Shown here: positions 1 to 64,000 of the stretch, piece after piece
How positions within the stretch are numbered: position 1 is the stretch's first letter
How the letters are laid out: each line of letters begins with the position of its first letter
IMG/VR virus record: IMGVR_UViG_3300035698_010358
Span: 1-64,000 of that record
DNA from: a virus
Reading direction: 5' to 3' (one strand)
Length of the DNA stretch: 64,000 nt
Notes under the pieces: generated by a model
What the model was told of the DNA's origin: nothing
The model's input: the letters and a program-made list of their open reading frames with translations, nothing else
Database searches by the model: none
Made by a program: the position numbers and the translations under genes

Positions 1-20
1 ATATTGGTAATGGGGCTTTG

Positions 21-1583
21 ATGAAAAGTATCCTTACTAACACACCAAATAATGATTGGACTCCAGTTATTAAGGGTTGGGAAGAGGCTGAAAAATCTAA
101 AGCGGAAGAAGCTGCCGCTCAGGCTGAAGAAGCAGAGGCTATTTATCAGAAGTATATGACTGAGATGAAGGGTGACAAACTTTTCAAGCCTGTATTGAAA
201 GACATTGGTGATTTTGATACGGATGGTCAGAATAAAGTGATGAGGGCTTTCCAAGATCAGGTTACTACTATTCAGGCTGAATTGGATGCTGGGGAATTAA
301 CCTCAGAAACTATTCAGGCTGCTTCGGATGCTTTGGAAGACCCTAGTGGTGATGGTATGGCCAATCCTGAGATGACTGGGAAAACTTTGGCACTGGCCAT
401 GACAGCTAAAAAATTGATAGCTAACCCTCTTTATAGAGGAGGGAAATCTTCTGGATTGGATGCTGAAGGAACATTATACAATGATAACGACTTGATTTCA
501 AAAGCCCGGGAAACAGCTACTTATTATAAGTCCCTGACCCCAACCCTCCGTCAAGAAGCTATTAAAGAAACCCGAAAATTATTTAAGGGCTTGGATGAAG
601 AGTCCACTCAACGGGATGAATTGAATAAACTGGCCGATGGTATTCATCATGCCGCCAGTGTTCAGGGGGATTATGATGACCCCCGTAGTGGCAACGAATC
701 TTTAAGGCCACCTCCTGGGCCAGGACTTCGGAGTGTTCTAACAGTTCTGTCTGACAAAGGTGAAGATGATATCATTCTGGATGCTATGGTGACCAGTAAA
801 GGTTTGGGTTCTCAAGATGCTCATGACCAGATAAAAAGAGCTCTGGGGGATTTATCTGATGATGATTTATATGAAGCCTGTGGTGGAACTAATGGTCCAG
901 ATAGTATTACTATAGACCTGCTGCAAAATGGAGGGTTCTCTTCCAAGGAGCGGGGATATGTAAAAAAGATGCTGATAGATGGCTTGGCTGATAGTATTTC
1001 CTCTCATGATGGGATTACTGCTCATTTAGCCCACAGTAAAAAAGTTACCCAGAATATATCTAAAGGGTTATCAAAAAAACCAAGTAAATCTCAAGAGAAA
1101 ACACAAGACCAAAAATCTGAAACAAGGGAGCCTGAAGACTCTGAAAGTTCTGTCTTACACGGTGATACTGATCTTTGTTGGGCTTGTCCTGGTGCTGATG
1201 GTGGGGAATCTTTGCAAGAGATGGTAGATAATATGGAAAATAAGGTTCGGAAGGGTCAGGATGAGATTAGAGGTTCCGTAATTGAGTGCATGGCAAAAGC
1301 TGATGTTCCTGAAAAACGTCAGAAATGCTTAAATAAGATAATGACCAAACCCAAAGCTAAAACTGCTGGTGAAAACGACAACTTACGGCTTGAAGACTCT
1401 TGGGACGAAGCATTGAATGTTTGTCGTTTGAGTTTAGCAGATGCTCGTTTAAAAACTCTTGAGGAAACTTTCGGTGAACTTCCAATAGACGAACCTTTTA
1501 AAGTCCAGATTCAAACGGCACTCAAACTTTATGATGCTGAGGAGTTGGACAAAAGGTACATCCGAGAGGGTGAAAAGTTATGA
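21..1583 (+). CDS. Large hypothetical phage protein, possibly 5'-truncated by the window edge
   Basis: An open frame of about 520 codons that I do not recognise. It stays open from base 3, so the protein may begin upstream of the window; TTG at 18 and ATG at 21 are the first internal starts and neither has a convincing Shine-Dalgarno. The first ~50 residues are rich in Ala, Glu and Lys and look helical or coiled-coil. A charged Lys/Ser/Glu linker lies near residues 345-385, followed by a Cys-containing segment (CWACPG). It sits directly upstream of the capsid protease and scaffold genes, so a head or connector role is plausible from position only. Existence of the gene is certain; function is unknown. 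Confidence 0.8.
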   Translation: MKSILTNTPNNDWTPVIKGWEEAEKSKAEEAAAQAEEAEAIYQKYMTEMKGDKLFKPVLKDIGDFDTDGQNKVMRAFQDQVTTIQAELDAGELTSETIQAASDALEDPSGDGMANPEMTGKTLALAMTAKKLIANPLYRGGKSSGLDAEGTLYNDNDLISKARETATYYKSLTPTLRQEAIKETRKLFKGLDEESTQRDELNKLADGIHHAASVQGDYDDPRSGNESLRPPPGPGLRSVLTVLSDKGEDDIILDAMVTSKGLGSQDAHDQIKRALGDLSDDDLYEACGGTNGPDSITIDLLQNGGFSSKERGYVKKMLIDGLADSISSHDGITAHLAHSKKVTQNISKGLSKKPSKSQEKTQDQKSETREPEDSESSVLHGDTDLCWACPGADGGESLQEMVDNMENKVRKGQDEIRGSVIECMAKADVPEKRQKCLNKIMTKPKAKTAGENDNLRLEDSWDEALNVCRLSLADARLKTLEETFGELPIDEPFKVQIQTALKLYDAEELDKRYIREGEKL

Positions 1584-1669
1584 AACATACTTTGAAAAGG
1601 AAACTTTTTCAATCTTTCTTCTATACCCAAGGACAGTTAAGTAGAGGGCGTTGTGTGCCCCGAATTTAA
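1580..1669 (+). CDS. Possible 29-residue basic peptide
   Basis: A short frame whose ATG overlaps the stop of the preceding gene (ATGA), with an AGGG ribosome-binding-like stretch 9 bases upstream. The product would be short and basic (starts MKHTLKRKLF). The coupling geometry favours translation but the length gives almost no statistical support. It may be chance. Confidence 0.2.
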   Translation: MKHTLKRKLFQSFFYTQGQLSRGRCVPRI

Positions 1670-1674
1670 CCTTG

Positions 1675-1687
1675 AGTATGGAAGACC
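1675..1687 (+). promoter_or_regulatory. Candidate phage promoter element (AGTATGGAAGACC)
   Basis: A weaker member of a recurrent intergenic motif also seen at 6656, 17365, 22649 and 25507 (consensus roughly AGTATA-GAA-CC). It lies just upstream of the AAAGGAGG ribosome binding site of the gene at 1706. Similarity is by eye; promoter activity is inferred. Confidence 0.25.
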
Positions 1688-1705
1688 TTTAAAGGAGGAC
1701 ATACA

Positions 1706-2725
1706 ATGACCACAAAGTTGACTAAGAAGGGCGCACGTCAAGTGTCAAAGACACTGGATAGGGTTGCAACTCTGTTCCAGGAGGAGTGCAAAACTTTGGG
1801 AGTGGCTCCCAAAATTGCCAATGATTTTGCCCGCCGTTGTGACATTCTTGCCGATCACGTCGAAAAAAAGGCTGGTGTAAACCGTCAGGCTTTGACTGAG
1901 TTCGACCCGGTAAAAGAAACAGGGTACAATCCAGAGGACATTGGCATTGAAAAAGCCGGTCCCCTCGAAATGATTGATTCTGACGAACCGTACATGAACG
2001 GTGAGTTCACCCAGCAAGAGAACCGTGAGTTGCGTTATGACCAGCAAAGCGGCAAATTGGGACCTGACAAAACTACCTTCGAACCTCAAAACATCCCAGC
2101 AGGCAAGCAAGCATTTGAAAAAATGGGTCGTGAAACTGTCATCAATAAGATGAGTATGATGAACGACACCCTGCATTCAACAGCTCTTAAACTTGCTGGC
2201 CTCAATCAGAGCATTCTGGCTGATGGTGTAACGAAGTTGGCACAAGCCGTGATGGATACCCAATTGGGGATTTCCCTCGGTACCGTGACTGCTGCTAAAA
2301 GTGCTGAAATCATGGATTCTTTCGAGCGTGTGATGCCTTACATTGCTGCTGTCAGTCCCCAGACTCAGTCCAAAGTTGCCCAGATGATTGACCTTGCTCT
2401 CCACGTTGCGAAGAAATCCGATGATGATGAGAAGGACGAGAAGAAGGACGAGAAGAAGGACGAGAAGAAGGACGACAGTGGTAAATCTTTCTTCGAGAAG
2501 ATGGAAGAAGCCAAGGCCAAGAAAAAGGCCAAGAAGTCTGACGACGATGAAGATGAAGACGATGCTGGTGATGACGATGATAACGATGACGATGACGAAG
2601 GTGTTGAAGGCAAGAAGAAAGCAGCCAAGAAGTCCGATGAGGATGAAGATGCTGACGACGACGACGATGATGTCGAAGTTGAAGGCAAGAAAAAAGCCTC
2701 TCACGGATTCACTTTGAACGCTTAA
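1706..2725 (+). CDS. Head-associated protein with a long Asp/Lys low-complexity tail
   Basis: A 339-residue protein with an ordinary N-terminal part (residues 1-230, mostly helical) and a C-terminal tail (from ~230) of alternating Lys and Asp/Glu blocks. The tail holds repeated peptides such as 'KKSDDDE' and 'VEGKKKA'. The same peptides recur at the C-terminus of the scaffold-like protein at 4997. Start chosen for its AAAGGAGG ribosome binding site. Acidic low-complexity tails are common in phage scaffolding and core proteins. With the protease two genes downstream, I infer a prohead core or internal head role; no named family is recognised. Confidence 0.8.
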   Translation: MTTKLTKKGARQVSKTLDRVATLFQEECKTLGVAPKIANDFARRCDILADHVEKKAGVNRQALTEFDPVKETGYNPEDIGIEKAGPLEMIDSDEPYMNGEFTQQENRELRYDQQSGKLGPDKTTFEPQNIPAGKQAFEKMGRETVINKMSMMNDTLHSTALKLAGLNQSILADGVTKLAQAVMDTQLGISLGTVTAAKSAEIMDSFERVMPYIAAVSPQTQSKVAQMIDLALHVAKKSDDDEKDEKKDEKKDEKKDDSGKSFFEKMEEAKAKKKAKKSDDDEDEDDAGDDDDNDDDDEGVEGKKKAAKKSDEDEDADDDDDDVEVEGKKKASHGFTLNA

Positions 2726-2742
2726 ACCACAAGGAGCATTTC

Positions 2743-3393
2743 GTGGCAAAAACTGCATCTACCGTCAATTATCAAACTCGGGGAGCACAGTTCGCTGTCG
2801 GTGACGTAGTGTACCCGTTTTTGGACGGCAGCTCTGACCTGAATGGTCGAGTTGTAGCGGTCTGGCCTGCCATCGGAATGGTAGATGTGGAGTGGCCTCA
2901 CGGGTCAGAACGTCTCCCGGTTGAGGATATTCAAAAAATATCTCCTGATTCATTCTATCAACCCCCCGAAGTGGCACCTGGTGAAAGTAGTGTACCAGGT
3001 GGTGCTGATAGTGTTCCAGTGTCGTCAGGCCCGTCTGAAAAGGCAACTATCCCTGATGAGGGACAAGTAACTCGGTTGACTGCTGCTTACGTTAAGAAAG
3101 CTGTGTGGCAGAACTCCCAATTACCTGAATTCAAACGAAGATTATCCCTTTACTGGGCATCTCGTGACCGACGGTATAGGGCCAGGAAGACTGAGACTAT
3201 TGGTGGTGTTTATCATTGCCCGAAGTGTGAAGGGGTTGAATTACGGAAAGCTATCTATAAACGACGTGCCGGTGAAAGCCTGCATTTGCTAGGTTGCCCT
3301 AACTGTCTGTTCCTTATTAAGAAGTCAGACATCATCGGTGACCCGAGTTATACTGAATTTGATGTTACATCCAACCGGAAACGGAGGCTGTAA
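2743..3393 (+). CDS. SH3-like/zinc-ribbon phage protein
   Basis: A 216-residue protein with a GTG start preceded by AAGGAG at good spacing. Residues ~15-65 (FAVGDVVYPF...GRVVAVWP...VDVEWPHG) look like an SH3/KOW-type beta barrel. Residues ~158-188 carry two Cys pairs (CPKC and CPNC), the pattern of a zinc ribbon. A Pro/Ser-rich linker joins them. It ends exactly where the protease gene starts (overlapping stop/start), so the two are probably translationally coupled. Function unknown; a head-assembly partner is an inference from position. Confidence 0.75.
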   Translation: MAKTASTVNYQTRGAQFAVGDVVYPFLDGSSDLNGRVVAVWPAIGMVDVEWPHGSERLPVEDIQKISPDSFYQPPEVAPGESSVPGGADSVPVSSGPSEKATIPDEGQVTRLTAAYVKKAVWQNSQLPEFKRRLSLYWASRDRRYRARKTETIGGVYHCPKCEGVELRKAIYKRRAGESLHLLGCPNCLFLIKKSDIIGDPSYTEFDVTSNRKRRL

Positions 3394-5000
3394 TGGCATT
3401 TATGAAGTTTGCTCACGCAACAGTCGTTCAACCACACGTGTCAGCTAATAGTTGGAGTAAAGTCCGAACTGCTGGTGATGTGGCCAAATCAGGTAGTGAC
3501 TTGGATAAGAACCTTATTGTCCGAGCCTCAAAATTATTTGAACAGGACTTCAAACCGAGTGATTTTCTTTTAACCCACGCTACCATCATTGCTTCAGTTG
3601 ACACGTTTGCTCCTGTCGGGGTGAAGACAGGTGCTCAACTGGTGGATGGATTCCAGGTTAACCGTAAATACTCAGATTTCAGAATCACAGCTTCCACTGA
3701 TAAATTCGTCAACAACAATAACGATGCTTGGGCACGAGATGTCCTCATGAAGTCCTACCAGACGTTCGTGGGGGGCCATAATTTCGTCGAACACATCCAG
3801 GTAGAGGAATTGTCCCGTGGGAGAATCATTGATGCCGTAGCTCGTGATGTCGGTGATTCCATCTATGTTGACATTCTCATTGCCACTGACCGTAAACACA
3901 CTGATCTGATTCAGGCTATTGAGTCTGGAAAAATGAGTACCTTATCTATGGGTTGTACTGTAGATGGGACGATTTGTTCGAAGTGTGGTCATTGGGCAGC
4001 AGACGAAACCGAAATGTGTCCCCATATCAAGTATGAGAAGGGGAACACCTTTTTTGATGAACAGGGGCGTCAGTCCCGGGTTGCAGAGCTTTGCGGTCAC
4101 GGAACAATTGACCCTCATGGTGGTGTTCATTTTGTTGAAGCCTCCTGGGTAGAACAACCTGCATTTACTGGGGCAGTTCTACGGAACGTGTTGGAGCCTA
4201 CTCCTATCACAATAGCTAAAGTTCAGGAAGTTTTATCTTCTGTACCTCCACAATGGTCGGATAATGATCAGCTAAAGGCTGCCAGTATCCGAACTGATAT
4301 TTCTTCTGAAGCCCCTATAGTGGCTGCAAGGATAGTGGATGGCACTTTCGTACAGACCAAAGTAGCTGTTGGAAACATTGGGGAAGCCCAACGTTTTGCA
4401 GCTTATGGTGGTGCAGACCCGTTCTTAGCAGGCTGGGAAGATGAGGGTGAAGCTGAGGGTGAAGCTGAGGGTGAAGCTGAAATGAGTGACACCCCTCCGA
4501 CCGGACAACCTGCCAAAAGTCCGTTGGAAGATGCTGAGGAAGACCTTGAAAAACATTTGATGAACCGAGTAGTTCAAAGAATGAAAGACAAGATGAAAGA
4601 CAAGGCTGTGGGTGAGGCCCTTGGTGGTGAATCCTCAATGGCACCAAATGACAGTCTCGTTAAAGAGGGGACTGTCGGTAGAATGTATAAAGCAGCTTTG
4701 AAAACTATTGTCAGGAAAACATCAAGTGATGCTGACATGGTGGATTCTTTAGCTGATTATCATCAGACAATAGGTATTGATATTCCTGTAGAAATCTATA
4801 GGGCATCTTTAGTAGTTGGTTCTCATAAGAAATATAGCTCAGTGAATACGTTCTGGAGTGCTTGCTGTCGGGTTCTTGGACGTGTACCGAGTCATTATGA
4901 GGCAAAAACAATATTAAGAATTTCTAAATTGCTAACCCAGAGGAAGTCTTTGGGTAGTGATTTTCAATCAGGCAGCCGCCGTAAGGAGAAAACGAGATGA
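3393..5000 (+). CDS. Putative capsid maturation (prohead) serine protease
   Basis: A 535-residue protein whose N-terminal ~200 residues match the HK97/T4-type prohead protease pattern. The likely catalytic His lies in 'GGHNFVEHIQV' (~127-137), followed by a strand motif 'SIYVDILIATDR', and the likely catalytic Ser in 'MSTLSMGC' (~181-188). A Cys/His cluster follows (CSKCGH...CPHIK, ~196-214, and CGH near 233) and suggests a zinc site. An EGEA repeat linker (bases 4443-4481) leads to a separate C-terminal helical domain. The family cleaves scaffold and N-termini of head proteins inside the prohead. Placement between head genes and just before the acidic scaffold-like gene supports the call. 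Stop overlaps the next start (ATGA). Confidence 0.75.
   Translation: MAFMKFAHATVVQPHVSANSWSKVRTAGDVAKSGSDLDKNLIVRASKLFEQDFKPSDFLLTHATIIASVDTFAPVGVKTGAQLVDGFQVNRKYSDFRITASTDKFVNNNNDAWARDVLMKSYQTFVGGHNFVEHIQVEELSRGRIIDAVARDVGDSIYVDILIATDRKHTDLIQAIESGKMSTLSMGCTVDGTICSKCGHWAADETEMCPHIKYEKGNTFFDEQGRQSRVAELCGHGTIDPHGGVHFVEASWVEQPAFTGAVLRNVLEPTPITIAKVQEVLSSVPPQWSDNDQLKAASIRTDISSEAPIVAARIVDGTFVQTKVAVGNIGEAQRFAAYGGADPFLAGWEDEGEAEGEAEGEAEMSDTPPTGQPAKSPLEDAEEDLEKHLMNRVVQRMKDKMKDKAVGEALGGESSMAPNDSLVKEGTVGRMYKAALKTIVRKTSSDADMVDSLADYHQTIGIDIPVEIYRASLVVGSHKKYSSVNTFWSACCRVLGRVPSHYEAKTILRISKLLTQRKSLGSDFQSGSRRKEKTR
4443..4481 (+). repeat. 12-bp tandem repeat (GAGGGTGAAGCT x3)
   Basis: Three near-perfect copies of a 12-base unit encode an EGEA linker between the protease domain and the C-terminal domain. 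It is probably a slippage-prone flexible spacer. Confidence 0.85.
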
Positions 5001-6559
5001 AAAAGCAGCGTGAGCGTATGACGTGGGCTGCGGGTCGTAAGGCGAGTGCCCCACCCGCAGTTCCTGGCTACAACGTGGAAGACCAAGATCATCCAGCACA
5101 CAACGGACCCGATCCTGACATGCACAAGTATGAAAATGGTGATACGTCCAGTTGGGCTGAAGATGTCCGTCAACCCCCTTACCCCGAAGGCAATCCTCCG
5201 GCTACCCCCGGATATGATGCTGAAGACCAGGACCACCCGGCTCACCAGAGTCCACCTCGTGTGTCCCTGACAGCAGCCGTTCGGAAACGTGCCAGCAAAT
5301 GTCTGAAACTTGCAGGCATTCAGTTGGATGGCAGGAAGATGACCAAAGCTCAAATCGAAGACCATGCAATGGACTTGATGGAGCTGGGTGACTCTCAAAT
5401 CGATAACATGCTTAACCGTTTCGGTGGTGGGTTCCTCGCTGACGAAATGGATATGGGAGAAGTTACCGAACCGATTGCTGATGATCTGGACGAACTTCTG
5501 TCGATGGATGAATTGGAAGATGATATGGCTCTCGAAGAACCTATCCTTGCTTCTGATGACGATGACGATGACGATGATGAGTCTGATAAGGAAGCATCTT
5601 CTGAAAAGACAGCAGTGGAATCCATCATGGCAAAACTGGAAGCCATGTCCGCTGATATTGCTACTCTGAAAGGTGATGTTGTTGCATCTGATGATGATGA
5701 TGATGACGAAGAAGAACCTGACAAAGAAGCAGCCAGTCAGAATGACCCTAAAGGTCCAACCCTTGCTCCAACTCCGAAGTCAGAAGATGAAGCCCGTAAA
5801 GAGGCTTCTGACCCTATCCTTCAGGAATTCGATTCGTATGACACCGGTAAAACGGGATTCGTCAGCGTTGATGAATGGCAGGGCAGTAAAGCTGTGTTTG
5901 CAGCACTGGATACCGACAACGACAAGATTCTTGCTCGTGTCGACCTTGTAGCTTCCTGTAGTTCAGTAGTCGAAGCAGGTCTGGAACCTGAAGAAGTGGC
6001 TATGTTGGCTGAGATGACAGCGGGTGCTGAAGTTGGAGCCTCTGCCTGTAACCCAACTTCTGACATCCTTGAAGATGAAGAGATGATGGGTGATCCGATG
6101 GAACTGGAACTCATGGATGAGCCTCTCGTAGGTGAGCCCATGATTGTGGCTGAAGAAGATGCTGGTATGTTCGGCATGACGCATGACCCAATGGGACTCT
6201 CTGACGGTGCTCCTATCATGTCCTCTGAGGACGATGCCATGCTCGAAGAAATCTTCGGTGGTAAAGTTGCCAAGAAATCCGATGACGATGACGAAGAAGT
6301 TATCGAAGAAGAAGTCGAAGGCAAAAAGAAATCAGCTAAGAAATCTGATGCTGAAGAAGAAGAAGAAGTCGTAGAGGAAGAAGTCGAAGGCAAGAAAAAA
6401 GCTGCCAAGACTGCTTCCCAACGGCCTCAACCCCGTAAGAGGAGTGCTGGTGTCCAGCAGGTTGGGAACATGACCAAAGCTGCTTCCAGTAACGAATTCA
6501 AAGAACTCCAGAGCATGTGGGCATCTGATCCTGACGTGTCTGACGTGTTCGGTAGCTAG
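4997..6559 (+). CDS. Acidic scaffold/prohead core-like protein
   Basis: A 520-residue, strongly acidic protein. Two 'PGYxxEDQDHPAH' repeats lie near the N-terminus, then several Asp runs. An EF-hand-like segment (~275-315, with 'DSYDTGKTGFVS' and 'DTDNDKI') follows, and a C-terminal Lys/Glu region repeats 'EVEGKKK'. Start overlaps the protease stop by four bases, the usual order of protease followed by scaffold. Acidity, low complexity and position indicate a scaffolding or core protein degraded or packaged during maturation. The EF-hand resemblance is visual only. A terminator follows. Confidence 0.65.
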   Translation: MKKQRERMTWAAGRKASAPPAVPGYNVEDQDHPAHNGPDPDMHKYENGDTSSWAEDVRQPPYPEGNPPATPGYDAEDQDHPAHQSPPRVSLTAAVRKRASKCLKLAGIQLDGRKMTKAQIEDHAMDLMELGDSQIDNMLNRFGGGFLADEMDMGEVTEPIADDLDELLSMDELEDDMALEEPILASDDDDDDDDESDKEASSEKTAVESIMAKLEAMSADIATLKGDVVASDDDDDDEEEPDKEAASQNDPKGPTLAPTPKSEDEARKEASDPILQEFDSYDTGKTGFVSVDEWQGSKAVFAALDTDNDKILARVDLVASCSSVVEAGLEPEEVAMLAEMTAGAEVGASACNPTSDILEDEEMMGDPMELELMDEPLVGEPMIVAEEDAGMFGMTHDPMGLSDGAPIMSSEDDAMLEEIFGGKVAKKSDDDDEEVIEEEVEGKKKSAKKSDAEEEEEVVEEEVEGKKKAAKTASQRPQPRKRSAGVQQVGNMTKAASSNEFKELQSMWASDPDVSDVFGS

Positions 6560-6567
6560 ACCTTTGC

Positions 6568-6604
6568 AACCCTCTCGGATGCCTCGTAGTCCGAGAGGGT
6601 TTTG
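6568..6604 (+). terminator. Rho-independent terminator after the scaffold-like gene
   Basis: A perfect 12-bp stem (AACCCTCTCGGA / TCCGAGAGGGTT) with a 10-base loop and a short T run, placed nine bases after the stop codon. Confidence 0.8.
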
Positions 6605-6655
6605 AAAAGTAAATAACTTTTTTATCGGTAGATTCCTTATATCGACCGACATTTA

Positions 6656-6669
6656 AGTATAGAAGTACC
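6656..6669 (+). promoter_or_regulatory. Candidate phage promoter element (AGTATAGAAGTACC)
   Basis: This lies between the terminator at 6568 and the start of the capsid gene block at 6771. It is preceded by TTCCTTATAT at 6633-6642, as is the copy near 25507. Inferred to drive the highly expressed capsid genes. Confidence 0.4.
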
Positions 6670-6770
6670 ACAGAAGCCTACGCGGAGGCTGATGTGGATT
6701 GGTAATTGAATGATGAATTTATTTTCATCCCAACTAACCCTGTAAACAGGGAGTCAAAAGGAGGCTTAAC

Positions 6771-7469
6771 ATGCCTATCGGACTCGGACAGGCCAGTGGT
6801 GGGTGGACAGAATCGTCAGCAGCTCTGAGAATACTTTATGCAGGTATTCGTAATACAGAGGGTCTGTTGACTGATGATGCCTATACCCAAACCAATCCAC
6901 CGGCAGTTGCAACGAATGTTAGCACCAAGGTTGATACGACCATCAATGGCGTACTCAGCGGAAGTGTGGCATTTACTCGCCCAGACGTAGGAAGCGATAA
7001 CATTGGTGGTGCAGGCAGTGCAGCTAACCAGCTTGCAATTCAGAATGCCGTTGCTCAGGCAATCGGTTTCAAAGCCCTCGGTGTTTTCATCAACACAGCA
7101 GTAGGTAATGCCTACGAGAACCAACCTGGTATTGCCAGTGGTCGTGGACCGTACATGTCCCAAATGGGAACTTACGGAAACCAACTGTACGAAACAGCCT
7201 TAATTGGTGATTCGGTCGGTGGTGACCCTGCAGCCGGTGCAGCCCTTGTGTATTACACAGGTGTTGGTCTCATTGCATCACGTAACGGTTACCTGACTCC
7301 AGCCCAGCAGCTCAATGCAGCTGCTAATGCTATCATCTCTTGTGATGATATCACGGTTGCAGCCGAATCGTATGTGTTGAACACTGATAATTCTTCAACC
7401 CTGCTTGGTATCGTAAAGATGCCGCCGGATGCGACTCAAGCTGAAGTCGTGTACGATCAGCGGATATAA
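6771..7469 (+). CDS. Head structural protein preceding the major capsid protein
   Basis: A 232-residue protein rich in Ala, Gly, Thr and Asn with no long charged segments, as in decoration or minor capsid proteins. It begins MPIGLGQASGGW after a clear AAAGGAGG ribosome binding site. It lies 11 bases before the major capsid gene and shares its promoter and terminator, so it should be made in large amount. I do not recognise a named family. A decoration, vertex or head-completion role is inferred from position. Confidence 0.7.
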   Translation: MPIGLGQASGGWTESSAALRILYAGIRNTEGLLTDDAYTQTNPPAVATNVSTKVDTTINGVLSGSVAFTRPDVGSDNIGGAGSAANQLAIQNAVAQAIGFKALGVFINTAVGNAYENQPGIASGRGPYMSQMGTYGNQLYETALIGDSVGGDPAAGAALVYYTGVGLIASRNGYLTPAQQLNAAANAIISCDDITVAAESYVLNTDNSSTLLGIVKMPPDATQAEVVYDQRI

Positions 7470-7480
7470 AGGAGGTACTC

Positions 7481-8353
7481 ATGCCTATTGACAATGCCGT
7501 AAAACAACGGTTGATTGGTGAGTACATCAAGACCCCCGCCGGTCGTGCTAAACTCGCTGCTTCGATGACACAACCCCTGAGAACCCGTCGGGATTATGCT
7601 GCCGTTGGTCGTAAGACCTTCTTGGTAGAACAACTCCCAGATGGTGCTTTGCCGTTATACGACAAAGACCCTGATGTGACGGCGTTCGTGGTTGGTGAAG
7701 AAGGTCAGAATATCCTGGCTGTCACTAAACCTAGACGTGTGATTTTCCCTCTGTTTGAGGTTGCCTCAAACCCCGAAATTCCTTTGACTCAAATCAAGGA
7801 ACGTCGGTTCGATCTTATCGAACGTGCCCAGGAACTGGCTCGCGCCCAGATTCAGGCTGCTGAAGATGAGAGAGTGTTTGCTGTTCTCGACAGTATTGCT
7901 ACAGCAGGTTTCGATTCTTTGCCTGCACAGATGAATGCTGACATCCCTGTCATTGCACCCATCACAGGTCAGATCCTTGCTGATGCTTTCTCTTTGATCG
8001 AACGTCATGACCTTCGTGTAGCCCGTGTCTACATGAATGCCCGTGACTATGCTGATCTGAGAAAGTTTGGACGAGACATCCTGGATATCGAATCCCAGGC
8101 AACTCTGCTGAAGACTGGTCTGATGGCTACCCTCTGGGGAGCACAGATTGTGACAAGCCGTTTGGTTCCTGTGGGAACGGTCTACATTTGCTGTGAGCCT
8201 GAGCACTTCGGTCGAATTCCGGTTCGTACTGAGCTGACAGTCCTCTCCGCCGATGACCCCAAAGCCCGTACAATCGGTTTCTCCGTCTTCGAGAACATTG
8301 GTATTGGAGCCTTCAACCCTCGTGGTTTGGCTCGTCTGACTATCACCCGATAA
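7481..8353 (+). CDS. Major capsid protein (HK97 fold)
   Basis: A 290-residue protein with the features of the HK97-type phage capsid family: a basic N-terminal arm, a 'DYAAVGRKTFLVEQLPDG' segment, the long spine helix (~110-135, 'DLIERAQELARAQIQAAEDE'), and the P/A-domain stretch 'VYMNARDYADLRKF...LLKTGLMATLWGAQI' (~185-225). It builds the icosahedral shell. It lies downstream of the protease and scaffold-like genes, has an AAGGAGG ribosome binding site and ends at a strong terminator. The protein at 32818 resembles part of its P/A domain. Confidence 0.85.
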   Translation: MPIDNAVKQRLIGEYIKTPAGRAKLAASMTQPLRTRRDYAAVGRKTFLVEQLPDGALPLYDKDPDVTAFVVGEEGQNILAVTKPRRVIFPLFEVASNPEIPLTQIKERRFDLIERAQELARAQIQAAEDERVFAVLDSIATAGFDSLPAQMNADIPVIAPITGQILADAFSLIERHDLRVARVYMNARDYADLRKFGRDILDIESQATLLKTGLMATLWGAQIVTSRLVPVGTVYICCEPEHFGRIPVRTELTVLSADDPKARTIGFSVFENIGIGAFNPRGLARLTITR

Positions 8354-8378
8354 CTTTGGGCTGAACTGAAGACACCTA

Positions 8379-8408
8379 CCCGACCCCTTACAGGGGGTCG
8401 GGTTTTTT
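8379..8408 (+). terminator. Rho-independent terminator after the major capsid gene
   Basis: A 9-bp GC-rich stem (CCCGACCCC / GGGGTCGGG), six-base loop and six Ts. It closes the head operon. Confidence 0.9.
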
Positions 8409-8467
8409 CGTTAAGATCTTTATAGACAACCTTTTGTAGGTAATTACTTTTAATTGGAGGGACTCAG

Positions 8468-8812
8468 ATGAATTATAAAGAAATGCAAAAGAAGGCTAAT
8501 GAGAACCCTGAGCTTCGGGCTAAGTTGGTCCCTCTGTTGAAAAAAACAGCTCAAAGCAAGAATTTTCAACATGCTCAGAAAATCCTAAAGCTCATAAAAG
8601 AACTGACGAGTGTAGGTCAGGAATTTTCTAATTCCTGGGGTGCTATTGAGAATTCCTGGGGTGATTTTGACCATCACGATGAAGATTATAAAGAATTTTT
8701 AGATGCTGTTTCTAAAGGGTATCCTGCATCAGCGGCTAAGTTTTCCGGAGGTTCTTCTCAATTAAAAAAATGGGGACAGAGAGCCGAAGCAGCTTTACGG
8801 AAAATTAAATAA
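8468..8812 (+). CDS. Small protein with the ANENPELR leader signature
   Basis: A 114-residue basic protein starting MNYKEMQKKANENPELR. Residues ~8-25 match a signature also present in the genes at 22680, 24309 and 24766. The remainder (Lys-rich helix, then Trp/Asp/His-containing middle and basic C-terminus) is unique. A strong GGAGGG ribosome binding site precedes it. I infer a family of small proteins with a shared N-terminal targeting or docking segment; the function of the body is unknown. Confidence 0.7.
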   Translation: MNYKEMQKKANENPELRAKLVPLLKKTAQSKNFQHAQKILKLIKELTSVGQEFSNSWGAIENSWGDFDHHDEDYKEFLDAVSKGYPASAAKFSGGSSQLKKWGQRAEAALRKIK

Positions 8813-8875
8813 AACCTGCCTGGTAATTATTGGGTATAGTCCAAACTGTTCAATCAACGTCAGGACAGTTTCATA

Positions 8876-9109
8876 ATGGACGTACTGGTTATCAAAAATA
8901 TTGAAGATGTTGCTATTTCCCCTAAAGCTAATGCCTTCCGAGTGTTGGATGATGGCAATGGGGTGAGCTGTTTCTTAGATTTTCTAGTATATAAACCAGA
9001 AAAAAACAAGGCTTGTGTCCTATCCAGAATCCAGATAAACCGTGGGTTCCTCTCAGTAATTCGAGATAGATTGGATATATCCCTGAAAGAAATAACTGAG
9101 GAGAGTTAA
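8876..9109 (+). CDS. Small phage protein, paralogue of the gene at 18318
   Basis: A 77-residue protein. Its core (AFRVLDD...CFLDFLVY...ACVLSRIQI...FLSVIRDRL...LKEI) aligns with residues ~20-75 of the protein at 18318 (AFRIITL...LLDFMSI...ASVVARIRV...FMASIRDRL...LEEI). The pattern suggests four beta strands and a C-terminal helix. The ribosome binding site is weak. The family is unnamed to me; its use twice among structural genes suggests a small virion or assembly factor. Confidence 0.65.
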   Translation: MDVLVIKNIEDVAISPKANAFRVLDDGNGVSCFLDFLVYKPEKNKACVLSRIQINRGFLSVIRDRLDISLKEITEES

Positions 9110-9212
9110 TTTCCCACAGTCTTTTCGGGTTTCATCGGTAAGGTGTGAGAGTTGAGAGATTACATGCTATTTCAAGGTCCACACTTATTAAGGATCGTTA
9201 ACGGAGGGAAAA

Positions 9213-10316
9213 ATGGCCCAGATAGTTCACAAACGTGGAGTTTTCCGGAAATTCAGAGCACTGAGCAGTATTCACATGGGGGCCTACGAAATGGACCTCC
9301 CGGCAAACTCAGAGGTTGAATTCGATGGCGTGGTGCTGATGTGGGGGGATGAGAAATATAATCTCCCTTTATTTGCTGGGGCTATCAATGCTAAATGGGC
9401 TGTCCCTATTGAGGATAACATCAGTCGTTATATCCCTCAGCCTGCCGGTGTTGAAGTTCGACCTGCTACATCGGACGGTCCTGAACGGGGTGCCCCGATG
9501 GTAATTGGGAAATCTCCTGATGAGGAAGATGTTCTGGTCGGCACAGTCGATGGCAACAATGCTCGTCGAGAATCCATTAATCATCCTCCAGTTCCTGCTG
9601 CTTCTCAGGACTCAATGGATAGAGCTGCTTCTCTGGCCACAGCACTTCGTCAACAGGCGGCTGCTGCTGAAGCTGCTGTAAAAGTAGAAACAGGTGATGA
9701 AACTCCTGTCACGGATGTTGGTTTCGTTGATGAAGTTAATGCTGAGACAGTCTATGCAGATCCTCCAAGTGTTCAACATTCGGATGACGATGATCCGGCA
9801 CCTGTCGTGATTCAATCCAAGACGTTTGATGACACCCCGAAGGTTACCCATAATGGGATGGAGATTATCTCCGAAGACCAGCAAGCTGTTCCTGTTGCCA
9901 CCATCGGTGATAGGAGTTCGGCTGCCGTCGGTTCTAATGCTTTGTCAAAGAATCGTACTGTCCTGTCGGATGCTTCTCAGGCAGCAACGGCTGTTAGAAT
10001 GGCAGAGGCCACAAAGCCTATCAGAACCATCAAGAAACCTGCTCCCATAGCTCAACCTACTCCCATAGCTCAACCTGCTCCCGTAGCTCAACCAGCTCCC
10101 GTAGCTCAACCAGCTCCCGTAGCAAAAACGGCTGCTGATGCCCCGGCTAAGAAAATCAAATGGAGCCGTAGTGGGATGAAACCCACAGAACGAGCCGTGG
10201 CTGCTGTAAGCAAGTACGGTTCTGATGAGAAAGCTCTGAAACAGATTATGAAACAAGAAACTGATCAGGTACGTCGACTGATCCGTAGAGAGCGGAAGAC
10301 CCAACAACGGGGTTAA
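9213..10316 (+). CDS. Structural-type protein with Pro/Ala/Gln repeat and basic C-terminal domain
   Basis: A 367-residue protein. Residues 1-75 form a compact beta-rich domain (VFRKFRALSSIHMGAYEMDLP). The middle is low-complexity and acidic. Residues ~276-305 are a PAPIAQ/PAPVAQ repeat, and the last ~60 residues are basic and helical (KPTERAVAAVSKYG...RRLIRRERK). The start has a GGAGGG ribosome binding site. The domain-linker-basic-tail layout suits a virion protein that bridges two partners or nucleic acid, but this is inference. No known family is recognised. Confidence 0.7.
   Translation: MAQIVHKRGVFRKFRALSSIHMGAYEMDLPANSEVEFDGVVLMWGDEKYNLPLFAGAINAKWAVPIEDNISRYIPQPAGVEVRPATSDGPERGAPMVIGKSPDEEDVLVGTVDGNNARRESINHPPVPAASQDSMDRAASLATALRQQAAAAEAAVKVETGDETPVTDVGFVDEVNAETVYADPPSVQHSDDDDPAPVVIQSKTFDDTPKVTHNGMEIISEDQQAVPVATIGDRSSAAVGSNALSKNRTVLSDASQAATAVRMAEATKPIRTIKKPAPIAQPTPIAQPAPVAQPAPVAQPAPVAKTAADAPAKKIKWSRSGMKPTERAVAAVSKYGSDEKALKQIMKQETDQVRRLIRRERKTQQRG
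10038..10127 (+). repeat. 18-bp tandem repeat, five units
   Basis: Five consecutive degenerate copies of CCTGCTCCCATAGCTCAA encode PAPIAQ/PAPVAQ. It is an extended Pro-rich linker, likely variable in copy number among relatives. Confidence 0.85.
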
Positions 10317-10349
10317 AACCTTTTTATGTGTCGGTTATCTTTCAATGAT

Positions 10350-10389
10350 AAACCTCTGTTGGGAACATAATGTTTCCTAATGGAGGTTT
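10350..10389 (+). promoter_or_regulatory. Hairpin containing the ribosome binding site of the next gene
   Basis: A long stem (AAACCTC.../...GAGGTTT with G-U pairs and one bulge, about 18 pairs) and TAA loop. The 3' arm contains the GGAGG ribosome binding site nine bases before the GTG at 10396 and is followed by five Ts. It may act as a terminator for upstream transcripts and also hide the ribosome binding site. The same layout occurs at 33191 and 40455. Confidence 0.6.
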
Positions 10390-10395
10390 TTCATT

Positions 10396-11070
10396 GTGAG
10401 ACAAAGTAAAAAAGCCAGTAGTCAAGCAGCATGGGCACTCCTAATGGGAGGTGTTGCACACGCCCGAGTAGATGCCCATCGTCTGAAACACCTGATAAAT
10501 CGAGCATTTCGTTTGGTGGAGGCTTCTGATGAAAAAGAACATATTTACCAAGTGGCCGGGGATATCATCGTAGGTATTCCTAAAAGGCTCGAACATTTAG
10601 AGATTGATTTGGACAGGACTGGTCTGGCATTATCTAAAATGGGTGCTGATTTTCTTTCTGCCCGATTACCTTTATCAGACAAAGTAATGGTGGATGAAGC
10701 TGTAGAAGCAGCTTTTGGACGACCTACTCCAAAGGACTCAGACGTAGCAAGATTGGCCAAGAGGTTCATGTTAGCTGTCATTAAAGAAAAATGGCCAAAG
10801 GCTCCCGGAGCAATTAAGGATGTTTTGGCCAAGTTAGATGAGTCTGGGGCCAAGTATAAGAAAATCTCTGATTGGTATCGGTGGGAATTTTCAGGTGATT
10901 ACAGTTACATTGCCTATCACCCCAAACGAGCCAAGCTCCTGAATATAAGTGGGGGTCAAGGGTCGAAGGCTTATACCTGGTTTGCCCGTAATAATTCCCA
11001 CAGATTCTCTGTGCAACCTATGGATGGTGGCACGGATGGCCCCTCCAATTGGCAGTGTAAACTGAAATGA
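10396..11070 (+). CDS. Conserved-type phage protein of unknown function
   Basis: A 224-residue protein with a GTG start chosen by its GGAGG ribosome binding site. The N-terminal half is helical and well ordered (HARVDAHRLKHLINRAFRLVE, then a 'YQVAGDIIVGIPKRLEHLE' helix pair and 'ALSKMGADFLSARLPLSD'). The C-terminal third (~150-224) looks beta-rich with many aromatics (WYRWEFSGDYSYIAYHP). Its stop overlaps the next start by four bases. I do not know its role; the context is accessory genes within the structural cluster. Confidence 0.75.
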   Translation: MRQSKKASSQAAWALLMGGVAHARVDAHRLKHLINRAFRLVEASDEKEHIYQVAGDIIVGIPKRLEHLEIDLDRTGLALSKMGADFLSARLPLSDKVMVDEAVEAAFGRPTPKDSDVARLAKRFMLAVIKEKWPKAPGAIKDVLAKLDESGAKYKKISDWYRWEFSGDYSYIAYHPKRAKLLNISGGQGSKAYTWFARNNSHRFSVQPMDGGTDGPSNWQCKLK

Positions 11071-12635
11071 GACGAAAAAGCTACAGCAGACCCACACAGG
11101 AATTACCCGGAGCTCAGACGTTTGTTCGTCCTGATACGGGTGATAAAAATAAGGATGTCAAACAGATTCTTCCTTCCCCTCCGTGGTCTCGTAGTAAACC
11201 AGCCCCACCTCTCGGATTTGGTAAGCCTGCTCCAGGGAATCAGAACTATAAGATTCCAAATAAACCTGGTGAAGATTCCCCTATTCCAAACCCTGCTCCA
11301 AGTACTACGGTTCATCGCCGCCCTGAAGTGAATTCAGCAGTGACTCGCCCCGGCCCACCTTCGGCTCTTAAACGGCAAAAAGATCAACGGGGCCAAGCCA
11401 AGATGTACCACAGAAAGTATTACAGGGGAAACAAAGGGAAAATTAAGCATCGGATGAAAATCTGGTATAATAAATGGAAGAACAAGTTTAATTATAAAAA
11501 AGACCAAGAGAAACGTCGAAAAAACCCTCAACGGTTTGAAAGAAAACCTGGTGGGGGGATTCAAGAGAATAAGAATAGGGCTGAACGTGATAGAAATAAG
11601 AATGCTGCGATGATGAATCTTCCAGCAGCTCGTTTAGTCAGTCTCGTAACTGGTCAGTATGGAATGATGTTAGGGGCCGACCCTGACACAGGTTACATCC
11701 TGTTGTATCTGGATAATCATGAAACAGTCGAAGTTCCTTTGGAAGTTTTCCTAGATGATTTTGTTATGTTATCAGAAGAAGATATTGAAACAGCTATGGA
11801 AAATCTTGATGCTGCTTTTGATATGGATGAAGAATCTGAGGCCGTTGATCGGATAGCTGCTCGGTATGCTGATTTTTTATATGAGAAACGTCCTCCTCAG
11901 ATGGATCCTGACACAACATATGATCGGGGTTCCGAACGGCAGAAGGATGATCCTCCCCCACCTGCACCGGGTCGAACACCTAATACTTATGTGTGGGACA
12001 ATCCAGGGTCAGCCAAGGTTATCCCTGACAACCGTGATTTTATTAATAATAAGGCTGCTATCAAAGTAGCGGCCAAGATTGCTGACATTCAGGATGCTTG
12101 CAGTTCTGAGTTACGTTCGAAAGCTGGGGGTGTGGAGATTCGTTTGGCTCGGGTAGATAATAAGAATGCAATGTGGTCATTCGATGCTACCGGGTCTGGT
12201 GGGAAGAAATATCGGATAAAGATTAAAGCTATTCCTAAAAAGGGAAATATTCGGGATATGAAGAAGGCTGACATCCTTGTTTCATGTTCCTGTCCGTATT
12301 GGCAATGGCAGGGTCCTGAGTATTATGCTAGGCAAGAAGGGTATCTCCTGGGTAAACCCCGAGGGACAGCTTCTAAACCTGACGTAAAAGACCCTCACAG
12401 CCACCACAAGGCGTGTAAGCATATTTTGGCATGTCTTGATAGGGTGGCAGGTTACACAGTGCCTGTGAAGCTGGGGAGAGCCAAGAAGACTGCTTCTGCA
12501 CTTCAGTATCTGGCTGATATTGTTTCTCAGGGAAAGATTATTGTTGTTTCTCGTGATCAAATGGAGTTAGAGTTGTTCGTTCGTCGGTATGGTTTGAAGA
12601 AGGCTTTTACAGGAGGAAACCATGCCAATTTATGA
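11067..12635 (+). CDS. SWIM zinc-finger protein
   Basis: A 522-residue protein. The first ~100 residues are Pro-rich. Residues ~110-185 are very basic (RKYYRGNKGKIKHR, NPQRFERK) and could bind nucleic acid. The middle (~190-275) is an acidic helical domain. The C-terminal part carries a SWIM-type metal site: CSCPYWQWQG (~407-416) and, ~40 residues later, HKACKHILA, matching CxCx(n)CxH. SWIM domains mediate DNA or protein binding. A virion protein that contacts DNA or a head scaffold partner is possible. It overlaps its neighbours on both sides. Confidence 0.75.
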   Translation: MRRKSYSRPTQELPGAQTFVRPDTGDKNKDVKQILPSPPWSRSKPAPPLGFGKPAPGNQNYKIPNKPGEDSPIPNPAPSTTVHRRPEVNSAVTRPGPPSALKRQKDQRGQAKMYHRKYYRGNKGKIKHRMKIWYNKWKNKFNYKKDQEKRRKNPQRFERKPGGGIQENKNRAERDRNKNAAMMNLPAARLVSLVTGQYGMMLGADPDTGYILLYLDNHETVEVPLEVFLDDFVMLSEEDIETAMENLDAAFDMDEESEAVDRIAARYADFLYEKRPPQMDPDTTYDRGSERQKDDPPPPAPGRTPNTYVWDNPGSAKVIPDNRDFINNKAAIKVAAKIADIQDACSSELRSKAGGVEIRLARVDNKNAMWSFDATGSGGKKYRIKIKAIPKKGNIRDMKKADILVSCSCPYWQWQGPEYYARQEGYLLGKPRGTASKPDVKDPHSHHKACKHILACLDRVAGYTVPVKLGRAKKTASALQYLADIVSQGKIIVVSRDQMELELFVRRYGLKKAFTGGNHANL

Positions 12636-13011
12636 ATTTAGATGTTGTGATGAGAAATGTTTGGAAGAGTTCGAGATGATTTTAACCTTTGACGAGTATA
12701 GAAACCCCCAAGTTTGCCCTGTTTGCGGAAAGTCTTCCAAAAAGCTGGTGTCCTTGGGTGATTTTATCCTGAAGGGGGATGGATGGTACGGAAAAGCCCA
12801 GAGAATTAAAGGGCAGATGAAAAAGAAGAACGAACGTATTCTGGAACGTCAGAAAGATAGATATCACGGGACTGGTCCATGCTTACAACCGAATGTAGGT
12901 GGGGAACATGTTGATTCATGGAAAGATGCTCAAAAACTTGCTGCCGATAAGGGGAAGGTTTCTGAGACCTATCAGCCTATGGTAGAAAAAGAAAAAAGAG
13001 GTGCCGTATGA
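12622..13011 (+). CDS. FmdB-type zinc ribbon protein
   Basis: A 129-residue protein that begins with the FmdB-family pattern MPIYEFRC, with Cys at 8/9 and 13 and a CPVCGKS pair at ~33-36 forming a zinc ribbon. A basic helix (KKKNERILERQKDRYHG) follows. Its start lies 14 bases inside the preceding gene behind an AGGAGG ribosome binding site. FmdB ribbons are often annotated as regulators but are poorly characterised; in phages they commonly sit among structural genes. A second copy lies at 34464. Confidence 0.75.
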   Translation: MPIYEFRCCDEKCLEEFEMILTFDEYRNPQVCPVCGKSSKKLVSLGDFILKGDGWYGKAQRIKGQMKKKNERILERQKDRYHGTGPCLQPNVGGEHVDSWKDAQKLAADKGKVSETYQPMVEKEKRGAV

Positions 13012-13868
13012 GCAATTATGGACCATTTGATGCCCGTATCGGCATCTTGGAGCGTACACCACATTTCGTTGATTTAATTACTCGGAACAAACCGGGTGTG
13101 ACTCAATACCGTCTTTGGGGTGCTCGTAACATCAATGATGTTTACGGGGATTTAACTGATAGTGGTGTTGGTGGTACTGGCCCAACATTGATGATGACAG
13201 CCAATTTTGCAGGGCAGCGTGTTCAGAGTCCTGAGCTTGTCCGTCGTAGGGCTGGGATGGTTGAGGAAAGCCGTAAAGGCCAGACTTCTTTCCAGTTTGA
13301 CATCGTTGATTTCCTGGCTCCGGGGGTCCCTCAACCATTTGGTTCGGATGAGGAACCTGTATTTGTCCGTTTGCAGGAGTTCAGGCAGGCAACAGGATTA
13401 TGGCAATCTGTTCCAATAGGAGCACCTATCAATCCAGGTGTGCCAATCCTCGGACCCGCTCTGGTAGTTCCCGGATCAAGACAAAACAAAGCAATTTCTA
13501 CTGAAGTTATGGGTATTGCCCCAGCAGCCACGGGTTGCATGGAGATGTATCCCCCGAACTTTGATGAGACACTTCAGCAACCCATCCCGATGCATTTTGT
13601 GTTCCCTCGGCCTGTGGACAATATTATTATTCGTAATGATGCTGAAGACGAAGATACATGGCTTTTGGTGTCCTACGGCATTGGCCAGCATATGTTTGCT
13701 ATTCCGGGTGGTAGGGGCAACCAAAGTACCGTGGCTTATGATTCGGCTCAAGGTAGCATTCATGAAATGATTGTGGCTTGTGATACCCCGGTTCCACCAA
13801 GTTCTATTGGTGCTGACCCAGGGTGTCCATTTACGGTAGTCGTTGTTTCACCCAGTTGGAGGATGTAA
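13008..13868 (+). CDS. Virion structural protein of unknown type
   Basis: A 286-residue beta-rich protein without low-complexity regions (residues 'VTQYRLWGARNINDVYGD', 'QSTVAYDSAQGS', hydrophobic C-terminus 'PFTVVVVSPSWRM'). It overlaps the FmdB-type gene by four bases. The sequence resembles a capsid or collar surface protein in composition, but no motif allows naming. The structural assignment is inferred from neighbours and composition. Confidence 0.65.
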   Translation: MSNYGPFDARIGILERTPHFVDLITRNKPGVTQYRLWGARNINDVYGDLTDSGVGGTGPTLMMTANFAGQRVQSPELVRRRAGMVEESRKGQTSFQFDIVDFLAPGVPQPFGSDEEPVFVRLQEFRQATGLWQSVPIGAPINPGVPILGPALVVPGSRQNKAISTEVMGIAPAATGCMEMYPPNFDETLQQPIPMHFVFPRPVDNIIIRNDAEDEDTWLLVSYGIGQHMFAIPGGRGNQSTVAYDSAQGSIHEMIVACDTPVPPSSIGADPGCPFTVVVVSPSWRM

Positions 13869-13871
13869 ACA

Positions 13872-14201
13872 GTGGCAAAAAAAGAGAACCGCTGGCCTCC
13901 TATGATTAGCCCTCCTGGTTGGTTGATTGAGTCGGAGATGAACGGGCAGGGGTTAATGATTAAGGATTTGGTTACTCATACCGGTGTGTCACATGATGAA
14001 ATACAGAGGATATTTTCAGGTGTCACAGAAATCACTCCAGAATTTGCTGAAAGTGTTGAAGGCATGTTAAGTATTGGTAAGTCTTTACTTTTAAGACTGG
14101 TGGATGATTATAAAGGTTATTTGGGGTTCCGTGAGTGGGAAACTAACCAAGAGTCAATAAGACTATTACCCTGTTTGAAAATGTTTATGAACCTCATATA
14201 A
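13872..14201 (+). CDS. HigA-like helix-turn-helix protein
   Basis: A 109-residue protein with a GTG start and GGAGG ribosome binding site. Residues ~10-75 follow the HigA/XRE layout: 'SPPGWLIESEMNGQGLMIKDLV...GVSHDEIQRIFSGVTEITPEFAESVEGML'. The family represses toxin genes or acts as a DNA-binding regulator. No HigB-like toxin flanks it, so it is probably a solitary regulator or co-opted DNA-binding protein. It sits alone between two structural blocks and is followed by a 128-base gap. Confidence 0.7.
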   Translation: MAKKENRWPPMISPPGWLIESEMNGQGLMIKDLVTHTGVSHDEIQRIFSGVTEITPEFAESVEGMLSIGKSLLLRLVDDYKGYLGFREWETNQESIRLLPCLKMFMNLI

Positions 14202-14273
14202 TGCTGGCTTTCATCCTTTCATAACCAAACTATTGAAGCAACTCCTAGTTTAATAAACCCCTACAGTTAAGTG

Positions 14274-14292
14274 AGCAGGAATTTGTCCTGCT
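14274..14292 (+). other. Small hairpin in the gap before the triple-paralogue operon
   Basis: AGCAGGA / TCCTGCT with a five-base loop, 37 bases before the start at 14330. It lacks a T run, so it is more likely a 5' leader structure than a terminator. Confidence 0.4.
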
Positions 14293-14329
14293 TGTTCGGA
14301 TTAATTTCTTTCGAGACGGAGGTTAAAAC

Positions 14330-15511
14330 ATGCCTTATATCTGTCTAACAAGAAGTGACATCCCGGACGGAACATTGCAGATTTTAGATTTGATACCTAA
14401 CGCATCCCAACGGCACCCAGGTTATGACCCCCCTGCCCAGACGCGTTATATAAATCGAGTCCAAAATGAAGCTATTGCTCTTGTCAACGGGGTGTCCTAC
14501 GGGGTAAAAAATGGGCTGGCTGCCTATATCCTGGACAGAGTCGAGCCGGGCGGACTACAAGTTGGGTCGGCTGAAGTGGATTTGGATGCTCCTGGAGCAG
14601 TCCTAGCTACTGACACTATCACCATTGGTGGAGTTGTTTTCACAGCTACGGATGGGTTGTATGACCCTGCATTACAGGAATTCTATTCTGATGTGGGTGG
14701 TGGTTCTGACGAAACAGTCATGGCCAATTCACTTATTGATGCTGTAAACGACCCTGCAACTCAGGCATTGCTCCTGGCAGCGGGTTCTACTGTTACAGCA
14801 TCTGCTGGTGCTTCATTAGGTGCTGGACAAGTCACTCTGACAGCCGATACGGCTGGTGCAACTGGAGGATTAACTCTGGCTGAAAGCACTGCCGGGTTAC
14901 GGATTGACATTTCAAATGATCATCTGGCTCGAACTTTTGAGGCTTTTACAGCCCGACAGCTTGCCAACATTACCGAACGAATCATTATTCGTTTGGATGC
15001 AGCTTCTGCTCTGACGGCTACTGATGTCAATACTGCAATCAATGCTGAGGGTGGTGTTTCTGGTTGTTCGATTGCCAGTGTTGGAACTCTGGGTTCTCTG
15101 GTGGAAATGCTTTCAATCCTGGCTGGCCGTGGATACAGACTTCCTGACTTGGCTTCCGTCTACACAGGGGCAACTTATGACATCTGGCATAGTGCAGCAG
15201 CCGGAGGTTTTGACATCTCCCGTTTGGTGAATGACACCAATATGGTAGCTGGTGAGCTTACCCCAACAAACATTGGTGGTGACAGTGCTCAGGTTCCGGT
15301 GAAAGGTATCACAAATACTTTCCACAGTTCAGCTTTAGACATTTCCCTTCTGGAAGGTGATCTGTCAAAGATGGGCTCAGGACTCACACTCTGGCCGGAT
15401 AGTGACCCTATCCCCCATTTCCCGTGGACGTACCAGAAGGGTACTTCTTATGCTCAAACAACCGCCCGTGTCGTCACAGTCTATGATGATGACGGCACAG
15501 TTCTCGTCTAA
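14330..15511 (+). CDS. Structural protein, paralogue 1 of 3, with an inserted beta-rich domain
   Basis: A 393-residue protein. The shared framework is an N-terminal 'TRSDIPDGTLQILDLIPNASQ' segment, an 'AAYILDRVEPGG' helix, a '...GSLVEMLSILAGRGYRLPD' block and a C-terminal 'VTVYDDDGTVLV'. These match the next two genes. Unlike them it carries an extra ~110-residue insertion (~80-195, 'TDTITIGGVVFTATDG') of the kind seen as Ig-like or adhesin-like inserts in phage structural proteins. Strong ribosome binding site. A repeated virion surface or head-tail component is inferred. Confidence 0.7.
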   Translation: MPYICLTRSDIPDGTLQILDLIPNASQRHPGYDPPAQTRYINRVQNEAIALVNGVSYGVKNGLAAYILDRVEPGGLQVGSAEVDLDAPGAVLATDTITIGGVVFTATDGLYDPALQEFYSDVGGGSDETVMANSLIDAVNDPATQALLLAAGSTVTASAGASLGAGQVTLTADTAGATGGLTLAESTAGLRIDISNDHLARTFEAFTARQLANITERIIIRLDAASALTATDVNTAINAEGGVSGCSIASVGTLGSLVEMLSILAGRGYRLPDLASVYTGATYDIWHSAAAGGFDISRLVNDTNMVAGELTPTNIGGDSAQVPVKGITNTFHSSALDISLLEGDLSKMGSGLTLWPDSDPIPHFPWTYQKGTSYAQTTARVVTVYDDDGTVLV

Positions 15512-15525
15512 AGGAGGGATTTACT

Positions 15526-16332
15526 ATGGCTTATGCGTACATCGTATTGAACCGTAACGACATTGCAGACAACCTTCTGCAAGTGTTTGACATCAAACCC
15601 AACACTAGCCAGCTCGGCATTTATGATGCTGCTTGGGCTAGCCAGGGTGGTCAAACTGGGTATTTAACGTGGCTGTCCCAACACGATGTTGTGGCTACCA
15701 CAGCTGGAGCTGCTGCCATTGAAGTCACTGATGCTGCATACAAAGGGCTGAATGCTTACCTGATTGATAACGTTGAAAACGTTCAGGATGGTAACTTGGC
15801 TCTGACCGACACTCTGGCTATTGCAGTTGGGGATCTTATCCGTGACCGTTTATCGGCAGGTGGAACTCTGACTCTGGCCATCCTCAACACCATTATCAAC
15901 AATACCATCGGTGGGGCAGCCAGCTCTGACCTCGATGGTACAGCAGCAGCCTCCTACTCGACTGGGACGGTTGAGGAAGTCCTCCGTGTTCTGGCCGGTG
16001 AGGTTTACCGTGTCCCAGCAGGAGCTCAGGTTGGTAATGCTGCCAATGCTTTCCCTGGTCATGGTACAACCCACGTCAGGCTTGGTGGCTATGTGGCTAC
16101 TACGGACAGTGAATTCCGTCACGTTCGTAAGTTTGCTAACACAGGTGCCCTGAACCTGTCGTGTTTGTCGGGCAACATGTCCAAGATTAAAGCGGCCACC
16201 TACTCCTTCGTGAACCCTCTGTTCACCTATGGGGCAGCAGGCACAGCTTTGACATTGGATGGAACCCATATCCCAGCAACCGGAGTTGCAGCAGCTGTTG
16301 CAGTCTACGAAAATGACGGCGAACTGCTGTAA
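15526..16332 (+). CDS. Structural protein, paralogue 2 of 3
   Basis: A 268-residue protein starting MAYAYIVLNRNDI, matching its neighbours at 'LLQVFDIKPNTSQ', 'LNAYLIDNVENV', 'SSDLDGTAAASYSTGTVEEVLRVLAG' (read in parts) and the C-terminal 'AVYENDGELL'. AAGGAGG ribosome binding site 14 bases after the previous gene. It is the shortest of the three and probably closest to the core fold. Function unknown; three tandem copies suggest related parts of one virion assembly with different partners. Confidence 0.7.
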   Translation: MAYAYIVLNRNDIADNLLQVFDIKPNTSQLGIYDAAWASQGGQTGYLTWLSQHDVVATTAGAAAIEVTDAAYKGLNAYLIDNVENVQDGNLALTDTLAIAVGDLIRDRLSAGGTLTLAILNTIINNTIGGAASSDLDGTAAASYSTGTVEEVLRVLAGEVYRVPAGAQVGNAANAFPGHGTTHVRLGGYVATTDSEFRHVRKFANTGALNLSCLSGNMSKIKAATYSFVNPLFTYGAAGTALTLDGTHIPATGVAAAVAVYENDGELL

Positions 16333-16344
16333 GGAGGTAATTTC

Positions 16345-17292
16345 ATGGCACATAGAGCTTATGTTCTTGCCCAACGGAACGATGTGACTGGGATGAATAT
16401 CCAAGTCCTCGATCTCAAGCCAAATTCGAGCCAGAAAAGTGGTTCTTATGATGGTGACGGGCAAACTTTCTATTTGAATTCCATTGACACCGCTGGAACT
16501 ACCCACATGATTGACAATGGGTATGAGTCCGGCAGTCGTCAGACGACTATGATTGCTTTTTACGAAGCAGTTGCCGATGACACCACCGGTGGTGGAAACG
16601 ACGTTCTTGCTAACCAGAATGCCTGCCTTGGTTTGGCTGCTTACCTCCGTGAGCATGTACAACCTGGTGGTGTTGCCTCGGCTACAGCCGGTCGTATGAC
16701 CTTGGCTCATGCTAACGATCAGGCAAGTGCTATCTTGGCTTTGGTGGTTTCTGGTAGTGACTTGACTTTGGCTGGAATCAACGCAGTCCTGGTGAGTGTG
16801 GCAGACGGTGGTGTGGCCAACACGGACCTCGACGGTGCAGCAACCCTGTCGAAATCGTTCGGTAGTGTGAGCGACATCCTTCGTATCGTAGCTGGTGAGA
16901 TTTATCGTTCTCCGATGAATTGCATCGTCTGTAACGTAGCCAATCAGTTCCAGTCCCTGGCAGAACGAGATGTTCTGGTACTTGCCCAAGTGAGTGCAAC
17001 TACTGAGAAGACCTTCGTGTCTCAAGGTGGCTTCTTGAGTAATCTGGAAAACGGTTACGAGAAAATCCCGACGTTGGCAATCACTGGTGATATGATGGCA
17101 TCCATCGGCGGTGGCTACCTGTTCAAAATGGAAGCTGGGATGACCTTCAAAAACCCTGGCTTTGCTTATGCAGCAGCCGATGTCACTCCTTACAAACCCC
17201 GTGCCAATGACCTGAGTGGTACAAACATTCCGGCAACAGGGACTCTGGGAGCCGTGCGTGTTTACGATTATGAAGGAACCAACCTGCTGTAA
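16345..17292 (+). CDS. Structural protein, paralogue 3 of 3
   Basis: A 315-residue protein with the same N-terminal 'QRNDVTGMNIQVLDLKPNSSQ', central 'NTDLDGAATLSKSFG' and 'SDILRIVAGEIYRSP', and C-terminal 'VRVYDYEGTNLL' segments as its two upstream neighbours. TAAGGAGG ribosome binding site overlaps the region of the previous stop. It is followed by a strong terminator, so the three genes form one operon. Confidence 0.7.
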   Translation: MAHRAYVLAQRNDVTGMNIQVLDLKPNSSQKSGSYDGDGQTFYLNSIDTAGTTHMIDNGYESGSRQTTMIAFYEAVADDTTGGGNDVLANQNACLGLAAYLREHVQPGGVASATAGRMTLAHANDQASAILALVVSGSDLTLAGINAVLVSVADGGVANTDLDGAATLSKSFGSVSDILRIVAGEIYRSPMNCIVCNVANQFQSLAERDVLVLAQVSATTEKTFVSQGGFLSNLENGYEKIPTLAITGDMMASIGGGYLFKMEAGMTFKNPGFAYAAADVTPYKPRANDLSGTNIPATGTLGAVRVYDYEGTNLL

Positions 17293-17320
17293 AAAGCCAG
17301 TTCCTGCTCCAGATAGATGA

Positions 17321-17350
17321 CGGAGGCCATGATGGCCTCCGTTTTCTTTT
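17321..17350 (+). terminator. Rho-independent terminator after the triple-paralogue operon
   Basis: A perfect 9-bp stem (CGGAGGCCA / TGGCCTCCG) with a three-base loop followed by TTTTCTTTT. Confidence 0.9.
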
Positions 17351-17364
17351 ATATAACCCTGCTT

Positions 17365-17378
17365 AGTATAGGAACCCC
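17365..17378 (+). promoter_or_regulatory. Candidate phage promoter element (AGTATAGGAACCCC)
   Basis: Placed just after a terminator and ~58 bases before the ATG at 17423, with TTATAT ten bases upstream. It matches elements at 6656, 22649 and 25507. Confidence 0.4.
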
Positions 17379-17422
17379 GTTTTTTGTGGGTGGGGGAAAT
17401 AAAACAGACAAGGAGAACAGAC

Positions 17423-17668
17423 ATGGAAACGACAAAAGAATTTAGAACTTCAGACCTCTATTTTGCAGCTTATCTGAAAGTGGCTGGTGTGGAATTCAAA
17501 GGAACGACCAAAGAAGGAAATCGAGTTTTCTTCATGTTCGAGTCTGGGGGAAGTATTCCTGACCTGAAAACACAGTATTTCAACCGGGTGGCTAAGGTCC
17601 CAGCCCTGACGTTCGTGGATGAAGTTCGTTCAATGAAGGGTCTGACTTACATGGAAACAGGAAGCTAA
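17423..17668 (+). CDS. DUF5659-like small protein
   Basis: An 81-residue protein. ATG at 17423 is chosen over upstream in-frame starts because AAGGAG lies at correct spacing. The pattern 'FRTSDLYFAAYLKVAGVEFKG...NRVFFMFE...YFN...VPALTFVDEVRSMKGL' resembles the DUF5659 family, small proteins frequent in phages and mobile elements with no known function. It ends immediately before the next start. Confidence 0.7.
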   Translation: METTKEFRTSDLYFAAYLKVAGVEFKGTTKEGNRVFFMFESGGSIPDLKTQYFNRVAKVPALTFVDEVRSMKGLTYMETGS

Positions 17669-18028
17669 ATGGCCACTGTCCTTGCTAATAGTCCATTCAC
17701 ATTTCAGGTTTTATTCCTGGATGTGGACAATACCCCAATTGTTGTGTTGAATCCAACGATTACTATATTCAGTTATAGTGACCTTGGGGTAAAACAAGAG
17801 TTGGTTGCTGCCACCGTAATGGATCCAGTTACCCCCGTGGAAGTTGGCCGTTATATTTACACGTATACCGTGCCCAGTGTTTTTGATGAAGGGGATATGA
17901 TTTACGGTGAGATAATGGGAGAGCATCCTGTCAGTGGAGACCTTCTACGGTATAGTGAAGGTGTCTCAGTGGTGACGTTGCCGCCGGGGTCCCAAGGGTT
18001 GTCTTGGAATATCATCAAAGGTGGTTGA
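17669..18028 (+). CDS. Small beta-rich connector-like protein
   Basis: A 119-residue protein that starts directly after the preceding stop. The whole sequence reads as alternating strands (FTFQVLFLDVDNTPIVVL, TVPSVFDEGDMIYGEIMG), consistent with an Ig-like or beta-sandwich fold. It resembles in general layout the N-terminal part of the first fragment of the fractured gene at 18688 (beta-sandwich with 'GRYIYTYTVP' compared with 'GEYYASLMVP'). A neck or adaptor role is inferred only from position. Confidence 0.65.
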   Translation: MATVLANSPFTFQVLFLDVDNTPIVVLNPTITIFSYSDLGVKQELVAATVMDPVTPVEVGRYIYTYTVPSVFDEGDMIYGEIMGEHPVSGDLLRYSEGVSVVTLPPGSQGLSWNIIKGG

Positions 18029-18030
18029 AA

Positions 18031-18327
18031 ATGCTGTGGGTTTTGTTTCTTTTAGCCGTGTATGGCATCGTGTTCCTGCTCAGGCATAAATGGGAGCTGG
18101 GGTTTCTTCGTGGCTTCGAGTTCTTTGAGAGGCTATTGGACTGTGCCTTCTGTTTAGGTTTCTGGGTTGGAGGTCTAGTATGGACGGTCATTCAGACATT
18201 TTCCGACCTCATCATGGACACTAATAGTTGGATTGGGTTCTTTTTCTTCGGGATTATGTGGTCCTTTGCTTCAGCAGCGTTCTGTTACAACGTGGATAGA
18301 ATCGTGGAGGATTCAGAATGGATATGA
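18031..18327 (+). CDS. Membrane protein with a CxxCLGFW motif
   Basis: A 98-residue hydrophobic protein. ATG at 18031 is preferred over the upstream TTG because AAGGTGG lies six bases upstream and it avoids overlap. It has an N-terminal hydrophobic segment (LWVLFLLAVYGIVFLL), a middle segment with 'LDCAFCLGFWVGGLVW', and a third (FFFFGIMWSFASAAF), so two to three membrane spans. The 'C-F-C-L-G-F-W' motif resembles DUF1360-type membrane proteins. It probably acts in the host membrane; lysis, superinfection exclusion or assembly roles cannot be distinguished. Confidence 0.7.
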   Translation: MLWVLFLLAVYGIVFLLRHKWELGFLRGFEFFERLLDCAFCLGFWVGGLVWTVIQTFSDLIMDTNSWIGFFFFGIMWSFASAAFCYNVDRIVEDSEWI

Positions 18328-18686
18328 GGATAGATTGCCAAGTAGACGTACCTATAGAGGTTCAAGGTGGTAATTTTGCTGATGCCTTTCGGATCATCAC
18401 TTTAAAAAATGATGAGTGTCTTTTGGATTTCATGTCCATCTCACAATGCCGTACCAAAGCATCTGTTGTGGCCAGAATCCGTGTAGAGAATAAATTCATG
18501 GCTTCTATTAGGGATCGATTGGAATCAACCCTGGAAGAAATAGATGGTAAGCATTACGGTACTCTGACACCAAAACAAGTTGAAGAGATGTGGTTTTTAG
18601 TAGACCAGTTTCCGATAGATGATGACCAGGAAGAAGGAGCATTACCATTAGCTTGGTATGTAACCCCTTCAGAAAAGGTAGATTAA
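18318..18686 (+). CDS. Paralogue of the 8876 protein with a C-terminal extension
   Basis: A 122-residue protein starting inside the end of the membrane protein gene with GGAGG seven bases upstream. Residues ~20-75 (DAFRIITL...LLDFMSI...ASVVARIRV...MASIRDRLESTLEEI) align with most of the 77-residue protein at 8876. Residues ~76-122 are an acidic extension absent there. It is immediately followed by the fractured gene, so it may be an assembly partner; function unknown. Confidence 0.65.
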   Translation: MDMRIDCQVDVPIEVQGGNFADAFRIITLKNDECLLDFMSISQCRTKASVVARIRVENKFMASIRDRLESTLEEIDGKHYGTLTPKQVEEMWFLVDQFPIDDDQEEGALPLAWYVTPSEKVD

Positions 18687-18687
18687 G

Positions 18688-19188
18688 ATGTCAGTTGCAT
18701 TTGTTCCTGGAGAAACGATAGGGCGGGGGGATCTGGACATTTTCTTGCAGAGTGCTCAAGGTAACCCTGCAAATGCAGCAGAGATTTATTACACCCTCTA
18801 TTACGTATCCCCCGGACCCCCCGAATCTGAAGTTCAGGTTGGACAACCCCAACGAATACCAGTGAATCCAGCCGTCGGGGAGTATTATGCTTCTCTAATG
18901 GTTCCAGCAGGCTCAACCCCTGGGACGTATAGGATTCGGTGGACGTTCCGAGAATTGGTGAATTCTCCCCAGCAGCAAGTTGTTCAAGAATTTGCTGTTG
19001 TCACTGCAGCAGGGATAGCATTGGTTCCTGGATATGACCCGTATCAAACAGCAATGATGAATAGTCTTAGAATGCTTCTCAGAGATCAGTGTGTTGGTGA
19101 GGAGGTGAAAGTCGAAGTAGATGCCGACGGGGAACTTCTGGTTGTGTCTATGAAGGACTTATGGGAGGCTTTGAAAGATGAAGTCTAG
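18688..19188 (+). CDS. Fractured virion gene, piece 1: N-extein plus IntN of split intein 1
   Basis: A 166-residue product. Residues 1-134 are the N-terminal extein: an Ig-like beta domain (~1-100) followed by a helical start ending 'MLLRDQ'. From Cys135 (base 19090) the sequence changes to an intein block A pattern, CVGEEVKVEV, and stops after only 32 intein residues. The missing intein blocks B, F and G are at the start of the piece at 20085, where the extein resumes with Cys. Known atypically split inteins also have short N-halves. The product should ligate by trans-splicing to piece 2. The host protein is unnamed; position and C-terminal pieces indicate a connector/neck or other virion protein. 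Confidence 0.85.
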   Translation: MSVAFVPGETIGRGDLDIFLQSAQGNPANAAEIYYTLYYVSPGPPESEVQVGQPQRIPVNPAVGEYYASLMVPAGSTPGTYRIRWTFRELVNSPQQQVVQEFAVVTAAGIALVPGYDPYQTAMMNSLRMLLRDQCVGEEVKVEVDADGELLVVSMKDLWEALKDEV

Positions 19189-20101
19189 CCAACCACATGT
19201 AAAACTAGTACCCTTGTTAGAGAAATATAATATTTCTTGGGGTTTATTTTGTAAAAAAGGTCGTTTGCCTAATGACTTGAAGTGGGTAAAAGAGAAACGT
19301 GTGTTTATCATTACAGAATTACACTCTCAAGGCACCTCCTGGGCCAATATGGTATTTATTACGGGTTTGTCTCAAGGTTCTATTCAGCGTTTAACTAAAG
19401 CTATGTGGAACCAAGCATCACGGGACAAATTGAATAAAATAGGTGAGAAGGTTGGGAAATCATGGAAAGGTAAAAAACGTCTAGGGCAATTAGAAAAACA
19501 ATGGAAAAATGGCGTTTTTGATTTTCATCGAGGACGGAAAAGACCGGAGTGGGAAAAAGAAAAATTACGTGCTTCATGGACACCTGAATTAAGGGCACAA
19601 GTATCGGAAGAACGGTTAAAACGGTGGCAAGACCCGGAATACCGAAAAAACCTTTTAGATTACCACAGAAGTCCTGAAGTTAGGGCTGAGAGGTCTAAAT
19701 TACAAACAGAACGGATACTGGCTGATCCTGTGAAATGGACAAAGGGTCGGGGTGCTTATGTTGAGGCTCTAAAAGAAAAACGAGAGGTTGTGTGGACACG
19801 GAGTTCATATGAACGAAGAGCTCTCTTAGTATTAGATAGTGATCCTAATGTGGTTTCTTATGAGTATGAACCACGGATAGAGTTGTCTGATGGTTTTTGG
19901 ATAGTTCCTGATTTTTTAGTGTTCTTTAAAGATGGGTCTCAAACTCTTTTAGAAATAAAAGCCTCTTGGGTATACGGTCTTCCAGAGGGCCATAAAATTC
20001 ACATTAGATTAGAGAAATCTAAAAAGTTAGCTTGTGATAGAGGTTGGGGTTTTTCTATATGGACTGAGAAAGATAGGTTGGAAGATGTTAAGTGTGCATA
20101 A
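19178..20101 (+). CDS. Free-standing putative homing endonuclease, PD-(D/E)XK type, inside split intein 1
   Basis: A 307-residue basic protein encoded between the two halves of split intein 1, overlapping piece 1 by 11 bases and piece 2 by 17. An N-terminal HTH-like region (~40-75) and repeats of the NUMOD3 kind (RWQDPEYRKNLLD, HRSPEVRAERS, ~145-180) suggest DNA binding. The C-terminal ~100 residues contain 'SYERRAL', 'VPDFLVFF' (~242-249) and 'LLEIKAS' (~256-262), the Asp...Glu-x-Lys arrangement of PD-(D/E)XK nucleases. Inferred to cut intein-less alleles and spread the split intein. It is AT-richer and Lys-richer than the exteins, consistent with foreign origin. Confidence 0.75.
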   Translation: MKSSQPHVKLVPLLEKYNISWGLFCKKGRLPNDLKWVKEKRVFIITELHSQGTSWANMVFITGLSQGSIQRLTKAMWNQASRDKLNKIGEKVGKSWKGKKRLGQLEKQWKNGVFDFHRGRKRPEWEKEKLRASWTPELRAQVSEERLKRWQDPEYRKNLLDYHRSPEVRAERSKLQTERILADPVKWTKGRGAYVEALKEKREVVWTRSSYERRALLVLDSDPNVVSYEYEPRIELSDGFWIVPDFLVFFKDGSQTLLEIKASWVYGLPEGHKIHIRLEKSKKLACDRGWGFSIWTEKDRLEDVKCA

Positions 20102-20849
20102 CAAATTGGTTCAGGCTTTTCGTGCAGGGAAACTGAAAACCCGATCTGTATCCCCTGAAGGAAAATTGGAGTGGAAACCCATAACGGATGTTCATAGGGC
20201 TGAAGTTCCTTGGGAAGAGATTATACAGGTTGGCACAGATCAAGGACATACTTATCTGACTAAAGGGCACAGGGTTTTTGTATCCCCTACTGCAAAACGG
20301 GAAACTGGGGATTTAATAAAAGGTGATGGGGTTCTAGGTGTAGATTTACAGGATAATGTATTTCATCCTGTAATAGTGTCTACAGATACTGTACCATCAC
20401 GTAAATATATGTATGATATGACTGTTGCAGACTGGCATAATTTTGTTTTGTTCGATTCTCGGATTGTTATTAGTAATTGCCCTGATAAATTCTACCATTT
20501 CCGACCACCAGAGTATGAAGGTGACATTGGCCAATACAATCGAATATTCGGACAGATTTGGGAAGATGCTGAACTTCTGGAATATCTGTTGAGATCTTTG
20601 GATTGGTTCAACATGTTCCCTCCCCTGACACAGAAAATCAATACTCTCACACGTTTGGTTCAAGATATGCCCTCGTGGAGGACAGCGATCCTTTGGGGCG
20701 CAATTACCCATGCCTGTTTTGCACTTTCAATAAATTGGGTTGCTGACGAATTTTCTGTTAGGGGTGACCAGGAAGTGACCGTTATAACAAAAACAGGGAA
20801 AAAGGTTACGTTGTCTATTCAGGAGTTGTATGAAATATGCAAGGGATGA
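20085..20849 (+). CDS. Fractured virion gene, piece 2: IntC of intein 1, middle extein, IntN of intein 2
   Basis: A 254-residue product with three parts. Residues 1-131 are intein 1 C-part: a block B-like 'YLTKGHRVFV', block F 'YDMTVADWHNF' and block G 'RIVISN' directly before Cys (base 20478). Residues 132-223 are the middle extein, starting CPDKFYHFRPPEYEG and ending 'INWVADEF'. Residues 224-254 begin SVRGDQEVTV (base 20754), block A of a second intein, and stop. ATG 20085 is chosen for the upstream TTGGAAG. The penultimate intein residue is Ser rather than the usual His. This protein must splice at both ends. Confidence 0.85.
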   Translation: MLSVHNKLVQAFRAGKLKTRSVSPEGKLEWKPITDVHRAEVPWEEIIQVGTDQGHTYLTKGHRVFVSPTAKRETGDLIKGDGVLGVDLQDNVFHPVIVSTDTVPSRKYMYDMTVADWHNFVLFDSRIVISNCPDKFYHFRPPEYEGDIGQYNRIFGQIWEDAELLEYLLRSLDWFNMFPPLTQKINTLTRLVQDMPSWRTAILWGAITHACFALSINWVADEFSVRGDQEVTVITKTGKKVTLSIQELYEICKG

Positions 20850-21787
20850 TAACAAAACGACAAATTTTGTTGAAATACGGGTTCAATGACAAGACTTTCC
20901 GAAAGATGATGTCCGAGGGGGTTGTCAGCCCTGATTATATTCAACAAGGTAAAAGAAAAACCTTATTTTTTAAAGAGGGCTCTTTGAGGTTTGTTGAAAA
21001 CCTTCACTATGTTATTTGTTTAGAGTGTGGAAAATGGATGAGTCAGATCACCACGAAGCATTTAAAAAGCTGTAGTGGAATGGTATTGCAGGATTACAAG
21101 GAAAAGTACCCTAAAGTTCTATTGATCTGTTATAGGACTAATGGTAACCATGTAAAAACAGAAGAACAAAAGCAAAGACAGTCAGATGTTTTAAAGGCAC
21201 GTTTCCAAACGGAAGAAGGGCAGAAAACCCGAGAAGTTATTTGCCAAGCATCTATTCGTTTAATGAAAGGCCCGTATCGTAAACAAGCTGCAAAACACCT
21301 AAAGGATTTGAATCAGACTACCAAGATGAAGGAATTTCATCGGGGGCATACCAAGAAAAGATGGGAAGATGGCGGGGATCTTCGGTATCTTATCCCAAAA
21401 TGGCATCTGGATAATAAGGATTATTCAAATCAATTGGCCGCAAATGCTCGTAGGTTTATAAAGAAAATTTCAAAGCCGCACATTAGGTTAAAAGTTTTAT
21501 TGGAAGCTGCTGGTATCCCAACAGTTACGGAATATGAAGTCGGTTACTATGCCATTGATGAAGCAATTCCAGGGAAAAAGATATCCATTGAGATGCATGG
21601 TTGTTATTGGCATAGTTGTCCTGTTTGTGGGTTGGAAGGTCCTTCCCTGAATAAAAGGATTGACAAGTCTAAAGCTACTTATCTGAAAAATAGGGGTTGG
21701 GAACTTGTAGTGATTTGGGAACATGAGTTGAAAAATAATCCTGAAATGTGTATTGATCGGGTGAAGGAGGTTGTAATAGGATGTTGA
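20837..21787 (+). CDS. Free-standing putative homing endonuclease, Vsr-like, inside split intein 2
   Basis: A 316-residue protein between the halves of split intein 2, overlapping piece 2 by 13 bases (4 if translation starts at ATG 20846) and piece 3 by 7. N-terminal region: HTH-like 'MITKRQILLKYGFNDKTFRKMM', then a ROS/MucR-like zinc finger 'CLECGKWMSQITTKHLKSC' (~60-80). C-terminal region: 'ISIEMHGCYWHSCPVCG' and 'NRGWELVVIWEHEL' (~247-297), the layout of very-short-patch-repair (Vsr) nucleases. Vsr-like (EDxHD) homing nucleases are the family reported with fractured genes and split inteins. Inferred to mobilise intein 2. Confidence 0.8.
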   Translation: MQGMITKRQILLKYGFNDKTFRKMMSEGVVSPDYIQQGKRKTLFFKEGSLRFVENLHYVICLECGKWMSQITTKHLKSCSGMVLQDYKEKYPKVLLICYRTNGNHVKTEEQKQRQSDVLKARFQTEEGQKTREVICQASIRLMKGPYRKQAAKHLKDLNQTTKMKEFHRGHTKKRWEDGGDLRYLIPKWHLDNKDYSNQLAANARRFIKKISKPHIRLKVLLEAAGIPTVTEYEVGYYAIDEAIPGKKISIEMHGCYWHSCPVCGLEGPSLNKRIDKSKATYLKNRGWELVVIWEHELKNNPEMCIDRVKEVVIGC

Positions 21788-22467
21788 CTGATGCTTTAAA
21801 AAGAGAGATTAAGGAATCCTTTGAAGAGGGTTCCCTGAAAGTCCTTAGCGTGAACCCAGATTCTTTAGAGCCCTCTTTAGAATCGGTTACTGATGTTATG
21901 AGGCATCTTACTCCTCATAAAACAATTTTGGATGTTGAGACCTCACAGGGGCATACTGTTACGACTGAAGATCACAGTTTGTTCATGGAGGATATGTCTA
22001 CGGTACCAACTTCTGAGTTGCAGGTGGGGGGTTGTATTGCTTGTATTCAGAACGGGGTCTATCAACCGACCCCTATTCTGGGCATTTCGGAAACGTTGAG
22101 GGAACAATATACTTATGATTTATCTGTCCCTTCATTTGAGAATTTTGTCTTGTCCAATGGAGTGGTTGCACATAACTCATATAGCATAGGGGGAGTGTCC
22201 TTAGATATCGATAAATCTGCCAAATATGAGTCCTTAAAGCAGAATGCTGAGGGACAACTGACTTTGGCCACCGAGGCCAAGCAACGGACAGTGAAATTCA
22301 TTCGTGGGCTACAGCAGCCCAGATTCGGGATGGGTGTTAGGTCGAGTTTTGGCCCGTTTGTGGGGAAAGGTATACTTAGCCCTCGTAATTTCGTGGCTTG
22401 GGCTTCTGTTATATTAGTACCAGCTTTGATGTTTGTTAGTTCTGCTAACAGTTCAGGTTTGGTCTAG
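21781..22467 (+). CDS. Fractured virion gene, piece 3: IntC of intein 2 plus C-extein
   Basis: A 228-residue product. Residues 1-132 are intein 2 C-part: 'TVTTEDHSLFM' (block B, T-x-x-H), 'YDLSVPSFENF' (block F, with Glu where His is common) and 'GVVAHN' (block G) directly before Ser (base 22177). Residues 133-228 are the last extein, beginning SYSIGGVSLDID, with 'RSSFGPFVGKGILSPRNFVAW' (read in parts) and a hydrophobic C-terminus. ATG 21781 follows AAGGAGG. After two trans-splicing events the exteins (134+92+96) give one 322-residue protein with junctions LLRDQ/CPDKF and VADEF/SYSIG. Confidence 0.85.
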   Translation: MLTDALKREIKESFEEGSLKVLSVNPDSLEPSLESVTDVMRHLTPHKTILDVETSQGHTVTTEDHSLFMEDMSTVPTSELQVGGCIACIQNGVYQPTPILGISETLREQYTYDLSVPSFENFVLSNGVVAHNSYSIGGVSLDIDKSAKYESLKQNAEGQLTLATEAKQRTVKFIRGLQQPRFGMGVRSSFGPFVGKGILSPRNFVAWASVILVPALMFVSSANSSGLV

Positions 22468-22648
22468 GTGTATGTTTGATAGAAGTTTAGAATTACGTAT
22501 TGGGGGTAATGTTCTTAATTAACTGTTGTATTTTTTGTATGCGTTGGTTAATATCTGTGTTTATTTCAGAAATAAGAAGCCTGAGATCACGGTTAATAGG
22601 ATTCAAAGGTTCCTTGGTATTCGGTAAGGTAGTTATAATTACCTTATT

Positions 22649-22659
22649 AGTATTGAAGG
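22649..22659 (+). promoter_or_regulatory. Candidate phage promoter element (AGTATTGAAGG)
   Basis: It lies 20-30 bases before the ATG at 22680, downstream of GGTTCCTTGGTAT and of a dyad (TAAGGTA / TTACCTTA, about 22624-22645). It resembles the elements at 6656, 17365 and 25507. It is in the 212-base gap after the fractured gene, in which I see no gene. Confidence 0.35.
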
Positions 22660-22679
22660 ATTTTTTAAGGAGATAGAAA

Positions 22680-23477
22680 ATGGATAAAGCATCTTTTACT
22701 TTTAATGAGAACTGGTTTTTCCCAGATCCTCCTGCTCGGATTGAGAATCTTCTTTATATGGCACAGAAAGTTGACCCTAGTGCTCATGTGGACGATTCTC
22801 AATACCAAAATAAAGTGGTGGTAGATAAGAAAAAGGCACCAGCCTTAATTAAGGTATTCGAATCCAAAGGAATGTTTGTGTCTGAAGAGAAACGTGGGGC
22901 CTACAAGGTGTTGTGGGGTAAAAAGCGGGCAAACGAGAGTCAGGGTTTACGTGGCCATGTAGAGAAATTAGCCAATGAGAACCCAGAGTTAAGGGGGCAT
23001 CTGGTTCCTTTGTTGAAACAGGCTGCAACACAAAAGTTTAATCCTGAGATGATCTCAAAAGCTAAGAAGCTCCTAAATACTATGAAAAATTATGGTTGGC
23101 AGTGGGGTGATGACAATCTGAAAGAAGTTTCTCGTAATGGGGAGTTTTATTTTTCACAGATGAGTCCTCATAATGCTCCTTGGGATGATGAAGAGGATTT
23201 CAAAACATATGTCCCTCCTTTTCGGGCAGGGCAGCTTTTTCGGAAATATAAAGTGGAGGACCACGCTGGATTGGTAGCAGTTCTTCATAAATTGCAGGAA
23301 CAGTGGAAGAAGGATTCCTTTAAGTTTTCGAGGGTTGTAGGTAAAATTACCCCAAAGGATGCTGATGTTAAGTTATTGTTTAACCCTGACCGTCAAGGTA
23401 CACTTTTTGCACAGGTATATGTGAATGCCCAGCCTTACCTAGAGTGGACAAGTCATCGTGCTAAAGAGGAGAAGTGA
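22680..23477 (+). CDS. Accessory protein with an internal ANENPELR signature
   Basis: A 265-residue protein with an AAGGAGATAG ribosome binding site. Residues 1-85 are a small alpha/beta domain (FTFNENWFFPDPPARIENLL). Residues ~93-118 hold the signature (VEKLANENPELRGHLVPLL) that is N-terminal in the genes at 8468, 24309 and 24766. Residues 120-265 are unrelated and Trp/Asp-rich. The internal signature suggests fusion of a separate small domain in front of a signature protein. Codon usage is more AT-rich than in the structural genes. Function unknown. Confidence 0.7.
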   Translation: MDKASFTFNENWFFPDPPARIENLLYMAQKVDPSAHVDDSQYQNKVVVDKKKAPALIKVFESKGMFVSEEKRGAYKVLWGKKRANESQGLRGHVEKLANENPELRGHLVPLLKQAATQKFNPEMISKAKKLLNTMKNYGWQWGDDNLKEVSRNGEFYFSQMSPHNAPWDDEEDFKTYVPPFRAGQLFRKYKVEDHAGLVAVLHKLQEQWKKDSFKFSRVVGKITPKDADVKLLFNPDRQGTLFAQVYVNAQPYLEWTSHRAKEEK

Positions 23478-23660
23478 TGTTGGAATGGTTTCAAAAATTG
23501 TTTATAGAAAAACCCCCCTGAGCCTCTACCCCTCAAGTATCGGGATTTAGGTAATAACGAGGTTGAAGTGTCTTGTGGTGACCGTAAAACTACAGCTATT
23601 TATTTTTCAGAGGCTGCTGTGGAATATATTGAAGCAGCTAAGAAAAGGATATTGTCATAA
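23477..23660 (+). pseudogene. Small gene interrupted by a one-base shift at a C6 run, or +1 programmed frameshift
   Basis: Starts at ATG 23477 (overlapping the previous stop). It reads 14 codons ending in Pro-Pro then TGA at the C-run 23513-23518. Skipping one base there gives a coherent continuation (PEPLPLKYRDLGNNEVEV...EAAVEYIEAAKKRILS) to TAA at 23660, where the next gene starts. Either one extra C arose by mutation or sequencing error, or ribosomes shift +1 at CCC-CCC-TGA; slippery CCC-U before a stop is a known +1 context. The intact product would be ~60 residues, function unknown. Confidence 0.55.
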
Positions 23661-24019
23661 TGTGGTGGGTATACGTCATACAATCTCAAGAAGTTCGGAC
23701 AGGTAAAAACGGTAAGATCTTACCTGGGTTCCATTACGTGGGATGCACAACTGACCCTGCTCGTCGTATAAGACAACACAACGGCTTGTTGACCGGCGGA
23801 GGGAAGTACACCAGTAAACATCGTCCGTGGGTGCCACGAGCTCTCTACGGCCCCTACAATGGACGATCTAATGCAATGAAGGCCGAGTATGCCCTAAAGC
23901 ACGGGAAACGCAGCACAGCTCGAACACGGTGGTCTGTAGAGGATTCTCCTTGGTGTCGAGGTAAAGGGTCAAACGACCCGTGGATTACTGACGGTATTTC
24001 CCCTATTGAGGACTCTTAA
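23660..24019 (+). CDS. GIY-YIG nuclease domain protein
   Basis: A 119-residue protein. Motifs of the GIY-YIG superfamily are in order: 'WWVYVIQS' (first Tyr), 'FHYVGCTTDPARRIRQHNG' (second Tyr and catalytic Arg) and 'KAEYALKHG' (catalytic Glu). The fold ends near residue 90 with a short Trp/Pro tail. Single-domain GIY-YIG proteins occur as repair-like nucleases and as homing endonucleases. With no intron visible nearby, a stand-alone nuclease (host DNA degradation, mobile gene or repair) is the best description. Confidence 0.8.
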   Translation: MWWVYVIQSQEVRTGKNGKILPGFHYVGCTTDPARRIRQHNGLLTGGGKYTSKHRPWVPRALYGPYNGRSNAMKAEYALKHGKRSTARTRWSVEDSPWCRGKGSNDPWITDGISPIEDS

Positions 24020-24046
24020 TAGAAACATTGTTGTAGGGAGACTGTC

Positions 24047-24226
24047 ATGAATACTTATAGAATAGTTAGTTCCAAGGTAGATGCCAATTTAACTCAAAAG
24101 TTAAAGAAGTTGAAGCCCAAAGCTCGTTCCCGTGGTGATTTTACAGGTGCCGTGTTACAGGCAGCTTTCTATGCTCGGAAAGAAAATGACACTTATTTCC
24201 TTGTAAATTGTATGGTCACATGGTAG
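24047..24226 (+). CDS. Short AT-rich gene, possibly frameshifted near its end
   Basis: A 59-residue frame with a GGGAG ribosome binding site, starting MNTYRIVSSKVDANLTQ and basic in the middle. A downstream frame (to TAA 24291) reads protein-like 'YGHMVASGAGSVQDPLSRY'. One added A in the AAA at 24205-24207 would join them into an ~81-residue protein. I therefore suspect either a real frameshift or a base error. Function unknown. Confidence 0.45.
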   Translation: MNTYRIVSSKVDANLTQKLKKLKPKARSRGDFTGAVLQAAFYARKENDTYFLVNCMVTW

Positions 24227-24308
24227 CCTCTGGTGCAGGGTCGGTACAAGACCCCCTGAGTCGTTACGATGTTGTAGTTTACGTAGGTTAATCTAATAGG
24301 AGATTATA

Positions 24309-24764
24309 ATGAGTTTCCGAGATAAAATAGCCAAATTGGCCAATGAAAATCCTGATGGGGTTAGAAAGCACTTAGTCCCCATTCTGAAACAGGCTGGTAG
24401 TGGTATCTATCAAATTTTCTTTAATATGTTTAAGAAAGCCTTTAAAGAATCTTGCACTGATCTATATACTCAATTCTACCGTGATTACAGTTGGGATAAC
24501 ATTGAAGGGGTGTCTTCGAGTATCAAACCTGGGCTTTGGGAAGTAGTTTCCAAGTATGGTCCTATGGTTGCAGTTTTTTATCACGCACAACCTACAAAAC
24601 TGACTATTACTTGTAGTCTTTTAAATCTTCACCACAAAATGGAAGAAGAGAGACAGATTATTTCTCTGGAGACTTTTCTAGCCCGTGATATGACTGAGAA
24701 AGATATGCAAGCTCTTATTATGAAATTCGTTATTAGCTGTGCTAAGAAGACCTGGAGAGGATAA
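24309..24764 (+). CDS. Small protein with N-terminal ANENPDG signature
   Basis: A 151-residue protein starting MSFRDKIAKLANENPDG, then 'RKHLVPILKQAG', the same leader as at 24766 and related to 8468 and 22680. The body (~30-151) has alternating strands and helices with Tyr/Trp/Cys and no known motif. AGGAGATT ribosome binding site. It is immediately followed by the paralogous leader at 24766, so the pair arose by duplication of at least the leader. Confidence 0.7.
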   Translation: MSFRDKIAKLANENPDGVRKHLVPILKQAGSGIYQIFFNMFKKAFKESCTDLYTQFYRDYSWDNIEGVSSSIKPGLWEVVSKYGPMVAVFYHAQPTKLTITCSLLNLHHKMEEERQIISLETFLARDMTEKDMQALIMKFVISCAKKTWRG

Positions 24765-24765
24765 A

Positions 24766-25348
24766 ATGAGTTTACGAGATAAAATACAGAAATTAGCTAA
24801 CGAGAACCCTGATGGCATCAGGGAACATTTGGTTCCCCTGCTCAAGAAGGAAGCCTCAACAGATAAAGGTCTTAAACAGGCAGCTGATCCTAGCTGGTTG
24901 TCTAATGATTTTCCTAAAAAAGCATCCTGTGAGAACCCTGAGCTTCAAAAAACAGCCAGGAGAGCCCCCCGAGGCTTACATCAGGCTGGATAAAGATGCA
25001 ATTTATTGGGCTTATAGTTATTTCATAGCCCCGATGGGTTGGGTGACAGATATGGTTGAACAGCAAGCCAGCTGCCAGAAATTCCTGGAGAGAACCCTTG
25101 GGGCTCTTCAAAAAGAGTTTGGTGGTAAAAAGAAACGTCCAACCAAGATGTATTACACTCAGGATAACAACAAACGTATGGTTTTAACCGGACCTGCTCC
25201 TGGTTCTACAGCTCTTTACGACATCAATGTGGCCCAGCTCACCGTAGAGGATAACGGGGATTACAAACCCTTCGTGAAAGCCGTTCAGGATGTTTTTAAG
25301 AAAACAGGCTGGGATGTGAAGGGCATGGATGATTTGGACATCCGATGA
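24766..25348 (+). pseudogene. Frameshifted protein with ANENPDG leader
   Basis: ATG 24766 follows GGAGAGG. The first frame reads MSLRDKIQKLANENPDG, 'IREHLVPLLKKEAS' and continues to 'SCENPELQK', then ends at a stop near 24993. The next frame continues in register from the A6 run at 24947-24952 (…PGEPPEAYIRLDKDAIYWAY…) to TGA at 25348. Removing one A gives one protein of ~193 residues. Either a genuine indel, a sequence error, or +1 shifting. The leader is nearly identical to that at 24309. Function unknown. Confidence 0.65.
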
Positions 25349-25416
25349 CTAATGCAGCCGAACTATCCGATTCCAGCATTGACAGTGTGGGAATAGCCTG
25401 AACTCAAGACAAACAA

Positions 25417-25449
25417 AACCCGTCAGGAATTTACTTGACGGGTTTTTTC
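25417..25449 (+). terminator. Rho-independent terminator closing the accessory block
   Basis: A 9-bp stem (AACCCGTCA / TGACGGGTT) with a ten-base loop and a six-T run. Confidence 0.9.
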
Positions 25450-25487
25450 TCGGGGGTTTAGGGTATACTTGAATCTGGTTTCTGAAT

Positions 25488-25518
25488 AGGTTCCTTATAT
25501 TATCCAAGTATAAGGACC
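25488..25518 (+). promoter_or_regulatory. Candidate promoter/operator: dyad around AGTATAAGGACC
   Basis: AGGTTCCTTATAT and AGTATAAGGACC form an imperfect inverted repeat immediately after a terminator and ~25 bases before the start at 25541. The right half matches the elements at 6656, 17365 and 22649. Confidence 0.4.
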
Positions 25519-25540
25519 CTATTTCGGATTGGAGTTCGAC

Positions 25541-25813
25541 ATGGCCGATAAAAAAGCAGCGAAAATTGCAAGTCGTAGGGTATATTCATATATAGCCGAT
25601 GACGGAACGGTCTTTTATTCGTTTACAAAAACGAAACAGACAGTTTCTACAGGTAAACGGTTAGTTTTACAGAGTCGGAATGGGACCCCCTTTCTTCCTT
25701 TCATGGTGTTCATGAGGGGTCAGGCAGGTTCTTTAGGTAAAGAGGCTTCCATCGAGGATGATGATTCCCGATTGGGAAAAACAAAACAGACGAAAGGACA
25801 AACAAATGAGTGA
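25541..25813 (+). CDS. Small structural-cluster protein of unknown function
   Basis: A 90-residue protein. ATG at 25541 is chosen because GGAG lies six bases upstream; an in-frame ATG 12 bases earlier lacks a site. Sequence: basic N-terminus (MADKKAAKIASRR), a beta hairpin (YSYIADDGTVFYSF), then a basic middle and an acidic, polar C-terminus. Its stop overlaps the next start. No family is recognised. Confidence 0.65.
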   Translation: MADKKAAKIASRRVYSYIADDGTVFYSFTKTKQTVSTGKRLVLQSRNGTPFLPFMVFMRGQAGSLGKEASIEDDDSRLGKTKQTKGQTNE

Positions 25814-26243
25814 CGAGAAAAACATGGCAGAAATCACACAGCCCAAGGACACCGAAAACCCAGCTTCGGGTCTTCCAACAGCCGAGCCGGATGAGCCACC
25901 CGCAGCAATTGGTGACGAGCCTGATGCTTCCCCTGCTGACCCATCTTCCTTGGGAACTGTAGAGAAACCTGAACAGGACTCTATTATGGCTCTCCAACAG
26001 AAACACCAGCAGATGGTTTTCCAGCTGGGTAACACCGTTCTCCGTATTTTCGAGACAGTGAACCAAGTGGGTGGTGTTGAAGATCAAATCCAGGGTGTTT
26101 ACCAGGCTATCGGTAAACGTTTGAACATTGGACCAAACACTCGTTGGTCAGTGATGCCGGATGGTTCAGTCCGTCTTATCCCTGAACAACCGGGTCCACA
26201 AGTTGTTCCTCCACAAGAGGGCAATGATAAACCGGAGGGTTAA
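25806..26243 (+). CDS. Acidic/Pro-rich protein with a helical core
   Basis: A 145-residue protein beginning MSDEKNMAEI eight bases before the previous stop. Residues 1-55 are disordered, Pro/Glu/Ala-rich. Residues ~58-108 form a long helix ('MALQQKHQQMVFQLGNTVLRIF...GGVEDQIQGVYQAIG'). A short strand region and Pro-rich tail follow. It abuts the gene at 26244. The layout suits a small assembly chaperone or connector accessory, but this is inference. Confidence 0.65.
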   Translation: MSDEKNMAEITQPKDTENPASGLPTAEPDEPPAAIGDEPDASPADPSSLGTVEKPEQDSIMALQQKHQQMVFQLGNTVLRIFETVNQVGGVEDQIQGVYQAIGKRLNIGPNTRWSVMPDGSVRLIPEQPGPQVVPPQEGNDKPEG

Positions 26244-27656
26244 ATGAGTGCAGCAGGATGGGGTCCAGCCCCCGGAGACCAACCGCTCCCGCCTCAAAAC
26301 GGGTCGGTTCAGAGTCCTTTTATTTCAGGAGTCCTAGACCTTAACTGGGACAATCCATCCTTGCTGGCCAAGAATGCTGCTTACACGGTAGTTGGGGTCA
26401 ACGTCTATCGAAGTGATGTCTCTGATCGAGGCCCCTTCTACCGTATTAACGAGTTCCCCGTAGGGGGGACTTTTTATCGGGATTGGACTCAGAATATTCA
26501 GGTTACAGAAACAGTATCCTGGGTAGACTGGACATACAAAGGCGATGGTCCAAATACTCGACAGTATTCGTTTTCTACTAAACAAAAACCTGCCGTCAAA
26601 CAAGTCCCTGAACCACCTTATGATAGGCCAACCCCAGCTAATGCTGTCACAGATGTGACTTTGACCGTTGAGGGTGTAGAAGTCCCTGTTCACTCTGTGT
26701 TCGGCCCAACAGGAGAAATCGTCCTCATTAACCAGGGGACATTCAACGTGGCCACAGAGAAGATTGAGCCAGCATTACTCCCTACGGAGAACTCTGTAGT
26801 GGAAATATCTTACTGGGTGAACAGGAATCAGCTACGTTCCAGCCTTGATACCAGTTTATTTTACCGGTTGACCACCGTGGTAATAGATTCAACCACCCCC
26901 AGTGGGTACAAGGAAACGGATTTAGAGTGGTGTAAACCTATCCTGAGTTCCGCTGTTGAAGATATGGATTACATTTGGAGGGAAGCCGTCAGACGTAATG
27001 CCTGGATTCTCCAGCAGGGTGGGGAACGGGTAAAAATCTTCATAAGGCGAACAACAGGCATCCCATGTTCTTGTGGCCTAGACCCGAAGACTAAAGAGTA
27101 TCTTGGACAGCACTCACAAAGGTGTGAAGTGTGTTACGGGACCGGATTTGTTGGGGGTTATGAGGGTCCTTATGAAGCAATCATTGCTCCTGATGACTTT
27201 GAACGTCGGATAAGCCAAGGACCAACAGGCCGTAAGAAAGAACATTCGGGTGAGGTTTTCATGGGTCCTAGCCCTGTCGTAACTCAACGGGATTTCATTG
27301 TGAAACAGACCAATGAACGATACTCGATAGGACCCGCTCGACGGCCAACAAACCGTGGGAACCTGCTCCAGCAGCATTTCAATATTGGTTATTTGGATGA
27401 ACAGGATGTCCGCCACAAAGTTCCTATTGATGGGGTGGGTGATTTCCTTCGTCCTCAGACTCGATATGGATTCCGTCAGTATCCTTCAATGCCTGTGGAC
27501 GGGGAGCTTTCATTCCCAGAGTCCACTATGCCTGACCAGGCTGCTTATCCTGAAGGTCCTGATTCCCAAACTCCAATGCAGACGGATAAACAACCGTGGG
27601 CTACAGGTACACAACAAAGAGGGCGTACGCCGGTTTGGGAAAATACCTCAGAGTGA
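26244..27656 (+). CDS. Virion structural protein with Fn3-like and zinc-binding parts
   Basis: A 470-residue protein. Residues ~25-85 resemble a fibronectin-III or Ig strand pattern (LDLNWDNPS...YTVVGVNVYRSDVSDRGPF). Residues ~85-230 are further beta domains. Residues ~273-296 hold a Cys cluster, CSCG and CEVCYGTG, consistent with a zinc knuckle. It then continues 'GGYEGPYEAIIAPDDFERR'. The C-terminal ~70 residues are Pro/Gln-rich. Located in the connector region between the fractured gene and the terminase-like gene, it is probably a neck or collar component. Confidence 0.7.
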   Translation: MSAAGWGPAPGDQPLPPQNGSVQSPFISGVLDLNWDNPSLLAKNAAYTVVGVNVYRSDVSDRGPFYRINEFPVGGTFYRDWTQNIQVTETVSWVDWTYKGDGPNTRQYSFSTKQKPAVKQVPEPPYDRPTPANAVTDVTLTVEGVEVPVHSVFGPTGEIVLINQGTFNVATEKIEPALLPTENSVVEISYWVNRNQLRSSLDTSLFYRLTTVVIDSTTPSGYKETDLEWCKPILSSAVEDMDYIWREAVRRNAWILQQGGERVKIFIRRTTGIPCSCGLDPKTKEYLGQHSQRCEVCYGTGFVGGYEGPYEAIIAPDDFERRISQGPTGRKKEHSGEVFMGPSPVVTQRDFIVKQTNERYSIGPARRPTNRGNLLQQHFNIGYLDEQDVRHKVPIDGVGDFLRPQTRYGFRQYPSMPVDGELSFPESTMPDQAAYPEGPDSQTPMQTDKQPWATGTQQRGRTPVWENTSE

Positions 27657-27699
27657 TGTTTTAGTGTTGGGGGTCATTTCCAATTGATAGGTGTGTTTC

Positions 27700-28398
27700 A
27701 TGAAAAACAGTGTTGATAGAATAACATCTCGTTATATGATAATTAGCGGTATTACGGACATTACGGACATAGCTTTGAAACTAAAACCTGTAGTTGAGAG
27801 ACTTACAGGAAAAACCGTTGGGGTTTCCAAGGCTAAAAGTGAATCTTCTTCTTATCTTTATGTGCATGATTCTGATAAAGGTGATTTGAAAATCCGAATT
27901 TCCGACCATAATCCGGTTTATGGCTATGATATTGGATTTACATATCCTTTATTTTTTTTGCATAGTGATGTTTCAGGTTTTACCCAGTTTATACTGAAAC
28001 ATTTAAAACCAATATTGAAAGCCTGGTTGGCTAGTAGTGATAGTACTGAGTTTTTCAGTTATCATCAGAAAACCCATAATTTTGTGTTTGGTAAACAAGT
28101 GAAAACAGTACGTCCGACAAAAATGGTTTTATCTTTAATAAAGAAAAGAAAAGGAAAACCCTTGGAGAAAGCTGAGTGGGTTTTAAAACAGCCTTTTTTA
28201 CAATCTTATAAAAAATCAGATAAATATAAATCGTGGAGGGTTGTAAAAATAGAATTGTTTGTAGGTAATAAGCCTTTGTCAGGTTTTGGGTTAGTGCTTC
28301 AAAAAGGTCCTGTTATAGGTGAGCGTGGACGATTTCATGAGGGTTTTTTATTATCGGAGATCGAAAAACGGGATCGTGAATATGTAATTCAGGTTTAA
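27700..28398 (+). CDS. AT-rich accessory protein of unknown function
   Basis: A 232-residue protein with many Lys, Phe and Ser codons and base composition clearly more AT-rich than its neighbours, indicating a later arrival. ATG 27700 is preferred to the GTG at 27691; no strong ribosome binding site is seen for either. Visible segments: an N-terminal 'IISGITDITDIALKLKPVVERLTGKTVGV' helix-strand part, a Tyr/Asp-rich middle and a basic C-terminal half. No recognised family. Its stop lies in the left copy of a direct repeat (28396). Confidence 0.65.
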   Translation: MKNSVDRITSRYMIISGITDITDIALKLKPVVERLTGKTVGVSKAKSESSSYLYVHDSDKGDLKIRISDHNPVYGYDIGFTYPLFFLHSDVSGFTQFILKHLKPILKAWLASSDSTEFFSYHQKTHNFVFGKQVKTVRPTKMVLSLIKKRKGKPLEKAEWVLKQPFLQSYKKSDKYKSWRVVKIELFVGNKPLSGFGLVLQKGPVIGERGRFHEGFLLSEIEKRDREYVIQV

Positions 28399-28440
28399 CG
28401 ATGCCTCGTATAAACTACAATGGGCTACCTATGGGAAAAC
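28396..28440 (+). repeat. Direct repeat, left copy (remnant of the start of the 28735 gene)
   Basis: This copy matches 28730-28781 except for one substitution and a 7-base gap. It contains ATGCCTCGTATA, the start of the downstream structural gene, so it is a truncated duplicate of that gene's 5' end. Confidence 0.8.
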
Positions 28441-28444
28441 CAAA

Positions 28445-28723
28445 ATGAATGATTCAGGTTATAAAATTGTCCACTTGACAGAGGACCCTGAGCAGTTAGC
28501 TTTCCAGACTCTTTATGTTATTGGAGAGAACGGGCATTTCTGGCATGTGGTGTTCAACTGCCCTTGTGGTTGTGGAGCCATTATTGCTCTGAATTTACTA
28601 CCTGACTCTTCACCACAATGGAAGCTGGATGAGAAAGGCCCTACATTAACTCCTTCCATCAACAGTACTACTGGTTGTCGAAGCCATTTCGTATTAAAGA
28701 ATGGCCGAATTAACTGGTCATAG
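28445..28723 (+). CDS. DUF6527-like zinc-binding protein
   Basis: A 92-residue protein with the pattern 'FNCPCGCGAIIALNLLPDSSP' (~38-58), 'TLTPSINSTTGCRSHFVLKNGRINW' in parts (~68-91): a Cys cluster plus a later Cys and His, as in DUF6527 proteins. These often occur in cargo or defence-linked neighbourhoods in bacteria, but their biochemical role is not established. Here the gene is flanked by direct repeats, which marks it as an insertion into the structural operon. Confidence 0.65.
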   Translation: MNDSGYKIVHLTEDPEQLAFQTLYVIGENGHFWHVVFNCPCGCGAIIALNLLPDSSPQWKLDEKGPTLTPSINSTTGCRSHFVLKNGRINWS

Positions 28724-28729
28724 AATGAA

Positions 28730-28781
28730 TAACGATGCCTCGTATAGACTACAATCGAATTCGGGCTACCTATGGGAAAAC
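28730..28781 (+). repeat. Direct repeat, right copy (start of the 28735 gene)
   Basis: The intact copy of the repeat at 28396. Together they bracket the DUF6527-like gene. Confidence 0.8.
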
Positions 28782-29349
28782 ATGGGCAAAGACCGGTGAA
28801 ATTGAGTTAGATGATAGTATTCTCAAGTTGATTGGGGAGACTCTCGTGTCCGTAGTCAAAATCGAAGCTAAGAATGAATTCGTGAAAAGAGAATGGTCAC
28901 AGGATGACCCTATGGGAGGCCCGCCTATCGGTGAGTCTTTCAAGTATGAGATTCTGGGAGAACGGACAGTTGTTCTTACATCTACCTTCTATGGGTTGGC
29001 TCAGTTGACTTCCAAGGAAGGTATCCCTGAACGGAAGATGACTTGGTTGACTCAGCAGGGGCAGATGAGGAATATCCAACCTCCAAAAGAGTTTGGCAAG
29101 ACACCTAAAACCAAATCAACATCTTCCAGTTCATCCCCGTTAGTGGTTCCTTTGACTACAGATACTGGGGAAGTTATTTTCAGGATGGCACCTCTACGGA
29201 CGGCAGATGCTTGGATTCATCCAGGTATCGCCCGATTCAATTTCATGGAGAGAGCTGTCAAGAAAGCAAAAGCCCAAGTTGATACAATCATGACCGAATA
29301 CTGCGGCAACATTATTAGTGCCGGGATTGCTGAGGCATTTAATGGTTGA
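28735..29349 (+). CDS. Structural protein (connector region)
   Basis: A 204-residue protein. The N-terminal half is alpha/beta ('DSILKLIGETLVSVVKIEAKNEF', then strands 'ERTVVLTSTFYGLAQL'). A Ser/Thr/Lys linker lies at ~121-132. The C-terminal part reads 'GEVIFRMAPLRTADAWIHPGIARFNFMERAVKKAK', a long amphipathic helix. It resembles in size and layout neck or tail-completion proteins, but I cannot assign a family. Its 5' end is duplicated upstream at 28396. Confidence 0.65.
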   Translation: MPRIDYNRIRATYGKTWAKTGEIELDDSILKLIGETLVSVVKIEAKNEFVKREWSQDDPMGGPPIGESFKYEILGERTVVLTSTFYGLAQLTSKEGIPERKMTWLTQQGQMRNIQPPKEFGKTPKTKSTSSSSSPLVVPLTTDTGEVIFRMAPLRTADAWIHPGIARFNFMERAVKKAKAQVDTIMTEYCGNIISAGIAEAFNG

Positions 29350-29962
29350 AGCTAGGATTATTTGTACCTGCCCCTTTATCGGGATACCTGATTTAGGGTT
29401 GACCATGAAACGTGGTCAATCTGCCATAATCCCTGAAGAAAAAGCTAGATCTTCCAAGGATTTACAGATTGCTGAAAAAAACGGTGGGGTGACTGTAGCA
29501 TATATTAAGAGATTCCAAGAACTTAAACCAGCCCTAGAGACTGTTCCTCGTAAAGTTCCGTTGCCACCTTCTATACGGCAACCTAACCCACCTCCTGTTG
29601 AAGTCGTCAGGGTAGAGAAGATGACTCTGGATGAGGATGCCTTGGTGGAGAAATTGGCTGCTAAGATGAACTCTTTACGTGATGGCAACACGAATGCCCT
29701 GATAGATTCTCTGATAGGGGAAGTTCAGTCTATGAGGGAAGATATTGCAAAAGGACAGCAGAATCCTCAGATTGTGAGGGAGGTTGTTCGTTCTGAGGGT
29801 ACAGTAAAAGAAGATGTCCCCATGTTCATTCCCAAGACTATTATGGGGAAAGATGCTGAGGACGTTAAGATAGAGATTAAAGAAACTACTTCAGAAGGCA
29901 CTGTGGATGAGGCTTCCAAAGCCTTACGTGCTTTACGGAAGAAAAAGGAGAAGAAATCATGA
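29342..29962 (+). CDS. Coiled-coil protein upstream of the actin-like gene
   Basis: A 206-residue protein. ATG at 29342 overlaps the end of the previous gene by eight bases; the track of in-frame codons extends 24 bases further upstream to a GTG without a better site. Residues 1-60 form a small domain ('ICTCPFIGIPDLGLTMKRGQ'), then a Pro-rich linker. A helical region (~92-150, 'EDALVEKLAAKMNSL...LIGEVQSMREDIAKG') and a basic C-terminus (ALRALRKKKEKK) follow. It overlaps the next start by four bases. It could be a partner of the actin-like protein; function unknown. Confidence 0.65.
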   Translation: MVEARIICTCPFIGIPDLGLTMKRGQSAIIPEEKARSSKDLQIAEKNGGVTVAYIKRFQELKPALETVPRKVPLPPSIRQPNPPPVEVVRVEKMTLDEDALVEKLAAKMNSLRDGNTNALIDSLIGEVQSMREDIAKGQQNPQIVREVVRSEGTVKEDVPMFIPKTIMGKDAEDVKIEIKETTSEGTVDEASKALRALRKKKEKKS

Positions 29963-30993
29963 CAGACGATAAAAAACCTGTGGAAACACCAGTTCCGGCA
30001 GCTTCTATTCCTTTCGGGGTTGGCCTCGACATCGGGACCATGAATGTCGTATCGGCCCGTCGTGGAAAAAACGGCATCACCTCCAAACGGATGAGAGATG
30101 TCTTCATTGACTTACCCCTTAGTGCCAAGAAGATGCTGAGTCTGTCTTCCACCAGCTTCGTTGAACGAGAAGACGATATTTTGATTCTGGGAGATGCTGC
30201 TTTGGAGACGGCCAATGTTTTCGGGACCCCTCCACGTCGTCCACTCTCTGACGGGATTATCTCATCCTGTGAGATCGATAGCTTGGAAGTTCTCGGAATG
30301 CTCATCAAGAATGTCTTGGGAGAACCGAGGGTGAAAGATGAAGCATGTTATTTCTCCGTCCCGGCAGACCCAACGGATTCTGACAAAAATATTATTTATC
30401 ATCGTGGTGTGCTTGAACAAATTATAACAGAGTGTGGGTATACCCCTTATGCTGCTAATGAAGCTATGGCTATTATTTATTCAGAGACTGCTAAGGAGGG
30501 GTTTTCTGGGATCAGCCTATCTTTTGGATCGGGTATGGTAAATGCTGCTTTGTCTATTAACACCATTGAAGGTCTGACGTTTTCCACTTCTCGATGTGGA
30601 GACTGGATCGATGCTGGTGCTGCCAGTTCCGTCGGCCAGACTCAGGCTCGTATCTGTGCCCTGAAAGAGAAGGGCTTCGACCTGATGAAACCTGAAGGCC
30701 GTGAACAAGAAGCTCTGGCCTTCTATTACAAGTCGGCCATCAACTATGCCCTAGACAACATTGAGGAACGGTTCAAGGCCATCCAGAACAAGTTCTCCTT
30801 GTCCAAGCCCATCCCCATCGTGGTATCGGGTGGTACAAGCCTGGCTGGGGGATTCATGGACTTCTTCAATGACGTTTTCAAGAAACGGAAGAAGTTCCCC
30901 ATCGAGATTTCTGATATTCGACATGCTCAGGAACCTTTGAATGCTGTTGCCTATGGACTGTTAATTCAAGCCATCCAAGAACACGAGGATTAA
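29959..30993 (+). CDS. Actin/Hsp70-superfamily ATPase
   Basis: A 344-residue protein with the three nucleotide-binding motifs of the actin/ParM/Hsp70 fold. Phosphate 1 is 'GVGLDIGTMNVVSARR' (~20-35), phosphate 2 is 'GISLSFGSGMVNAALS' (~183-198) and the adenosine motif is 'PIVVSGGTSLAGGF' (~286-299). The length fits a compact ParM/MreB-like protein. It lies between structural genes and the terminase-like ATPase, overlapping the preceding gene. Phage actin homologues can move DNA or capsids or act as chaperones; which applies here is open. Confidence 0.8.
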   Translation: MTDDKKPVETPVPAASIPFGVGLDIGTMNVVSARRGKNGITSKRMRDVFIDLPLSAKKMLSLSSTSFVEREDDILILGDAALETANVFGTPPRRPLSDGIISSCEIDSLEVLGMLIKNVLGEPRVKDEACYFSVPADPTDSDKNIIYHRGVLEQIITECGYTPYAANEAMAIIYSETAKEGFSGISLSFGSGMVNAALSINTIEGLTFSTSRCGDWIDAGAASSVGQTQARICALKEKGFDLMKPEGREQEALAFYYKSAINYALDNIEERFKAIQNKFSLSKPIPIVVSGGTSLAGGFMDFFNDVFKKRKKFPIEISDIRHAQEPLNAVAYGLLIQAIQEHED

Positions 30994-30999
30994 GTAAAA
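30964..30999 (+). repeat. 36-bp direct repeat, copy 1
   Basis: About 31 of 36 bases match 31021-31056. Copy 1 spans the end of the actin-like gene (ATTCAAGC...GAACACGAGG...TTAAGT). It marks a local duplication at the junction with the terminase-like gene. Confidence 0.75.
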
Positions 31000-31880
31000 T
31001 GGGTTCTGTCAAATTTGCATATTCAAGCGATCCCAGAACACGAGGGTTAAGTGAGAAGGATTTTATTGAGTTTACACATTCTAAAGGCATTACATTTTTG
31101 CCTGCTTTGAGAGTAGTAGCCAAGATGTTTTTCGGAATCCCTTTGGATGATACAAACTATTTCGAGATTGTTACGGATTGGGGTTCGGGAACCACCGAAA
31201 CATTCACGGAAGCCTCTTATTTGAAATATCTTTATTTGGATGGTAGATGCAACGTATCTGAGTATAGAGAAGGTGGCTTCAAGGACGTGGTTTTGTGTGC
31301 GGGACGCCGTTCTGGGAAAACCCTTTTTGAAGGAACTCTGGCTTCCTATTTTTATACCCAAGCCTGTCGGATGGATAACCCGAAGCCTATTTCCATATGT
31401 TGCCCAAATAAAGACACGACTGGTCAAGCTATGCATGAGATTAACCAAATGATCCCGAAGTGTGGGAGTAGAAGAACTCTTTCTTATATGATCCACGAAG
31501 AAGGTGCTAAGTTGCTGGCTGTCTCGGTTTATTCTAAAAAGTTGCTTGACAGTAACTTTCAACTGGCCATTCTGGATGATCTTGAACAGGCCCTCGCGGG
31601 AAAACATTCTGAAATTTATAATCATGTAGCCAACTCACGTCGTGTGGTGGCTACAACTCCGAAATTCCTTAAAACGAAAAAAGATTTCTTTCATCAATTG
31701 ATGACCTTAGACGACCCTGACACAATCAGGTTCCAGATCCCAACTTGGGAAGCAAACCCCTCTATCCCTACAGAAAAACTCAGAAGGGATTTTGATCGTG
31801 ATCCTCTTAGTTTCCGACTGGAGTTTGGGGCCGAACTCATTACATCAAAAGGGCAGGCTGCCCAGACGTTGGATGACTAA
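30999..31880 (+). CDS. TerL-type packaging ATPase domain without the nuclease half
   Basis: A 293-residue protein. Residues ~25-95 match the lead-in of large phage terminases ('FFGIPLDD...YLKYLYLDGRCNVSEY'). Walker A is 'CAGRRSGKT' (~100-108). A Walker B-like hydrophobic strand with acidic residues is 'LAILDDLEQ' (~189-197), and a coupling-like segment 'RRVVATTPKF' follows. The ORF ends shortly after 'FRLEFGAELI', where TerL proteins normally continue into the RNase H-like nuclease. The ATPase would power DNA packaging or be a paralogue of a full TerL elsewhere. No split-intein sequence is seen at its end. Confidence 0.65.
   Translation: MGSVKFAYSSDPRTRGLSEKDFIEFTHSKGITFLPALRVVAKMFFGIPLDDTNYFEIVTDWGSGTTETFTEASYLKYLYLDGRCNVSEYREGGFKDVVLCAGRRSGKTLFEGTLASYFYTQACRMDNPKPISICCPNKDTTGQAMHEINQMIPKCGSRRTLSYMIHEEGAKLLAVSVYSKKLLDSNFQLAILDDLEQALAGKHSEIYNHVANSRRVVATTPKFLKTKKDFFHQLMTLDDPDTIRFQIPTWEANPSIPTEKLRRDFDRDPLSFRLEFGAELITSKGQAAQTLDD
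31021..31056 (+). repeat. 36-bp direct repeat, copy 2
   Basis: Copy of 30964-30999, now inside the first codons of the terminase-like gene (residues ~8-19), so the duplication appears to have contributed its N-terminus. Confidence 0.75.
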
Positions 31881-31881
31881 T

Positions 31882-32463
31882 ATGGCCGATAAAGTTAAAG
31901 TTCAGAGAGTGACTCTTACCATCCATGAAGAAATGGTTCCCGTGGATTCTAATAATCCAAGTCATGTGGCTCTGGCGGAACGATTAAGTCAGCCTCATGT
32001 TCATGATATTAAATCCTACCGTATAATGGAAATCCCAAAACCTAAAACAGGTGTTGTTGAATTTACAATTAAGGGGTTTAGTTATTATAAAAATGAGAAA
32101 CCATCATGTAAAAAGAAGATGAAAGCATCTAATGAAAACGGACCTTATGTTGCAATACCTGTCCCTACTGTTAGAACTCCCTTTGACTGGTTGTCTGATG
32201 AGTTTACCCAGATAGAAAAATCTGACATCATAGTGAAGGATGTTGTGATGACTCCTTGTTTTTGGGGGATTCTTAAAAAAGATAAACTTTTTAAGGATTC
32301 TTGTGATTTGGGTAGCAATGAGTCTTGCCACATTGGGTATGTGTGGGGGGCTCGTGTTTGGTTATCTGAAGCTGTTAGTAGGGAAGCCTTAGTGTATAGA
32401 GAAAACGATCCGAATTTCCTAAAGGATTGGCCAGCTTTTGCTAATTGGGGTATGGAGGACTAA
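31882..32463 (+). CDS. Accessory protein, paralogue pair member 1
   Basis: A 193-residue protein; ATG at 31882 follows the terminase-like stop after one base. Residues 1-40 ('VQRVTLTIHEEMVPVDSNNP', 'VALAERLSQP') align with the N-terminus of the next protein ('LKKVTVTIKKEWEPVNPDNA', 'VALAAKLSEV'). The remainder is AT-rich with three scattered Cys and many aromatics and no known motif. The GACTAATATG junction before it is repeated before the next gene, consistent with tandem duplication. Confidence 0.65.
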   Translation: MADKVKVQRVTLTIHEEMVPVDSNNPSHVALAERLSQPHVHDIKSYRIMEIPKPKTGVVEFTIKGFSYYKNEKPSCKKKMKASNENGPYVAIPVPTVRTPFDWLSDEFTQIEKSDIIVKDVVMTPCFWGILKKDKLFKDSCDLGSNESCHIGYVWGARVWLSEAVSREALVYRENDPNFLKDWPAFANWGMED

Positions 32464-32464
32464 T

Positions 32465-32737
32465 ATGCCTACCGATAGAGAATCTGCTCGACTCAAGAAA
32501 GTCACTGTCACCATCAAAAAGGAATGGGAGCCAGTAAACCCAGACAATGCTGAGGATGTAGCCCTGGCTGCCAAACTCAGTGAAGTCCCCGTAGTGTGGA
32601 ACATGAACCCGAAGAAAACGAGTATGAGCCAGAAACGGGAAGTGAGTCATTTCATAGATGCTGGGTCAAAAGAAAACGTGGAGATGGGTGTCGGCCCTAC
32701 AATGGCTACTGTCTCTGGGGATCTGTTGGACGAATAA
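32465..32737 (+). CDS. Accessory protein, paralogue pair member 2 (short)
   Basis: A 90-residue protein starting MPTDRESARLKKVTVTI one base after the previous stop. It keeps the ~45-residue N-terminal domain of its neighbour but has a short polar C-terminal half. Function unknown. Confidence 0.6.
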   Translation: MPTDRESARLKKVTVTIKKEWEPVNPDNAEDVALAAKLSEVPVVWNMNPKKTSMSQKREVSHFIDAGSKENVEMGVGPTMATVSGDLLDE

Positions 32738-32817
32738 TAATTAATATGGAATAAGAAATAAAGGGTACTGTTGTTCTGTGAGTTCGTTGGATAATGAGAA
32801 TTAAGAAGGAGGTTACG

Positions 32818-33165
32818 ATGAAAACATTACAAGAAATTGAAAATGGTTTAACGGCTAAAGATTTTTTAGAGGTTTTGAAAAAATTGCTGGACAAACAATT
32901 AGATGGTTTTGTTCATACAGAGTATTTAAAACAGTTCATGGATGCTTATTGGAAACATTATGATGAGAAGGGTGGGGTTGGTAAAATCGTTATGGACTTG
33001 AAAACTTGGGATGATTTTAGGAAAGCCACCCGGAACGATCCTAATGTTGAGATAGAATCAAAAGCTACGAACCTAAAAAAAGGTTTGATGGGGACTTGGG
33101 ATAAAATACCGATTTTTATTTCCTCTTTGTGTGAAGGATTAGTATTTCATACCGAAAAGGATTGA
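32818..33165 (+). CDS. Small protein resembling part of the capsid protein P/A domain
   Basis: A 115-residue AT-rich gene with a perfect AAGGAGG site; ATG 32818 is chosen over an upstream in-frame start. Residues ~55-110 ('KIVMDLKTWDDFRKATRND', 'EIESKATNLKKGLMGT', 'IPIFISS') align by eye with the major capsid protein at ~183-235 ('RVYMNARDYADLRKFGRD', 'DIESQATLLKTGLMAT', 'AQIVTSR'). The N-terminal 50 residues are helical and unrelated. It may be a capsid-derived accessory subunit or an assembly modulator. The homology is my reading, not a search result. Confidence 0.6.
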   Translation: MKTLQEIENGLTAKDFLEVLKKLLDKQLDGFVHTEYLKQFMDAYWKHYDEKGGVGKIVMDLKTWDDFRKATRNDPNVEIESKATNLKKGLMGTWDKIPIFISSLCEGLVFHTEKD

Positions 33166-33190
33166 TCTGGTCTAATAGAATAATCCCCCT

Positions 33191-33219
33191 ATGTACCTCC
33201 CTTCTATAGGGAGGTACAT
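33191..33219 (+). promoter_or_regulatory. Perfect hairpin sequestering the ribosome binding site of the next gene
   Basis: An 11-bp perfect stem (ATGTACCTCCC / GGGAGGTACAT) with a seven-base loop. The 3' arm contains GGGAGG nine bases before the ATG at 33224 and has no proper T run. This favours translational control (site hidden in long transcripts) over termination. Confidence 0.7.
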
Positions 33220-33223
33220 TTGA

Positions 33224-34423
33224 ATGTACTTTAGATTAACAGAAGCTTTAAAGCGTCGGCTTATTATGGAATTGAGGAATTACTGGCAATACCACCCTCT
33301 TTATCCAGACCTGCCTGATCATATTATTGGGAAATACTCTTTCAGAGAACGCCCCTCAACAGGTATCATTGTCAAAACTGGCGGTGGTAGCCATGTAGCT
33401 TTGTCTGCCGACAATTACCTAGGCATCCAAGAGAGTTATGTTAACCTGACCAAGTACAAGAACAAACCAGGCTTGGCTATTGAATGGGTTCGAGAAGATG
33501 CCATTGCCATCCAGAAGAATGATGGGGTTTTCCCTTCTCCTCCCGGTGTCTATTACACCCAGCTAACAGAAGACAATCAATTTTATGTGGATGCTCTCGT
33601 TAACATCTATAATGAGATTCTAACCCCTATAGATACCTTCACGTACTCGATGACTCAGACTCCGTTGGAAGGGACTATTCGAGTCTTTGAGATGCCTGCC
33701 CGTTATCAATTGCTTGAGGGTGAGAACTACACCGTTGAGTTGGACGGCCAAGGAAAACCCACAGGTGAAATCACTCTAACACAAGCTCTGACAGGCAACC
33801 GATACTTGGTTGTAGATTATAAACACCCAATCGGTTCTCAGGGTCCTTACACCATCGACCCCGGTTTTGCAAACAACACTGCTATCCCTGGAGTCGTTCT
33901 GGCTTTTGGCCGACGAAATAAAAAAGGAGATATTCAAGCAGTGGTTGTAGAGGACGTTCGTAGAGCAGCCTCTCAGATATATGGGGGCAAGTGGGAAATC
34001 TCAATGGAGTTCGATGTGGTGGCCAGAGATGTGTTTGCTCAACAGGAAATTGCTGACCAAACTGTCATATATCTCTGGGGGATACTTAGACCTCGATTAT
34101 CTTCCGAAGGTATTGAAATGTCTGAGATTTCTTTGGGTGGTGAGTCAGAAGAAGTTTACGATGAGAGTGGTGATGATTATTTCTATAACTCCTCGTTTTC
34201 ATTAACAGTTACGACTGACTGGGAAGTTCATATCCCGTTAAGTGCCTTCCTTCGTCAGGTTACTCCTGCCAGCCGTGCCTATGCCGAATATTTGGCTTCA
34301 ATACCAGATGAACAATTAAGACAAGCAGGGGCCGGAATACGCCAAGCCAATGAGATGGGGTTGGAAGTTATGAGGGACCCATATTTTGTTGGAAGGACTG
34401 CTAATTTCGAAGTAGTTCGTTAG
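33224..34423 (+). CDS. Virion structural protein upstream of the sheath
   Basis: A 399-residue protein. The N-terminal segment is helical ('FRLTEALKRRLIMELRNYWQYHP'). The middle is beta-rich with 'MTQTPLEGTIRVFEMPARYQLLEGENYTVELDGQGKPTGEI' features of an Ig-like insertion (~145-210). The C-terminal half returns to alpha/beta ('WEISMEFDVVARDVFAQQEIADQTVIYLWGILRPRL') and ends in a helical tail. Its size and location between terminase-like and sheath genes suit a tail completion or connector protein. Its ribosome binding site is inside a hairpin. Confidence 0.7.
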   Translation: MYFRLTEALKRRLIMELRNYWQYHPLYPDLPDHIIGKYSFRERPSTGIIVKTGGGSHVALSADNYLGIQESYVNLTKYKNKPGLAIEWVREDAIAIQKNDGVFPSPPGVYYTQLTEDNQFYVDALVNIYNEILTPIDTFTYSMTQTPLEGTIRVFEMPARYQLLEGENYTVELDGQGKPTGEITLTQALTGNRYLVVDYKHPIGSQGPYTIDPGFANNTAIPGVVLAFGRRNKKGDIQAVVVEDVRRAASQIYGGKWEISMEFDVVARDVFAQQEIADQTVIYLWGILRPRLSSEGIEMSEISLGGESEEVYDESGDDYFYNSSFSLTVTTDWEVHIPLSAFLRQVTPASRAYAEYLASIPDEQLRQAGAGIRQANEMGLEVMRDPYFVGRTANFEVVR

Positions 34424-34463
34424 TCCTTTAATTTTTCACCCATTCTAAGAGAGTGGAGGAACA

Positions 34464-34913
34464 ATGCCTTTATATTCATATCAATGTAGTTGTGGGATTC
34501 GTTTTGAGGGATCGGCCAGTATGGCCAAACATGCCGATCCAAAAGAATGCCCAGAGTGTGGGAAAATGTCTGAACGATTGATGCCAACAGATGTGAATGG
34601 GGTCTTCAATCAGGAAGTTTCAGGACCCGTCCCTCAGAATACTGGAGTGGATAGTTTTGATGCTCATATTGATAGAGTAATTGGTCAGTCTGCTGAACAA
34701 GGACGAAAAGCTCATGTGGCTCGGGTAGATACCAAAAAAGAATTACTGCGGGATAATCCCGGAGCAACTGGAAAAGATATCACGAAAACTTCTGACGGGG
34801 GATTTCATTTGATGTCTTTAGAGGAAAGAAATGCCCGAGATGCCGCTCTATCCATCAATAATCAGGCTATGAACGCCATACAACAGGAGAGGATGAAAAT
34901 CACTCCAAAGTAG
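34464..34913 (+). CDS. Second FmdB-type zinc ribbon protein
   Basis: A 149-residue protein beginning MPLYSYQCSCG with a CPECGKMSE pair ~20 residues later, the FmdB zinc ribbon layout. Unlike the copy at 12622, residues 50-149 are a polar helical extension (DAHIDRVIGQSAEQGRKAH, LMSLEERNARDAALSINNQ). TGGAGGAA ribosome binding site. Followed by a 178-base gap that contains no convincing gene, terminator or promoter by eye. Confidence 0.7.
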   Translation: MPLYSYQCSCGIRFEGSASMAKHADPKECPECGKMSERLMPTDVNGVFNQEVSGPVPQNTGVDSFDAHIDRVIGQSAEQGRKAHVARVDTKKELLRDNPGATGKDITKTSDGGFHLMSLEERNARDAALSINNQAMNAIQQERMKITPK

Positions 34914-35091
34914 AAACTAGACCATAAGTGGTCGTGGACAAAACATACATATGGAAATACTGACAACCAACTTGAGCTTGATAACCGCCGTAGGCTGGAG
35001 AAACAGACGAACTAACTGATGAACAGATTGAATAGTTTGAGCTGAAACTCCGCAATAACTTGTGGAATGAACCGAATTTAAGAGGTGTACA

Positions 35092-38000
35092 ATGGCATTT
35101 CCTGGTAAATCATACGCACCACCAGGCGTCTACACGAGAACGCTTTTCGAGAACCCCCTTTCTGGAGCTATCGATAGTTTCAAGATTCCGATTTTTATCG
35201 GTGAGGGAAACGAACACCTGGTTCAGAAGAATCTGGAGGTCGTTCGAGGGTCGTCCCGGGACATCGATCAAAAGATTGTCGGTGAAGACGAGGCTGGTCG
35301 TGCTGTAGTCAGTGTTACTCAGGCAGGTGTAATCACCTTGGGTGACTTTGACGGAACTTTGGACAAGATTCAAGTCCGTAAATACCCCATCACTGACGGT
35401 CAAGGTTCGGGTACAACCACGAACAGCCGTTCCGATGTGGTTGTCACCATCAACAATCAGATTATGGTTGTTCGACAGGTGGATGGGGCTACTGGTGTTA
35501 TTAAATTGGCACAGCCTCCGCGGGTCACGGATGAAGTCCGGGTCACTTACTTCTTCAAACGAACGGATACTCTGACCACTGATGATGTCAGTGACCAAGT
35601 GAATCCTGATCCGGCAGTCGTTCGGGGTGTTAACGGTATAGCTGATGTAGACTCCCCGGTCGGACAAGAAGGCTCGATTGGTTCTGGTGCAGTCATTGAC
35701 TTGCACGGGGATATCACCAATGCCTCTGGACAAGTTGTCGTTCCGGCCAACAATGTTCTGAATCTGGTTATCGACGGTGTGAAATACACTATTACCCTGG
35801 CTGCTCGGAACGATTATACGATGTCTCAGATTGCTGCTGCTATCACAGCAGCCAATAAGGGTACTCTGACAGCCAGTGCTTTCATCAATAATTTTGGCCT
35901 TTCTGCACTTTTATTGAATGCCAGCGGTAGCATTGTCGTCAGTGCCGGTTCAGCCAATGCTCTTTTAGGACTCATTACGGGTTCTGCTGACACTCGAACC
36001 TCAACTTTCTATACCTTCGAAGGTCCCATCGTAGATGGCTCCAACGGTGGTGTAACGACTACTGATCCTGCTAAAGTGGTGGTCAAGGTCAATAACACTC
36101 AGGTCATTCCCGTATCGGTGAATGGTTCTACACGGGCAGTCACTTTGTCAGCAGCTCCTAAAGCTGGTGCTACTGTGACTATTCAATACTGGTTCAACGC
36201 TTGGCAGGATACATTTGATTACCTGCAACATAATGGGATCACTGAGATTACTAAGTGTGGTGTGGCCCCTGAGTCCAAGTCCTATGTTCAGGAAACAGAT
36301 TTCGTCCTGAAAGACGATAAAATCGTCTGGGGTACAGCAGCTCTGGTTTCCAGCGGGATCCATACATCAGGTGCTTCCTTGTTTGGGGAAACTCAAATCA
36401 CCAGTACTCTGATAGACAATAAAACGTTCCTCTCAACTTGTACACCAGTTGTGCAGAGCAGTGGTGGTATTTCTTCCGATAACCGGATGGACTTCACACT
36501 CCCCTTCCAGCCGACTCTCGGTAATGGGCGAAATACCCCCTTGGGTCAAAGTCTGTTCCAGACGGTCAGCAACGGACGTATCGACCTTCCGACCAACCGC
36601 CCAGACGTGGTGGATGTGTATTGGGGTTATGATGTTCAGGATGCCCTTGACCGTGGCAAAGTGGAAGTGGACAAAGTAGAAGGTATTACCGTTTCGTTGG
36701 CTGAATCCGTTCCCGTCGGAGCAATAGTATTTGCTTCCTTCTGGTACAACCTTCTGACAGATGAAGAGTACACCATAACATGTGTGAATCCTGGGGCTTC
36801 CGGTTCTGGTACATACACCATCATTGACAAAGGTGACTCTGAAGTCTACGGTGTCACACTTAACACTGGCACCAAGGGTTCATCCCTTAACGGTGTCACC
36901 CTTGAATTCCCATCAGGTTCCGAGTTGACCCCTGATCTTCACTTTGAAGGTTTGTCTGGTGACGACTTTGTTGGCCCTGTTGAAGAAATCGTGACAGTAC
37001 AGTTTTCTTCCCGTGTGGCTACTCCTGCAAAATGGACGATGCCTGGTGCAGGACCTTACGAATTCATCAAGAGTTACTCCGACAGACTCAGAATTAAACT
37101 GCACACCTACGAATCCGTCGGTGTTGTGGGCCTGAACTTGGATAACCCTTCTGGTAGTGCGGCTATTGCAGGACACGGTGGTGGTTTCTTTGCTTCCGTT
37201 GTCGGTGACGAGGTGGATTATACAGGTGGTGTTGGTGCAACAATCGGTCAAAGTTATTCTTTGGCTGCAGCCGAAGACTTCTACCTCCAGGTAGATGATG
37301 CCAATATCCTGGTGAAAACATCCAGCACGGTGACAGATGTGGATGTCAGCTATTTTGCCGATGTCATCAATGAAGCTGCAAGTGGTCATCAGGCTTTGGC
37401 TTTGACAGGAGGTTCTAACGTAATAGGGCTTCCACATACCAAGTCCGATGTAAATAACTACTACGTTGGTTGGAGAGTGGTCATCGGTAACCATGCTCTC
37501 AGTGGTGCAACACCGGGCCAATACAGGACTATCACAGCTTACGATGGTACAACATGGGAAGCTACAGTGGATTCTGCCTGGGCTGGTGGTTCTGTTTCTG
37601 TAAACACTCCTTACTACATCTATAACCCAGATGCTCGTTCCACAATGGTCGGTGCAACTGAGTTCAACGGCCCCGTGACAATCACAGCAGGTGCCCATGA
37701 TAAATTGAACTTTGCTTACATAGGTGATGTTGTTTCGGTTGCTTTCGAGATTACATTAACACCTGGAACTTATGCTACTCCGGTCTTACTTGCTACCGAA
37801 GTCCAAGATCAGATTGATACTGAACTTGCTGCTGCTGGTGCTGCTGCTGCTGGTCTGAACATAGAATGTACGGCCAATGCTCAAGCCAAGTTGCAATTTA
37901 AAATACAACATGCTGGTTTGAACGCCGCTGGTTACATCCAGTTCCTTGATTCTACCAGTTCTCCTGATGAAGACTTTGCAGTCATCGCAGGGTTGGACAC

Positions 38001-40410
38001 TGGAGCATCTACTGGTGATGGCCAGGCAGCTTTACTTCAAGCTCCTATTGCTCGATCTTATCTCTGCCCAACGGGTACAGGTTCTCGGAAACTGTACGAT
38101 AGACTTATTCTTCGGAACCGTCTGTTGCCTGGTGGTGGTCCTTTCAGCAGCATGGATGCCCACGACATCGAATCCCAGATTCAGCTCCAAGTTCTGACGG
38201 GTAACACCAAAGCAGGATTGGAATCAGGTCTGTATGGAACAGCTGCTCGTTCAGCTACAGTTCGACCTTCCACTATTAGTGGGCAAGTTGGCTTCGTAGG
38301 TGGCATGGACGGTGATGGTGAGCCTTTGGTCATCTTCTATGATGGTGCAGGGACAGTGGCAGCTAACAACATTCTCAAGTTCGATGTGGATGGGACTCCA
38401 GTTGAAGTTATCTTCGATGCTGATTCCACGGGGATATCTACTAACCTCGGCCCCATTTCGGATGACGACTCGATTCTGGGTCAAATCAAAGTGGCAATGG
38501 CTACCGTACCGGGTGCTCCTTTCGGGGATGCAGCCAATATCGTCAGTAGCTTCTACCTGCGACAAGAAGGTGCAGGGTTCCGTATCACTGGTGTTGAAAC
38601 TAGCAGCAACTCTAAGGTTTCTGTTGGCTCGGGTTCGGCAAACGGTGTGTTGGGTATTTCTTCTGGAACAGTAGCCCTTCGAAACACGGTATCTGTCAGG
38701 AAGCTGGCTTCCGCTCTGATGGCTAACAGACATGCAAACTTCACGACTTGGTTGCTGACTCTTGCTTCTGCCGACCTTTCCTTCTCCCGGGATGGTTTGG
38801 CTAGAGTAGAAGAAGATGCAGTGGGTGCTCAATATCTCTACTTGCAGGATGCTCCGACAGTCGTATCCGAACTGGGATCTCAGTCTTCAGTTGAAGTCCT
38901 GAACACCCAGAGCCAGATTGACGATGCCTTGGCTTATGACACGGGTCTGAATGCTAAAGAAGGTGATGGTGCTTCTGGTGAACCTGCTTTGGATGGTTTC
39001 TTCGTGAAATCTAGTATTTCCGATGGTTCTGGTTCTATCAACGAATCCCAGCTTAACCCTTCCGGAGACGGAACAGGTCAGGACGGAATCGTTGGTCAAA
39101 CCTACCGTGATGAAATCACTGGCCTGACATTCACTCTGCTGCCTCGTGGTTGGAGTACCGACCCGAATGGCCCGTGGCTCCAGTACCCAACAGGAACTAA
39201 CTCCACGTTCCGTATCCAGGTTAGTAAGTCGTTCACATCGGATGCAAACATACCTCATAATGCCCTTAACGGTGTCGAGCTGACCGTAGCAAATACCGTA
39301 GGCGTTGGTGTTGAGGATACAGCAACGGTAGAGACTTTCAAACGTGGTGGAAATGAACCGTCTATCGGTGACTTGTACTACACTTCGTACATCTACCAGA
39401 AACAGGACTTTGCAACGGCATTTTACACCAAGATGTTTTCCATCGAACAGGCTTACGGAAGTATCGGAGTAGATTCTCCCTTAACACTGGCTTCTGACTT
39501 GGCAGTGCTGAATGGTGCCATTCTGGTGGGCCTGAAGCAGATTCCTCGTGAGTCTGGTGAACCTTATGCTAGCCTGATAGACTATCGTGATGCTATCAAA
39601 GAACTGGAAGGCACACTTCCAGGCTTCGTAAATCCCGATATCATCACACCACTTCGCGGTGATTCATCGGACTTGTATCAGTATCTGAAACAGTCTAATG
39701 AACTGATGTCTTCTATCCGGTACAAATCGGAACGAACTTCCATCATCGGTATGGCAGCAGGTTCTTTACCTGAAGCATGTGGTGACTTAGCCCAGTCCCT
39801 TGAAAACACTCGTATGCGGTTGGTTTACCCAGACTTTGCAGTGGTTTCTATCACAGATGCTTTGGGTAACAGTACAGATGAGTTGATGGATGGCCCAATG
39901 CTGGCAGCAATGTTGGTAGGTTCCGTGGTGTCCCCGAACCTCGATGTGGCAACCCCGTGGACAGGCCGACGATTGGTTGGGGCCCGGCAGCTAGGACGCA
40001 ACCTTGATGCCGTTGAACAGAATTTGTTGGCTACCAAGGGTGTTACAGTTCTCGAAGACAAACCTCCGTTCATTCGTGTACGACATGGTTTGACAACGGA
40101 CATGACGAATGTTCTGACCAAACTGCCAACCATTGTCTTGATCGCAGATGAAGTTCAGCGTCAATCCCGACAACTCTTGGAAAACTTCGTGGGAATCAAG
40201 TTCCTGCCTGGTATCCTGTCACAGGTTGAAGGCCGGATGGCAATGCTGCTCAAACAGTTGGTGTCTGCTCAGATCATCACAGCTTACACAGGTATCAAAG
40301 CATCTGTAGCAGCAGATGATCCAACCGTTGCCGAGGTAGAGGCTTGGTACAGTCCGGTTTTCCCACTTTTGTATATGGTCCTGACTTTTCACCTCCGGTC
40401 CTCACTTTAG
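35092..40410 (+). CDS. Giant contractile tail sheath protein
   Basis: A 1772-residue protein. The N-terminus (FPGKSYAPPGVYTRTLFENP) and the C-terminal ~300 residues ('SLPEACGDLAQSLENTRMRLVYPDFAVV' in parts, 'PWTGRRLVGARQLGRNLDAVEQNLLATKGVTVLED', 'LIADEVQRQSRQLLENFVG') match the contractile sheath layout, where N- and C-terminal arms form the inner mesh. About 1300 residues between them are repeated beta-rich domains (for example 'NNVLNLVIDGVKYTITL', 'VLGISSGTVALRN'). These resemble the Ig-like insertions on sheath surfaces of other phages, but are far longer than the common 400-900 residues in total. It should form the outer contractile tube with exposed decorations. Confidence 0.8.
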   Translation: MAFPGKSYAPPGVYTRTLFENPLSGAIDSFKIPIFIGEGNEHLVQKNLEVVRGSSRDIDQKIVGEDEAGRAVVSVTQAGVITLGDFDGTLDKIQVRKYPITDGQGSGTTTNSRSDVVVTINNQIMVVRQVDGATGVIKLAQPPRVTDEVRVTYFFKRTDTLTTDDVSDQVNPDPAVVRGVNGIADVDSPVGQEGSIGSGAVIDLHGDITNASGQVVVPANNVLNLVIDGVKYTITLAARNDYTMSQIAAAITAANKGTLTASAFINNFGLSALLLNASGSIVVSAGSANALLGLITGSADTRTSTFYTFEGPIVDGSNGGVTTTDPAKVVVKVNNTQVIPVSVNGSTRAVTLSAAPKAGATVTIQYWFNAWQDTFDYLQHNGITEITKCGVAPESKSYVQETDFVLKDDKIVWGTAALVSSGIHTSGASLFGETQITSTLIDNKTFLSTCTPVVQSSGGISSDNRMDFTLPFQPTLGNGRNTPLGQSLFQTVSNGRIDLPTNRPDVVDVYWGYDVQDALDRGKVEVDKVEGITVSLAESVPVGAIVFASFWYNLLTDEEYTITCVNPGASGSGTYTIIDKGDSEVYGVTLNTGTKGSSLNGVTLEFPSGSELTPDLHFEGLSGDDFVGPVEEIVTVQFSSRVATPAKWTMPGAGPYEFIKSYSDRLRIKLHTYESVGVVGLNLDNPSGSAAIAGHGGGFFASVVGDEVDYTGGVGATIGQSYSLAAAEDFYLQVDDANILVKTSSTVTDVDVSYFADVINEAASGHQALALTGGSNVIGLPHTKSDVNNYYVGWRVVIGNHALSGATPGQYRTITAYDGTTWEATVDSAWAGGSVSVNTPYYIYNPDARSTMVGATEFNGPVTITAGAHDKLNFAYIGDVVSVAFEITLTPGTYATPVLLATEVQDQIDTELAAAGAAAAGLNIECTANAQAKLQFKIQHAGLNAAGYIQFLDSTSSPDEDFAVIAGLDTGASTGDGQAALLQAPIARSYLCPTGTGSRKLYDRLILRNRLLPGGGPFSSMDAHDIESQIQLQVLTGNTKAGLESGLYGTAARSATVRPSTISGQVGFVGGMDGDGEPLVIFYDGAGTVAANNILKFDVDGTPVEVIFDADSTGISTNLGPISDDDSILGQIKVAMATVPGAPFGDAANIVSSFYLRQEGAGFRITGVETSSNSKVSVGSGSANGVLGISSGTVALRNTVSVRKLASALMANRHANFTTWLLTLASADLSFSRDGLARVEEDAVGAQYLYLQDAPTVVSELGSQSSVEVLNTQSQIDDALAYDTGLNAKEGDGASGEPALDGFFVKSSISDGSGSINESQLNPSGDGTGQDGIVGQTYRDEITGLTFTLLPRGWSTDPNGPWLQYPTGTNSTFRIQVSKSFTSDANIPHNALNGVELTVANTVGVGVEDTATVETFKRGGNEPSIGDLYYTSYIYQKQDFATAFYTKMFSIEQAYGSIGVDSPLTLASDLAVLNGAILVGLKQIPRESGEPYASLIDYRDAIKELEGTLPGFVNPDIITPLRGDSSDLYQYLKQSNELMSSIRYKSERTSIIGMAAGSLPEACGDLAQSLENTRMRLVYPDFAVVSITDALGNSTDELMDGPMLAAMLVGSVVSPNLDVATPWTGRRLVGARQLGRNLDAVEQNLLATKGVTVLEDKPPFIRVRHGLTTDMTNVLTKLPTIVLIADEVQRQSRQLLENFVGIKFLPGILSQVEGRMAMLLKQLVSAQIITAYTGIKASVAADDPTVAEVEAWYSPVFPLLYMVLTFHLRSSL

Positions 40411-40454
40411 TCAATGATTTCAGGCACTTACATAGCTTGAATAAAGAACTTGAT

Positions 40455-40497
40455 AACCTCCTAGGGTCTTGCTAATATGACCCTAGGAGGTTTTTTT
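40455..40497 (+). terminator. Terminator hairpin after the sheath gene that also contains the next ribosome binding site
   Basis: A perfect 14-bp stem (AACCTCCTAGGGTC / GACCCTAGGAGGTT) with ten-base loop and seven Ts ending directly at the ATG at 40498. AGGAGG lies in the 3' arm. It should terminate most sheath transcripts and mask the site in read-through ones. Confidence 0.85.
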
Positions 40498-40935
40498 ATG
40501 AACATCCCACAATTTAATAAAGCAACAGAAGAAATTTTACCCGTCTCCCTTACCTGTGCAAGTATTCGAACGGAATGTGTACAGGCTTCAATCCAATCAC
40601 GAATGGAAGTGAGGGGTCATTGGGTCTGTGAAATAACAGAGGTTTTAGAAAACACATTTACTGCAAAAATCACTGGAGATAATGATCATCCTACTGATAG
40701 GAATTTTGCCACATTTCAAAATAATAACATATTAGATCATGAAAAAAAACGGATACAACTCGGATCCCGGTTTTATTGGGATATTGGATATGAAACATGC
40801 CCCACAGGTCAACGTAAGATTTTCTCCGTAGTTCATTTCCGAAGGTTTCCGATATATATTGAGTCTGATTTCAGGGAAGCAGAAGAAAAAAGTAAAAACC
40901 TTGTAAGGCTATTCAAAAAAGCTAAGACTATTTAA
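40498..40935 (+). CDS. Cargo protein of unknown function after the sheath
   Basis: A 145-residue AT-rich protein; ATG 40498 is chosen by AGGAGG at good spacing within the upstream hairpin. Residues ~10-105 are strand-rich with an SH3/OB-like feel ('WVCEITEVLENTFTAKITGDN', 'RIQLGSRFYWDIGYE'). A terminal helix 'DFREAEEKSKNLVRLFKKA' follows. It is convergent with the minus-strand gene, separated by a bidirectional terminator. No family is recognised. Confidence 0.65.
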   Translation: MNIPQFNKATEEILPVSLTCASIRTECVQASIQSRMEVRGHWVCEITEVLENTFTAKITGDNDHPTDRNFATFQNNNILDHEKKRIQLGSRFYWDIGYETCPTGQRKIFSVVHFRRFPIYIESDFREAEEKSKNLVRLFKKAKTI

Positions 40936-40936
40936 G

Positions 40937-40972
40937 AAAAAAGCCCCGGCCATTACGGTCGGGGCTTTTTTC
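40937..40972. terminator. Bidirectional terminator between convergent genes
   Basis: A 15-bp stem (AAAAAAGCCCCGGCC / GGTCGGGGCTTTTTT, one G-U pair) with a five-base loop. It has A and T runs on opposite sides, so it can end transcripts from both the 40498 gene and the minus-strand gene. Confidence 0.9.
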
Positions 40973-40986
40973 TTGGTCTCTGAGGA

Positions 40987-42750
40987 TTAACCCTCATCTA
41001 CGGGGTATTTCTTTTTCATATTCACGTCACCGAACCCCAAGTCTTTTAAGCTGTTCTTCATTGAGGCTCGGATGGCATCCGATGCTTTGATGATACCAAA
41101 AGTTACAGCATGGGCAATGATTTCATTGAGGGTGTAGTCGGTATTTTCCAACAGTAGGTTAATGTCTTTCTGCATCAGGTTGTCCGGGAAAAGAACAACA
41201 TGGACGGTAGAGGGGCATTTTTTGTTATCCAGGTCTTCTTTCACGAGGGTCTCCAAGGATTTCTTTTCAAGAGCTTTTTCAGCTACGGTGGGAGTTTTTA
41301 CGAGATCTGTCACAGAAGAGATTGGGTAGTCTTTTTCCGTGATAGGTTCCAAATTGACGGCATGTCCTTGTGAGATAAGCCATCCAACCAAATCCTTAAT
41401 AACTTCACAGGTTTGGTTGATGTAGGATTGAGGGTTGTTGTGGTATGTGTTTAGGAATCTCACTACCTGGGTTTTCGTGATTTTATTGACCTTGGAAGTT
41501 CTCCCCATATCTATGAGGAATTGTGGGATGGTTATTTGGTGGTGTGTTGTACCTTTGGTTTTGAAGTTGTTAGGGTCTTCATCAAGATATCCTCTAACAG
41601 CTGTTTCCAAGAATATAGAGGCTGCTGTTTCCTTGTGTTTTTCTATCCCCAGTTCTTCTTTTGAAGGCAGTGAGACATCGATCAATTCCTTAGCTTGGAG
41701 CCATGAAAAAAACTGTTTTAAGATCGAGTGTTTTGATCTCAGTGTTGATTTTTCATATCTGAAACTTGCTGATTTAAAGTACAGTTCCAGAGAGTGTTCT
41801 GTGATCTCCTTGGTATTTACGATGTTTGCGGATACGGTCAAGAAATTTACAAGATCCTCCACAGAGAATTTGTGTTGGTCTTTCGTACCCTGTTTGGATT
41901 TCTGGACTCTTAGAGGAAGGTCTGTGAAATATTTCTGAACGGCTTTATTCAGAGTCATATCTTTTGAAACATCGGTTTCTATTTCTGGTGCCACCGTTAT
42001 TTCTTGGGTGCTTAACACGTTGGACACGTTTTGGGTTACTATTTCCTTTGTTTTTGGGGGTTTTGTATCTGTCCCAAATAAGCCTGAAAGCTCCTCGATA
42101 CCGTCAGAGCGGTGGTCGAAAGGGATTTCATCTTTTCCTGGGGTGTATTGATATTTTGTGCTTTCTTTTCCCATGTTGATCTCCTTTATATTTCCGTCAG
42201 TTATAAGCATTTTGATTCCTTTTTTGGCATCTGTTTCTGAGAGGTTATAGAAACTCCTTATGTCTATGAGTGTTGGGTTTTTGGGGTAATAGTCTCTTTC
42301 TTCTTCATTGAAACAGTACCTGATGTAGTTTTTGATAATTTTCTTTGGCCATAGGCGTTTGAAGTCAGGGGTGAAGGGGTCGATTTTGAACCCAGGACTA
42401 AAACAAACTTTTTCTATGCGGTTTCTCAGCCAATCTGTGGGTTGATATTGAGTTTCTTTATATCTCGTCAATATCTTGATAAAACCTTTACCAGCCATTT
42501 TCTTGAGGTATTTTTCCCTGGAGTCTGCCCTCAATTCTTTAACACGAACAGGCCGGTTCCAGTTTTTGTTGGCATAACCGGGGTCTTTTAATTTGCCTTT
42601 TTTGAAAGCATCATCTTTTTCCTTTTTTTCTTGTTTCAGGAGATTATGGATTTCTTTTTCTGACCAGCTTCCGTTATAGCCGTCCCCTGCCTTGAGTGTA
42701 ACACATGAGATTTCCAACCAGTGCATGTTTATGTAAGTGTAAGTTGACAT
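40987..42750 (-). CDS. Minus-strand protein with two recombinase-core-binding-like domains
   Basis: A 587-residue protein, the only minus-strand gene. ATG at 42750 is preferred to the TTG at 42759 because AAGGA then lies at workable spacing. Residues ~1-200 include a charged N-terminal region and a winged-helix-like stretch ('PTLIDIRSFYNLSETDAKKGIKMLITDGNIK'). Two later segments (~265-370 and ~385-470) look like the helical SAM-like N-terminal domain of tyrosine recombinases ('SILKQFFSWLQAKELIDV'; 'VIKDLVGWLISQGHAVNL'). I see no R...HxxR...Y catalytic domain. A DNA-binding regulator or accessory factor is plausible. Confidence 0.65.
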   Translation of the reverse strand: MSTYTYINMHWLEISCVTLKAGDGYNGSWSEKEIHNLLKQEKKEKDDAFKKGKLKDPGYANKNWNRPVRVKELRADSREKYLKKMAGKGFIKILTRYKETQYQPTDWLRNRIEKVCFSPGFKIDPFTPDFKRLWPKKIIKNYIRYCFNEEERDYYPKNPTLIDIRSFYNLSETDAKKGIKMLITDGNIKEINMGKESTKYQYTPGKDEIPFDHRSDGIEELSGLFGTDTKPPKTKEIVTQNVSNVLSTQEITVAPEIETDVSKDMTLNKAVQKYFTDLPLRVQKSKQGTKDQHKFSVEDLVNFLTVSANIVNTKEITEHSLELYFKSASFRYEKSTLRSKHSILKQFFSWLQAKELIDVSLPSKEELGIEKHKETAASIFLETAVRGYLDEDPNNFKTKGTTHHQITIPQFLIDMGRTSKVNKITKTQVVRFLNTYHNNPQSYINQTCEVIKDLVGWLISQGHAVNLEPITEKDYPISSVTDLVKTPTVAEKALEKKSLETLVKEDLDNKKCPSTVHVVLFPDNLMQKDINLLLENTDYTLNEIIAHAVTFGIIKASDAIRASMKNSLKDLGFGDVNMKKKYPVDEG

Positions 42751-42798
42751 TTTTTTCAATCCTTTTGTTTATAGTCCAATTAATTGTCAGTGTTTCTT

Positions 42799-42834
42799 AT
42801 ACCCTAAAAAAAAGGAATTTTTATTTTGGGGTAT
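42799..42834. promoter_or_regulatory. Dyad in the divergent promoter region, candidate operator
   Basis: ATACCCTAAAA and TTTTGGGGTAT form an 11-bp inverted repeat (one mismatch) between the divergent genes at 42750 and 42900, just upstream of a sigma70-like -35. The symmetry and place suit an operator for the MerR-like or minus-strand protein. On the minus strand it also contains GGGTATAAGAAAC, close to the candidate promoter motif. Confidence 0.5.
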
Positions 42835-42845
42835 GAAAACAGTTC

Positions 42846-42873
42846 TTGACAGTGGCTAGAAAGTGTGTATTAT
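42846..42873 (+). promoter_or_regulatory. Sigma70-like promoter of the MerR-VIT/VWA operon
   Basis: A consensus TTGACA (42846-42851), 16-base spacer and TATTAT (42868-42873), about 27 bases before the ATG at 42900. It is the best host-type promoter seen in the window, implying expression by host RNA polymerase independent of the late genes. Confidence 0.75.
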
Positions 42874-42899
42874 AGAGAGGCATGAAAGGAGTTTTGCCG

Positions 42900-43286
42900 A
42901 TGAAATATACGATTAGAGAACTGGCAAAGAAGACGGGGGTAACAGCCCGGACGATTCGTTATTGGATTACGGAGCAACTTATTCCGTCTCCAAACGGTTC
43001 CGGGCATGGGGCGGTTTCCACCGAGAAACACATGGAGGCCATTCTTCGGGTAAAGGAGATGAAAGATAAACAGGGTTTGACTCTGGCTGCCATCAAAATC
43101 AATCAGGGTTTCCCTGAAAACGAGGCAGTAGCATTACGAACCAGGCGGTTGACACATCTAGCACTAATTCCAGGAGTAGATTTGCTGATAGACGACAGTG
43201 TAGCCCCGCAACACAAACGATTAATCATTAAGGCCCTGTCAGATGTGGCCAAGACATTACCAACAGACAAAGGAGGACGATCATGA
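42900..43286 (+). CDS. MerR-family-like transcriptional regulator
   Basis: A 128-residue protein; ATG 42900 has AAAGGAG eight bases upstream, while an in-frame ATG at 42882 does not. Residues 1-70 are a MerR-type winged helix: 'YTIRELAKKTGVTARTIRYW', 'EQLIPSPNG', 'HMEAILRVKEMKDKQGLTLAAIK'. The C-terminal ~55 residues are short and lack an obvious metal-binding Cys site. It lies under its own host-type promoter beside a dyad and overlaps the VIT/VWA gene by four bases. It probably controls this operon, perhaps autogenously. Confidence 0.8.
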   Translation: MKYTIRELAKKTGVTARTIRYWITEQLIPSPNGSGHGAVSTEKHMEAILRVKEMKDKQGLTLAAIKINQGFPENEAVALRTRRLTHLALIPGVDLLIDDSVAPQHKRLIIKALSDVAKTLPTDKGGRS

Positions 43287-45787
43287 GGTTAAAACCTATA
43301 GGGAACAGAATAACAGAAGCTGGCACAGGTGTAGAAATACCTCTAGCAATGCAGAGGATGGATTTGGCTGGCCGTGTAACTCCAGCAGGGGCCATGCTGA
43401 GGGTAACTCACCAATTCAAGACAGAAGGGCGGTCTGAACCTTTGGAGGCCATATATACATTTATGCTGCCTCGTAACGGAACCCTTCGACGGTTCATCGT
43501 CAAAGGGGAGGATTTCGAGGTTGAGTCCAAACTCGAACCTCGTGAAGAAGCCCGTGAAGAATACGAAGAAGGCATGGAAGCAGGACATCTTTCTGTGTTG
43601 GCTGAAGCTAATATTGATGGCATGGTGTCCTTGTCTGTTGGCCAGATTCAACCTGATGAAACCGTGACTGTTGTAATGGATATCGTGTCGGGTGTCGAGA
43701 TCAAAGATAACACCTACCGTTTCCGTTTCCCGTTTACTCTGGCCCCTAATTACCATGCAAGTGCCACGGCACCCTCCACTAAAGAAGGTAGGAAGGTTAC
43801 GCTGCCTTCGGATGTGTTCGGTGACATTATCCTTCCTGAATGGAAAAATGATGCTTCTGGCCTGCATCAGGTATCTTTCAATATAAATGTTGAAGCTGCC
43901 GGTAAGTTGGATTCCGTATCGTCTCCATCTCACCGTATCTTGGTTCGACCAAGTGGGGAAGGTTCTGCCCAAATCGAACTGTCAGGTGCGGGAGACGTTC
44001 CGAACCGTGATTTGGTGATTGAAGTGCAGGCAAAAGAAGTTGAAGCCTCTGTGTTTGCTGATGCAAAGTTGGTCTCCAAGAAGTCCAGCAAGGATGACCC
44101 CAAGGTTCCGAAGGGTGCCCCTCGATGGACGGTAGTGGTTCCTTCAAGTCTGCTTCCGAAAGCAAAGAAGGCTCCCCGAAAAGTCTGTTTCATCGTAGAC
44201 GACTCTGGCTCGATGCAAGGGCAGCCCATTGAGCAGGCTAAATTGGCAATACGTGCTTGTTTGTCAACTCTCCGTCCGACGGATGAGTTTGGCCTGATTT
44301 ATTTCGGGTCTAACTACCATACATTCGATGCTGGTATGGCCAAGGCCACGGATGCTAACCGAAAGTGTGCTGATAAATTTATCAGCCAAATCCATGCCAA
44401 CAGTGGTGGGACTGAGTTGGCTCCAGCCCTTGGTCAGGCCATCAGTGTTTTGGGTGGTTCTGGTGGGGACATTTTCTTGATGACAGATGGCCAAGTGTTT
44501 GAAACAGGCACTATCGTTGAGCAATGTGCTGCAGCAGGGACAAGAGTTCATGTCCTTGGTATTGGTTCAGCCAGTCAGGACCGTTTCCTTTCCAGCCTTG
44601 CTCGTCGGAGTGATGGTGTTCAGAAGATGGTTGGTACGAACGAGGATGTTACGGCCAATGCCCTGGAGTTATTCAATTCCGTTAAACAGCCTGTGCAGAC
44701 GGACCTCAAGGTTTTCGTCGTCACTGGTAAGAAGATGTCACAGGAACATCAGGTTGATACCATCTGGGATGGTTATCCTGTGTTGCTGACAGATGACGGG
44801 ACTACTGGCCTGAATGCTCCGCAGACGGTGACGTTCACTTGGGGTCGTGGGAAGAAGGTCAAAGTTCCCGTGAGTTACACTCAAGAAGTTCCGAACGGTT
44901 TGTCTGGTCTGTTGTATGCTGGTCGTCAGGTGGAAGACCTTGAAACAGCATTGGATGCTGCTCTAAAAGACGGCCCTGAAAAAAAATCTGTCGAAACTAC
45001 CTTGAAGGCTATTTCTACGGTTTATGGATTAGCCAGTCAGGTGATGTCTCTGATAGCTATCGTGAAACGTGCCGGAGACCAAAAAAGCCAACAGGTGAAA
45101 CAACAGATCATAGCTGTTGGTACCCCTGAAGGGATGAGTAGTGGTGGGATTTTCCGTAGTGCCTCCTGTAATGCCTCCTATGGAGCATCAGTCCAATGTT
45201 GCACTCAGAGCCTCGGACTCAGGGACAGTGGTGATGGTTCCAGAGGTTTGAGTCGGGGCATGACGACGAAATCCCTTCTGATAGGCGATTCTGCCAGCAG
45301 TGAGGTCTACGGTAGCAGTTCTGGTACGATGAACTGGATGGAGTATGAACCCGAATGTACCCCTAAAGAATCCTTAGCTCCGAGAAGTTTCCAGAGAAGT
45401 TTCCAGAGGAAGGAAATTCAGTTTGAGGACTCGGATATTAAGAGTTCCGACTTGTTTAACGAGCTTGCCGGACTGCAATCCGACGGTGGTTTGCCCGGCT
45501 TAACCCGGAAAAAACGTGCCCACGAGACAGTAATTCTGGCTTTGATGGCCTACATTGCCGACAAAGACAGTGCTGCCCCGAAGTATGCCCTTCATATCGA
45601 ACGGATGCTGGACTTCCTGAACCACTACCTCGACCTGAACGTTGGAAAAGACCCCAACATGGCCAAAGCTGTTGGAATCCTTGAGGCTGGTCAGGATCAG
45701 GTGAATGAGGAGTGCCAGGAACATCTCCTGAATCCATGCTCTTGTGATCCTGAAGTGATTTGGGTGCATGTAGGTCAGTCTCTCTGA
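43283..45787 (+). CDS. VIT and von Willebrand factor A domain protein
   Basis: An 834-residue protein. Residues ~20-140 follow the VIT domain pattern ('LRVTHQFKTEG...LEAIYTFMLPRNGTLRRFIVKGEDFEVES', 'REEAREEYEEGMEAGHLSVL' in parts). Residues ~298-470 are a VWA domain with MIDAS motif 'DDSGSMQG' (~304-311) and 'FLMTDGQV' later. The C-terminal third has Cys/Ser-rich linker regions and a helical end. The VIT-VWA pairing is typical of inter-alpha-trypsin inhibitor-like proteins and bacterial relatives. No signal peptide is visible, so it is likely cytoplasmic. A binding scaffold or cargo function is inferred. Overlaps the MerR-like gene. Confidence 0.8.
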   Translation: MRLKPIGNRITEAGTGVEIPLAMQRMDLAGRVTPAGAMLRVTHQFKTEGRSEPLEAIYTFMLPRNGTLRRFIVKGEDFEVESKLEPREEAREEYEEGMEAGHLSVLAEANIDGMVSLSVGQIQPDETVTVVMDIVSGVEIKDNTYRFRFPFTLAPNYHASATAPSTKEGRKVTLPSDVFGDIILPEWKNDASGLHQVSFNINVEAAGKLDSVSSPSHRILVRPSGEGSAQIELSGAGDVPNRDLVIEVQAKEVEASVFADAKLVSKKSSKDDPKVPKGAPRWTVVVPSSLLPKAKKAPRKVCFIVDDSGSMQGQPIEQAKLAIRACLSTLRPTDEFGLIYFGSNYHTFDAGMAKATDANRKCADKFISQIHANSGGTELAPALGQAISVLGGSGGDIFLMTDGQVFETGTIVEQCAAAGTRVHVLGIGSASQDRFLSSLARRSDGVQKMVGTNEDVTANALELFNSVKQPVQTDLKVFVVTGKKMSQEHQVDTIWDGYPVLLTDDGTTGLNAPQTVTFTWGRGKKVKVPVSYTQEVPNGLSGLLYAGRQVEDLETALDAALKDGPEKKSVETTLKAISTVYGLASQVMSLIAIVKRAGDQKSQQVKQQIIAVGTPEGMSSGGIFRSASCNASYGASVQCCTQSLGLRDSGDGSRGLSRGMTTKSLLIGDSASSEVYGSSSGTMNWMEYEPECTPKESLAPRSFQRSFQRKEIQFEDSDIKSSDLFNELAGLQSDGGLPGLTRKKRAHETVILALMAYIADKDSAAPKYALHIERMLDFLNHYLDLNVGKDPNMAKAVGILEAGQDQVNEECQEHLLNPCSCDPEVIWVHVGQSL

Positions 45788-45805
45788 TTTTTAACCTTCC
45801 TCAAT

Positions 45806-45863
45806 AAAACGGGGCTGTTTCTTATGAGACTGCCCCGTTTCTTATGAGACTGCCCCGTTTTTC
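45806..45863 (+). terminator. Terminator with a duplicated 3' arm (20-bp tandem repeat)
   Basis: AAACGGGGC can pair with GCCCCGTTT in either of two tandem copies of a 20-base unit (45821-45840 and 45841-45860), each followed by Ts. It closes the VIT/VWA operon; the repeat looks like a recent slippage duplication. Confidence 0.8.
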
Positions 45864-45960
45864 CGTCTCCATGACTCGGTAGGGAGCCTATAATACCAAT
45901 AATTGTAAGGGTTGATGATTACATGCCCAATTTGAGTTTCCTATGACGGAGGTTTTTGAC

Positions 45961-46797
45961 ATGCCGAACACAGATAACAATAATGCCAACATCGGGGTGG
46001 GTGGTACTTCGTACTTGTACGATTACGGGACTAGCCCCAATACTCGAACAGCAGTTTCTCAGAAAGTCAGAATTCTGACACCTCACATGGGGAATACGAG
46101 TACGATGGCTCAGATGGGGGTGTTATCTCAGTTCAACCCAAGCCAGAGTCGTACCGTTGAACCTGTTCGAGGAATTGGTTTTGGTGATCAGGTTGCCGAA
46201 TTGGTCCCGTCCGTAACGGAACCAACAACAGGAAACTTTGAACGAGCACTTCTGTACCTGTGCAACTTGTGGCAAGCCACTGGTTATGCTTCGGGTGTAG
46301 ATGGCCCAGTTCGTTCCTTGGCTCATCACAAATGGCCTTTCGATATTGAACAACAGGTTGTTTTCAGTACATTGGCTGATGTGGATATGGGAGCACCGAA
46401 TGAAGGTGTTGGATTTGATCCCGGTACTTTCAACGGTGGTGTAAGCCAGGTAGCTTACGGAGCTATCACTCCTAATCAGGAAGGTACCCCGGCAGATGAG
46501 TCCCAACGTGGTCACTCTGCCATCATCACTGTCTATGAAGCCTGCTGGTTTACCAGTTGGTCTACGACATTTGCTAAAGATTCCGGCCTCATCATGGAAT
46601 CCGGTGATGTTACCGTCAGTGATGTCCATGACTTCGCCAGTGTTTACGGTGAGTTCTTGGCAACTGGTAATGACCCAACAATTGGCCAGCTTGGTTCTGT
46701 CCGATATGCAGAGTCAGGGTACAATGTGGCTGGTGCTGCTGGTCGTCAGACCGTTGGTGCTGCTGGCCAAGGCTTCGCAGCCGTTGGTGCTACTTAA
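45961..46797 (+). CDS. Probable tail tube protein
   Basis: A 278-residue protein; ATG 45961 follows GGAGG at nine bases and is preferred to the upstream in-frame ATG. It begins with an Asn-rich segment, then 'SYLYDYGTSPNTRTAVSQKVRIL', 'MAQMGVLSQFNPSQSRTVEPVRGIGFGDQVAELVP', and a C-terminal Gly/Ala-rich end. It is the first gene of the tail block, before chaperone-like genes and the tape measure, where the inner tube gene normally lies; the sheath is upstream across the cargo island. Composition and size are compatible with a gp19-like beta-barrel, but no diagnostic motif is seen. Confidence 0.6.
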   Translation: MPNTDNNNANIGVGGTSYLYDYGTSPNTRTAVSQKVRILTPHMGNTSTMAQMGVLSQFNPSQSRTVEPVRGIGFGDQVAELVPSVTEPTTGNFERALLYLCNLWQATGYASGVDGPVRSLAHHKWPFDIEQQVVFSTLADVDMGAPNEGVGFDPGTFNGGVSQVAYGAITPNQEGTPADESQRGHSAIITVYEACWFTSWSTTFAKDSGLIMESGDVTVSDVHDFASVYGEFLATGNDPTIGQLGSVRYAESGYNVAGAAGRQTVGAAGQGFAAVGAT

Positions 46798-47023
46798 TCC
46801 AGGTCGTCCTTGATTGCTTGGGTAAAGTACAGGTTATAACTGGGGAAATAACCCAGCAGCCTGTTAAGACGAACAGATGTACAGATAGACAACGACTTGA
46901 GCTATTTTCCTCTCCCATCAGGGAGATGGTCTGACTTACCTATTGAAACGGACTGACAAGCTCAATCTTGTGCTATCCAGGGCTGCAGGGTTGTTTTCCT
47001 TTAACAGAAGGGAAATAACGAAA
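46798..47023. other. 226-base gap with two small hairpins
   Basis: Contains CTGGG/CCCAG (near 46845) and CTCCC/GGGAG (near 46915) stems without T runs. No gene or clear promoter is visible. The in-frame codons before 47024 start only at a TTG. Confidence 0.4.
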
Positions 47024-48364
47024 ATGGAACAGATTACACTTGATGCTCTGGTGAGTGCTCTTGCCCCTATCGAAGCCATCGGTAAAAATGAGATTACTTT
47101 CAATGTCCAGGGGAAAGATTCCGGGACAACGGTAACGCTGCGGATTCTTCTCCCCGAAGAAGAAATCATAGCCCAGCGTTATGCTTCTGAGGCTTTGGCA
47201 GATGCAAATGAGAAGAAAAGCCATGATGCCTTGGAGTATCTGGAAAGATTCAAAATTAGTATTTTGTCTTTTTCCTTGGTTTCCATCGGAGCTCTCGACC
47301 TTCATAATTCAGAATATATCGAAACCGGGGAAACTCTAAAAAACGGCAAAAAGGTGAAGGAACCTAAGCATTTGGCAATGCGGAAGCTCCTTCTCAAATG
47401 GACACAAGACATCCGAACCTTGATGTTCAATAAATACAATGAGTTACTGCTCCAGTCTGAGTTGGATGCAGAGAAAGCTATTGTATTTGATCCAGTAGAC
47501 TTGGCCACAGAAATTGAACGGGTTGAGAAACGATTGGAGGATCTGAAGAAAACTCAGGAGAAGGAATCCTCTACCTCGGCTTTTCATGACCAGGTGAAAG
47601 AAATTGCTGAGTTGGATAAATCTGACGGGCAAGACCGCCGAGCTGCTGTTGATGCTATGACAGCAAAACGGGCTGGCATCGCCCCCCAAGTTGACGAGGA
47701 TGCGGCTCTCCCTGAAAACCTCGATGCTTCAGAGGCACTAGGTCCTCAACGAACCCAACAGGAAGAATTCAAATCAACGGTCTTCCATGATACAGTCTTC
47801 CATGATGCAGCCACACCACCTCCTGAGAGGCCCGTAGATCAACAAGCAGCTCCAATGCCACCTACGGCTCAGGAACCTTCACAAGAACAGCCTCAGCAGC
47901 CTGTAATAGGTGAGGAACCACCATTACCTGTATGGGAAGATGACTCGTTTATAGATTCGAGTGATTCCGATGGGATGAAGGCTGCTGTTCACGCCGAAAA
48001 CCAGAAACTTCTAGCTGCCCGACGTGGGGACCTTCCTCCTGAACCGTCAGCCTTGAATAACATGAGAGCAGAACAGGCCGCTAAAGGTGCCCCCGTGATG
48101 AGACCCGGTGTAAAGCCACCTCATGTTGGAGCAAAATCCGTAGCTGATGAATTGGAGTCTGAGGAAACCAGGATTCTGAATGCTTCTCGAAAAGCTATGA
48201 CGGAATCTACTGAAAAAAGGGATGGTGCTGATGTGTATCGTCAGCCTGTTGAAACTCTGGACAGGGTAGAGCCTGACAAATCAGCTCAACAGCCTGTTTT
48301 GAATAGTGCTCCTGTGAATCAATCGACAAATCCTAGGTTCAAACCTAATAATCGAAAGCCGTAA
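47024..48364 (+). CDS. Putative tail assembly chaperone-position protein, long disordered tail
   Basis: A 446-residue protein; ATG 47024 is chosen over the upstream TTG for its AAGGGA. Residues 1-170 are an ordered domain ('LDALVSALAPIEAIGKNEITFNVQGKDSGTTVTLRI', 'LERFKISILSFSLVSIGALDL'). The rest is Gln/Pro/Glu-rich and likely disordered, with repeated 'VFHDTVFHDA' (bases ~47780-47810). It lies between the tube and tape measure genes, the place of tail assembly chaperones. The next gene starts four bases after its stop, so no frameshift fusion is needed. Confidence 0.6.
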   Translation: MEQITLDALVSALAPIEAIGKNEITFNVQGKDSGTTVTLRILLPEEEIIAQRYASEALADANEKKSHDALEYLERFKISILSFSLVSIGALDLHNSEYIETGETLKNGKKVKEPKHLAMRKLLLKWTQDIRTLMFNKYNELLLQSELDAEKAIVFDPVDLATEIERVEKRLEDLKKTQEKESSTSAFHDQVKEIAELDKSDGQDRRAAVDAMTAKRAGIAPQVDEDAALPENLDASEALGPQRTQQEEFKSTVFHDTVFHDAATPPPERPVDQQAAPMPPTAQEPSQEQPQQPVIGEEPPLPVWEDDSFIDSSDSDGMKAAVHAENQKLLAARRGDLPPEPSALNNMRAEQAAKGAPVMRPGVKPPHVGAKSVADELESEETRILNASRKAMTESTEKRDGADVYRQPVETLDRVEPDKSAQQPVLNSAPVNQSTNPRFKPNNRKP

Positions 48365-48367
48365 TTT

Positions 48368-49531
48368 ATGGGCTTATTGCCGACGACAACCCCCGAACAA
48401 CGGGCACCATTCTATGAAGACGTTGAAGATTTAACCACTGTAGGGTTCTTATCCCATTCGGTGAGTCTTGCCGGGGCTCGTTTGTCGTTCAGGTCTTTGA
48501 GTGCCGGAGATTTATTCTTGCTTCAGACTCATGGTGATGATGAGGCTTGGCAATCTTGGATGGTTGCGTCATCTGTGTGGATGGTTGATGGTTATAGCCT
48601 TCTGGCTGAAACTAATTCTTCATATCATATTCATAAACTGTTGAAGACATTACCTCAGTCAGCTATGACCATTTTATTTAGTATTGTCAAAGGGTTATTC
48701 TCTCGTCAAGATAAAGCTCTCAGTGCAGTCGAGGCATATTGTTATGAAAGTGCTTCACGTTTTCGGTGGAAAGCCACTAAAGGATCCTCTATAGGGACCC
48801 TTTCAGGAATTCAGGGTACTGACCGGTTCGGGATGAACCCTGTAATGCAAATGTGGCGGTTTTTTAATGAGATCGAAGACAAACGTAATTACGATGAAGT
48901 CCAATGGGATGGATTCAAGTTGGCTGCTTCAGCTTCTGCTCCTAAAGGGGTGGAGAAGATTGACAAGCATGATAAAAACCGACGTGAACGAGAAGAAAAC
49001 AGGCGGCAGGATGTTCTGGATAGATTCTTTTACGTTCGAAAAGGAGTTATTTCACCAGAGTCGAAGCCAACGGATATTGAATCTATTGGTATTCGAGCCA
49101 AGTCTTACGATGACCTAGAAGGTGAAATGCAACGGTGGGTGAGTGGTGATGATGATTTCCATGATACTATTGTTAGTAATTATAAGAATTCAATTACTGA
49201 CAGGTATGACAAGGAACGAGAAGAAAGAGCTACTCGTCGGGAAGTCTTACAGAAAAAGTATGAAGAGATGGAGTTGGATACGAAGCCGAGGCCCTTGGTT
49301 GGTTACACACTAGATCAACTGGAGCATGTTGTGAAAAGCAGGAAGCCTGGTGTGGCTAAACTTTATCATGACACTCAGGGGCTTCAGGAGAAGATGTATC
49401 AACGTCATTTGAAATTAGCGGAGAAGGGGCTATTGGAAGCTGAAGATGGCCAGATAAAAGCCCCACCAGGGAACCCTGAATTGATGGAGTTAATTACCAA
49501 ACGTCAGGTTCCATTTTCGTCAGAGGATTAA
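48368..49531 (+). CDS. Second protein at the tail chaperone position
   Basis: A 387-residue protein. Residues 1-150 form an ordered domain ('TVGFLSHSVSLAGARLSFRSLSAGDLFLL', 'FSIVKGLFSRQDKAL') resembling phage 'gp26/gp28-like' loading factors only in general layout. Residues ~195-310 are charged and helical ('HDKNRREREENRRQDVLDRF', 'YDKEREERATRREVLQKKYEEM'). The C-terminus is helical. No good ribosome binding site precedes ATG 48368, so translation may be coupled to the upstream gene. A tail assembly role is inferred from position before the tape measure. Confidence 0.6.
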   Translation: MGLLPTTTPEQRAPFYEDVEDLTTVGFLSHSVSLAGARLSFRSLSAGDLFLLQTHGDDEAWQSWMVASSVWMVDGYSLLAETNSSYHIHKLLKTLPQSAMTILFSIVKGLFSRQDKALSAVEAYCYESASRFRWKATKGSSIGTLSGIQGTDRFGMNPVMQMWRFFNEIEDKRNYDEVQWDGFKLAASASAPKGVEKIDKHDKNRREREENRRQDVLDRFFYVRKGVISPESKPTDIESIGIRAKSYDDLEGEMQRWVSGDDDFHDTIVSNYKNSITDRYDKEREERATRREVLQKKYEEMELDTKPRPLVGYTLDQLEHVVKSRKPGVAKLYHDTQGLQEKMYQRHLKLAEKGLLEAEDGQIKAPPGNPELMELITKRQVPFSSED

Positions 49532-49534
49532 ATC

Positions 49535-52500
49535 ATGAGTATCCGTTCAGAAATTCTAAATTTTAGTACCCAGCTCGATACGACTGGGATGACTAAATCC
49601 ATCGTTTCCATGAAGGATTTGATGGAGAAGAATGTCCGAGATGCTTTTTCAACAGGTATGAAAAACGGTATCTCTCTGAAACATATGGATGCTGTGCGTA
49701 AGAAAATGACGGATGCTACAAAAGAAATCAGTGTTATCCAAACAAAAATGCAGAAGGAACAACTCAAGATAGACAGCACCAAACTTAATGATGGTTTTAA
49801 GAATATTGCTAAAAAAAGAAAACAGAAACTGGCAGATCAACTAGAACTTCAAACACAGGCTTTATCTGCTGATCAGGATAGAATAGCAAATATGGGCCAG
49901 AAACTAGAACAGATGCAAATCAATGACGAGAAAAGCCGGATGGCTATAGTCGGGAAATCTGTTGAAACCTTCGGTGAGGGGATGCACTCTGTTTTCTCTG
50001 ATATCACATCTAAAGATGTCACTTCCATTTTTGGTGTTATTCAAAAGGGTGCCGCAAAACTTCAGCAGGTACAGGCAAAGGCTGTAGCTTCTAAAGAGGC
50101 TGGTGGGACAGGTGGGATGGCCAAAATTGCTGGGATTATGACCAAGTTGGGACCTACTCTTGTGGCAGTCGGGGCTATTGCCGCAGGTTTTGCAGCAATT
50201 GTTAAAATTATCATTGATGCTGATGCCCAAGCAAAGGAACTTCATAAGACTTTGATGGATGGTGGGGTTTCTGTTGGGGATATGGTTATCGGGGCTGAGG
50301 GACTGGAAGGGGCTTTAAAAGAGGTCCGTGAGATGGCCGTTGATGTTGGGAACAATTTGGATTGGGGTACATTAGCTGACGACCAGATTAAAATATTAGG
50401 TGCATGGAATGAAGCAGGGCACACTTTGAAAGAAATGTCTGGGGATTTAGACACAGCAGAAAAAAGGATGAGTGCTTACCAGAAAGCAACTTCTGCTGCT
50501 TTAACATATTCGAAGTTACTGGGTGAGTCTGCAGATAAAGTTGCTCAGGACATGACAGGGATGATGGAGCAGTTAGGTTTTTCTTTAGGCGGGGTTCAAG
50601 AAAACTTTGCCATGATTTACGATGCCGCTCAAACAAGTGGCTTTGGGACGAAAAGATTCTTTGGGATGGTTTTACAAGCCACCACGGGGATGGGGATGTA
50701 CAATGTTCGGTTAGAACAGACAACTAACATGCTCCTTAATCTGAATAAGATTCTCGGAACTAAGTTTGGTGCCGACTTCTTCAATAAGTTGACGGGTCAG
50801 TTCTCTGGGGACAGCGCTCAAGAAGGTATTAAAAAAATTATGTTGCGGGGTGGGAAAGCAGTATCCGCTACTTTACAAAGCCAGGCTGAATATACTGCTG
50901 ATGGTGTGATGAATGTTTTCAAATCTCATTTAGGTGATGATTTTTCTAAAGGGTTAAAGGATATTTTTGGGGCTGAGGGTACAGAGTTGGCAGCACAACT
51001 CTCTAATGCCGATACACGAGGGGAAGGGATTAGCACTCTCGTAAAAACATTAAGGGAGATGAACCCCCAAGAACAAGCGGCTATTCTTGTAAAAACTCAG
51101 AAAGAGATTGGTTCCGATGCTTCTCGGCAACTACAGCAATTACTGATTCAGGCTAATGGTATTGGTGGTTCTATGGGAAAACAGATGACGGCTTTAAGGT
51201 CTTTGGGTCCGGGAGGTGTGTTAGTAGATACCATTGATAGGTTAATGAAGGCAGCGGGGGTTTCAAGTTTAGAAGAATTATCTCAGATGGGTGCAATATC
51301 TCAATCAGTTGTTGAAAGTTTAGATGGTATCGATTCTACTATGAGGGATCAATCTGTACAAATGGCTATGCAGGTTGGTGGTCAGTGGAATGATATGAAG
51401 AAACTCCAAGAGAGAATGAGAACTGAGGAGTTTAAAGGTGAAGTAGGCCAAGCAAAATTATTGGCAGAACAAACAAAACAAATTAATGCTTGGGGTGCAA
51501 CGGCCACGAGTGAAAATAAAATCATGCACGCAAAAATGGATAAAGATGGGAAAATAAAAGAGATTGGTTTTAAGGCAATGGGGTCGGCTAAGGATTTATT
51601 GATGGGTCGAGTGAAAGCTGATGCCGATGTTGCTAAAATGATGACTGATCAGGAAATCCAAGCAAAAAAAGTTGCTGATAATACTACAGCAATGACTCAT
51701 GCTCTGGAAGTTGGGATTCAATACATCCTAAATGGTATTTATGATTCCGTAAAAACTATTTCTAAGTTCCTTACTGGGAAAGGGTTAGATGCGGATGAGA
51801 AAAAAGAACGAGATAAAGCTCTAGCCTCACAAGAGGCCATTTCTAAGAGGTTCTTGGATCAATTAAAAGAAAACAGGGAGAAACAGGGGAAAGTAGAATC
51901 AGAAATGCTTCAGGCTAAAGGGCCTGAAAGAACAGCTCTTGAAGCGGAGTTGGGGAAATTACGTTCAAGTTTTAAGACTTTAAGTACCAAATTGGATTTT
52001 AGCAGAGCAAAAGAAAAAAACATTTCTGGTTTTGAAGGTACTTTTCTTGATAAGGATGCCGCTGAAGTTTCCAAGTTTGCTCACGAGAAGACGGCAAATG
52101 AGATGTACGGGCGTACAGCAGGTTCTAGGGGCACTCAGGTAGGTGCAAGTGGGGCTGTTATAGGTGCTACACCTGCTTCTTATGATCAAACACAACTCAG
52201 GCAAGGATTAAGTCAAAGCCATCCTGAAGAATTAAAAGAATTATTGGAGTTGGAAAAAAAGAATATTGATATTACTGATAAACTTCAGGAATTGGGTGAT
52301 AGAGCTCATAAGGAATTGCTTCGGTCAAATGAACAAATATCTACGGAGGACCAAAAGAAAGCCAAGGACCTGCAAGAAAAGAAAATAAGTGAGGAAAAGG
52401 GTCCTATAGCTAAAGCCTTCGCAGAGGCTCAGGATTCTGTAACTAGAGATAATGATCTGAGAGCTTTGATGTCAGATGCCCTCGGAGGAGTTTCTGTGAC

Positions 52501-52807
52501 CGATAAAATGGTACATGGACTAAAAAATGGGACTACCTCAGATTTTGGGTCCACTGAGAGAGACAAACTAATGAAACAGTGGAAAACTGGCAAGAGTACT
52601 ATAGAGAAAACAGAAGATTTCATTTTGACTTCTGGGGGCCGGCTTATCAAACCTAGTTCAAAAGATACAATTACAGGTTCTAAACCTGGTGGACCATTAG
52701 ACAGAAGAGGTGGGGGTCAGACCGTTATCAATAACTACAACCTCCCGAACGATGCCAATCAGAACTTGATGGCCATAACGAAAGCTCAAAAGGCGGGGGT
52801 GTTATAA
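49535..52807 (+). CDS. Tape measure protein
   Basis: A 1090-residue protein, mostly helical with coiled-coil regions at both ends and a hydrophobic segment near residues 200-225 ('GPTLVAVGAIAAGFAAIVKIIIDA'). It sits between chaperone-position genes and baseplate genes. Tape measure proteins set tail length at about 1.5 angstroms per residue, which would give roughly 160 nm. The C-terminal part ends with a Gly/Asn-rich region ('TVINNYNLPNDANQ'). No lytic transglycosylase or peptidase motif is seen. Confidence 0.85.
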   Translation: MSIRSEILNFSTQLDTTGMTKSIVSMKDLMEKNVRDAFSTGMKNGISLKHMDAVRKKMTDATKEISVIQTKMQKEQLKIDSTKLNDGFKNIAKKRKQKLADQLELQTQALSADQDRIANMGQKLEQMQINDEKSRMAIVGKSVETFGEGMHSVFSDITSKDVTSIFGVIQKGAAKLQQVQAKAVASKEAGGTGGMAKIAGIMTKLGPTLVAVGAIAAGFAAIVKIIIDADAQAKELHKTLMDGGVSVGDMVIGAEGLEGALKEVREMAVDVGNNLDWGTLADDQIKILGAWNEAGHTLKEMSGDLDTAEKRMSAYQKATSAALTYSKLLGESADKVAQDMTGMMEQLGFSLGGVQENFAMIYDAAQTSGFGTKRFFGMVLQATTGMGMYNVRLEQTTNMLLNLNKILGTKFGADFFNKLTGQFSGDSAQEGIKKIMLRGGKAVSATLQSQAEYTADGVMNVFKSHLGDDFSKGLKDIFGAEGTELAAQLSNADTRGEGISTLVKTLREMNPQEQAAILVKTQKEIGSDASRQLQQLLIQANGIGGSMGKQMTALRSLGPGGVLVDTIDRLMKAAGVSSLEELSQMGAISQSVVESLDGIDSTMRDQSVQMAMQVGGQWNDMKKLQERMRTEEFKGEVGQAKLLAEQTKQINAWGATATSENKIMHAKMDKDGKIKEIGFKAMGSAKDLLMGRVKADADVAKMMTDQEIQAKKVADNTTAMTHALEVGIQYILNGIYDSVKTISKFLTGKGLDADEKKERDKALASQEAISKRFLDQLKENREKQGKVESEMLQAKGPERTALEAELGKLRSSFKTLSTKLDFSRAKEKNISGFEGTFLDKDAAEVSKFAHEKTANEMYGRTAGSRGTQVGASGAVIGATPASYDQTQLRQGLSQSHPEELKELLELEKKNIDITDKLQELGDRAHKELLRSNEQISTEDQKKAKDLQEKKISEEKGPIAKAFAEAQDSVTRDNDLRALMSDALGGVSVTDKMVHGLKNGTTSDFGSTERDKLMKQWKTGKSTIEKTEDFILTSGGRLIKPSSKDTITGSKPGGPLDRRGGGQTVINNYNLPNDANQNLMAITKAQKAGVL

Positions 52808-52810
52808 TCA

Positions 52811-53509
52811 ATGGCTGACAGACCACCAGTTTTCCGGTCATCTTTCATGTCACCTGATGATGGATTTGATGAAAGCAAGGGTAAAAAACCCGTTGTTTTC
52901 GATATTCTGGCAACAGATAAGGAAACCAGTATCCTTCCTGACAATATGAAGCTGGTGCTGCATGTGAACCCAGAGTCCATGTCCATCAATTATGCTAAGA
53001 TCATCGAACGGATCCCAACCAAAGGAGGATTCGTTGAACAGCATTTTGGTGAAGGTTTAAATTCCCTGGAGTTTAACATTGCTACAGGTGGGTTCATGCG
53101 GTTGTATTCCGGTTTGTCAAATATTACAGGTGGTCAAGGAGCCCTCGATGTAGAAGGAACTCGTCGGGATTCTATTGCTTACGATAAATATCTGGATGTG
53201 TTGGCACTGTTTCATAATAATGGGTCTATTTACGACATCACTGGGAAAATCGTATTTCAGGGATTCATCAGTGTTACGTTTGATGGGGGTGTTTATCTGG
53301 GGGTCTTCAACGACTTTACCGTATCGGAGGCTGCTGATAAACCATACCAGTTCACGATGTCAACGAGTTTTACTATCCAATCTGAGATGGTTCGGGTTCG
53401 GACAGATATGAGTTACCAAACTCAAGGTTCTATAAGTGAGGATTCTGGAATTAGTGTCCCTGATCTATTGAACCCTGATTACCTTGATTTGGGCAACAGG
53501 ATAAAGTGA
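52811..53509 (+). CDS. Baseplate/tail protein, paralogue A
   Basis: A 232-residue protein. Residues ~45-185 ('LVLHVNPESMSINYAKIIERI', 'YLDVLALFHNNGSIYD', 'GFISVTFDGGVYLGVFNDFTV', 'YQFTMSTSFTI') align with residues ~205-355 of the next protein ('LVLLINPTSFQIQYTKIQQYQ', 'MQNLMRFYKNNGYIYD', 'GALSIRYDGFIYYGSMESFTF', 'VEFNIEFTAN'). The pair follows the tape measure gene, as do the LysM-type or tube-baseplate adaptor proteins of other contractile phages. Role: probable tube-hub adaptor (inferred). Confidence 0.7.
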   Translation: MADRPPVFRSSFMSPDDGFDESKGKKPVVFDILATDKETSILPDNMKLVLHVNPESMSINYAKIIERIPTKGGFVEQHFGEGLNSLEFNIATGGFMRLYSGLSNITGGQGALDVEGTRRDSIAYDKYLDVLALFHNNGSIYDITGKIVFQGFISVTFDGGVYLGVFNDFTVSEAADKPYQFTMSTSFTIQSEMVRVRTDMSYQTQGSISEDSGISVPDLLNPDYLDLGNRIK

Positions 53510-53516
53510 GGGTGTT

Positions 53517-54914
53517 ATGGCTGAAGTGGTTACATTAGATGAAGCTGTAGAGAGATCAAAGGAAACAGGGGGTCCACCGATCACAGGCCCTAACATGGCA
53601 ATGATTACGGCTCAGTCTGTGAAAAACCCTCCAGCTCCATTGGCTTATCAATATTTGAATGTTGGACCGGAACTGACTATTGAGATGGAAGACATTTCAA
53701 CGGATCAGATTGATAACACTCGGCAAATGCTTAGGAATTTATCCCCTTTTGTTCTTCAGATTGAACCCCCTGCGGCATTTCAGAATTATGCCTCACAGCC
53801 AAGTGCTGCCGGTAGTCCAAGTATCAGCCTCTATGATGTGGCCAATGGGACGGCTTCCAGTTATCAGAAGGCTCGGGATGCCCTATATCAAGATGCTTCG
53901 TTGCTTAATGTTGCAGCAAATCAAAACTCAATGAACCCTGAAGATTATTTAGTAAGGTTTAGCCCTACTGAGGATTTGGTTGAGGATCTGGATGTGATGG
54001 GTCCCCCCGAACCAGGCAATTCAGATTTACCTTCACGAGGAAAACCCGCCCTTCCTGACTTGTTGAGTGTGATGGATATGCGGCTTCAAGTATCGAATAT
54101 CCTTAATATTCCACCTTTGGTTTTGTTGATCAATCCGACATCGTTCCAGATTCAGTACACCAAGATTCAACAATATCAAGATCGTAGCCGGTATGGTTAC
54201 ATTCTCCATACTTGGGGTGAAGATCAAGCCAAGATTTCGTTCACAGCAAAGTGTGGAGCGTTTATCTCTGGTGGCAGGGGTGTCCATGTTACCAGCCGTA
54301 ATGATTCTAAAGCCTGGCAGAATATGCAGAACCTGATGAGGTTCTACAAAAATAATGGGTACATCTATGATACGATGGGTCGGTCAAATGCTCATCTTCA
54401 TGTTGGAGCTTTGTCTATTCGGTATGATGGATTCATTTACTATGGCAGTATGGAATCATTTACATTTGAATTAAACGAAGATAATGAGCTGGGTGGTGTA
54501 GAGTTTAATATTGAGTTCACGGCCAACGGGATTATGGATACAACTCCCGACACCAATATTGTGCAGCCTATGCGGGCACCTTTACCCAGTATCGAAGATC
54601 AACGGTACATGAGTAAAGGTAGAAATAAACCTGGTGAGTATTCTTTGGGGTTGGGTGGTGTTACTACCATTCAAGAACAGGAAGTTAGTTCTAGTGATGC
54701 TTTGGATACGTTAGTTCCCCAAGATGGTACCGGAGTCCCTCAAGACGGTACCAGAGACGGTACCAATGGTTTTGACCGTATCATAATTGGTGGTATTATA
54801 GAACAACCTGTAGGAAATCAGGCTTTTCAGAGTTTCGATGATGATTCCAGTGTTGCTGTGGATAGACCTGTTGAACAGGATATCCCTCGTAATGCTAAAC
54901 CGTTTGGATTTTAA
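53517..54914 (+). CDS. Baseplate/tail protein, paralogue B, with N-terminal extension
   Basis: A 465-residue protein. It shares a ~150-residue domain with the preceding protein at its centre (~205-355), with an additional ~200-residue N-terminal region and a ~100-residue C-terminal tail containing three 'QDGT/RDGT' repeats (bases ~54720-54765). GAGGGTG ribosome binding site. Adjacent to the hub gene, it likely forms part of the baseplate. Confidence 0.7.
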   Translation: MAEVVTLDEAVERSKETGGPPITGPNMAMITAQSVKNPPAPLAYQYLNVGPELTIEMEDISTDQIDNTRQMLRNLSPFVLQIEPPAAFQNYASQPSAAGSPSISLYDVANGTASSYQKARDALYQDASLLNVAANQNSMNPEDYLVRFSPTEDLVEDLDVMGPPEPGNSDLPSRGKPALPDLLSVMDMRLQVSNILNIPPLVLLINPTSFQIQYTKIQQYQDRSRYGYILHTWGEDQAKISFTAKCGAFISGGRGVHVTSRNDSKAWQNMQNLMRFYKNNGYIYDTMGRSNAHLHVGALSIRYDGFIYYGSMESFTFELNEDNELGGVEFNIEFTANGIMDTTPDTNIVQPMRAPLPSIEDQRYMSKGRNKPGEYSLGLGGVTTIQEQEVSSSDALDTLVPQDGTGVPQDGTRDGTNGFDRIIIGGIIEQPVGNQAFQSFDDDSSVAVDRPVEQDIPRNAKPFGF

Positions 54915-54916
54915 CG

Positions 54917-57900
54917 ATGGGTATAGAAAATCGACCTTTTATAGGTACATGGAGGCTGAATCGTCAGCAGGTTATCCAACATACTCCAGATTGCTTGGTA
55001 TATCTGAATGGGGATCTCTCTTTACCGGGGTGTGCTCGGTGCAACAGCAAAATTAATATCCAAGAGTTTGTCACAGAGGTGTCTGTGGACGCCGGAACGG
55101 ACCCTGGAGCCACTTCCGCATCATTTACCTTGTCAGTACCCGTTCACCATCACGAATCGTTTGCAAGGGATGCTCAGTTCATTCTCCGACCTGGTTTGGA
55201 AGTTCATATTTACCAACGTGGCTTTTTCCCGGTTGAGGGTATGTATCAATCCACTGATGATGACACGATGCCTGCTTATCCATATTATCATGTTTTCCAC
55301 GGAGTTGTGACTCAAGTCGGTGGTTCCTATAGTTCTGGTGTTCAGACTTTCTCTGTTCAGTGTGGCTCGATGCTACATTTTTGGCAGTTCCAACAAGTCA
55401 GTACGAATGCTTCTATTTTTGGTAAACGGCCAACTAACTCTGGTAACAAAGCGTCTTCCGTTGGTCATAACTATACAGGTCAGCACCCTTATGAAATTAT
55501 TTGGCATATCCATAACGATTTTATCAGTGCCGCTGCAGGTGTTGGAAGTGCCCTTCAATCTCAAACCAATATCAGTGCAATGTTTGGGAATAAACAACTT
55601 TTTTCTTTTGCAGCCAAATACTGGGAGGAACGATTTAAGACTTCTACCATCAGATTGAGGATGCACGGTGCAACGGGCCAGTTATTTAATGCAGCTCAGG
55701 CAGCCTTCTTGGGCAGGGCTTCAAGTAAAGAATTGATCAAATTAACCAGAAGTCGATTCAATCAAAGTAACACAGGGTCGAAAAGTAATTCCCAGGTGAT
55801 GAGTAATGCTACAATCCGTGGGTCTTTGACTCCTGATGTTTTGGATGCCCTTCTCTATTCGGAGAGAGCCTCTGGTGGTAGTGAGCCAGTAGATTTAAAT
55901 ATCGTAGATATGAAAGCCTTCGTTACGGACATTGGAATGTTTGGGCAGTTTAATGAGTTTGAATCTACATATGAAAGTAAGATGGATATGGCCAACAAAG
56001 TCTGTGAAACCACAGGTTTTGAATTCTTTCAGGATGTGGATGGGGATTTTGTTTTTAAGCCTCCTTTTTATAACTTGGACACATCAGGTTCTCGGACTTA
56101 TTGTATTGAAGATATTGATATTATCAATATTAGTTTTGATGAAAAAGAACCTGAAATCACATATATGACAGCTAAGAGTGGGGCAATCAAAAATGTTGTA
56201 GGGCTAGGAGCTGACGGTGAATACGGTGTTCGTGCTCAGTATGTAGATTATCGGTTAGTGGCCCAGTATGGATGGCGGCCTGGTGAGTTTGAAACGGCAT
56301 ATTTCAATGATAAAGATGCTATGCAACATGCAGCAGCTAATAGGATGGACATCATGAATGCTCCATCGAAGTCGGCTTCTGTAACGATTCCTCTCCGACC
56401 TGAAATCCGACCCGGTTATCCCGTGTATATTCGGTATCTGGATTGTTTTTATTACTGCAACTCTTTTTCACATTCTTTTATGGCCGGTGGTCAATGTACA
56501 ACCACTCTCCAGCTCATTGCCAAGAGAGCCAAGTTCTTTGCTCCCGGTGATGTAGATAAACCGAACGGCGGTATTGATGCTATTCATTTAGATAACCCTT
56601 CAATGCCTGCTCGCCCTCTTCAGGTAGAAGACAATATGGGTTATCCTACTTTGATGGGGTTCCCTAATGTGGTAATGGGCCTTGACCCGAATCGTGTAGA
56701 TCCTCGGATAATGTTGCTTGGGGGTGGGGTGTTTGATGTATCTATCCCTACAATGATCTCTGGAATCATCCAGATGGCCTTGGATATGAAAGTTATTCGA
56801 TTTGCCGGTGGTGCTGATATGGGAACTTTGTTTGAAATGCAGACAGGTGAGAACACCACCATGAAGTTTTCATATGATATTGATCAGGATTTACTTCCTC
56901 CTGGGACACACCCTCCGGTAAATGCCACAGGGGAATTTGCAGATTTAGCTGCCGGTGTGGATAAATATAAAACTTTACTAGATGGTTTGGGTGCTTCCAA
57001 GAAGACCCGGAGAGCAGCCCTTCGGAAAGCGTCAAAAGGAGTAACTAAAGCAAGGGCAGATTATAAGAAAACATCTAAAAAAAAGAAAACGGAACGGGTA
57101 AATGCCAGGGCAAAAATTAAAACTGCTCGTAAAAAAGTTGTTGCTGCTTCAAACAATTTAAAACAATGTGAGATTGCATTTGAAGAGAAACTTAGTAAGA
57201 TAAATGATACGGACCCTGTAAAAATGCTTTATTCTATTATTCTGAATATGCAGAGTATGAGAGATGGTTCTCGAAAAGATATTCACAGCACCAGTTTCAT
57301 CTTAGATGTCCTGGCAGACAAAAAAGCAACTCGGACGAACGGTAACATGCCCGGTTCATACCGGTATTACTCCTCTTCTCACCCAGACTCTAAACATCAA
57401 GGGATGGGTAGTTTAACTATCAATGTTACAGAAGGGGATAAATCCCATACCATAGTAGATGAACCTTTGGAAGAGGGCCCGATTGAGGGTGAGGGTTTCC
57501 TTCCTGGTGGATCACAAACACCCTTAAATAAAGCAGTGGATTCCAAGTTCGGGATCATTCCAGTGACCAAAGGGATTAAAATTTTGAATGGTGATCCTAA
57601 AAAAAAGGGCGGGGTTGTTGTCCCGACTTCTGAAATTCGAGAGCTGAGTTTTTCTCCTGTGCATTATAATTTGACAAGTGTGAAGACCACAACGATTCAG
57701 AAAGCAAACCCTGGAGCTTTAGGGGCCAAGTTCTTTGCAAATTTAACAAGTAGTGCTGTGGTTCAGGGAGCAGCTCAGTCGAAGGCTTCTACTTTGAGAG
57801 ATGCTTTTACGGATTGGATTGCTTCTTTGGGATTTATTCTTACGAGTGCCGCTAATGAAGCCGATCCCGACATTGAAAAACCAGCACCTCTAACCCTGTT

Positions 57901-59050
57901 GTCGGTGGGTATCAAGAATGAAACAATGCAGCTTCATGATTCCCCAAACTCTTTCAAGCTCAGTGATACAGAGGGCACTCGGGTTTTTGTTGGTTGTGAG
58001 AAAATGTCTGTAGACGAATTCTGGAAAATCATATCCAAGAATCTGGTTAAAGATTTAAGGAGTCGTGTTAATAATTGGGTGAGGGATTGGAGACGGTCAG
58101 TATTAAAAGAGGATCCTGAAACCGAACAAAGTTCACAAGGTTTAAATACCATTGCCCATTTTTTCTCTGTTCTTTCAGGTGTTTACGGTATAGCAGGCAT
58201 AACGAAAATCAAACGAACGAGTAAATCAAAGAATAGAAAAATTGGTGTAACTAGTCCTGTCTTCCCCGTATCTGATGCCCGGGGTTATGAGATCATAGGT
58301 TCCTATCGGTATGGCCGAGGTGTGGATATTGATGAGAATGGTGTATTCTCTCAGTTGGTTAATGAGGGTCCTCTGCAAAGTTTGGATACCGCCAGTGTGG
58401 ATAAGTTTGTTGATGGCATTATACGAAGAAAATCAACCGTTAAGTATGCACAAACTCAGGCTTTATTACAGAGCCTTTCTAAGGCTCGTCCTGAAGATGA
58501 AGCTCTAGCTTCTATTCGTCAGAAATTAAATAATTCAGGTTCCAATGAAGCAACACAAACTCAATTGCTGACGGAAGGGCTTCGTAACTGGTATACCAGT
58601 GCCGTGAAGGACGGAGTAGCTAAAACAAAAATACAACTGACGAATGCTGCTTATTCCCTGGCTGATTTAGTTCCTGAGTCCCTTCGGGTTTGTAATTGTA
58701 AAATGGCTGAGGCCAATATTGTTCTTGAAAGTGCTCAAGACCGTGAGTTCATTCCAGTTGTGGAAGGATTTATGGAGCTGCAACAGGGCGACCCAGTAAC
58801 GGCAGCCAATGCAAAAGCAACGGCTGCTGCTGGACAGAATTGGATTCTTCATCAGAAAGCTCTCCGTGGTCAGGTTGCAGATAGAGACCCTGGAGATTTA
58901 GTGGACTTTGTATCCAGTTTGGATGAAACGTATGAAGCTGCCAAAAGAGCAACTCAACGTGCAGTAGATGATGTGGAAGATGCAGCAGAAGACCTTGTAG
59001 ATGCAGCAGAAAATATTGATGACTCCTTTGGTGGAGATGGAGAAGAATAA
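54917..59050 (+). CDS. Baseplate hub protein (late control D/gp27-like) with long C-terminal extension
   Basis: A 1377-residue protein. The N-terminal ~90 residues carry a Cys pattern 'DCLVYLNG...GCARCNSKI' followed by 'VSVDAGTDPGATSASFTLSVP' and 'LRPGLEVHIYQRG'. Residues ~95-520 continue the tube-like hub pattern ('YHVFHGVVTQVGGSYSSGVQTFSVQCGSML', 'VCETTGFEFFQDVDGDFVFKPPFYN', 'LRPEIRPGYPVYIRYLD'). The C-terminal half is extra: a coiled coil (~700-760, Lys/Ala-rich) and further domains. Hub proteins form the trimeric base of the tail tube. It overlaps the spike gene by one base. Confidence 0.75.
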   Translation: MGIENRPFIGTWRLNRQQVIQHTPDCLVYLNGDLSLPGCARCNSKINIQEFVTEVSVDAGTDPGATSASFTLSVPVHHHESFARDAQFILRPGLEVHIYQRGFFPVEGMYQSTDDDTMPAYPYYHVFHGVVTQVGGSYSSGVQTFSVQCGSMLHFWQFQQVSTNASIFGKRPTNSGNKASSVGHNYTGQHPYEIIWHIHNDFISAAAGVGSALQSQTNISAMFGNKQLFSFAAKYWEERFKTSTIRLRMHGATGQLFNAAQAAFLGRASSKELIKLTRSRFNQSNTGSKSNSQVMSNATIRGSLTPDVLDALLYSERASGGSEPVDLNIVDMKAFVTDIGMFGQFNEFESTYESKMDMANKVCETTGFEFFQDVDGDFVFKPPFYNLDTSGSRTYCIEDIDIINISFDEKEPEITYMTAKSGAIKNVVGLGADGEYGVRAQYVDYRLVAQYGWRPGEFETAYFNDKDAMQHAAANRMDIMNAPSKSASVTIPLRPEIRPGYPVYIRYLDCFYYCNSFSHSFMAGGQCTTTLQLIAKRAKFFAPGDVDKPNGGIDAIHLDNPSMPARPLQVEDNMGYPTLMGFPNVVMGLDPNRVDPRIMLLGGGVFDVSIPTMISGIIQMALDMKVIRFAGGADMGTLFEMQTGENTTMKFSYDIDQDLLPPGTHPPVNATGEFADLAAGVDKYKTLLDGLGASKKTRRAALRKASKGVTKARADYKKTSKKKKTERVNARAKIKTARKKVVAASNNLKQCEIAFEEKLSKINDTDPVKMLYSIILNMQSMRDGSRKDIHSTSFILDVLADKKATRTNGNMPGSYRYYSSSHPDSKHQGMGSLTINVTEGDKSHTIVDEPLEEGPIEGEGFLPGGSQTPLNKAVDSKFGIIPVTKGIKILNGDPKKKGGVVVPTSEIRELSFSPVHYNLTSVKTTTIQKANPGALGAKFFANLTSSAVVQGAAQSKASTLRDAFTDWIASLGFILTSAANEADPDIEKPAPLTLLSVGIKNETMQLHDSPNSFKLSDTEGTRVFVGCEKMSVDEFWKIISKNLVKDLRSRVNNWVRDWRRSVLKEDPETEQSSQGLNTIAHFFSVLSGVYGIAGITKIKRTSKSKNRKIGVTSPVFPVSDARGYEIIGSYRYGRGVDIDENGVFSQLVNEGPLQSLDTASVDKFVDGIIRRKSTVKYAQTQALLQSLSKARPEDEALASIRQKLNNSGSNEATQTQLLTEGLRNWYTSAVKDGVAKTKIQLTNAAYSLADLVPESLRVCNCKMAEANIVLESAQDREFIPVVEGFMELQQGDPVTAANAKATAAAGQNWILHQKALRGQVADRDPGDLVDFVSSLDETYEAAKRATQRAVDDVEDAAEDLVDAAENIDDSFGGDGEE

Positions 59051-61497
59051 TGGCAACAGCAATCAATCCTCAAGCAGGTTTGGGTGGGCACGGTTCGGTT
59101 CCTTGGGGACAACTGAAAGCCTCAACTGCTTTTGCAGCTAAGAGTAAAAAGGATATGAATCCCGATAGCAATTGGGGTTTGGGTACGGCACGGGTGCTAA
59201 ATATCAACTATGTCGAGATGTTTGTCACCCTTCGGACTCTAATGGGGGCTTCCGGTACATTTGATCGTGTCCCTGTTCCTATAACCTTCCCAGGGGCTGG
59301 GGCTCGTCATTTTTTCGGTGCCATGCCTGAAATCGGTGACATTTGTGTGGTTGGGTGGATGCCCCCAGAGAGTATATCCCAGACTAATACTCGAACACCC
59401 GTTATTCTTTCATGGTTAATACCTGGCGTATGGCCCGGTCAGGATTGGGTAACTACTTCTGATTTTGACCCTGATGAATACGATATCAATAACCCGAAAG
59501 ACCAGCAAGCTCTACGGGGAGTTTATTCTCAGACCCGACATAAACTTCGGCACATCCAGCCTGGTAATATTGTGGCTTCATCTTCCCAAGGTTCTGATAT
59601 GGTTCTGGATGAGGGTGTTACTTTGGCCAACCGTCGGGGGAATGAAATCCGATTACGGGACCAGGATCAAGCCTTGGTTACTCGAAGTCTGCAACAATTC
59701 CATGCAATGGCGGGTACTCGAATTTATGCTGGTATGGTTCAACGTGATGCTCGGTTATTGCCGGCCATGTGTGTTTCTGATGGGTATGAGTGGGATAGTA
59801 AAACTCAGGCTTATGCTGGAGAGGCTATTAGTGATTCTGAGCTTGCTGTTGACTCTCAAGCTGGGGAAGGGTTCTATACTCCTTCTAAATTATTCCAACG
59901 TCGTCAATTAACTACTACTGAAGGGGATTTGGCTGGGCAGCCTTTCCCCATTTCTTCATATTTGGACCCCTATAAATTTCTCCAACGGGGTGGGTTTATT
60001 GATGATGCCGGTTATGTTCTTGATATTAATCATATTCCAGCAGTTAGTGATGCCGTGTACGGAGGAAAGTCCTTCTTCCGAGTGGCCAATCAGGGTCTTC
60101 AAAATGCAGCAGTGGAAACAGACACCCCAACTCTGACAGAATATCGTATCGAGTTAGCTCATACATCTGATGGTCGTTTACCAGTCACCGAACAGACCGA
60201 CATGTTTGATGCCGAACGGCTTTTGGAGACTGATCCAAATGTTCCTGGGGCAACCTCTACGAACACCCCCTTCATTGAATGGGTAATGGGTTCCGTCGTA
60301 GGTAATGACCCATATTCAGCCAAAGGGCAAGAGGGTTATGGTTTGCCCGTGGTCCCTATCATTTTTGATGGGGATACTCCTGCTCCCAGATTGGAACCTG
60401 CTAAAATCACGGATGCTGCAGACGGTAGTACCCCAACCCCTATGAAGAACCAAGCAGCCATGCTTTTCCGTATGGCCCCCCCAACGGCTGAACCAGCAGC
60501 CCCTACTTTCTGGTCGGTCAATAAACAGGGGCAGTTCCGAGGTTACATCGGAGGTGAATCTAAAGAAGATTCAGTCCATTTATATGCCCAAGGAAATATT
60601 AAAATTGGCACCGGAGGGAAATTAGACCTCCAGTTACAGGATGGGATAAATCTCAGTGCTTTAGGGAAGAATGATTTTAATCTGAATTCTCCTGAAGGGG
60701 CTGTTGTTATCTACGGTGGTGGGCCAATCAAGACGGCTGAAACCACAGTAGAACGAGCTTCCGGCACAGGTGGTGGTGAAGGTGATGTTCCTGCCGTGGA
60801 TATTGGGGCTAAGACTAATATCCGATTGATGGCTGAGAAGAAAATTCTTCTGAAAAGTAACACTCACGAAACTCAGGCCACCAGTATAAAGTTGATCGGT
60901 CATGAGAAAATTGAAATCAACGGTACGAAGACTATCAGTGAGTCCACTGAGAACTATCAATTGACGGTTAGTTCTCAGGCTTCAGAGTCTTATAGCGGCC
61001 CGAAATATTTACTCCCAACCAACTTTCCTTTGCATGAGCGGGTATATACGAGTCAGTACCCAGGTTTCACGGGTGAGAAAATCTCTTATCAGATGTGTGA
61101 CCGTGAAGAAGAGTTCAAGATTCTCGGTAATCATTCAACGAAGATGCAAATTGGGGATATGACTTATGAAACATTGCTGGGCAAGTGGTCAGCTACAGCA
61201 ACAGCAAACAGTCTTGAAGTGGACTCAACCTCTGGTATTACCGGAGAAGCTAAGGTAGGGAACGTAGTTTTAAAGACTTTGGTTGGGACAGCTACCGTTT
61301 CAGGAATGGCCACGGCCACGTTGGAAGCAACGGCGGGTGTGGCTACAGTTCGGGGTGGTTCCGGTGTTACACTGGCAGCTCCGATTACAGGTCCGGACTC
61401 AGGTCCGATTATTTGTGCAGGTTCTCTGGAGCCTTTTACTAATTTGCCATTTGCCACCTGGGGTATGGGTGCCAAAATGCATAATGTATCGGCTTAA
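59050..61497 (+). CDS. Baseplate spike protein (gp5/VgrG-like OB-fold)
   Basis: An 815-residue protein. Residues ~40-130 match the OB-fold pattern of gp5/VgrG spikes ('GTARVLNINYVEMFVTLRTL', 'VPVPITFPGAGARHFFGAMPEIGDICVVGWMP'). The middle is large and irregular. The last ~300 residues have repeated short strands ('INLSALGKNDFNLNSPEGAVVIYGGG', 'NIRLMAEKKILLKSN', 'IKLIGHEKIEINGTKTISES') typical of a triple-stranded beta helix needle. It ends with a Gly/Thr-rich tip. Role: membrane-piercing tip on the hub. No lysozyme domain is evident. Confidence 0.8.
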   Translation: MATAINPQAGLGGHGSVPWGQLKASTAFAAKSKKDMNPDSNWGLGTARVLNINYVEMFVTLRTLMGASGTFDRVPVPITFPGAGARHFFGAMPEIGDICVVGWMPPESISQTNTRTPVILSWLIPGVWPGQDWVTTSDFDPDEYDINNPKDQQALRGVYSQTRHKLRHIQPGNIVASSSQGSDMVLDEGVTLANRRGNEIRLRDQDQALVTRSLQQFHAMAGTRIYAGMVQRDARLLPAMCVSDGYEWDSKTQAYAGEAISDSELAVDSQAGEGFYTPSKLFQRRQLTTTEGDLAGQPFPISSYLDPYKFLQRGGFIDDAGYVLDINHIPAVSDAVYGGKSFFRVANQGLQNAAVETDTPTLTEYRIELAHTSDGRLPVTEQTDMFDAERLLETDPNVPGATSTNTPFIEWVMGSVVGNDPYSAKGQEGYGLPVVPIIFDGDTPAPRLEPAKITDAADGSTPTPMKNQAAMLFRMAPPTAEPAAPTFWSVNKQGQFRGYIGGESKEDSVHLYAQGNIKIGTGGKLDLQLQDGINLSALGKNDFNLNSPEGAVVIYGGGPIKTAETTVERASGTGGGEGDVPAVDIGAKTNIRLMAEKKILLKSNTHETQATSIKLIGHEKIEINGTKTISESTENYQLTVSSQASESYSGPKYLLPTNFPLHERVYTSQYPGFTGEKISYQMCDREEEFKILGNHSTKMQIGDMTYETLLGKWSATATANSLEVDSTSGITGEAKVGNVVLKTLVGTATVSGMATATLEATAGVATVRGGSGVTLAAPITGPDSGPIICAGSLEPFTNLPFATWGMGAKMHNVSA

Positions 61498-61499
61498 TT

Positions 61500-62102
61500 A
61501 TGGCACTTAGCCCCAACATCATCACGTCAGCTTTGTTGGCAAATAGAGCATCAGGTGGTTTTCCTATGGCAGGGGTGAATTTTGACCGTCTGGCTTTAGG
61601 TGTGGGGATGGCTGTCGGAACGTGGGCAATCAGTCAGCCACAGAATTTGGCTTTAACGGGCGTAACAACAGGAACTGTTGGTTCTGGGGTAATAAATCCA
61701 GCAGCTTCCAAAATTATTGTTCCTCCTTCTGTATCTATTATGTCGGGAGCAATAGCTGGGGCGGGTATGGTAGGACCACTGGCTCAGTCTCTGGCCGTGA
61801 TTGTTACATTGGCAATTTCACAGTCTTTCTCAGCTTCGGCTCAGTATTCAGGAGTTTCAGCTGGTGTTGGTTTAGGTTCCGATGTTTCGATGATGAGTGT
61901 GGCTAATTCAGCAACTCTGGTAGGGCTCCTGATGGCAAACTTGACGGCAACGTTGGGGCCTGGGGCTGCTTTGATAACAATGGCTTCTGGTCTGGGTAAT
62001 GGGATTGCTTCCTTACTCATGACGGGAACAGGTGTTGGTTCTGTAATGGGATCCCCTGTTTCTGCTTCAGGAGCGGGTACTTCACTAAGTGTGGTGGTAT
62101 AG
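61500..62102 (+). CDS. Small hydrophobic Gly/Ser/Ala-rich baseplate-region protein
   Basis: A 200-residue protein almost free of charged residues, with repeated Gly/Ala/Ser-rich hydrophobic stretches ('LAVIVTLAISQSFSASAQYSG', 'MSGAIAGAGMVGPLAQS'). It may form membrane-active segments or a Gly-rich beta structure near the spike tip. The start follows the spike stop by two bases. I do not recognise a family. Confidence 0.65.
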   Translation: MALSPNIITSALLANRASGGFPMAGVNFDRLALGVGMAVGTWAISQPQNLALTGVTTGTVGSGVINPAASKIIVPPSVSIMSGAIAGAGMVGPLAQSLAVIVTLAISQSFSASAQYSGVSAGVGLGSDVSMMSVANSATLVGLLMANLTATLGPGAALITMASGLGNGIASLLMTGTGVGSVMGSPVSASGAGTSLSVVV

Positions 62103-62104
62103 AT

Positions 62105-64000
62105 ATGAGCTTTCAATTTGATGGGAAAATACTAGAGGGTGTTCGACAGTCACCGGTGAATTCTCCAAAAACTGATGAGCCTGGGACTGGTGTGGTTCGA
62201 GATATCAGAGCTCTCCCTACAGGTTATACTTTAGATTCTCCTCCTTTAGTTTGTGCCACAGCCGACCAGTACCGTGTCGCTACTTTGGAAGCTCCCGGTT
62301 CGACAATCGTAGAATACTTGGTTTGGGCACAGAACTCAGCCCAACTGGCCACCGTGGATGACCCTTCTTGGTATACAACAGAAGGCATTGGGAATATCCC
62401 GACAGGGGATTTAGATGTGATTTCTTATCCTGGTCCTGATCAGGTACTTTATATTGACGGGACTGTCAATGTCATCGTTGTAGATAACGGAAATCGAAGC
62501 ATTGGCTCCATCTTATGGCTTGTGGTGGCTCGTGGTGATGTAGAATATGACGATGATGGTTGGGATGATGTTGATAACCTAGCAGCAGGCAGAGAGGGCA
62601 GTAATCCATACTTGGTGTTTGGGATTGCTGTTGAAAATCAGAATCCTGTCTCTGGGATGGTGACATTAACCGATGCTCAATTAGCCCTACTCAGTGGAGG
62701 GTTGTCCCTCGGGCGTGGTGACAGAGTTATTCAACCTCGATACACGGCAGCTGCTCCACGATTCTGGTGGACCCGGAATGACAGGTACGAGAAGCGTTTC
62801 GGATGGAATGCTTCTATTCAACGATGGGAACCGTGGAAAGGTTCAGGGGTTAAGAACTTGGGGTACCTTCTGTTGGATGAGGCTTCGTTCACAATGGCCC
62901 CTAAACTCCAGAACTTCCCCGTTGGAGCTTTCCTGCCTGGTGATGCTCTTACTCCTGACAAGTATTCCATGATTCGACTGGGGACTGACCCCGGTGTTAC
63001 GAGTACTCCAGCAGCATCGGGAGATGGGTTCCTTGGGATCCAAGTGAAACCTGATGATTCTGTAGAGGATTTTGATTTCAGTGCTGCCACTACTTTGATT
63101 GGTGTCATGGGTCAGACTAACGGGAAACTGGTATTCAACCCAGCCTATGTGAACCTACATGCTGGAAAATCAGTTTGGTATTCGTACAAAGGGTTCTCTG
63201 GGGATGAAGATGGGGTTATTGGAAGTATTCAAGATGCCTTGACTTCCGACCTGTTCCTTGCACCTCTCCCTGGCCCAACCGATGCTCCTTTACTTCGATA
63301 TGGTAACCGGAGTTATTTGGATACCATAACCTTTGCAGATGATGCAGCCCTACAAGCTGAGGTTGATGCACCTGCCGAAGGTCAAGTTTATCTTTCATTA
63401 TCTACGGGGCGTTTGAAACTTAGTCCTGTGGATATGGGCAAAGCCAATCCCGATAGTCCATCCACATTTTCCAAGTATTACCTGGGAGATGATGTGGTTT
63501 ACGACGGGGTTTCTCTCTGTCAACGGCCACAACCGACCCGTTCTCCTGTTAGGATGCTTGATGCTGATAGTGCCCCGACTACAGATGCTGACGAAGTGTT
63601 CCTTCCAGAAGCTGAGTATCTTCCAGATGCTTACAGTTCCCTGGACTGGAATAATGCTTATCGAGGATTGGGTGTTTCAGGTATTTTGAATGTTCCTGAT
63701 GGAACCGGTTCGTTGCCCATAGTAGGGGATGTCCCTGTTCGTCCTGGTGGCGACAATTCCTATTCAGGCTCTCCTGATCCGAATGTAGGGATGGTAAGGC
63801 TCTTGGACGATGGGGTGAGTGACCTCATTATCTTCGGGCGTAATCATGCCATCACATCTACACGTTCTTATCGTATACCTGATGACAAGCCCTCCCGTAT
63901 TCGGGGTGGTAATGCTTACATCTGCCTTCAGGTTGAAGGTAGTGATCCAGGATCTCGTGTGGAAATGGGCCGGTATGACCGACGGAAACTGGATGGGGAT
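62105..64000 (+). CDS. Large baseplate or fibre-region protein, 3'-truncated by the window edge
   Basis: A frame of at least 632 codons starting MSFQFDGKILEGV at 62105, two bases after the previous stop, with no stop before the window end. Residues are beta-rich with many Gly, Asp and Tyr ('VRDIRALPTGYTLDSPP', 'RFWWTRNDRYEKRFGWNASIQRW', 'LGYLLLDEASFTM'), the composition of baseplate wedge or fibre proteins. Recurrent WxxNDRYEKRFGW-type and 'DDVVYDGV' patterns suggest repeated surface domains. Exact role unknown. Confidence 0.7.
   Translation, partial: MSFQFDGKILEGVRQSPVNSPKTDEPGTGVVRDIRALPTGYTLDSPPLVCATADQYRVATLEAPGSTIVEYLVWAQNSAQLATVDDPSWYTTEGIGNIPTGDLDVISYPGPDQVLYIDGTVNVIVVDNGNRSIGSILWLVVARGDVEYDDDGWDDVDNLAAGREGSNPYLVFGIAVENQNPVSGMVTLTDAQLALLSGGLSLGRGDRVIQPRYTAAAPRFWWTRNDRYEKRFGWNASIQRWEPWKGSGVKNLGYLLLDEASFTMAPKLQNFPVGAFLPGDALTPDKYSMIRLGTDPGVTSTPAASGDGFLGIQVKPDDSVEDFDFSAATTLIGVMGQTNGKLVFNPAYVNLHAGKSVWYSYKGFSGDEDGVIGSIQDALTSDLFLAPLPGPTDAPLLRYGNRSYLDTITFADDAALQAEVDAPAEGQVYLSLSTGRLKLSPVDMGKANPDSPSTFSKYYLGDDVVYDGVSLCQRPQPTRSPVRMLDADSAPTTDADEVFLPEAEYLPDAYSSLDWNNAYRGLGVSGILNVPDGTGSLPIVGDVPVRPGGDNSYSGSPDPNVGMVRLLDDGVSDLIIFGRNHAITSTRSYRIPDDKPSRIRGGNAYICLQVEGSDPGSRVEMGRYDRRKLDGD

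Follow-up and report, generated by a model that had tools for sequence, protein, structure and literature searches.

The window analysed here, a 64,000-nt stretch of viral DNA, carries on its plus strand a prohead (head maturation) protease gene at 3393–5000 (phrog_18299, E 9e-15), as the first-pass annotation had recognised, and the major capsid gene at 7481–8353 (phrog_2522, E 1.6e-50), with an open-reading frame between them (4997–6559) which by its composition encodes an acidic protein of 520 residues. Four genes on the same strand share a short coding segment, which we refer to as the tag. The first, at 8468–8812 (114 residues), lies immediately 3′ of the major capsid gene and starts with a copy at 8468–8551 (MNYKEMQKKANENPELRAKLVPLLKKTA; profile E 9.8e-14, 34.7 bits); its body has no Pfam match above cut-off and no convincing PHROG match, and it is without a counterpart in the close relative G008, where the capsid gene is followed by a homing-endonuclease-like open-reading frame. 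The second, at 22680–23477 (265 residues), bears its copy internally at 22944–23027 (LRGHVEKLANENPELRGHLVPLLKQAA; E 7.2e-17, 40.7 bits), the tag occupying residues 90–116 between two flanking segments, and the protein has neither a family match nor relatives in IMG/VR. The third, at 24309–24764 (151 residues), begins with an NPDG variant of the tag, which has a one-residue insertion, at 24309–24398 (MSFRDKIAKLANENPDGVRKHLVPILKQAG; E 3.1e-15, 36.4 bits); its orthologue in G008 (41533–41988) is likewise N-tagged, the bodies sharing 76% identity (E 1.6e-66). The fourth starts with the copy at 24766–24855 (MSLRDKIQKLANENPDGIREHLVPLLKKEA; E 2.5e-16), which at 44.5 bits has the top score of the window, and probably suffers a frame disruption: three-frame translation of the open-reading frame at 24766–24993 shows reading resuming in the next frame to 25348, past an A6 run near 24946, and 24766–25348 is probably a single protein of ~194 residues with its frame broken at that run.

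All four copies (34.7–44.5 bits) stand well above the 10.5-bit maximum that the same profile reached in 60 block-shuffled windows, and a profile search of the whole 72,158-base record, on which the E values were computed, returned these four copies only, all of them in the window. The search of the record recovered every site named in the first-pass annotation, N-terminal at 8468, 24309 and 24766 and internal in the 22680 protein, and added none, whilst BLASTP agreed with its description of the four bodies as mutually unrelated. A partial extra copy that it had proposed within the 24766 protein (‘CENPEL’) scored 4.1 bits (E about 3), below the shuffled best, and is a chance five-residue match rather than a second tag copy. 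The N-terminal arm of the major capsid protein was considered as a degenerate copy and set aside, having no profile match (best −3 bits). G008 has nine tagged open-reading frames (ten or more copies) where the window region has three, a comparison which points to fast turnover of tagged genes. At the DNA level, the tag copies of close relatives share short matches.

Across 28 sampled records, which combine motif-chosen and capsid-chosen sets, the tag family totals 163 copies in 145 open-reading frames, with 1–15 copies per record, a length of 25–30 residues and the consensus xLRSKLIRLAHENPELRPHLLPLLK-E-A. A tblastn search with the motif found a single match among 50,697 phage records, the 485-kb uncultured huge phage LR745208.1, which carries 11 copies. 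A degenerate DNA pattern of the tag matched 20 stretches in IMG/VR and was absent from GTDB genomes (one per species, ~85,000 prokaryote species), and the bacterial genomes gave no exact pattern match by which to assign a host. The profile A1, built from the first copies, found the motif in 15 of 15 records searched; as all of these had been picked by the motif, a second set was picked by the capsid protein alone. In that set the motif was present in 15 of the 21 records of at least 53 kb, 11 of them at E < 1e-8, using a profile built without any of the capsid-selected records. Conversely, the phrog_2522 major capsid occurs in 10 of the 15 motif-carrying records, which amounts to 10 of the 11 that measure at least 49 kb, and is nearly invariant across those ten. 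The sole exception of that size is the 152-kb G011, which may be a genome fragment; the 1377-residue tail protein of the window is missing from it and also from the capsid-bearing G004.

Capsid relatives further away share 50% (Tunturi_5), 38% (phage G) and about 26% (Rctr197k and Myrna) capsid identity with the window, and none of these four phages has a convincing tag copy. As phage G, Tunturi_5 and Myrna have the capsid fold without the tag, the fold alone is independent of the tag. A de novo scan for repeated short leaders, which recovered the G008 tag as a positive control, found none in Tunturi_5, and in phage G its only cluster was Cys-rich and zinc-ribbon-like, with no comparable tag. 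The tag is restricted to one huge-phage lineage. Its use varies within that lineage, as the 619-kb G031 has just one or two copies. The motif was not described in the literature that we searched, with subscription journals mostly outside the reach of the search, and it is apparently undescribed there.

Masking the tag in the 145 open-reading frames left about 100 body families, 83 of them singletons, which bears out, on a larger scale, the earlier description of a common segment on otherwise unrelated small proteins. By position, 117 of the 163 copies lie beside a possible start codon, although some of these may be internal copies that happen to have such a codon nearby. A further 31 are internal, and the remaining 15 are C-terminal, ending no more than about three residues from the stop codon. 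Homologous bodies can carry the tag at either end. For example, one body family (alignment A9) is N-tagged in G011, G015, G019 and G034 and C-tagged in G003 (135221–136051), with an E value of 3e-24 between N- and C-tagged bodies. Similarly, a protein of G001 (38517–39482) has an internal tag between a DUF2958 domain and a second domain, and this second domain is found as a stand-alone N-tagged protein in G004 (at 115617) with 61% identity. Several proteins have the tag at both ends, or in two or three copies, some with three in a row. The tag is position-independent, and its movement is not tied to that of the body. As it shifts between termini and between bodies, it is not part of a catalytic domain, the finding which the first-pass annotation had said would count against its proposal.

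A structure model made from 107 tags has a helix at 3–13, a kink at NP and a second helix at 15–35 (mean pLDDT 80); the tag is therefore predicted to be a kinked two-helix peptide, with helix LRSKLIRLAH, turn NPE and helix LRPHLLPLLK. The possibility that it is part of a known structure was discarded, as it had no sequence match in the PDB and no Foldseek match at E <= 0.001. An AlphaFold model of one protein from the family tagged at either terminus was poor overall (mean pLDDT 54) and again placed the tag in two helices, followed by a low-confidence linker before the body. A predicted two-helix peptide, present in two or three copies in several proteins, could be a small structural or oligomerisation domain which merely aids folding or pairing; however, its attachment to ~100 unrelated bodies, and to either end of homologous ones, argues against this, as does the linker between tag and body in that single model of low overall confidence, and we consider such a role very unlikely.

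Tag copies resemble one another more closely within genomes than between them, with protein identities of 0.64 and 0.54 respectively, and this difference of 0.10 exceeds the permutation maximum of 0.023. At fourfold third positions, in contrast, identity lies near that expected from codon usage (G002, 0.43 vs. 0.40; G005, 0.31 vs. 0.31; W01, 0.48 vs. 0.40), and synonymous sites of within-genome copies are near saturation. A shared genome-specific consensus combined with third positions near expectation means that the copies are not mainly recent duplicates and that selection keeps them alike. Selection at the amino-acid level holds the tag to a consensus peculiar to each genome, a pattern that binding of all copies to one co-evolving partner would produce. 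In several genomes, identity at third positions slightly exceeds the expected value, and duplication may contribute there. The best-conserved profile positions are L2, A10, P14, R18, P23 and L25, with R, P, A and L at 90% or more. It is this strict conservation, along with third positions near the codon-usage expectation, that makes it extremely improbable that the tag is a selfish or recombinogenic coding repeat spread by duplication without a protein function, even though its dispersed, multicopy occurrence and the short DNA matches between close relatives would suit such a repeat.

Among the tagged bodies, several are similar to domains of anti-defence or polyvalent proteins. The bodies that could be recognised include an RNA ligase in G016 (2.4e-27), a DUF3293/SAM-lyase-like body in G031 (DUF3293/SAM-lyase-like matches at 1.7e-7 and 2.4e-5) and a GNAT body in G008, whose tag is C-terminal, along with ParB-like nuclease (ParBc_2), DUF2958, DUF3846, DUF5710, DUF7007 and WGR domains, and one tagged protein has a weak match to LPD1 (large polyvalent protein domain). 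SAM lyases are known for counteracting restriction, and RNA ligases for mending tRNAs that host nucleases have cleaved. Polyvalent effectors, which are delivered with the DNA, contain GNAT and ParB-like domains (PMC5512222). Such bodies would be as expected of injected proteins. Multi-domain cases are few (DUF2958-tag-domain and YunG-like-tag-DUF3846), most tagged proteins being small or without annotation, and no structural or replication protein was recognised in the tagged set, the majority of which has no annotation.

The simplest reading of these sequence patterns is that the segment is a docking (sorting) tag for a shared partner. One phage-encoded partner would recognise the tag on many unrelated accessory proteins, and this partner would most likely be a part of the procapsid: the scaffold or core, the protease, or the inner shell. 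Tagged proteins would then enter the head as it assembles and reach the host cell together with the DNA, so as to act early against host defences. Packaging and injection would be the most likely outcome of such docking, which we infer with less certainty than the shared partner, and for the packaging of tagged proteins the balance is about even. For the account as a whole, in which the tag docks cargo to a procapsid partner for head loading and injection with the DNA, we lean very slightly in favour. That a universal, position-independent and uncleaved cargo tag brings dozens of unrelated effectors into the virions of one huge-phage lineage is a more tentative proposal, towards which we lean slightly to the negative.

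The first-pass annotation had likened the tag to the capsid targeting of T4 internal proteins. What held of this comparison is that small, unrelated proteins carry a common tag which is swappable and under selection, and that the phage encodes a prohead protease; the tag is not strictly N-terminal, no uniform cleavage-type residue follows it, and tagged genes do not cluster significantly at the capsid gene (combined p = 0.15). T4-type prohead cleavage follows the consensus (L/I)xE|A/G. A full T4 model, in which the tag is an N-terminal capsid targeting sequence cut off by the prohead protease just behind it, would suit the encoded protease, the N-terminal majority of tags and the 36 copies in which EA or EG follows the tag, LLKE-A or LLKE-G fitting such a site. 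Yet of about 138 classified copies only 41 have E next after the tag, and what stands there varies even within single genomes, whilst 15 copies lie at the C-terminus, by the stop codon, and we regard this model as improbable. A uniform protease site behind the tag was looked for and not seen, the residue being mixed. With internal and C-terminal copies and no uniform post-tag residue, the cleaved-leader version, with obligatory T4-style cleavage directly behind the tag, is not supported by the sequences.

Alternatively, the tag could dock proteins to an intracellular partner, such as a replication compartment, a transcription hub or a chaperone, in which case they would be made after infection and not packaged. 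Modularity and a genome-specific consensus suit any shared receptor, and tagged genes are scattered over genomes of up to 536 kb rather than confined to the head module, a dispersal which keeps such a role in play. Against it, though indirectly, the tag tracks one capsid lineage, and the functions of several bodies would be of most use at DNA entry; on balance we find intracellular docking doubtful, though a serious possibility.

By analogy, a T4-like cargo-targeting function for the tag is plausible. The T4 internal proteins are diverse defence proteins that have in common only a capsid targeting sequence (PMC3012670). Like the tag, the sequence on T4 IPI–IPIII and Alt is short and conserved, is attached to accessory proteins that otherwise differ, and occurs alongside a phage-encoded prohead protease; in both cases the bodies point to roles in anti-defence (PMC3012670, PMC12373910). 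Unlike it, the tag is longer and two-helix, bears no visible sequence relation to it, belongs to an unrelated capsid family and also occurs internally and C-terminally without a uniform cleavage site. Bacterial microcompartment encapsulation peptides are short helical segments which load cargo and are fused by linkers to unrelated core proteins (PMC12339742); the tag is likewise predicted to be helical, but belongs to a phage lineage and not to microcompartments. Head and ejection proteins of the giant phages SPN3US and phiKZ have N-terminal propeptides processed by the prohead protease, which are mostly long (111–254 residues, two of 20–24) and, in the portion of that account consulted, are not described as one motif family (PMC10052503), whereas the tag forms a single family and is position-independent. 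The polyvalent proteins that phages and conjugative elements encode, multidomain effectors delivered with the DNA, share GNAT and ParB-like domains with the tagged set (PMC5512222), but they are defined by domain mosaics and not by a common tag, and the tagged proteins are mostly small.

The proteins that giant phages inject at entry are mostly unknown and require virion proteomics of cultured phages. Should the tag indeed mark cargo that is packaged, metagenomes could be screened with a 30-residue profile for candidate injected effectors, and with that one profile the effectors which uncultured giant phages inject could be read directly from sequence; the about 100 families from 28 records, nearly all functionally unassigned, would form a set for anti-defence screens. 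A tag working at either terminus would also help to load large capsids with proteins of choice. Should its destination not be the head, a common docking tag would still offer a new handle on the biology of unrelated phage proteins. Judging by gene position, the acidic protein encoded between the protease and capsid genes of the window is a candidate scaffold or core protein, and possibly the receptor of the tag; the gene order around the protease and capsid genes in Tunturi_5 is similar to that of the window.

The major capsid protein (7481-8353, + strand, phrog_2522) has relatives encoded in 505 IMG/VR stretches, including records of 536 kb (L133) and 619 kb (L194), and these relatives form a large lineage of huge phages, mostly uncultured, that is kin to phage G and Tunturi_5. 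The position behind the capsid gene differs even from a close relative: G008 (sampled record L130) carries a homing-endonuclease-like reading frame immediately after its capsid gene, at ~3878-6671, whereas in the window this slot is taken by the tagged gene 8468-8812.

A GIY-YIG endonuclease (23660-24019, E = 1.5e-10) immediately precedes the tagged genes 24309-24764 and 24766-25348, the latter of which probably has a frame disruption, real or a sequencing error, at an A6 run near 24946. The region 18688-22467 appears to be one gene interrupted twice by split-intein-like pieces, which are separated by free-standing endonuclease open-reading frames. Intein_splicing matches lie at 21781-22467 (E = 2.8e-12) and, weakly, at 20034-20849, N-intein-like tails were read by eye, and the endonuclease-like frames are 19178-20101 (weakly TnsA-like) and 20837-21787 (REase_MTES_1575 match below cut-off). 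Such "fractured gene" arrangements are known in phage metagenomes.

Further small recurrent modules were recognised by eye in tagged proteins of sampled records: a "YLxEHPxADxxxHxV" module shortly behind the tag is common to L080, L101, L237 and L238, "CEKLPEGGMRDNCE" to L075, L079, L084 and L085, and "GKCFYETGDEADRCYTTTNGGPGG" to L211 and L229. The window also encodes a protein with VIT (E = 3e-14) and VWA (E = 2.9e-15) domains at 43283-45787, a pairing unusual for a phage.

What the first reader, a model, noticed from the sequence alone, without database searches (positions are those of the whole stretch)
18688..22467. One virion gene split into three by two consecutive split inteins, each with its own free-standing nuclease gene
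Seen: 18688 ends in an intein block A (CVGEEVKVEV then stop). 20085 begins with blocks B, F and G ending at ISN/C and itself ends in a second block A (SVRGDQEVTV then stop). 21781 begins with matching C-terminal blocks ending at AHN/S. The exteins (134, 92 and 96 residues) join into one ~322-residue protein. Known: fractured genes with a split intein and a nuclease gene in between were described from metagenomic and phage sequences. Inference: two such breaks in a row require two ordered or orthogonal trans-splicing events, with a middle fragment that must splice at both ends. I do not know of a characterised case like this.
Basis: partly seen in the sequence, partly recalled or inferred. Interest (0 to 1): 0.95.

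Follow-up and report, generated by a model that had tools for sequence, protein, structure and literature searches.

The report
Phage gene broken twice, protein-spliced
A phage gene for a probable head-tail connector protein is broken into three separate genes by two different self-splicing protein elements, each with its own DNA-cutting gene in the break, so one structural protein must be stitched together from three pieces; five other phage contigs carry the same double break and dozens carry one break or none.

Summary
Confirmed and extended. Window ORFs 18688-19188, 20085-20849 and 21781-22467 encode exteins of 134, 92 and 96 aa separated by two atypically split class 1 inteins (IntN 32 and 31 aa; IntC 131 and 132 aa), with a nuclease ORF in each gap (19178-20101; 20837-21787). 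Uninterrupted homologues up to ~90% identical run through both junctions with exactly one residue at each (N; D) where the split alleles have the +1 nucleophile (C; S). Among 101 distinct alleles, 22 inteins sit at junction 1 (J1) and 24 at junction 2 (J2), always at the same positions, all with intact splicing residues (Cys1 at J1, Ser1 at J2). The two lineages separate with 100/100 support. Six alleles are split at both sites; two are split at J1 with a contiguous mini-intein at J2. The double split needs at least five changes on the extein tree. One contiguous allele (L034) is a re-fused split intein with a fossil start codon. Best reading: tandem protein trans-splicing of a probable head-tail connector, repeatedly invaded by two homing intein/nuclease cassettes. 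I found no natural precedent for a three-piece case. Splicing and orthogonality are inferred, not shown.

The parts
18688..19089 (+). N-extein (134 aa): predicted beta-sandwich domain plus first helix of a probable head-tail connector
   Evidence: model of intact homologue L005
19090..19185 (+). IntN1 (32 aa, Cys1) of intein 1, stop at 19186-19188
   Evidence: 22/22 J1 inteins start with Cys
19178..20101 (+). Nuclease gene 1 (307 aa), TnsA-like PD-(D/E)XK type, active-site letters PD...EIK kept; overlaps the A and B ORFs
   Evidence: Pfam Tn7_TnsA-like_N E 0.0011, below cut-off; NCBIfam TnsA_like E 1.3e-7, below cut-off; alignment
20085..20477 (+). IntC1 (131 aa) ending VISN, no penultimate His
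20478..20753 (+). Middle extein (92 aa), starts with Cys+1
20754..20846 (+). IntN2 (31 aa, Ser1) of intein 2, stop at 20847-20849
   Evidence: sequence
20837..21787 (+). Nuclease gene 2 (316 aa; likely start ATG 20846 overlapping the stop as ATGA), EDxHD/Vsr-like; carries EMHGCYWH where most relatives have Asp at the His position
   Evidence: PHROG 3339 homing endonuclease E 2.9e-11; NCBIfam vsr E 1.4e-5, below cut-off; alignment; sequence
21781..22176 (+). IntC2 (132 aa) ending VAHN, with NX-motif RH
   Evidence: Pfam Intein_splicing E 2.8e-12
22177..22464 (+). C-extein (96 aa), starts with Ser+1

Best explanation
One phage structural gene (probable head-tail connector, about 322 aa) has been invaded at two fixed positions by two distinct lineages of homing cassettes, each an atypically split class 1 intein with a free-standing nuclease gene in the break. 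Three polypeptides, A-IntN1, IntC1-B-IntN2 and IntC2-C, are translated from a string of five overlapping ORFs. IntN1 pairs with IntC1 and IntN2 with IntC2; two protein trans-splicing reactions join A to B (Cys1 chemistry, Cys+1) and B to C (Ser1/Ser+1 oxyester chemistry), giving one chain with a C and an S where intein-free relatives have N and D. The nucleases spread each cassette to empty alleles and are dispensable for splicing, since they decay or vanish while the split inteins persist. Shown here: anatomy, intact homologues, conserved catalytic residues, purifying selection, repeated occurrence, two intein lineages, signs of recent transfer. Inferred: that splicing occurs, that the pairs do not cross-react in the cell, that the nucleases cut the empty sites.
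For: (1) Intact homologues continue through both junctions with one residue each. (2) The +1 residue is C/S/T in 46/46 occupied junctions against 0/79 (J1) and 5/77 (J2) in empty ones; Fisher p 1e-22 and 1e-18, not corrected for relatedness. (3) Cys1 22/22 and Ser1 24/24, TxxH 46/46, block-F Asp 46/46, terminal Asn 46/46. (4) J2 inteins have the histidine specific to Ser1 inteins (NX motif, PMC10189870) in 24/24, J1 inteins in 0/22. (5) Profiles match solved inteins; the contiguous J2 allele of L034 folds as a Hint domain, pLDDT 95.7, best PDB match PhoCDC21-1 intein, E 3.5e-12. (6) J1 and J2 inteins are two groups with 100/100 support. (7) Double split in six distinct contigs, at least five changes on the tree. 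(8) L004 keeps both splits with both nucleases gone. (9) dN/dS well below 1 in intein pieces where it could be estimated. (10) L034 and L049 share a nearly identical intein 1 (pS 0.04-0.08) in exteins saturated at synonymous sites (0.75-0.97), as homing predicts.
Against: No protein data: splicing and pairing are inferred. Intein 1 of the window lacks the penultimate His (VISN), although 15 of 22 J1 inteins share this. [quoted passage not shown] J1 and J2 inteins within a genome are not more different from each other than between genomes (28.4% v 26.7%; permutation 1702/2000), so no extra selection for orthogonality is visible. Nuclease 2 of the window has His in place of a conserved Asp and may be dead. 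The head-tail connector assignment rests on weak matches.
Confidence: 0.9

Rival explanations
1. The three pieces work as separate subunits held together without splicing; the intein remnants are decaying.
For: No protein evidence of splicing is available; some phage genes broken by nuclease genes work as separate chains (genes-in-pieces ribonucleotide reductase, cited in PMC10448857).
Against: All catalytic residues kept in 46/46 inteins; nucleophile at +1 in every occupied allele; purifying selection on IntN and IntC; splits persist after nuclease loss in L004; contiguous inteins at the same sites need cis-splicing for the same product.
Confidence: 0.05
2. Assembly artefact or chimera of alleles in the metagenome.
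For: All double-split alleles come from metagenome assemblies.
Against: Six distinct contigs of 72 to 297 kb with different sequences and the same two positions; all four boundaries between the five ORFs of the window overlap, as in real phage genes.
Confidence: 0.01
3. The pieces are joined at RNA level (group I or II intron) or by frameshifting.
For: Homing nucleases also live in introns.
Against: No Rfam match at E<=1 in 17500-24500; junctions carry complete intein splice motifs, and the +1 residue differs from intact alleles exactly as protein splicing needs.
Confidence: 0.01
4. The double split is a useful regulatory device: slow or conditional double splicing times head-tail joining.
For: Double split arose or persisted repeatedly and outlives the nucleases (L004).
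Against: Most alleles (63 of 101) have neither intein and close relatives mix states, as expected of selfish homing elements; no conditional trait shown.
Confidence: 0.08

Closest known systems
Fractured genes with split inteins and a free-standing homing endonuclease gene (Dassa et al. 2009, doi 10.1093/nar/gkp095; not held in the library, abstract recalled)
   Same: Gene broken by a split intein with a nuclease ORF in the break; Vsr-like (EDxHD) nuclease at J2; phage setting
   Different: There each gene is broken in two and hosts are DNA synthesis and repair enzymes (from memory); here one virion-assembly gene is broken in three by two lineages, with contiguous and nuclease-free states of the same alleles
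Phage MIJ3 DNA polymerase B split intein with HNH nuclease ORF (PMC6892783)
   Same: Jumbo phage, split intein, nuclease ORF between halves, Ser1 and ...VHN/S
   Different: One break only; polymerase gene
Atypically split inteins AceL-TerL (25/104 aa), GOS-TerL (37/115 aa), PolB16 OarG (15/168 aa) (PMC11766414, PMC10189870)
   Same: Short IntN, long IntC; here IntN of 29-37 (J1) and 31-43 aa (J2)
   Different: Other extein sites and genes; J2 combines the atypical split with Ser1/Ser+1 or Ser1/Thr+1 and the NX histidine
Engineered tandem three-segment protein trans-splicing (PMC12707363; PMC7210297)
   Same: Middle segment carries IntC at its front and IntN at its back; two inteins join three chains
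   Different: Man-made; here natural, and coded in one locus

Membership tests
Class 1 intein (Hint), inteins 1 and 2 | Cys/Ser at 1, TxxH block B, block F Asp, terminal Asn, C/S/T at +1 | tested here: met
   46/46 at all positions
Class 1 intein (Hint), inteins 1 and 2 | Hint fold | tested here: met
   contiguous J2 relative L034: pLDDT 95.7, PDB inteins E 3.5e-12; J1 by profile only, MJ0781 KlbA intein E 3e-12
Class 1 intein (Hint), inteins 1 and 2 | Excises itself and joins exteins | not testable with these tools
   needs a protein experiment
Ser1/Ser+1 oxyester subgroup (intein 2) | NX-motif histidine | tested here: met
   His in 24/24 J2, preceded by R/K in most; 0/22 in J1
Atypically split intein | IntN about 15-35 aa, long IntC | tested here: met
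   IntN 32 and 31 aa; 29-43 in relatives
Fractured gene (Dassa et al.) | Conserved gene broken by split intein with free-standing nuclease gene between | tested here: met
   both breaks of the window
Fractured gene (Dassa et al.) | Gene broken in two | tested here: not met
   broken in three; hence a variant, not a plain member
Homing endonuclease element | Cuts the intein-free allele at the insertion site | not testable with these tools
   indirect: inteins far more alike than their exteins in L034/L049 and L014/L076
Vsr-like (EDxHD) nuclease, nuclease 2 | Catalytic E-D...H pattern intact | tested here: inconclusive
   D replaced by H in the window; D in 14 of 16, N in one
PD-(D/E)XK nuclease, nuclease 1 | PD...(D/E)XK letters | tested here: met
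   PDF...EIK, conserved in the TnsA-like J1 relatives; L112 carries an HNH-type ORF instead
Head-tail connector | Homology to known connectors | tested here: inconclusive
   PHROG 17327 in 22/57 homologues, best E 6.4e-6; no PDB sequence match; weak fold matches
Natural tandem trans-splicing | Two orthogonal intein pairs | not testable with these tools
   26-32% identity between sites within a genome, distinct groups and nucleophiles are compatible, not proof

The most novel reading that the evidence does not exclude
Natural, obligate three-piece assembly of a virion protein in which two co-resident split inteins have become functionally orthogonal, so that the middle piece (built like an IntC-extein-IntN cyclisation construct) neither cyclises nor polymerises, and in which the timing of the two reactions gates head-tail joining.
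Probability: 0.12. Interest if true: 0.92.

Novelty: new variant of a known kind. Interest (0 to 1): 0.8.

Why it matters
It would be the first natural case I know of tandem protein trans-splicing, a scheme otherwise built by engineers. The family offers all states of two intein sites in one gene (empty, contiguous, split with nuclease, split without), including a re-fused allele, so the origin and reversal of split inteins becomes directly testable. It also gives 20 Cys1 and 19 Ser1 naturally split inteins with N fragments of 29-43 aa, the latter a rare and useful class, and pairs from one genome that nature may already have tested for non-interference.

Tried and rejected
Group I/II intron in the region: no Rfam match. 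Search of the own record for further inteins: only these two in 72 kb. Selection for orthogonality: J1-J2 identity within genomes not lower than between genomes. Charge complementarity as a pairing code: IntN1 acidic (-7) against a basic IntC1 front, IntN2 near neutral against an acidic IntC2 in the window, but another double-split genome (L014) has two acidic IntN, so not a general rule. Association of occupancy at the two sites: odds 2.25, p 0.16, in a sample enriched by intein searches. PDB sequence and fold search with the extein: no clear match. Two loci (L197, L198) matched only the last 24 residues of the J2 intein and lack this gene; not followed. L187 could not be parsed. Literature searches for a natural three-piece case found none; Dassa et al. 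2009 itself is not held.

Full report
OBSERVATION. The window is part of a 72,158-base virus record. A: 18688-19188, extein 134 aa then IntN1 CVGEEVKVEVDADGELLVVSMKDLWEALKDEV. Nuclease 1: 19178-20101. B: 20085-20849, IntC1 of 131 aa ending VISN, extein of 92 aa beginning with C, then IntN2 SVRGDQEVTVITKTGKKVTLSIQELYEICKG. Nuclease 2: 20837-21787, probably starting at the ATG at 20846 that overlaps the stop of B as ATGA. C: 21781-22467, IntC2 of 132 aa ending VAHN, extein of 96 aa beginning with S. Each of the five ORFs overlaps the next, which suggests translational coupling (inference).

INTACT HOMOLOGUES. A search of viral contigs with the middle extein gave 11 loci. Eight of them (L005-L012), and in the end 63 distinct alleles, have one uninterrupted gene in which A, B and C follow each other with exactly one residue between segments, mostly N at junction 1 (LLRDQ-N-PDKF) and D at junction 2 (ADEF-D-YSIGG). 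The closest, L005 and L007, are about 90% identical to the joined exteins.

TWO FIXED SITES, MANY STATES. Using extein and intein alignments I collected 101 distinct alleles (the searches return at most 80 loci each and the intein searches enrich for occupied alleles, so frequencies are not a census). States at J1/J2: empty/empty 63; empty/split 13; split/empty 12; split/split 6 (window, L004, L014, L182, L183, L191); empty/contiguous 3; contiguous/empty 2; split/contiguous 2 (L034, L193). Every insertion is at the same two positions.

THE INTEINS LOOK ALIVE. J1 inteins begin with Cys in 22/22, J2 with Ser in 24/24; TxxH, block-F Asp and terminal Asn are present in 46/46; +1 is C or S at J1 and S or T at J2 in 46/46, against 0/79 and 5/77 C/S/T in empty alleles (p-values ignore relatedness). 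Ser1 inteins were reported to share a histidine in an NX motif (PMC10189870); the J2 inteins have it in 24/24 and the J1 inteins in none. This is an independent prediction, met. Profiles hit solved inteins; the contiguous J2 intein of L034 is predicted as a Hint domain with pLDDT 95.7, and the split position of its relatives falls in the loop between two helices at residues 31-37. Window against L004: dN/dS 0.07 (IntN1), 0.27 (IntC1), 0.07 (IntN2); IntC2 is saturated at synonymous sites.

TWO LINEAGES, REPEATED DOUBLE INVASION. A tree of 46 inteins separates J1 from J2 with 100/100 support: the second intein is not a recent copy of the first. On the extein tree the split/split label needs five changes, five also when only well supported branches are counted (gains and losses cannot be told apart). 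Nuclease 1-type ORFs (TnsA-like, PD-(D/E)XK) occur only at J1 and nuclease 2-type (EDxHD/Vsr-like) only at J2; L112 has an HNH-type ORF at J1 instead. In L004 both nucleases are gone, leaving 76 and 67 bases between pieces and short remnants of nuclease 1. Intein 1 of L034 and L049 is nearly identical (pS 0.04-0.08) although their exteins are saturated at synonymous sites (0.75-0.97); IntC2 of L014 and L076 (pS 0.18, exteins 0.59-0.79) points the same way. This is what homing between diverged genomes predicts.

SPLIT AND CONTIGUOUS FORMS INTERCONVERT. In L034 the J2 intein is contiguous, but its DNA reads ...ATAAAAGAGGAG-CGTATGATGGATAAT..., joining the IntN end of its split relative L076 (ATAAAAGAGGAG-GGTGAGGAGTAATG) to that relative's IntC ribosome-binding site and start codons (CAAAGGAG-CGTATGATGGACAAC) at a shared GGAG. 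It is most simply a split intein healed by deletion of the nuclease between two short repeats, carrying a fossil start site. L193 (contiguous) and L195 (split) are a second close pair.

MECHANISM. Most likely: three chains, two trans-splicing reactions, one 322-aa protein. The middle chain has the order IntC-extein-IntN, the order engineers use to make cyclic peptides, so cross-pairing of IntN2 with IntC1 would cyclise or polymerise it and pairing of IntN1 with IntC2 would skip it. Correct pairing is therefore essential; 26-32% identity between the two inteins of one genome, separate groups and different nucleophiles make it plausible, but no test of orthogonality was possible and no sign of extra divergence within genomes was seen. 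No order of reactions is implied. Atypically split inteins are thought to need the N-extein to thread through IntC (review PMC11766414), a constraint here on both reactions.

THE HOST PROTEIN. The intact protein is a beta-sandwich domain followed by helices (pLDDT 73.9). Both junctions lie in loops or linkers near residues 134 and 226. Head-tail connector is the best guess: PHROG 17327 matches 22 of 57 homologues, Tunturi_5 annotates it so, gp165 of phage G is a weak relative. The window also holds a major head protein, a head maturation protease and a tail-sheath domain.

NOVELTY. Split intein plus nuclease in a phage gene is known (Dassa et al. 2009, recalled; PMC6892783). Three-segment tandem trans-splicing is known as engineering (PMC12707363). 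I found no report of a natural gene broken twice by split inteins; the library lacks most subscription papers, so this is absence of evidence within limits. Verdict: new variant of a known kind, of high interest.

Noticed in passing
L034 6274-6780 (compare L076): Contiguous J2 intein is a re-fused split intein with fossil Shine-Dalgarno and ATG ATG inside, formed at a GGAG microhomology.
   Followed up: yes
window 20837-21787: Nuclease 2 has EMHGCYWH where 14 of 16 relatives have Asp (one Asn) at the His position; may be inactive.
   Followed up: partly
window 19178-20098: Part of nuclease 1 matches PHROG 218, labelled head closure (E 4e-7); perhaps a nuclease merged into that family.
   Followed up: no
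L112 4500-5336: J1 nuclease replaced by an HNH-type ORF, so the nuclease of a split intein can be exchanged.
   Followed up: no
L191 J1 gap: Nuclease 1 remnant reads in frame into IntC1: a decaying nuclease beside an intact intein.
   Followed up: no
L112, L131, L135, L139, L205 junction 2: Empty J2 alleles with Ser instead of Asp at +1; possible scars of precise intein loss.
   Followed up: no
L026 J1 intein: Block F/G reads DWYRFV...VLKN/S, lacking the HN pair of relatives; possibly impaired.
   Followed up: no
window 29959-30993: Volactin (actin relative), Pfam E 4.8e-70.
   Followed up: no
window 43283-45787: 834-aa protein like the marine proteobacterial sortase target protein, NCBIfam E 9e-70, below cut-off.
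   Followed up: no
window 35092-40410: 1772-aa protein whose C-terminal 360 residues match tail sheath; very long N-terminal extension.
   Followed up: no
L005 3444-4706, L008 4481-5608 and 6506-7858, L001 1336-2460: Further free-standing nuclease-like ORFs flank the gene in several relatives (judged by eye), so the locus may be a nuclease hotspot.
   Followed up: no

What the first reader, a model, noticed from the sequence alone, without database searches (positions are those of the whole stretch)
20754..22176. Intein 2 uses a Ser/Ser chemistry different from intein 1, suggesting orthogonality
Intein 2 begins with Ser and is followed by Ser +1; intein 1 begins with Cys and is followed by Cys +1. 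Intein 2 keeps the penultimate His (AHN) but has Glu in the block F position where His is common (SFENF). The two C-parts have a similar plan but low visible identity. Different chemistry and sequence would prevent cross-splicing that would delete the 92-residue middle extein.
Basis: partly seen in the sequence, partly recalled or inferred. Interest (0 to 1): 0.7.

Follow-up and report, generated by a model that had tools for sequence, protein, structure and literature searches.

The report
Two independent split inteins, one gene
A large phage encodes one virion protein as three separate pieces that two different split inteins should join; the second intein really does use serine chemistry, but its whole lineage does, and that chemistry is unlikely to be what keeps the two inteins from cross-reacting.

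Summary
The letters are right. Intein 2 spans exactly 20754-22176: Ser1, Ser+1, block F Glu (SFENF), penultimate His (AHN); intein 1 is Cys1/Cys+1. Both are atypically split (IntN 31-32 aa, IntC 131-132 aa) around a nuclease gene. In 106 distinct homologous loci, 21 site-1 inteins are all Cys1 (+1 Ser 14, Cys 7) and lack the Ser1-specific 'motif NX' His; 25 site-2 inteins are all Ser1 (+1 Ser 23, Thr 2) with NX His, block-F Glu/Gln and penultimate His. Phages with one intein show the same chemistry as the eight with both, so it is a lineage trait, not an adaptation to co-residence. IntC1 and IntC2 are 29% identical and in fully separated clades (100/100); co-resident pairs are no more divergent than shuffled ones. 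They are old, separate homing cassettes with different nuclease families; orthogonality most likely follows from fragment divergence. Chemistry would not block the mispair that deletes the 92-aa middle extein (Cys1 with Ser+1 is native to 14 of 21 site-1 inteins); it should hinder only the reverse mispair. Orthogonality is likely but untested. New: both +1 nucleophiles arrive with the inteins, and one phage encodes the halves in permuted order.

The parts
18688..19089 (+). Extein A (134 aa), N-terminal third of the host protein (Ig-like domain in the model of homologue L012)
19090..19185 (+). IntN1, 32 aa, Cys1 (stop 19186-19188)
   Evidence: 21 site-1 homologues all Cys1
19178..20101 (+). EN1, TnsA-like nuclease ORF between the halves of intein 1; overlaps both halves
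   Evidence: Pfam TnsA-like 0.0011, NCBIfam TnsA_like 1.3e-7; only nuclease type found at site 1
20085..20477 (+). IntC1, 131 aa: block B TxxH, block F WHNF, ends ISN; no motif NX His
20478..20753 (+). Extein B (92 aa), begins with Cys+1; made as IntC1-ExtB-IntN2 fusion
   Evidence: intein-free homologues have Asn here in 77 of 85
20754..20846 (+). IntN2, 31 aa, Ser1 (stop 20847-20849)
   Evidence: 25 site-2 homologues all Ser1
20837..21787 (+). EN2, Vsr/MTES_1575-like homing-endonuclease ORF between the halves of intein 2; overlaps both halves
   Evidence: phrog_3339 homing endonuclease 2.9e-11, Pfam MTES_1575 3.4e-6, TIGR00632 vsr 1.4e-5; only nuclease type at site 2
21765..21770 (+). AGGAGG Shine-Dalgarno-like motif 10 nt before the IntC2 start
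   Evidence: sequence
21781..22176 (+). IntC2, 132 aa, class-1 intein C-part
   Evidence: Pfam Intein_splicing 2.8e-12, TIGR01443 1.5e-5
21904..21906 (+). His42 of IntC2 (VMRH): motif NX histidine of Ser1 inteins; 25/25 at site 2, 0/21 at site 1
   Evidence: motif defined in PMC10189870
21973..21975 (+). Block B His65 (TEDH)
   Evidence: invariant in 25/25
22138..22140 (+). Block F Glu120 (FENF), where site-1 inteins have His
22171..22176 (+). Penultimate His131 and terminal Asn132
22177..22464 (+). Extein C (96 aa), begins with Ser+1 (codon TCA)
   Evidence: intein-free homologues have Asp here in 74 of 81; about 30 nt downstream look co-converted

Best explanation
Intein 2 is an active-looking, atypically split class-1 intein of the Ser1/Ser+1 (oxyester) subgroup with its own Vsr-like homing nuclease. 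It shares one virion gene with an independent Cys1 split-intein cassette that carries a TnsA-like nuclease. Three proteins are made: ExtA-IntN1, IntC1-ExtB-IntN2 and IntC2-ExtC. Each 31-32 aa IntN docks into its cognate IntC, and trans-splicing joins A-B-C into a 322-aa protein. Mispairing is avoided mainly because the two lineages diverged long before they met in this gene, so the IntN-IntC interfaces no longer match. The Ser/Ser chemistry was inherited with the site-2 lineage and adds at most a one-way barrier (Ser1 of IntN2 lacks its NX His partner in IntC1). Shown here: sequences, motifs, lineages, purifying selection, distribution. Inferred: splicing itself, cognate-only pairing, the one-way barrier.
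For: Exact boundaries and motifs. 21/21 site-1 Cys1 and 25/25 site-2 Ser1, with the full Ser1 motif set (NX His, block-F E/Q, penultimate His 25/25), whether the phage has one intein or two. Two clades, 100/100; IntC identity within sites 42-45%, between sites 26% on average and at most 35%. Recognised nucleases at site 1 are only EN1-type, at site 2 only EN2-type. IntN and IntC diverge together beyond extein divergence (partial r 0.60 and 0.46, p 0.0002). dN/dS 0.00-0.27 in intein pieces where dS is not saturated. Locus L135 has IntC2-ExtC upstream of ExtA-ExtB-IntN2, so only trans-splicing could join them. Occupancy is scattered over the extein tree (18 and 20 changes) and the nearest relative, L042 (91% identical), has neither intein. 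Inteins at 35% identity with the same Ser/Ser chemistry were strictly orthogonal (PMC12707363).
Against: No splicing or cross-splicing assay. Short-IntN inteins are the ones that cross-react: an Ssp DnaX IntC spliced with small IntN 40-50% identical from other inteins (PMC3443213), and cross-signals in a 24 x 24 matrix came mostly from atypical splits (PMC7090010); the window pair (27%) lies below that, but L009 has 40%. The two lineages are still recognisably related (hhalign E 6.6e-27) and score each other about 64 bits against 22-43 for two other phage inteins, so they may be ancient paralogues.
Confidence: 0.78

Rival explanations
1. Chemistry is the barrier: Ser/Ser versus Cys/Cys prevents cross-splicing and was kept for that reason.
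For: Position 1 differs in all eight dual phages; Ser1 activation needs the NX His that IntC1 lacks (motif and mutants in PMC10189870; 0/21 at site 1).
Against: The deletion-forming mispair is Cys1/Ser+1, native in 14/21 site-1 inteins, and four of eight dual phages have Ser+1 at both sites. Same chemistry in single-intein phages. Same-chemistry inteins can be orthogonal (PMC12707363). No excess divergence of co-resident pairs.
Confidence: 0.1
2. The pairs are only partly orthogonal: some cross-pairing occurs (A-C product, or cyclised ext B from the IntC1-ExtB-IntN2 piece) and is tolerated, or outcompeted by the cognate halves.
For: Small IntN fragments are the promiscuous kind (PMC3443213, PMC7090010); the middle piece has the IntC-cargo-IntN layout used to cyclise proteins (general knowledge); L009 IntN pair is 40% identical.
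Against: Window IntN pair only 27% and IntC pair 29% identical; N1 and C2 are both negative in the window (-6 and -13).
Confidence: 0.15
3. Orthogonality was actively refined after the inteins met, for example by charge: acidic IntN1 repels acidic IntC2.
For: In all six phages with both inteins split, N1 and C2 are both negative; IntC1 and IntC2 differ in charge as families (p 2e-5).
Against: C2 of dual phages is not significantly more acidic than C2 of site-2-only phages (p 0.14), and N1 and C1 do not differ (p 0.43, 0.83); overall identity shows no effect.
Confidence: 0.08
4. The fragments are decaying remnants and the host gene is dead or replaced by another copy.
For: One site-1 relative (L161) has degenerate block F and penultimate residues; the record is a 72-kb fragment, so a second copy cannot be excluded.
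Against: All catalytic residues intact in the window; low dN/dS in intein halves and exteins; halves kept in L001 after loss of both nucleases.
Confidence: 0.04

Closest known systems
PolB16 OarG split intein (Ser1/Ser+1, atypically split; PMC10189870, PDB 8cpn)
   Same: Ser1/Ser+1, short IntN (15 aa there, 31 aa here), class-1 motifs, motif NX His preceded by R/K
   Different: Different host gene (PolB), only E 0.0004 by profile; here block B His is conserved 25/25 and a nuclease ORF lies between the halves
Aes123 PolB1 / CL and LCGC14 PolB2 cysteine-less split inteins (PMC12707363, PDB 9hth)
   Same: Ser1 chemistry; strong fold match to 9hth; used in pairs as orthogonal three-piece ligation
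   Different: Typically split (long IntN); polymerase genes; the orthogonal pair was assembled by engineers, not found in one gene
AceL-TerL / GOS-TerL / Cat atypically split inteins (as reviewed in PMC11766414)
   Same: Split near the N terminus (IntN 25-30 aa)
   Different: Terminase host gene and other sequence family
Fractured genes with split inteins and Vsr-like homing endonucleases (Dassa et al. 2009, doi 10.1093/nar/gkp095; text not held, content from memory)
   Same: Split intein halves flanking a free-standing Vsr-like nuclease ORF in phage genes
   Different: Here two such cassettes sit in one gene, the other with a TnsA-like nuclease
Archaeal inteins PI-PkoII and TFIIB mini-inteins (PDB 2cw7, 5o9i)
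   Same: ENF in block F and RH at the NX position, so the Glu at block F is not new
   Different: Contiguous, thermophilic, other hosts

Membership tests
Class-1 intein | HINT fold | tested here: met
   Pfam PF14890 in 24/24 members; model of contiguous relative L136 pLDDT 97.6, top PDB matches are inteins
Class-1 intein | Nucleophile at position 1 and at +1, block B TxxH, terminal Asn | tested here: met
   25/25 site-2 inteins
Ser1 (cysteine-less junction) subgroup | Ser1 with Ser+1 or Thr+1 | tested here: met
   Ser1 25/25; +1 Ser 23, Thr 2
Ser1 (cysteine-less junction) subgroup | Motif NX His, preceded by R/K (PMC10189870) | tested here: met
   His 25/25, preceded by R/K in 22/25; absent in 21/21 Cys1 site-1 inteins
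Naturally split intein, atypical split site | Halves on separate ORFs with short IntN | tested here: met
   IntN2 31 aa then stop, IntC2 on its own ORF; permuted order in L135
Naturally split intein, atypical split site | Trans-splicing activity | not testable with these tools
   needs an assay
Fractured-gene homing cassette | Homing-type nuclease between the halves and co-converted flank | tested here: met
   EN2; 18 and 15 mismatches in the first 30 nt after the site against empty alleles L042 and L041, 4-9 in the other 30-nt bins
Fractured-gene homing cassette | Nuclease cuts the empty allele | not testable with these tools
   needs an assay
Mutually orthogonal split-intein pair | No cross-splicing of IntN1/IntC2 and IntN2/IntC1 | not testable with these tools
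   only sequence divergence was tested
   29% identity; clades separated 100/100

The most novel reading that the evidence does not exclude
A natural three-piece protein assembly with one-way chemical proofreading: the self-mispair of the middle piece (IntC1-ExtB-IntN2, which would cyclise ext B) is blocked because Ser1 of IntN2 cannot be activated in an IntC1 that lacks the NX histidine, while the A-C deletion mispair is blocked by interface and charge mismatch.
Probability: 0.25. Interest if true: 0.75.

Novelty: new variant of a known kind. Interest (0 to 1): 0.55.

Why it matters
Engineers build three-piece ligations from hand-picked orthogonal split inteins, and efficient serine-chemistry split inteins are very few. 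Here evolution has placed two short-IntN inteins of different chemistry in one gene (both split in six phages), with 46 distinct relatives, 25 of them Ser1. That gives a natural data set to ask what sets IntN-IntC specificity, and a supply of candidate Ser1 split inteins with an IntN of about 31 aa, short enough for chemical synthesis.

Tried and rejected
Charge complementarity as the evolved basis of orthogonality: the families differ, but dual phages do not differ significantly from single ones. Recombination or concerted evolution between the two inteins: own pairs are no more alike than shuffled pairs. Similarity of L009 IntN1 to IntN2 as a sign of exchange: it keeps the site-1 IntN motif and its IntC is in the site-1 clade. 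Intron instead of intein: no Rfam hit at 18000-23500. Rooting the two lineages with other phage inteins (TerL of Klebsiella phage Magnus, L148): long branches, not resolved. Fold of the extein: pLDDT only 70.8 and no significant PDB match, so 'head-tail connector' rests on the Tunturi_5 annotation and a weak PHROG hit. PHROGs on nine neighbouring ORFs: nothing.

Full report
1. What is there. The window is part of a 72,158-base IMG/VR virus record. One gene of 322 codons (sum of three exteins) is interrupted twice. The order is ExtA 18688-19089, IntN1 19090-19185, EN1 19178-20101, IntC1 20085-20477, ExtB 20478-20753, IntN2 20754-20846, EN2 20837-21787, IntC2 21781-22176, ExtC 22177-22464. The successive ORFs overlap at their ends, and an AGGAGG motif precedes the IntC2 start by 10 nt. 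Intein 1 is Cys1/Cys+1, with WHNF and a penultimate Ser (ISN). Each intein thus keeps one of the two C-terminal histidines: intein 1 the block-F one, intein 2 the penultimate one.

2. Is it an intein. Pfam Intein_splicing matches P0005 (IntC2-ExtC) at 2.8e-12 and P0003 at 3.9e-4. A profile of site-2 relatives finds solved inteins down to 2.2e-18. Several relatives carry the same intein as one contiguous chain; a model of one (L136, 159 aa) has mean pLDDT 97.6 and its top PDB matches are inteins, among them the cysteine-less Aes123 PolB1. No intron family was found.

3. The comparative set. Five scans of viral contigs, with one phage-record search, gave 106 distinct extein loci: 68 without inteins, 13 with site 1 only, 17 with site 2 only, 8 with both. 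This sample is biased, because the extein scan kept its 80 best (mostly intein-free) loci and the other scans searched for inteins; the proportions are not frequencies. In six of the eight dual loci both inteins are split (window, L001, L002, L009, L131, L132); in L122 and L141 the site-2 intein is contiguous. Two further loci, L135 and L172, were read separately.

4. Chemistry is a lineage trait. Site 1: Cys1 21/21, +1 Ser 14 and Cys 7, block-F His 20/21, penultimate Ser 14, His 6, Lys 1, no His at the NX position 21/21. Site 2: Ser1 25/25, +1 Ser 23 and Thr 2, block-F Glu 19 and Gln 6, penultimate His 25/25, NX His 25/25. The NX His is the histidine that Pasch et al. (PMC10189870) found conserved only in Ser1 inteins and critical in the three they tested. 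So intein 2 belongs to the Ser1 subgroup by a test independent of Ser1 itself. The Glu at block F is not unusual: PI-PkoII and the TFIIB mini-inteins have ENF too. The same chemistry appears in phages with only one of the inteins, so it was not acquired to avoid a resident partner. The +1 residue of site 1 changed between Cys and Ser at least four times on the intein tree, so it is labile.

5. Are they close paralogues. No. IntC1 and IntC2 of the window are 29% identical, IntN1 and IntN2 27%. Between-site IntC identity averages 26% and never exceeds 35%; within-site it averages 42-45%. The tree separates the two sites with support 100/100. They are still more alike than either is to two other phage inteins (about 64 bits against 22-43), so a remote common origin is possible; the root could not be placed.

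6. Is there a sign of selection for orthogonality. None that reaches significance. Mean IntC identity of co-resident pairs is 27.2%, of shuffled pairs 27.0%. In the deletion-forming mispair, N1 and C2 are both negative in all six fully split dual phages, but C2 of dual and single phages does not differ significantly (p 0.14). Within each site IntN and IntC diverge together beyond what the extein explains (partial r 0.60 and 0.46), as expected if halves are inherited as cognate pairs.

7. What each mispair would do. IntN1 with IntC2 joins A to C and drops the 92-aa ext B. That pair has Cys1 and Ser+1, which is native to 14 of 21 site-1 inteins here and to about 29% of inteins in a published survey (cited in PMC11766414). 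IntN2 with IntC1 would put Ser1 into an active site without the NX His; loss of that His abolished or nearly abolished splicing in three Ser1 inteins (PMC10189870). This mispair would sit within one polypeptide (IntC1-ExtB-IntN2) and would cyclise ext B. So the chemical difference gives at most a one-way barrier; this is inference. Published benchmarks: same-chemistry Ser/Ser inteins at 35% identity were strictly orthogonal, two derived from one parent were not (PMC12707363); small IntN fragments 40-50% identical did cross-react with an Ssp DnaX IntC (PMC3443213); most cross-signals in a 24 x 24 matrix involved short-fragment splits (PMC7090010). By these, the window pair (27%) should be orthogonal; L009 (40%) is nearer the limit.

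8. Two homing cassettes. Every nuclease recognised at site 1 is EN1-type (TnsA-like) and every one at site 2 is EN2-type (Vsr-like); contiguous inteins have no recognised nuclease. Occupancy needs 18 and 20 changes on the extein tree and is not clustered (30 changes against 31 in shuffles for 'none'); the window's nearest relative, L042 (91% identical extein), has neither intein. At site 2 the first 30 nt downstream differ from the empty alleles L042 and L041 at 18 and 15 positions, against 4-9 in the other five bins, but at only 4 positions from intein-bearing L001: this looks like a co-converted tract. The +1 residue follows the inteins: site 1 is Asn in 77 of 85 empty loci and Cys/Ser in 21/21 occupied; site 2 is Asp in 74 of 81 empty loci and Ser/Thr in 25/25 occupied (Fisher 3e-21 and 2e-20; loci are related, so these p-values overstate independence). 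The spliced protein thus differs from intein-free homologues at both joints.

9. Splicing must be in trans, at least in one relative. In L135 the IntC2-ExtC ORF (5995-6621) lies before the ExtA-ExtB-IntN2 ORF (6663-7433) on the same strand; no readthrough could join them in order. An assembly error cannot be excluded without reads. Low dN/dS in the intein halves where dS is not saturated (0.00-0.27) and retention of the halves in L001 after loss of both nucleases argue for function.

10. Host protein. Homologues are almost confined to uncultured large phages. Tunturiibacter phage Tunturi_5 annotates its copy as head-tail connector, and a distant match lies in Bacillus phage G gp165. The model of intein-free L012 has a beta-rich, Ig-like N-terminal domain and a helical C-terminal part at modest confidence, without a significant PDB match, so the function is tentative.

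11. Verdict. Orthogonality of the two inteins is likely (about 0.85 in my judgement), but because the fragments are old and divergent rather than because Ser/Ser differs from Cys/Cys. I found no report of two atypically split inteins of different chemistry in one natural gene in the papers searched, but the key 2009 paper on fractured genes was not held, so priority is unverified.

Noticed in passing
L135:5995-7433: Site-2 intein halves are encoded in permuted order (IntC2-ExtC upstream of ExtA-ExtB-IntN2); joining requires trans-splicing.
   Followed up: partly
L122, L141, L028, L097, L136, L147 (site 2), L005 (site 1): Contiguous nuclease-free versions of the same inteins; the tree needs 7 split/contiguous changes, and L122/L120 and L141/L143 are closely similar contiguous/split pairs, suggesting repeated re-fusion after nuclease loss.
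   Followed up: partly
L152, L154, L163, L168 (site 2); L096, L135 (site 1): Empty sites with Ser at +1 instead of Asp or Asn, possible footprints of lost inteins; at site 2 all four are in phages with a site-1 intein (4/13 vs 0/68, p 4e-4).
   Followed up: partly
window 20478-20480 and 22177-22179: The +1 nucleophile is not the usual residue at either site (Asn and Asp in empty alleles), so the mature protein is changed by the inteins.
   Followed up: yes
L172:3614-4624: In a contig binned as Altiarchaeales, an EN2-like remnant is fused in frame to IntC2-ExtC.
   Followed up: no
L161 site 1: Site-1 intein with block-F Tyr and penultimate Lys, possibly inactive or mechanistically odd.
   Followed up: no
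upstream of ExtA in L002, L003, L005, L006, L007, L020, L022-L026: A second ORF segment 25-40% identical to extein A, a possible tandem paralogue of the Ig-like domain.
   Followed up: no
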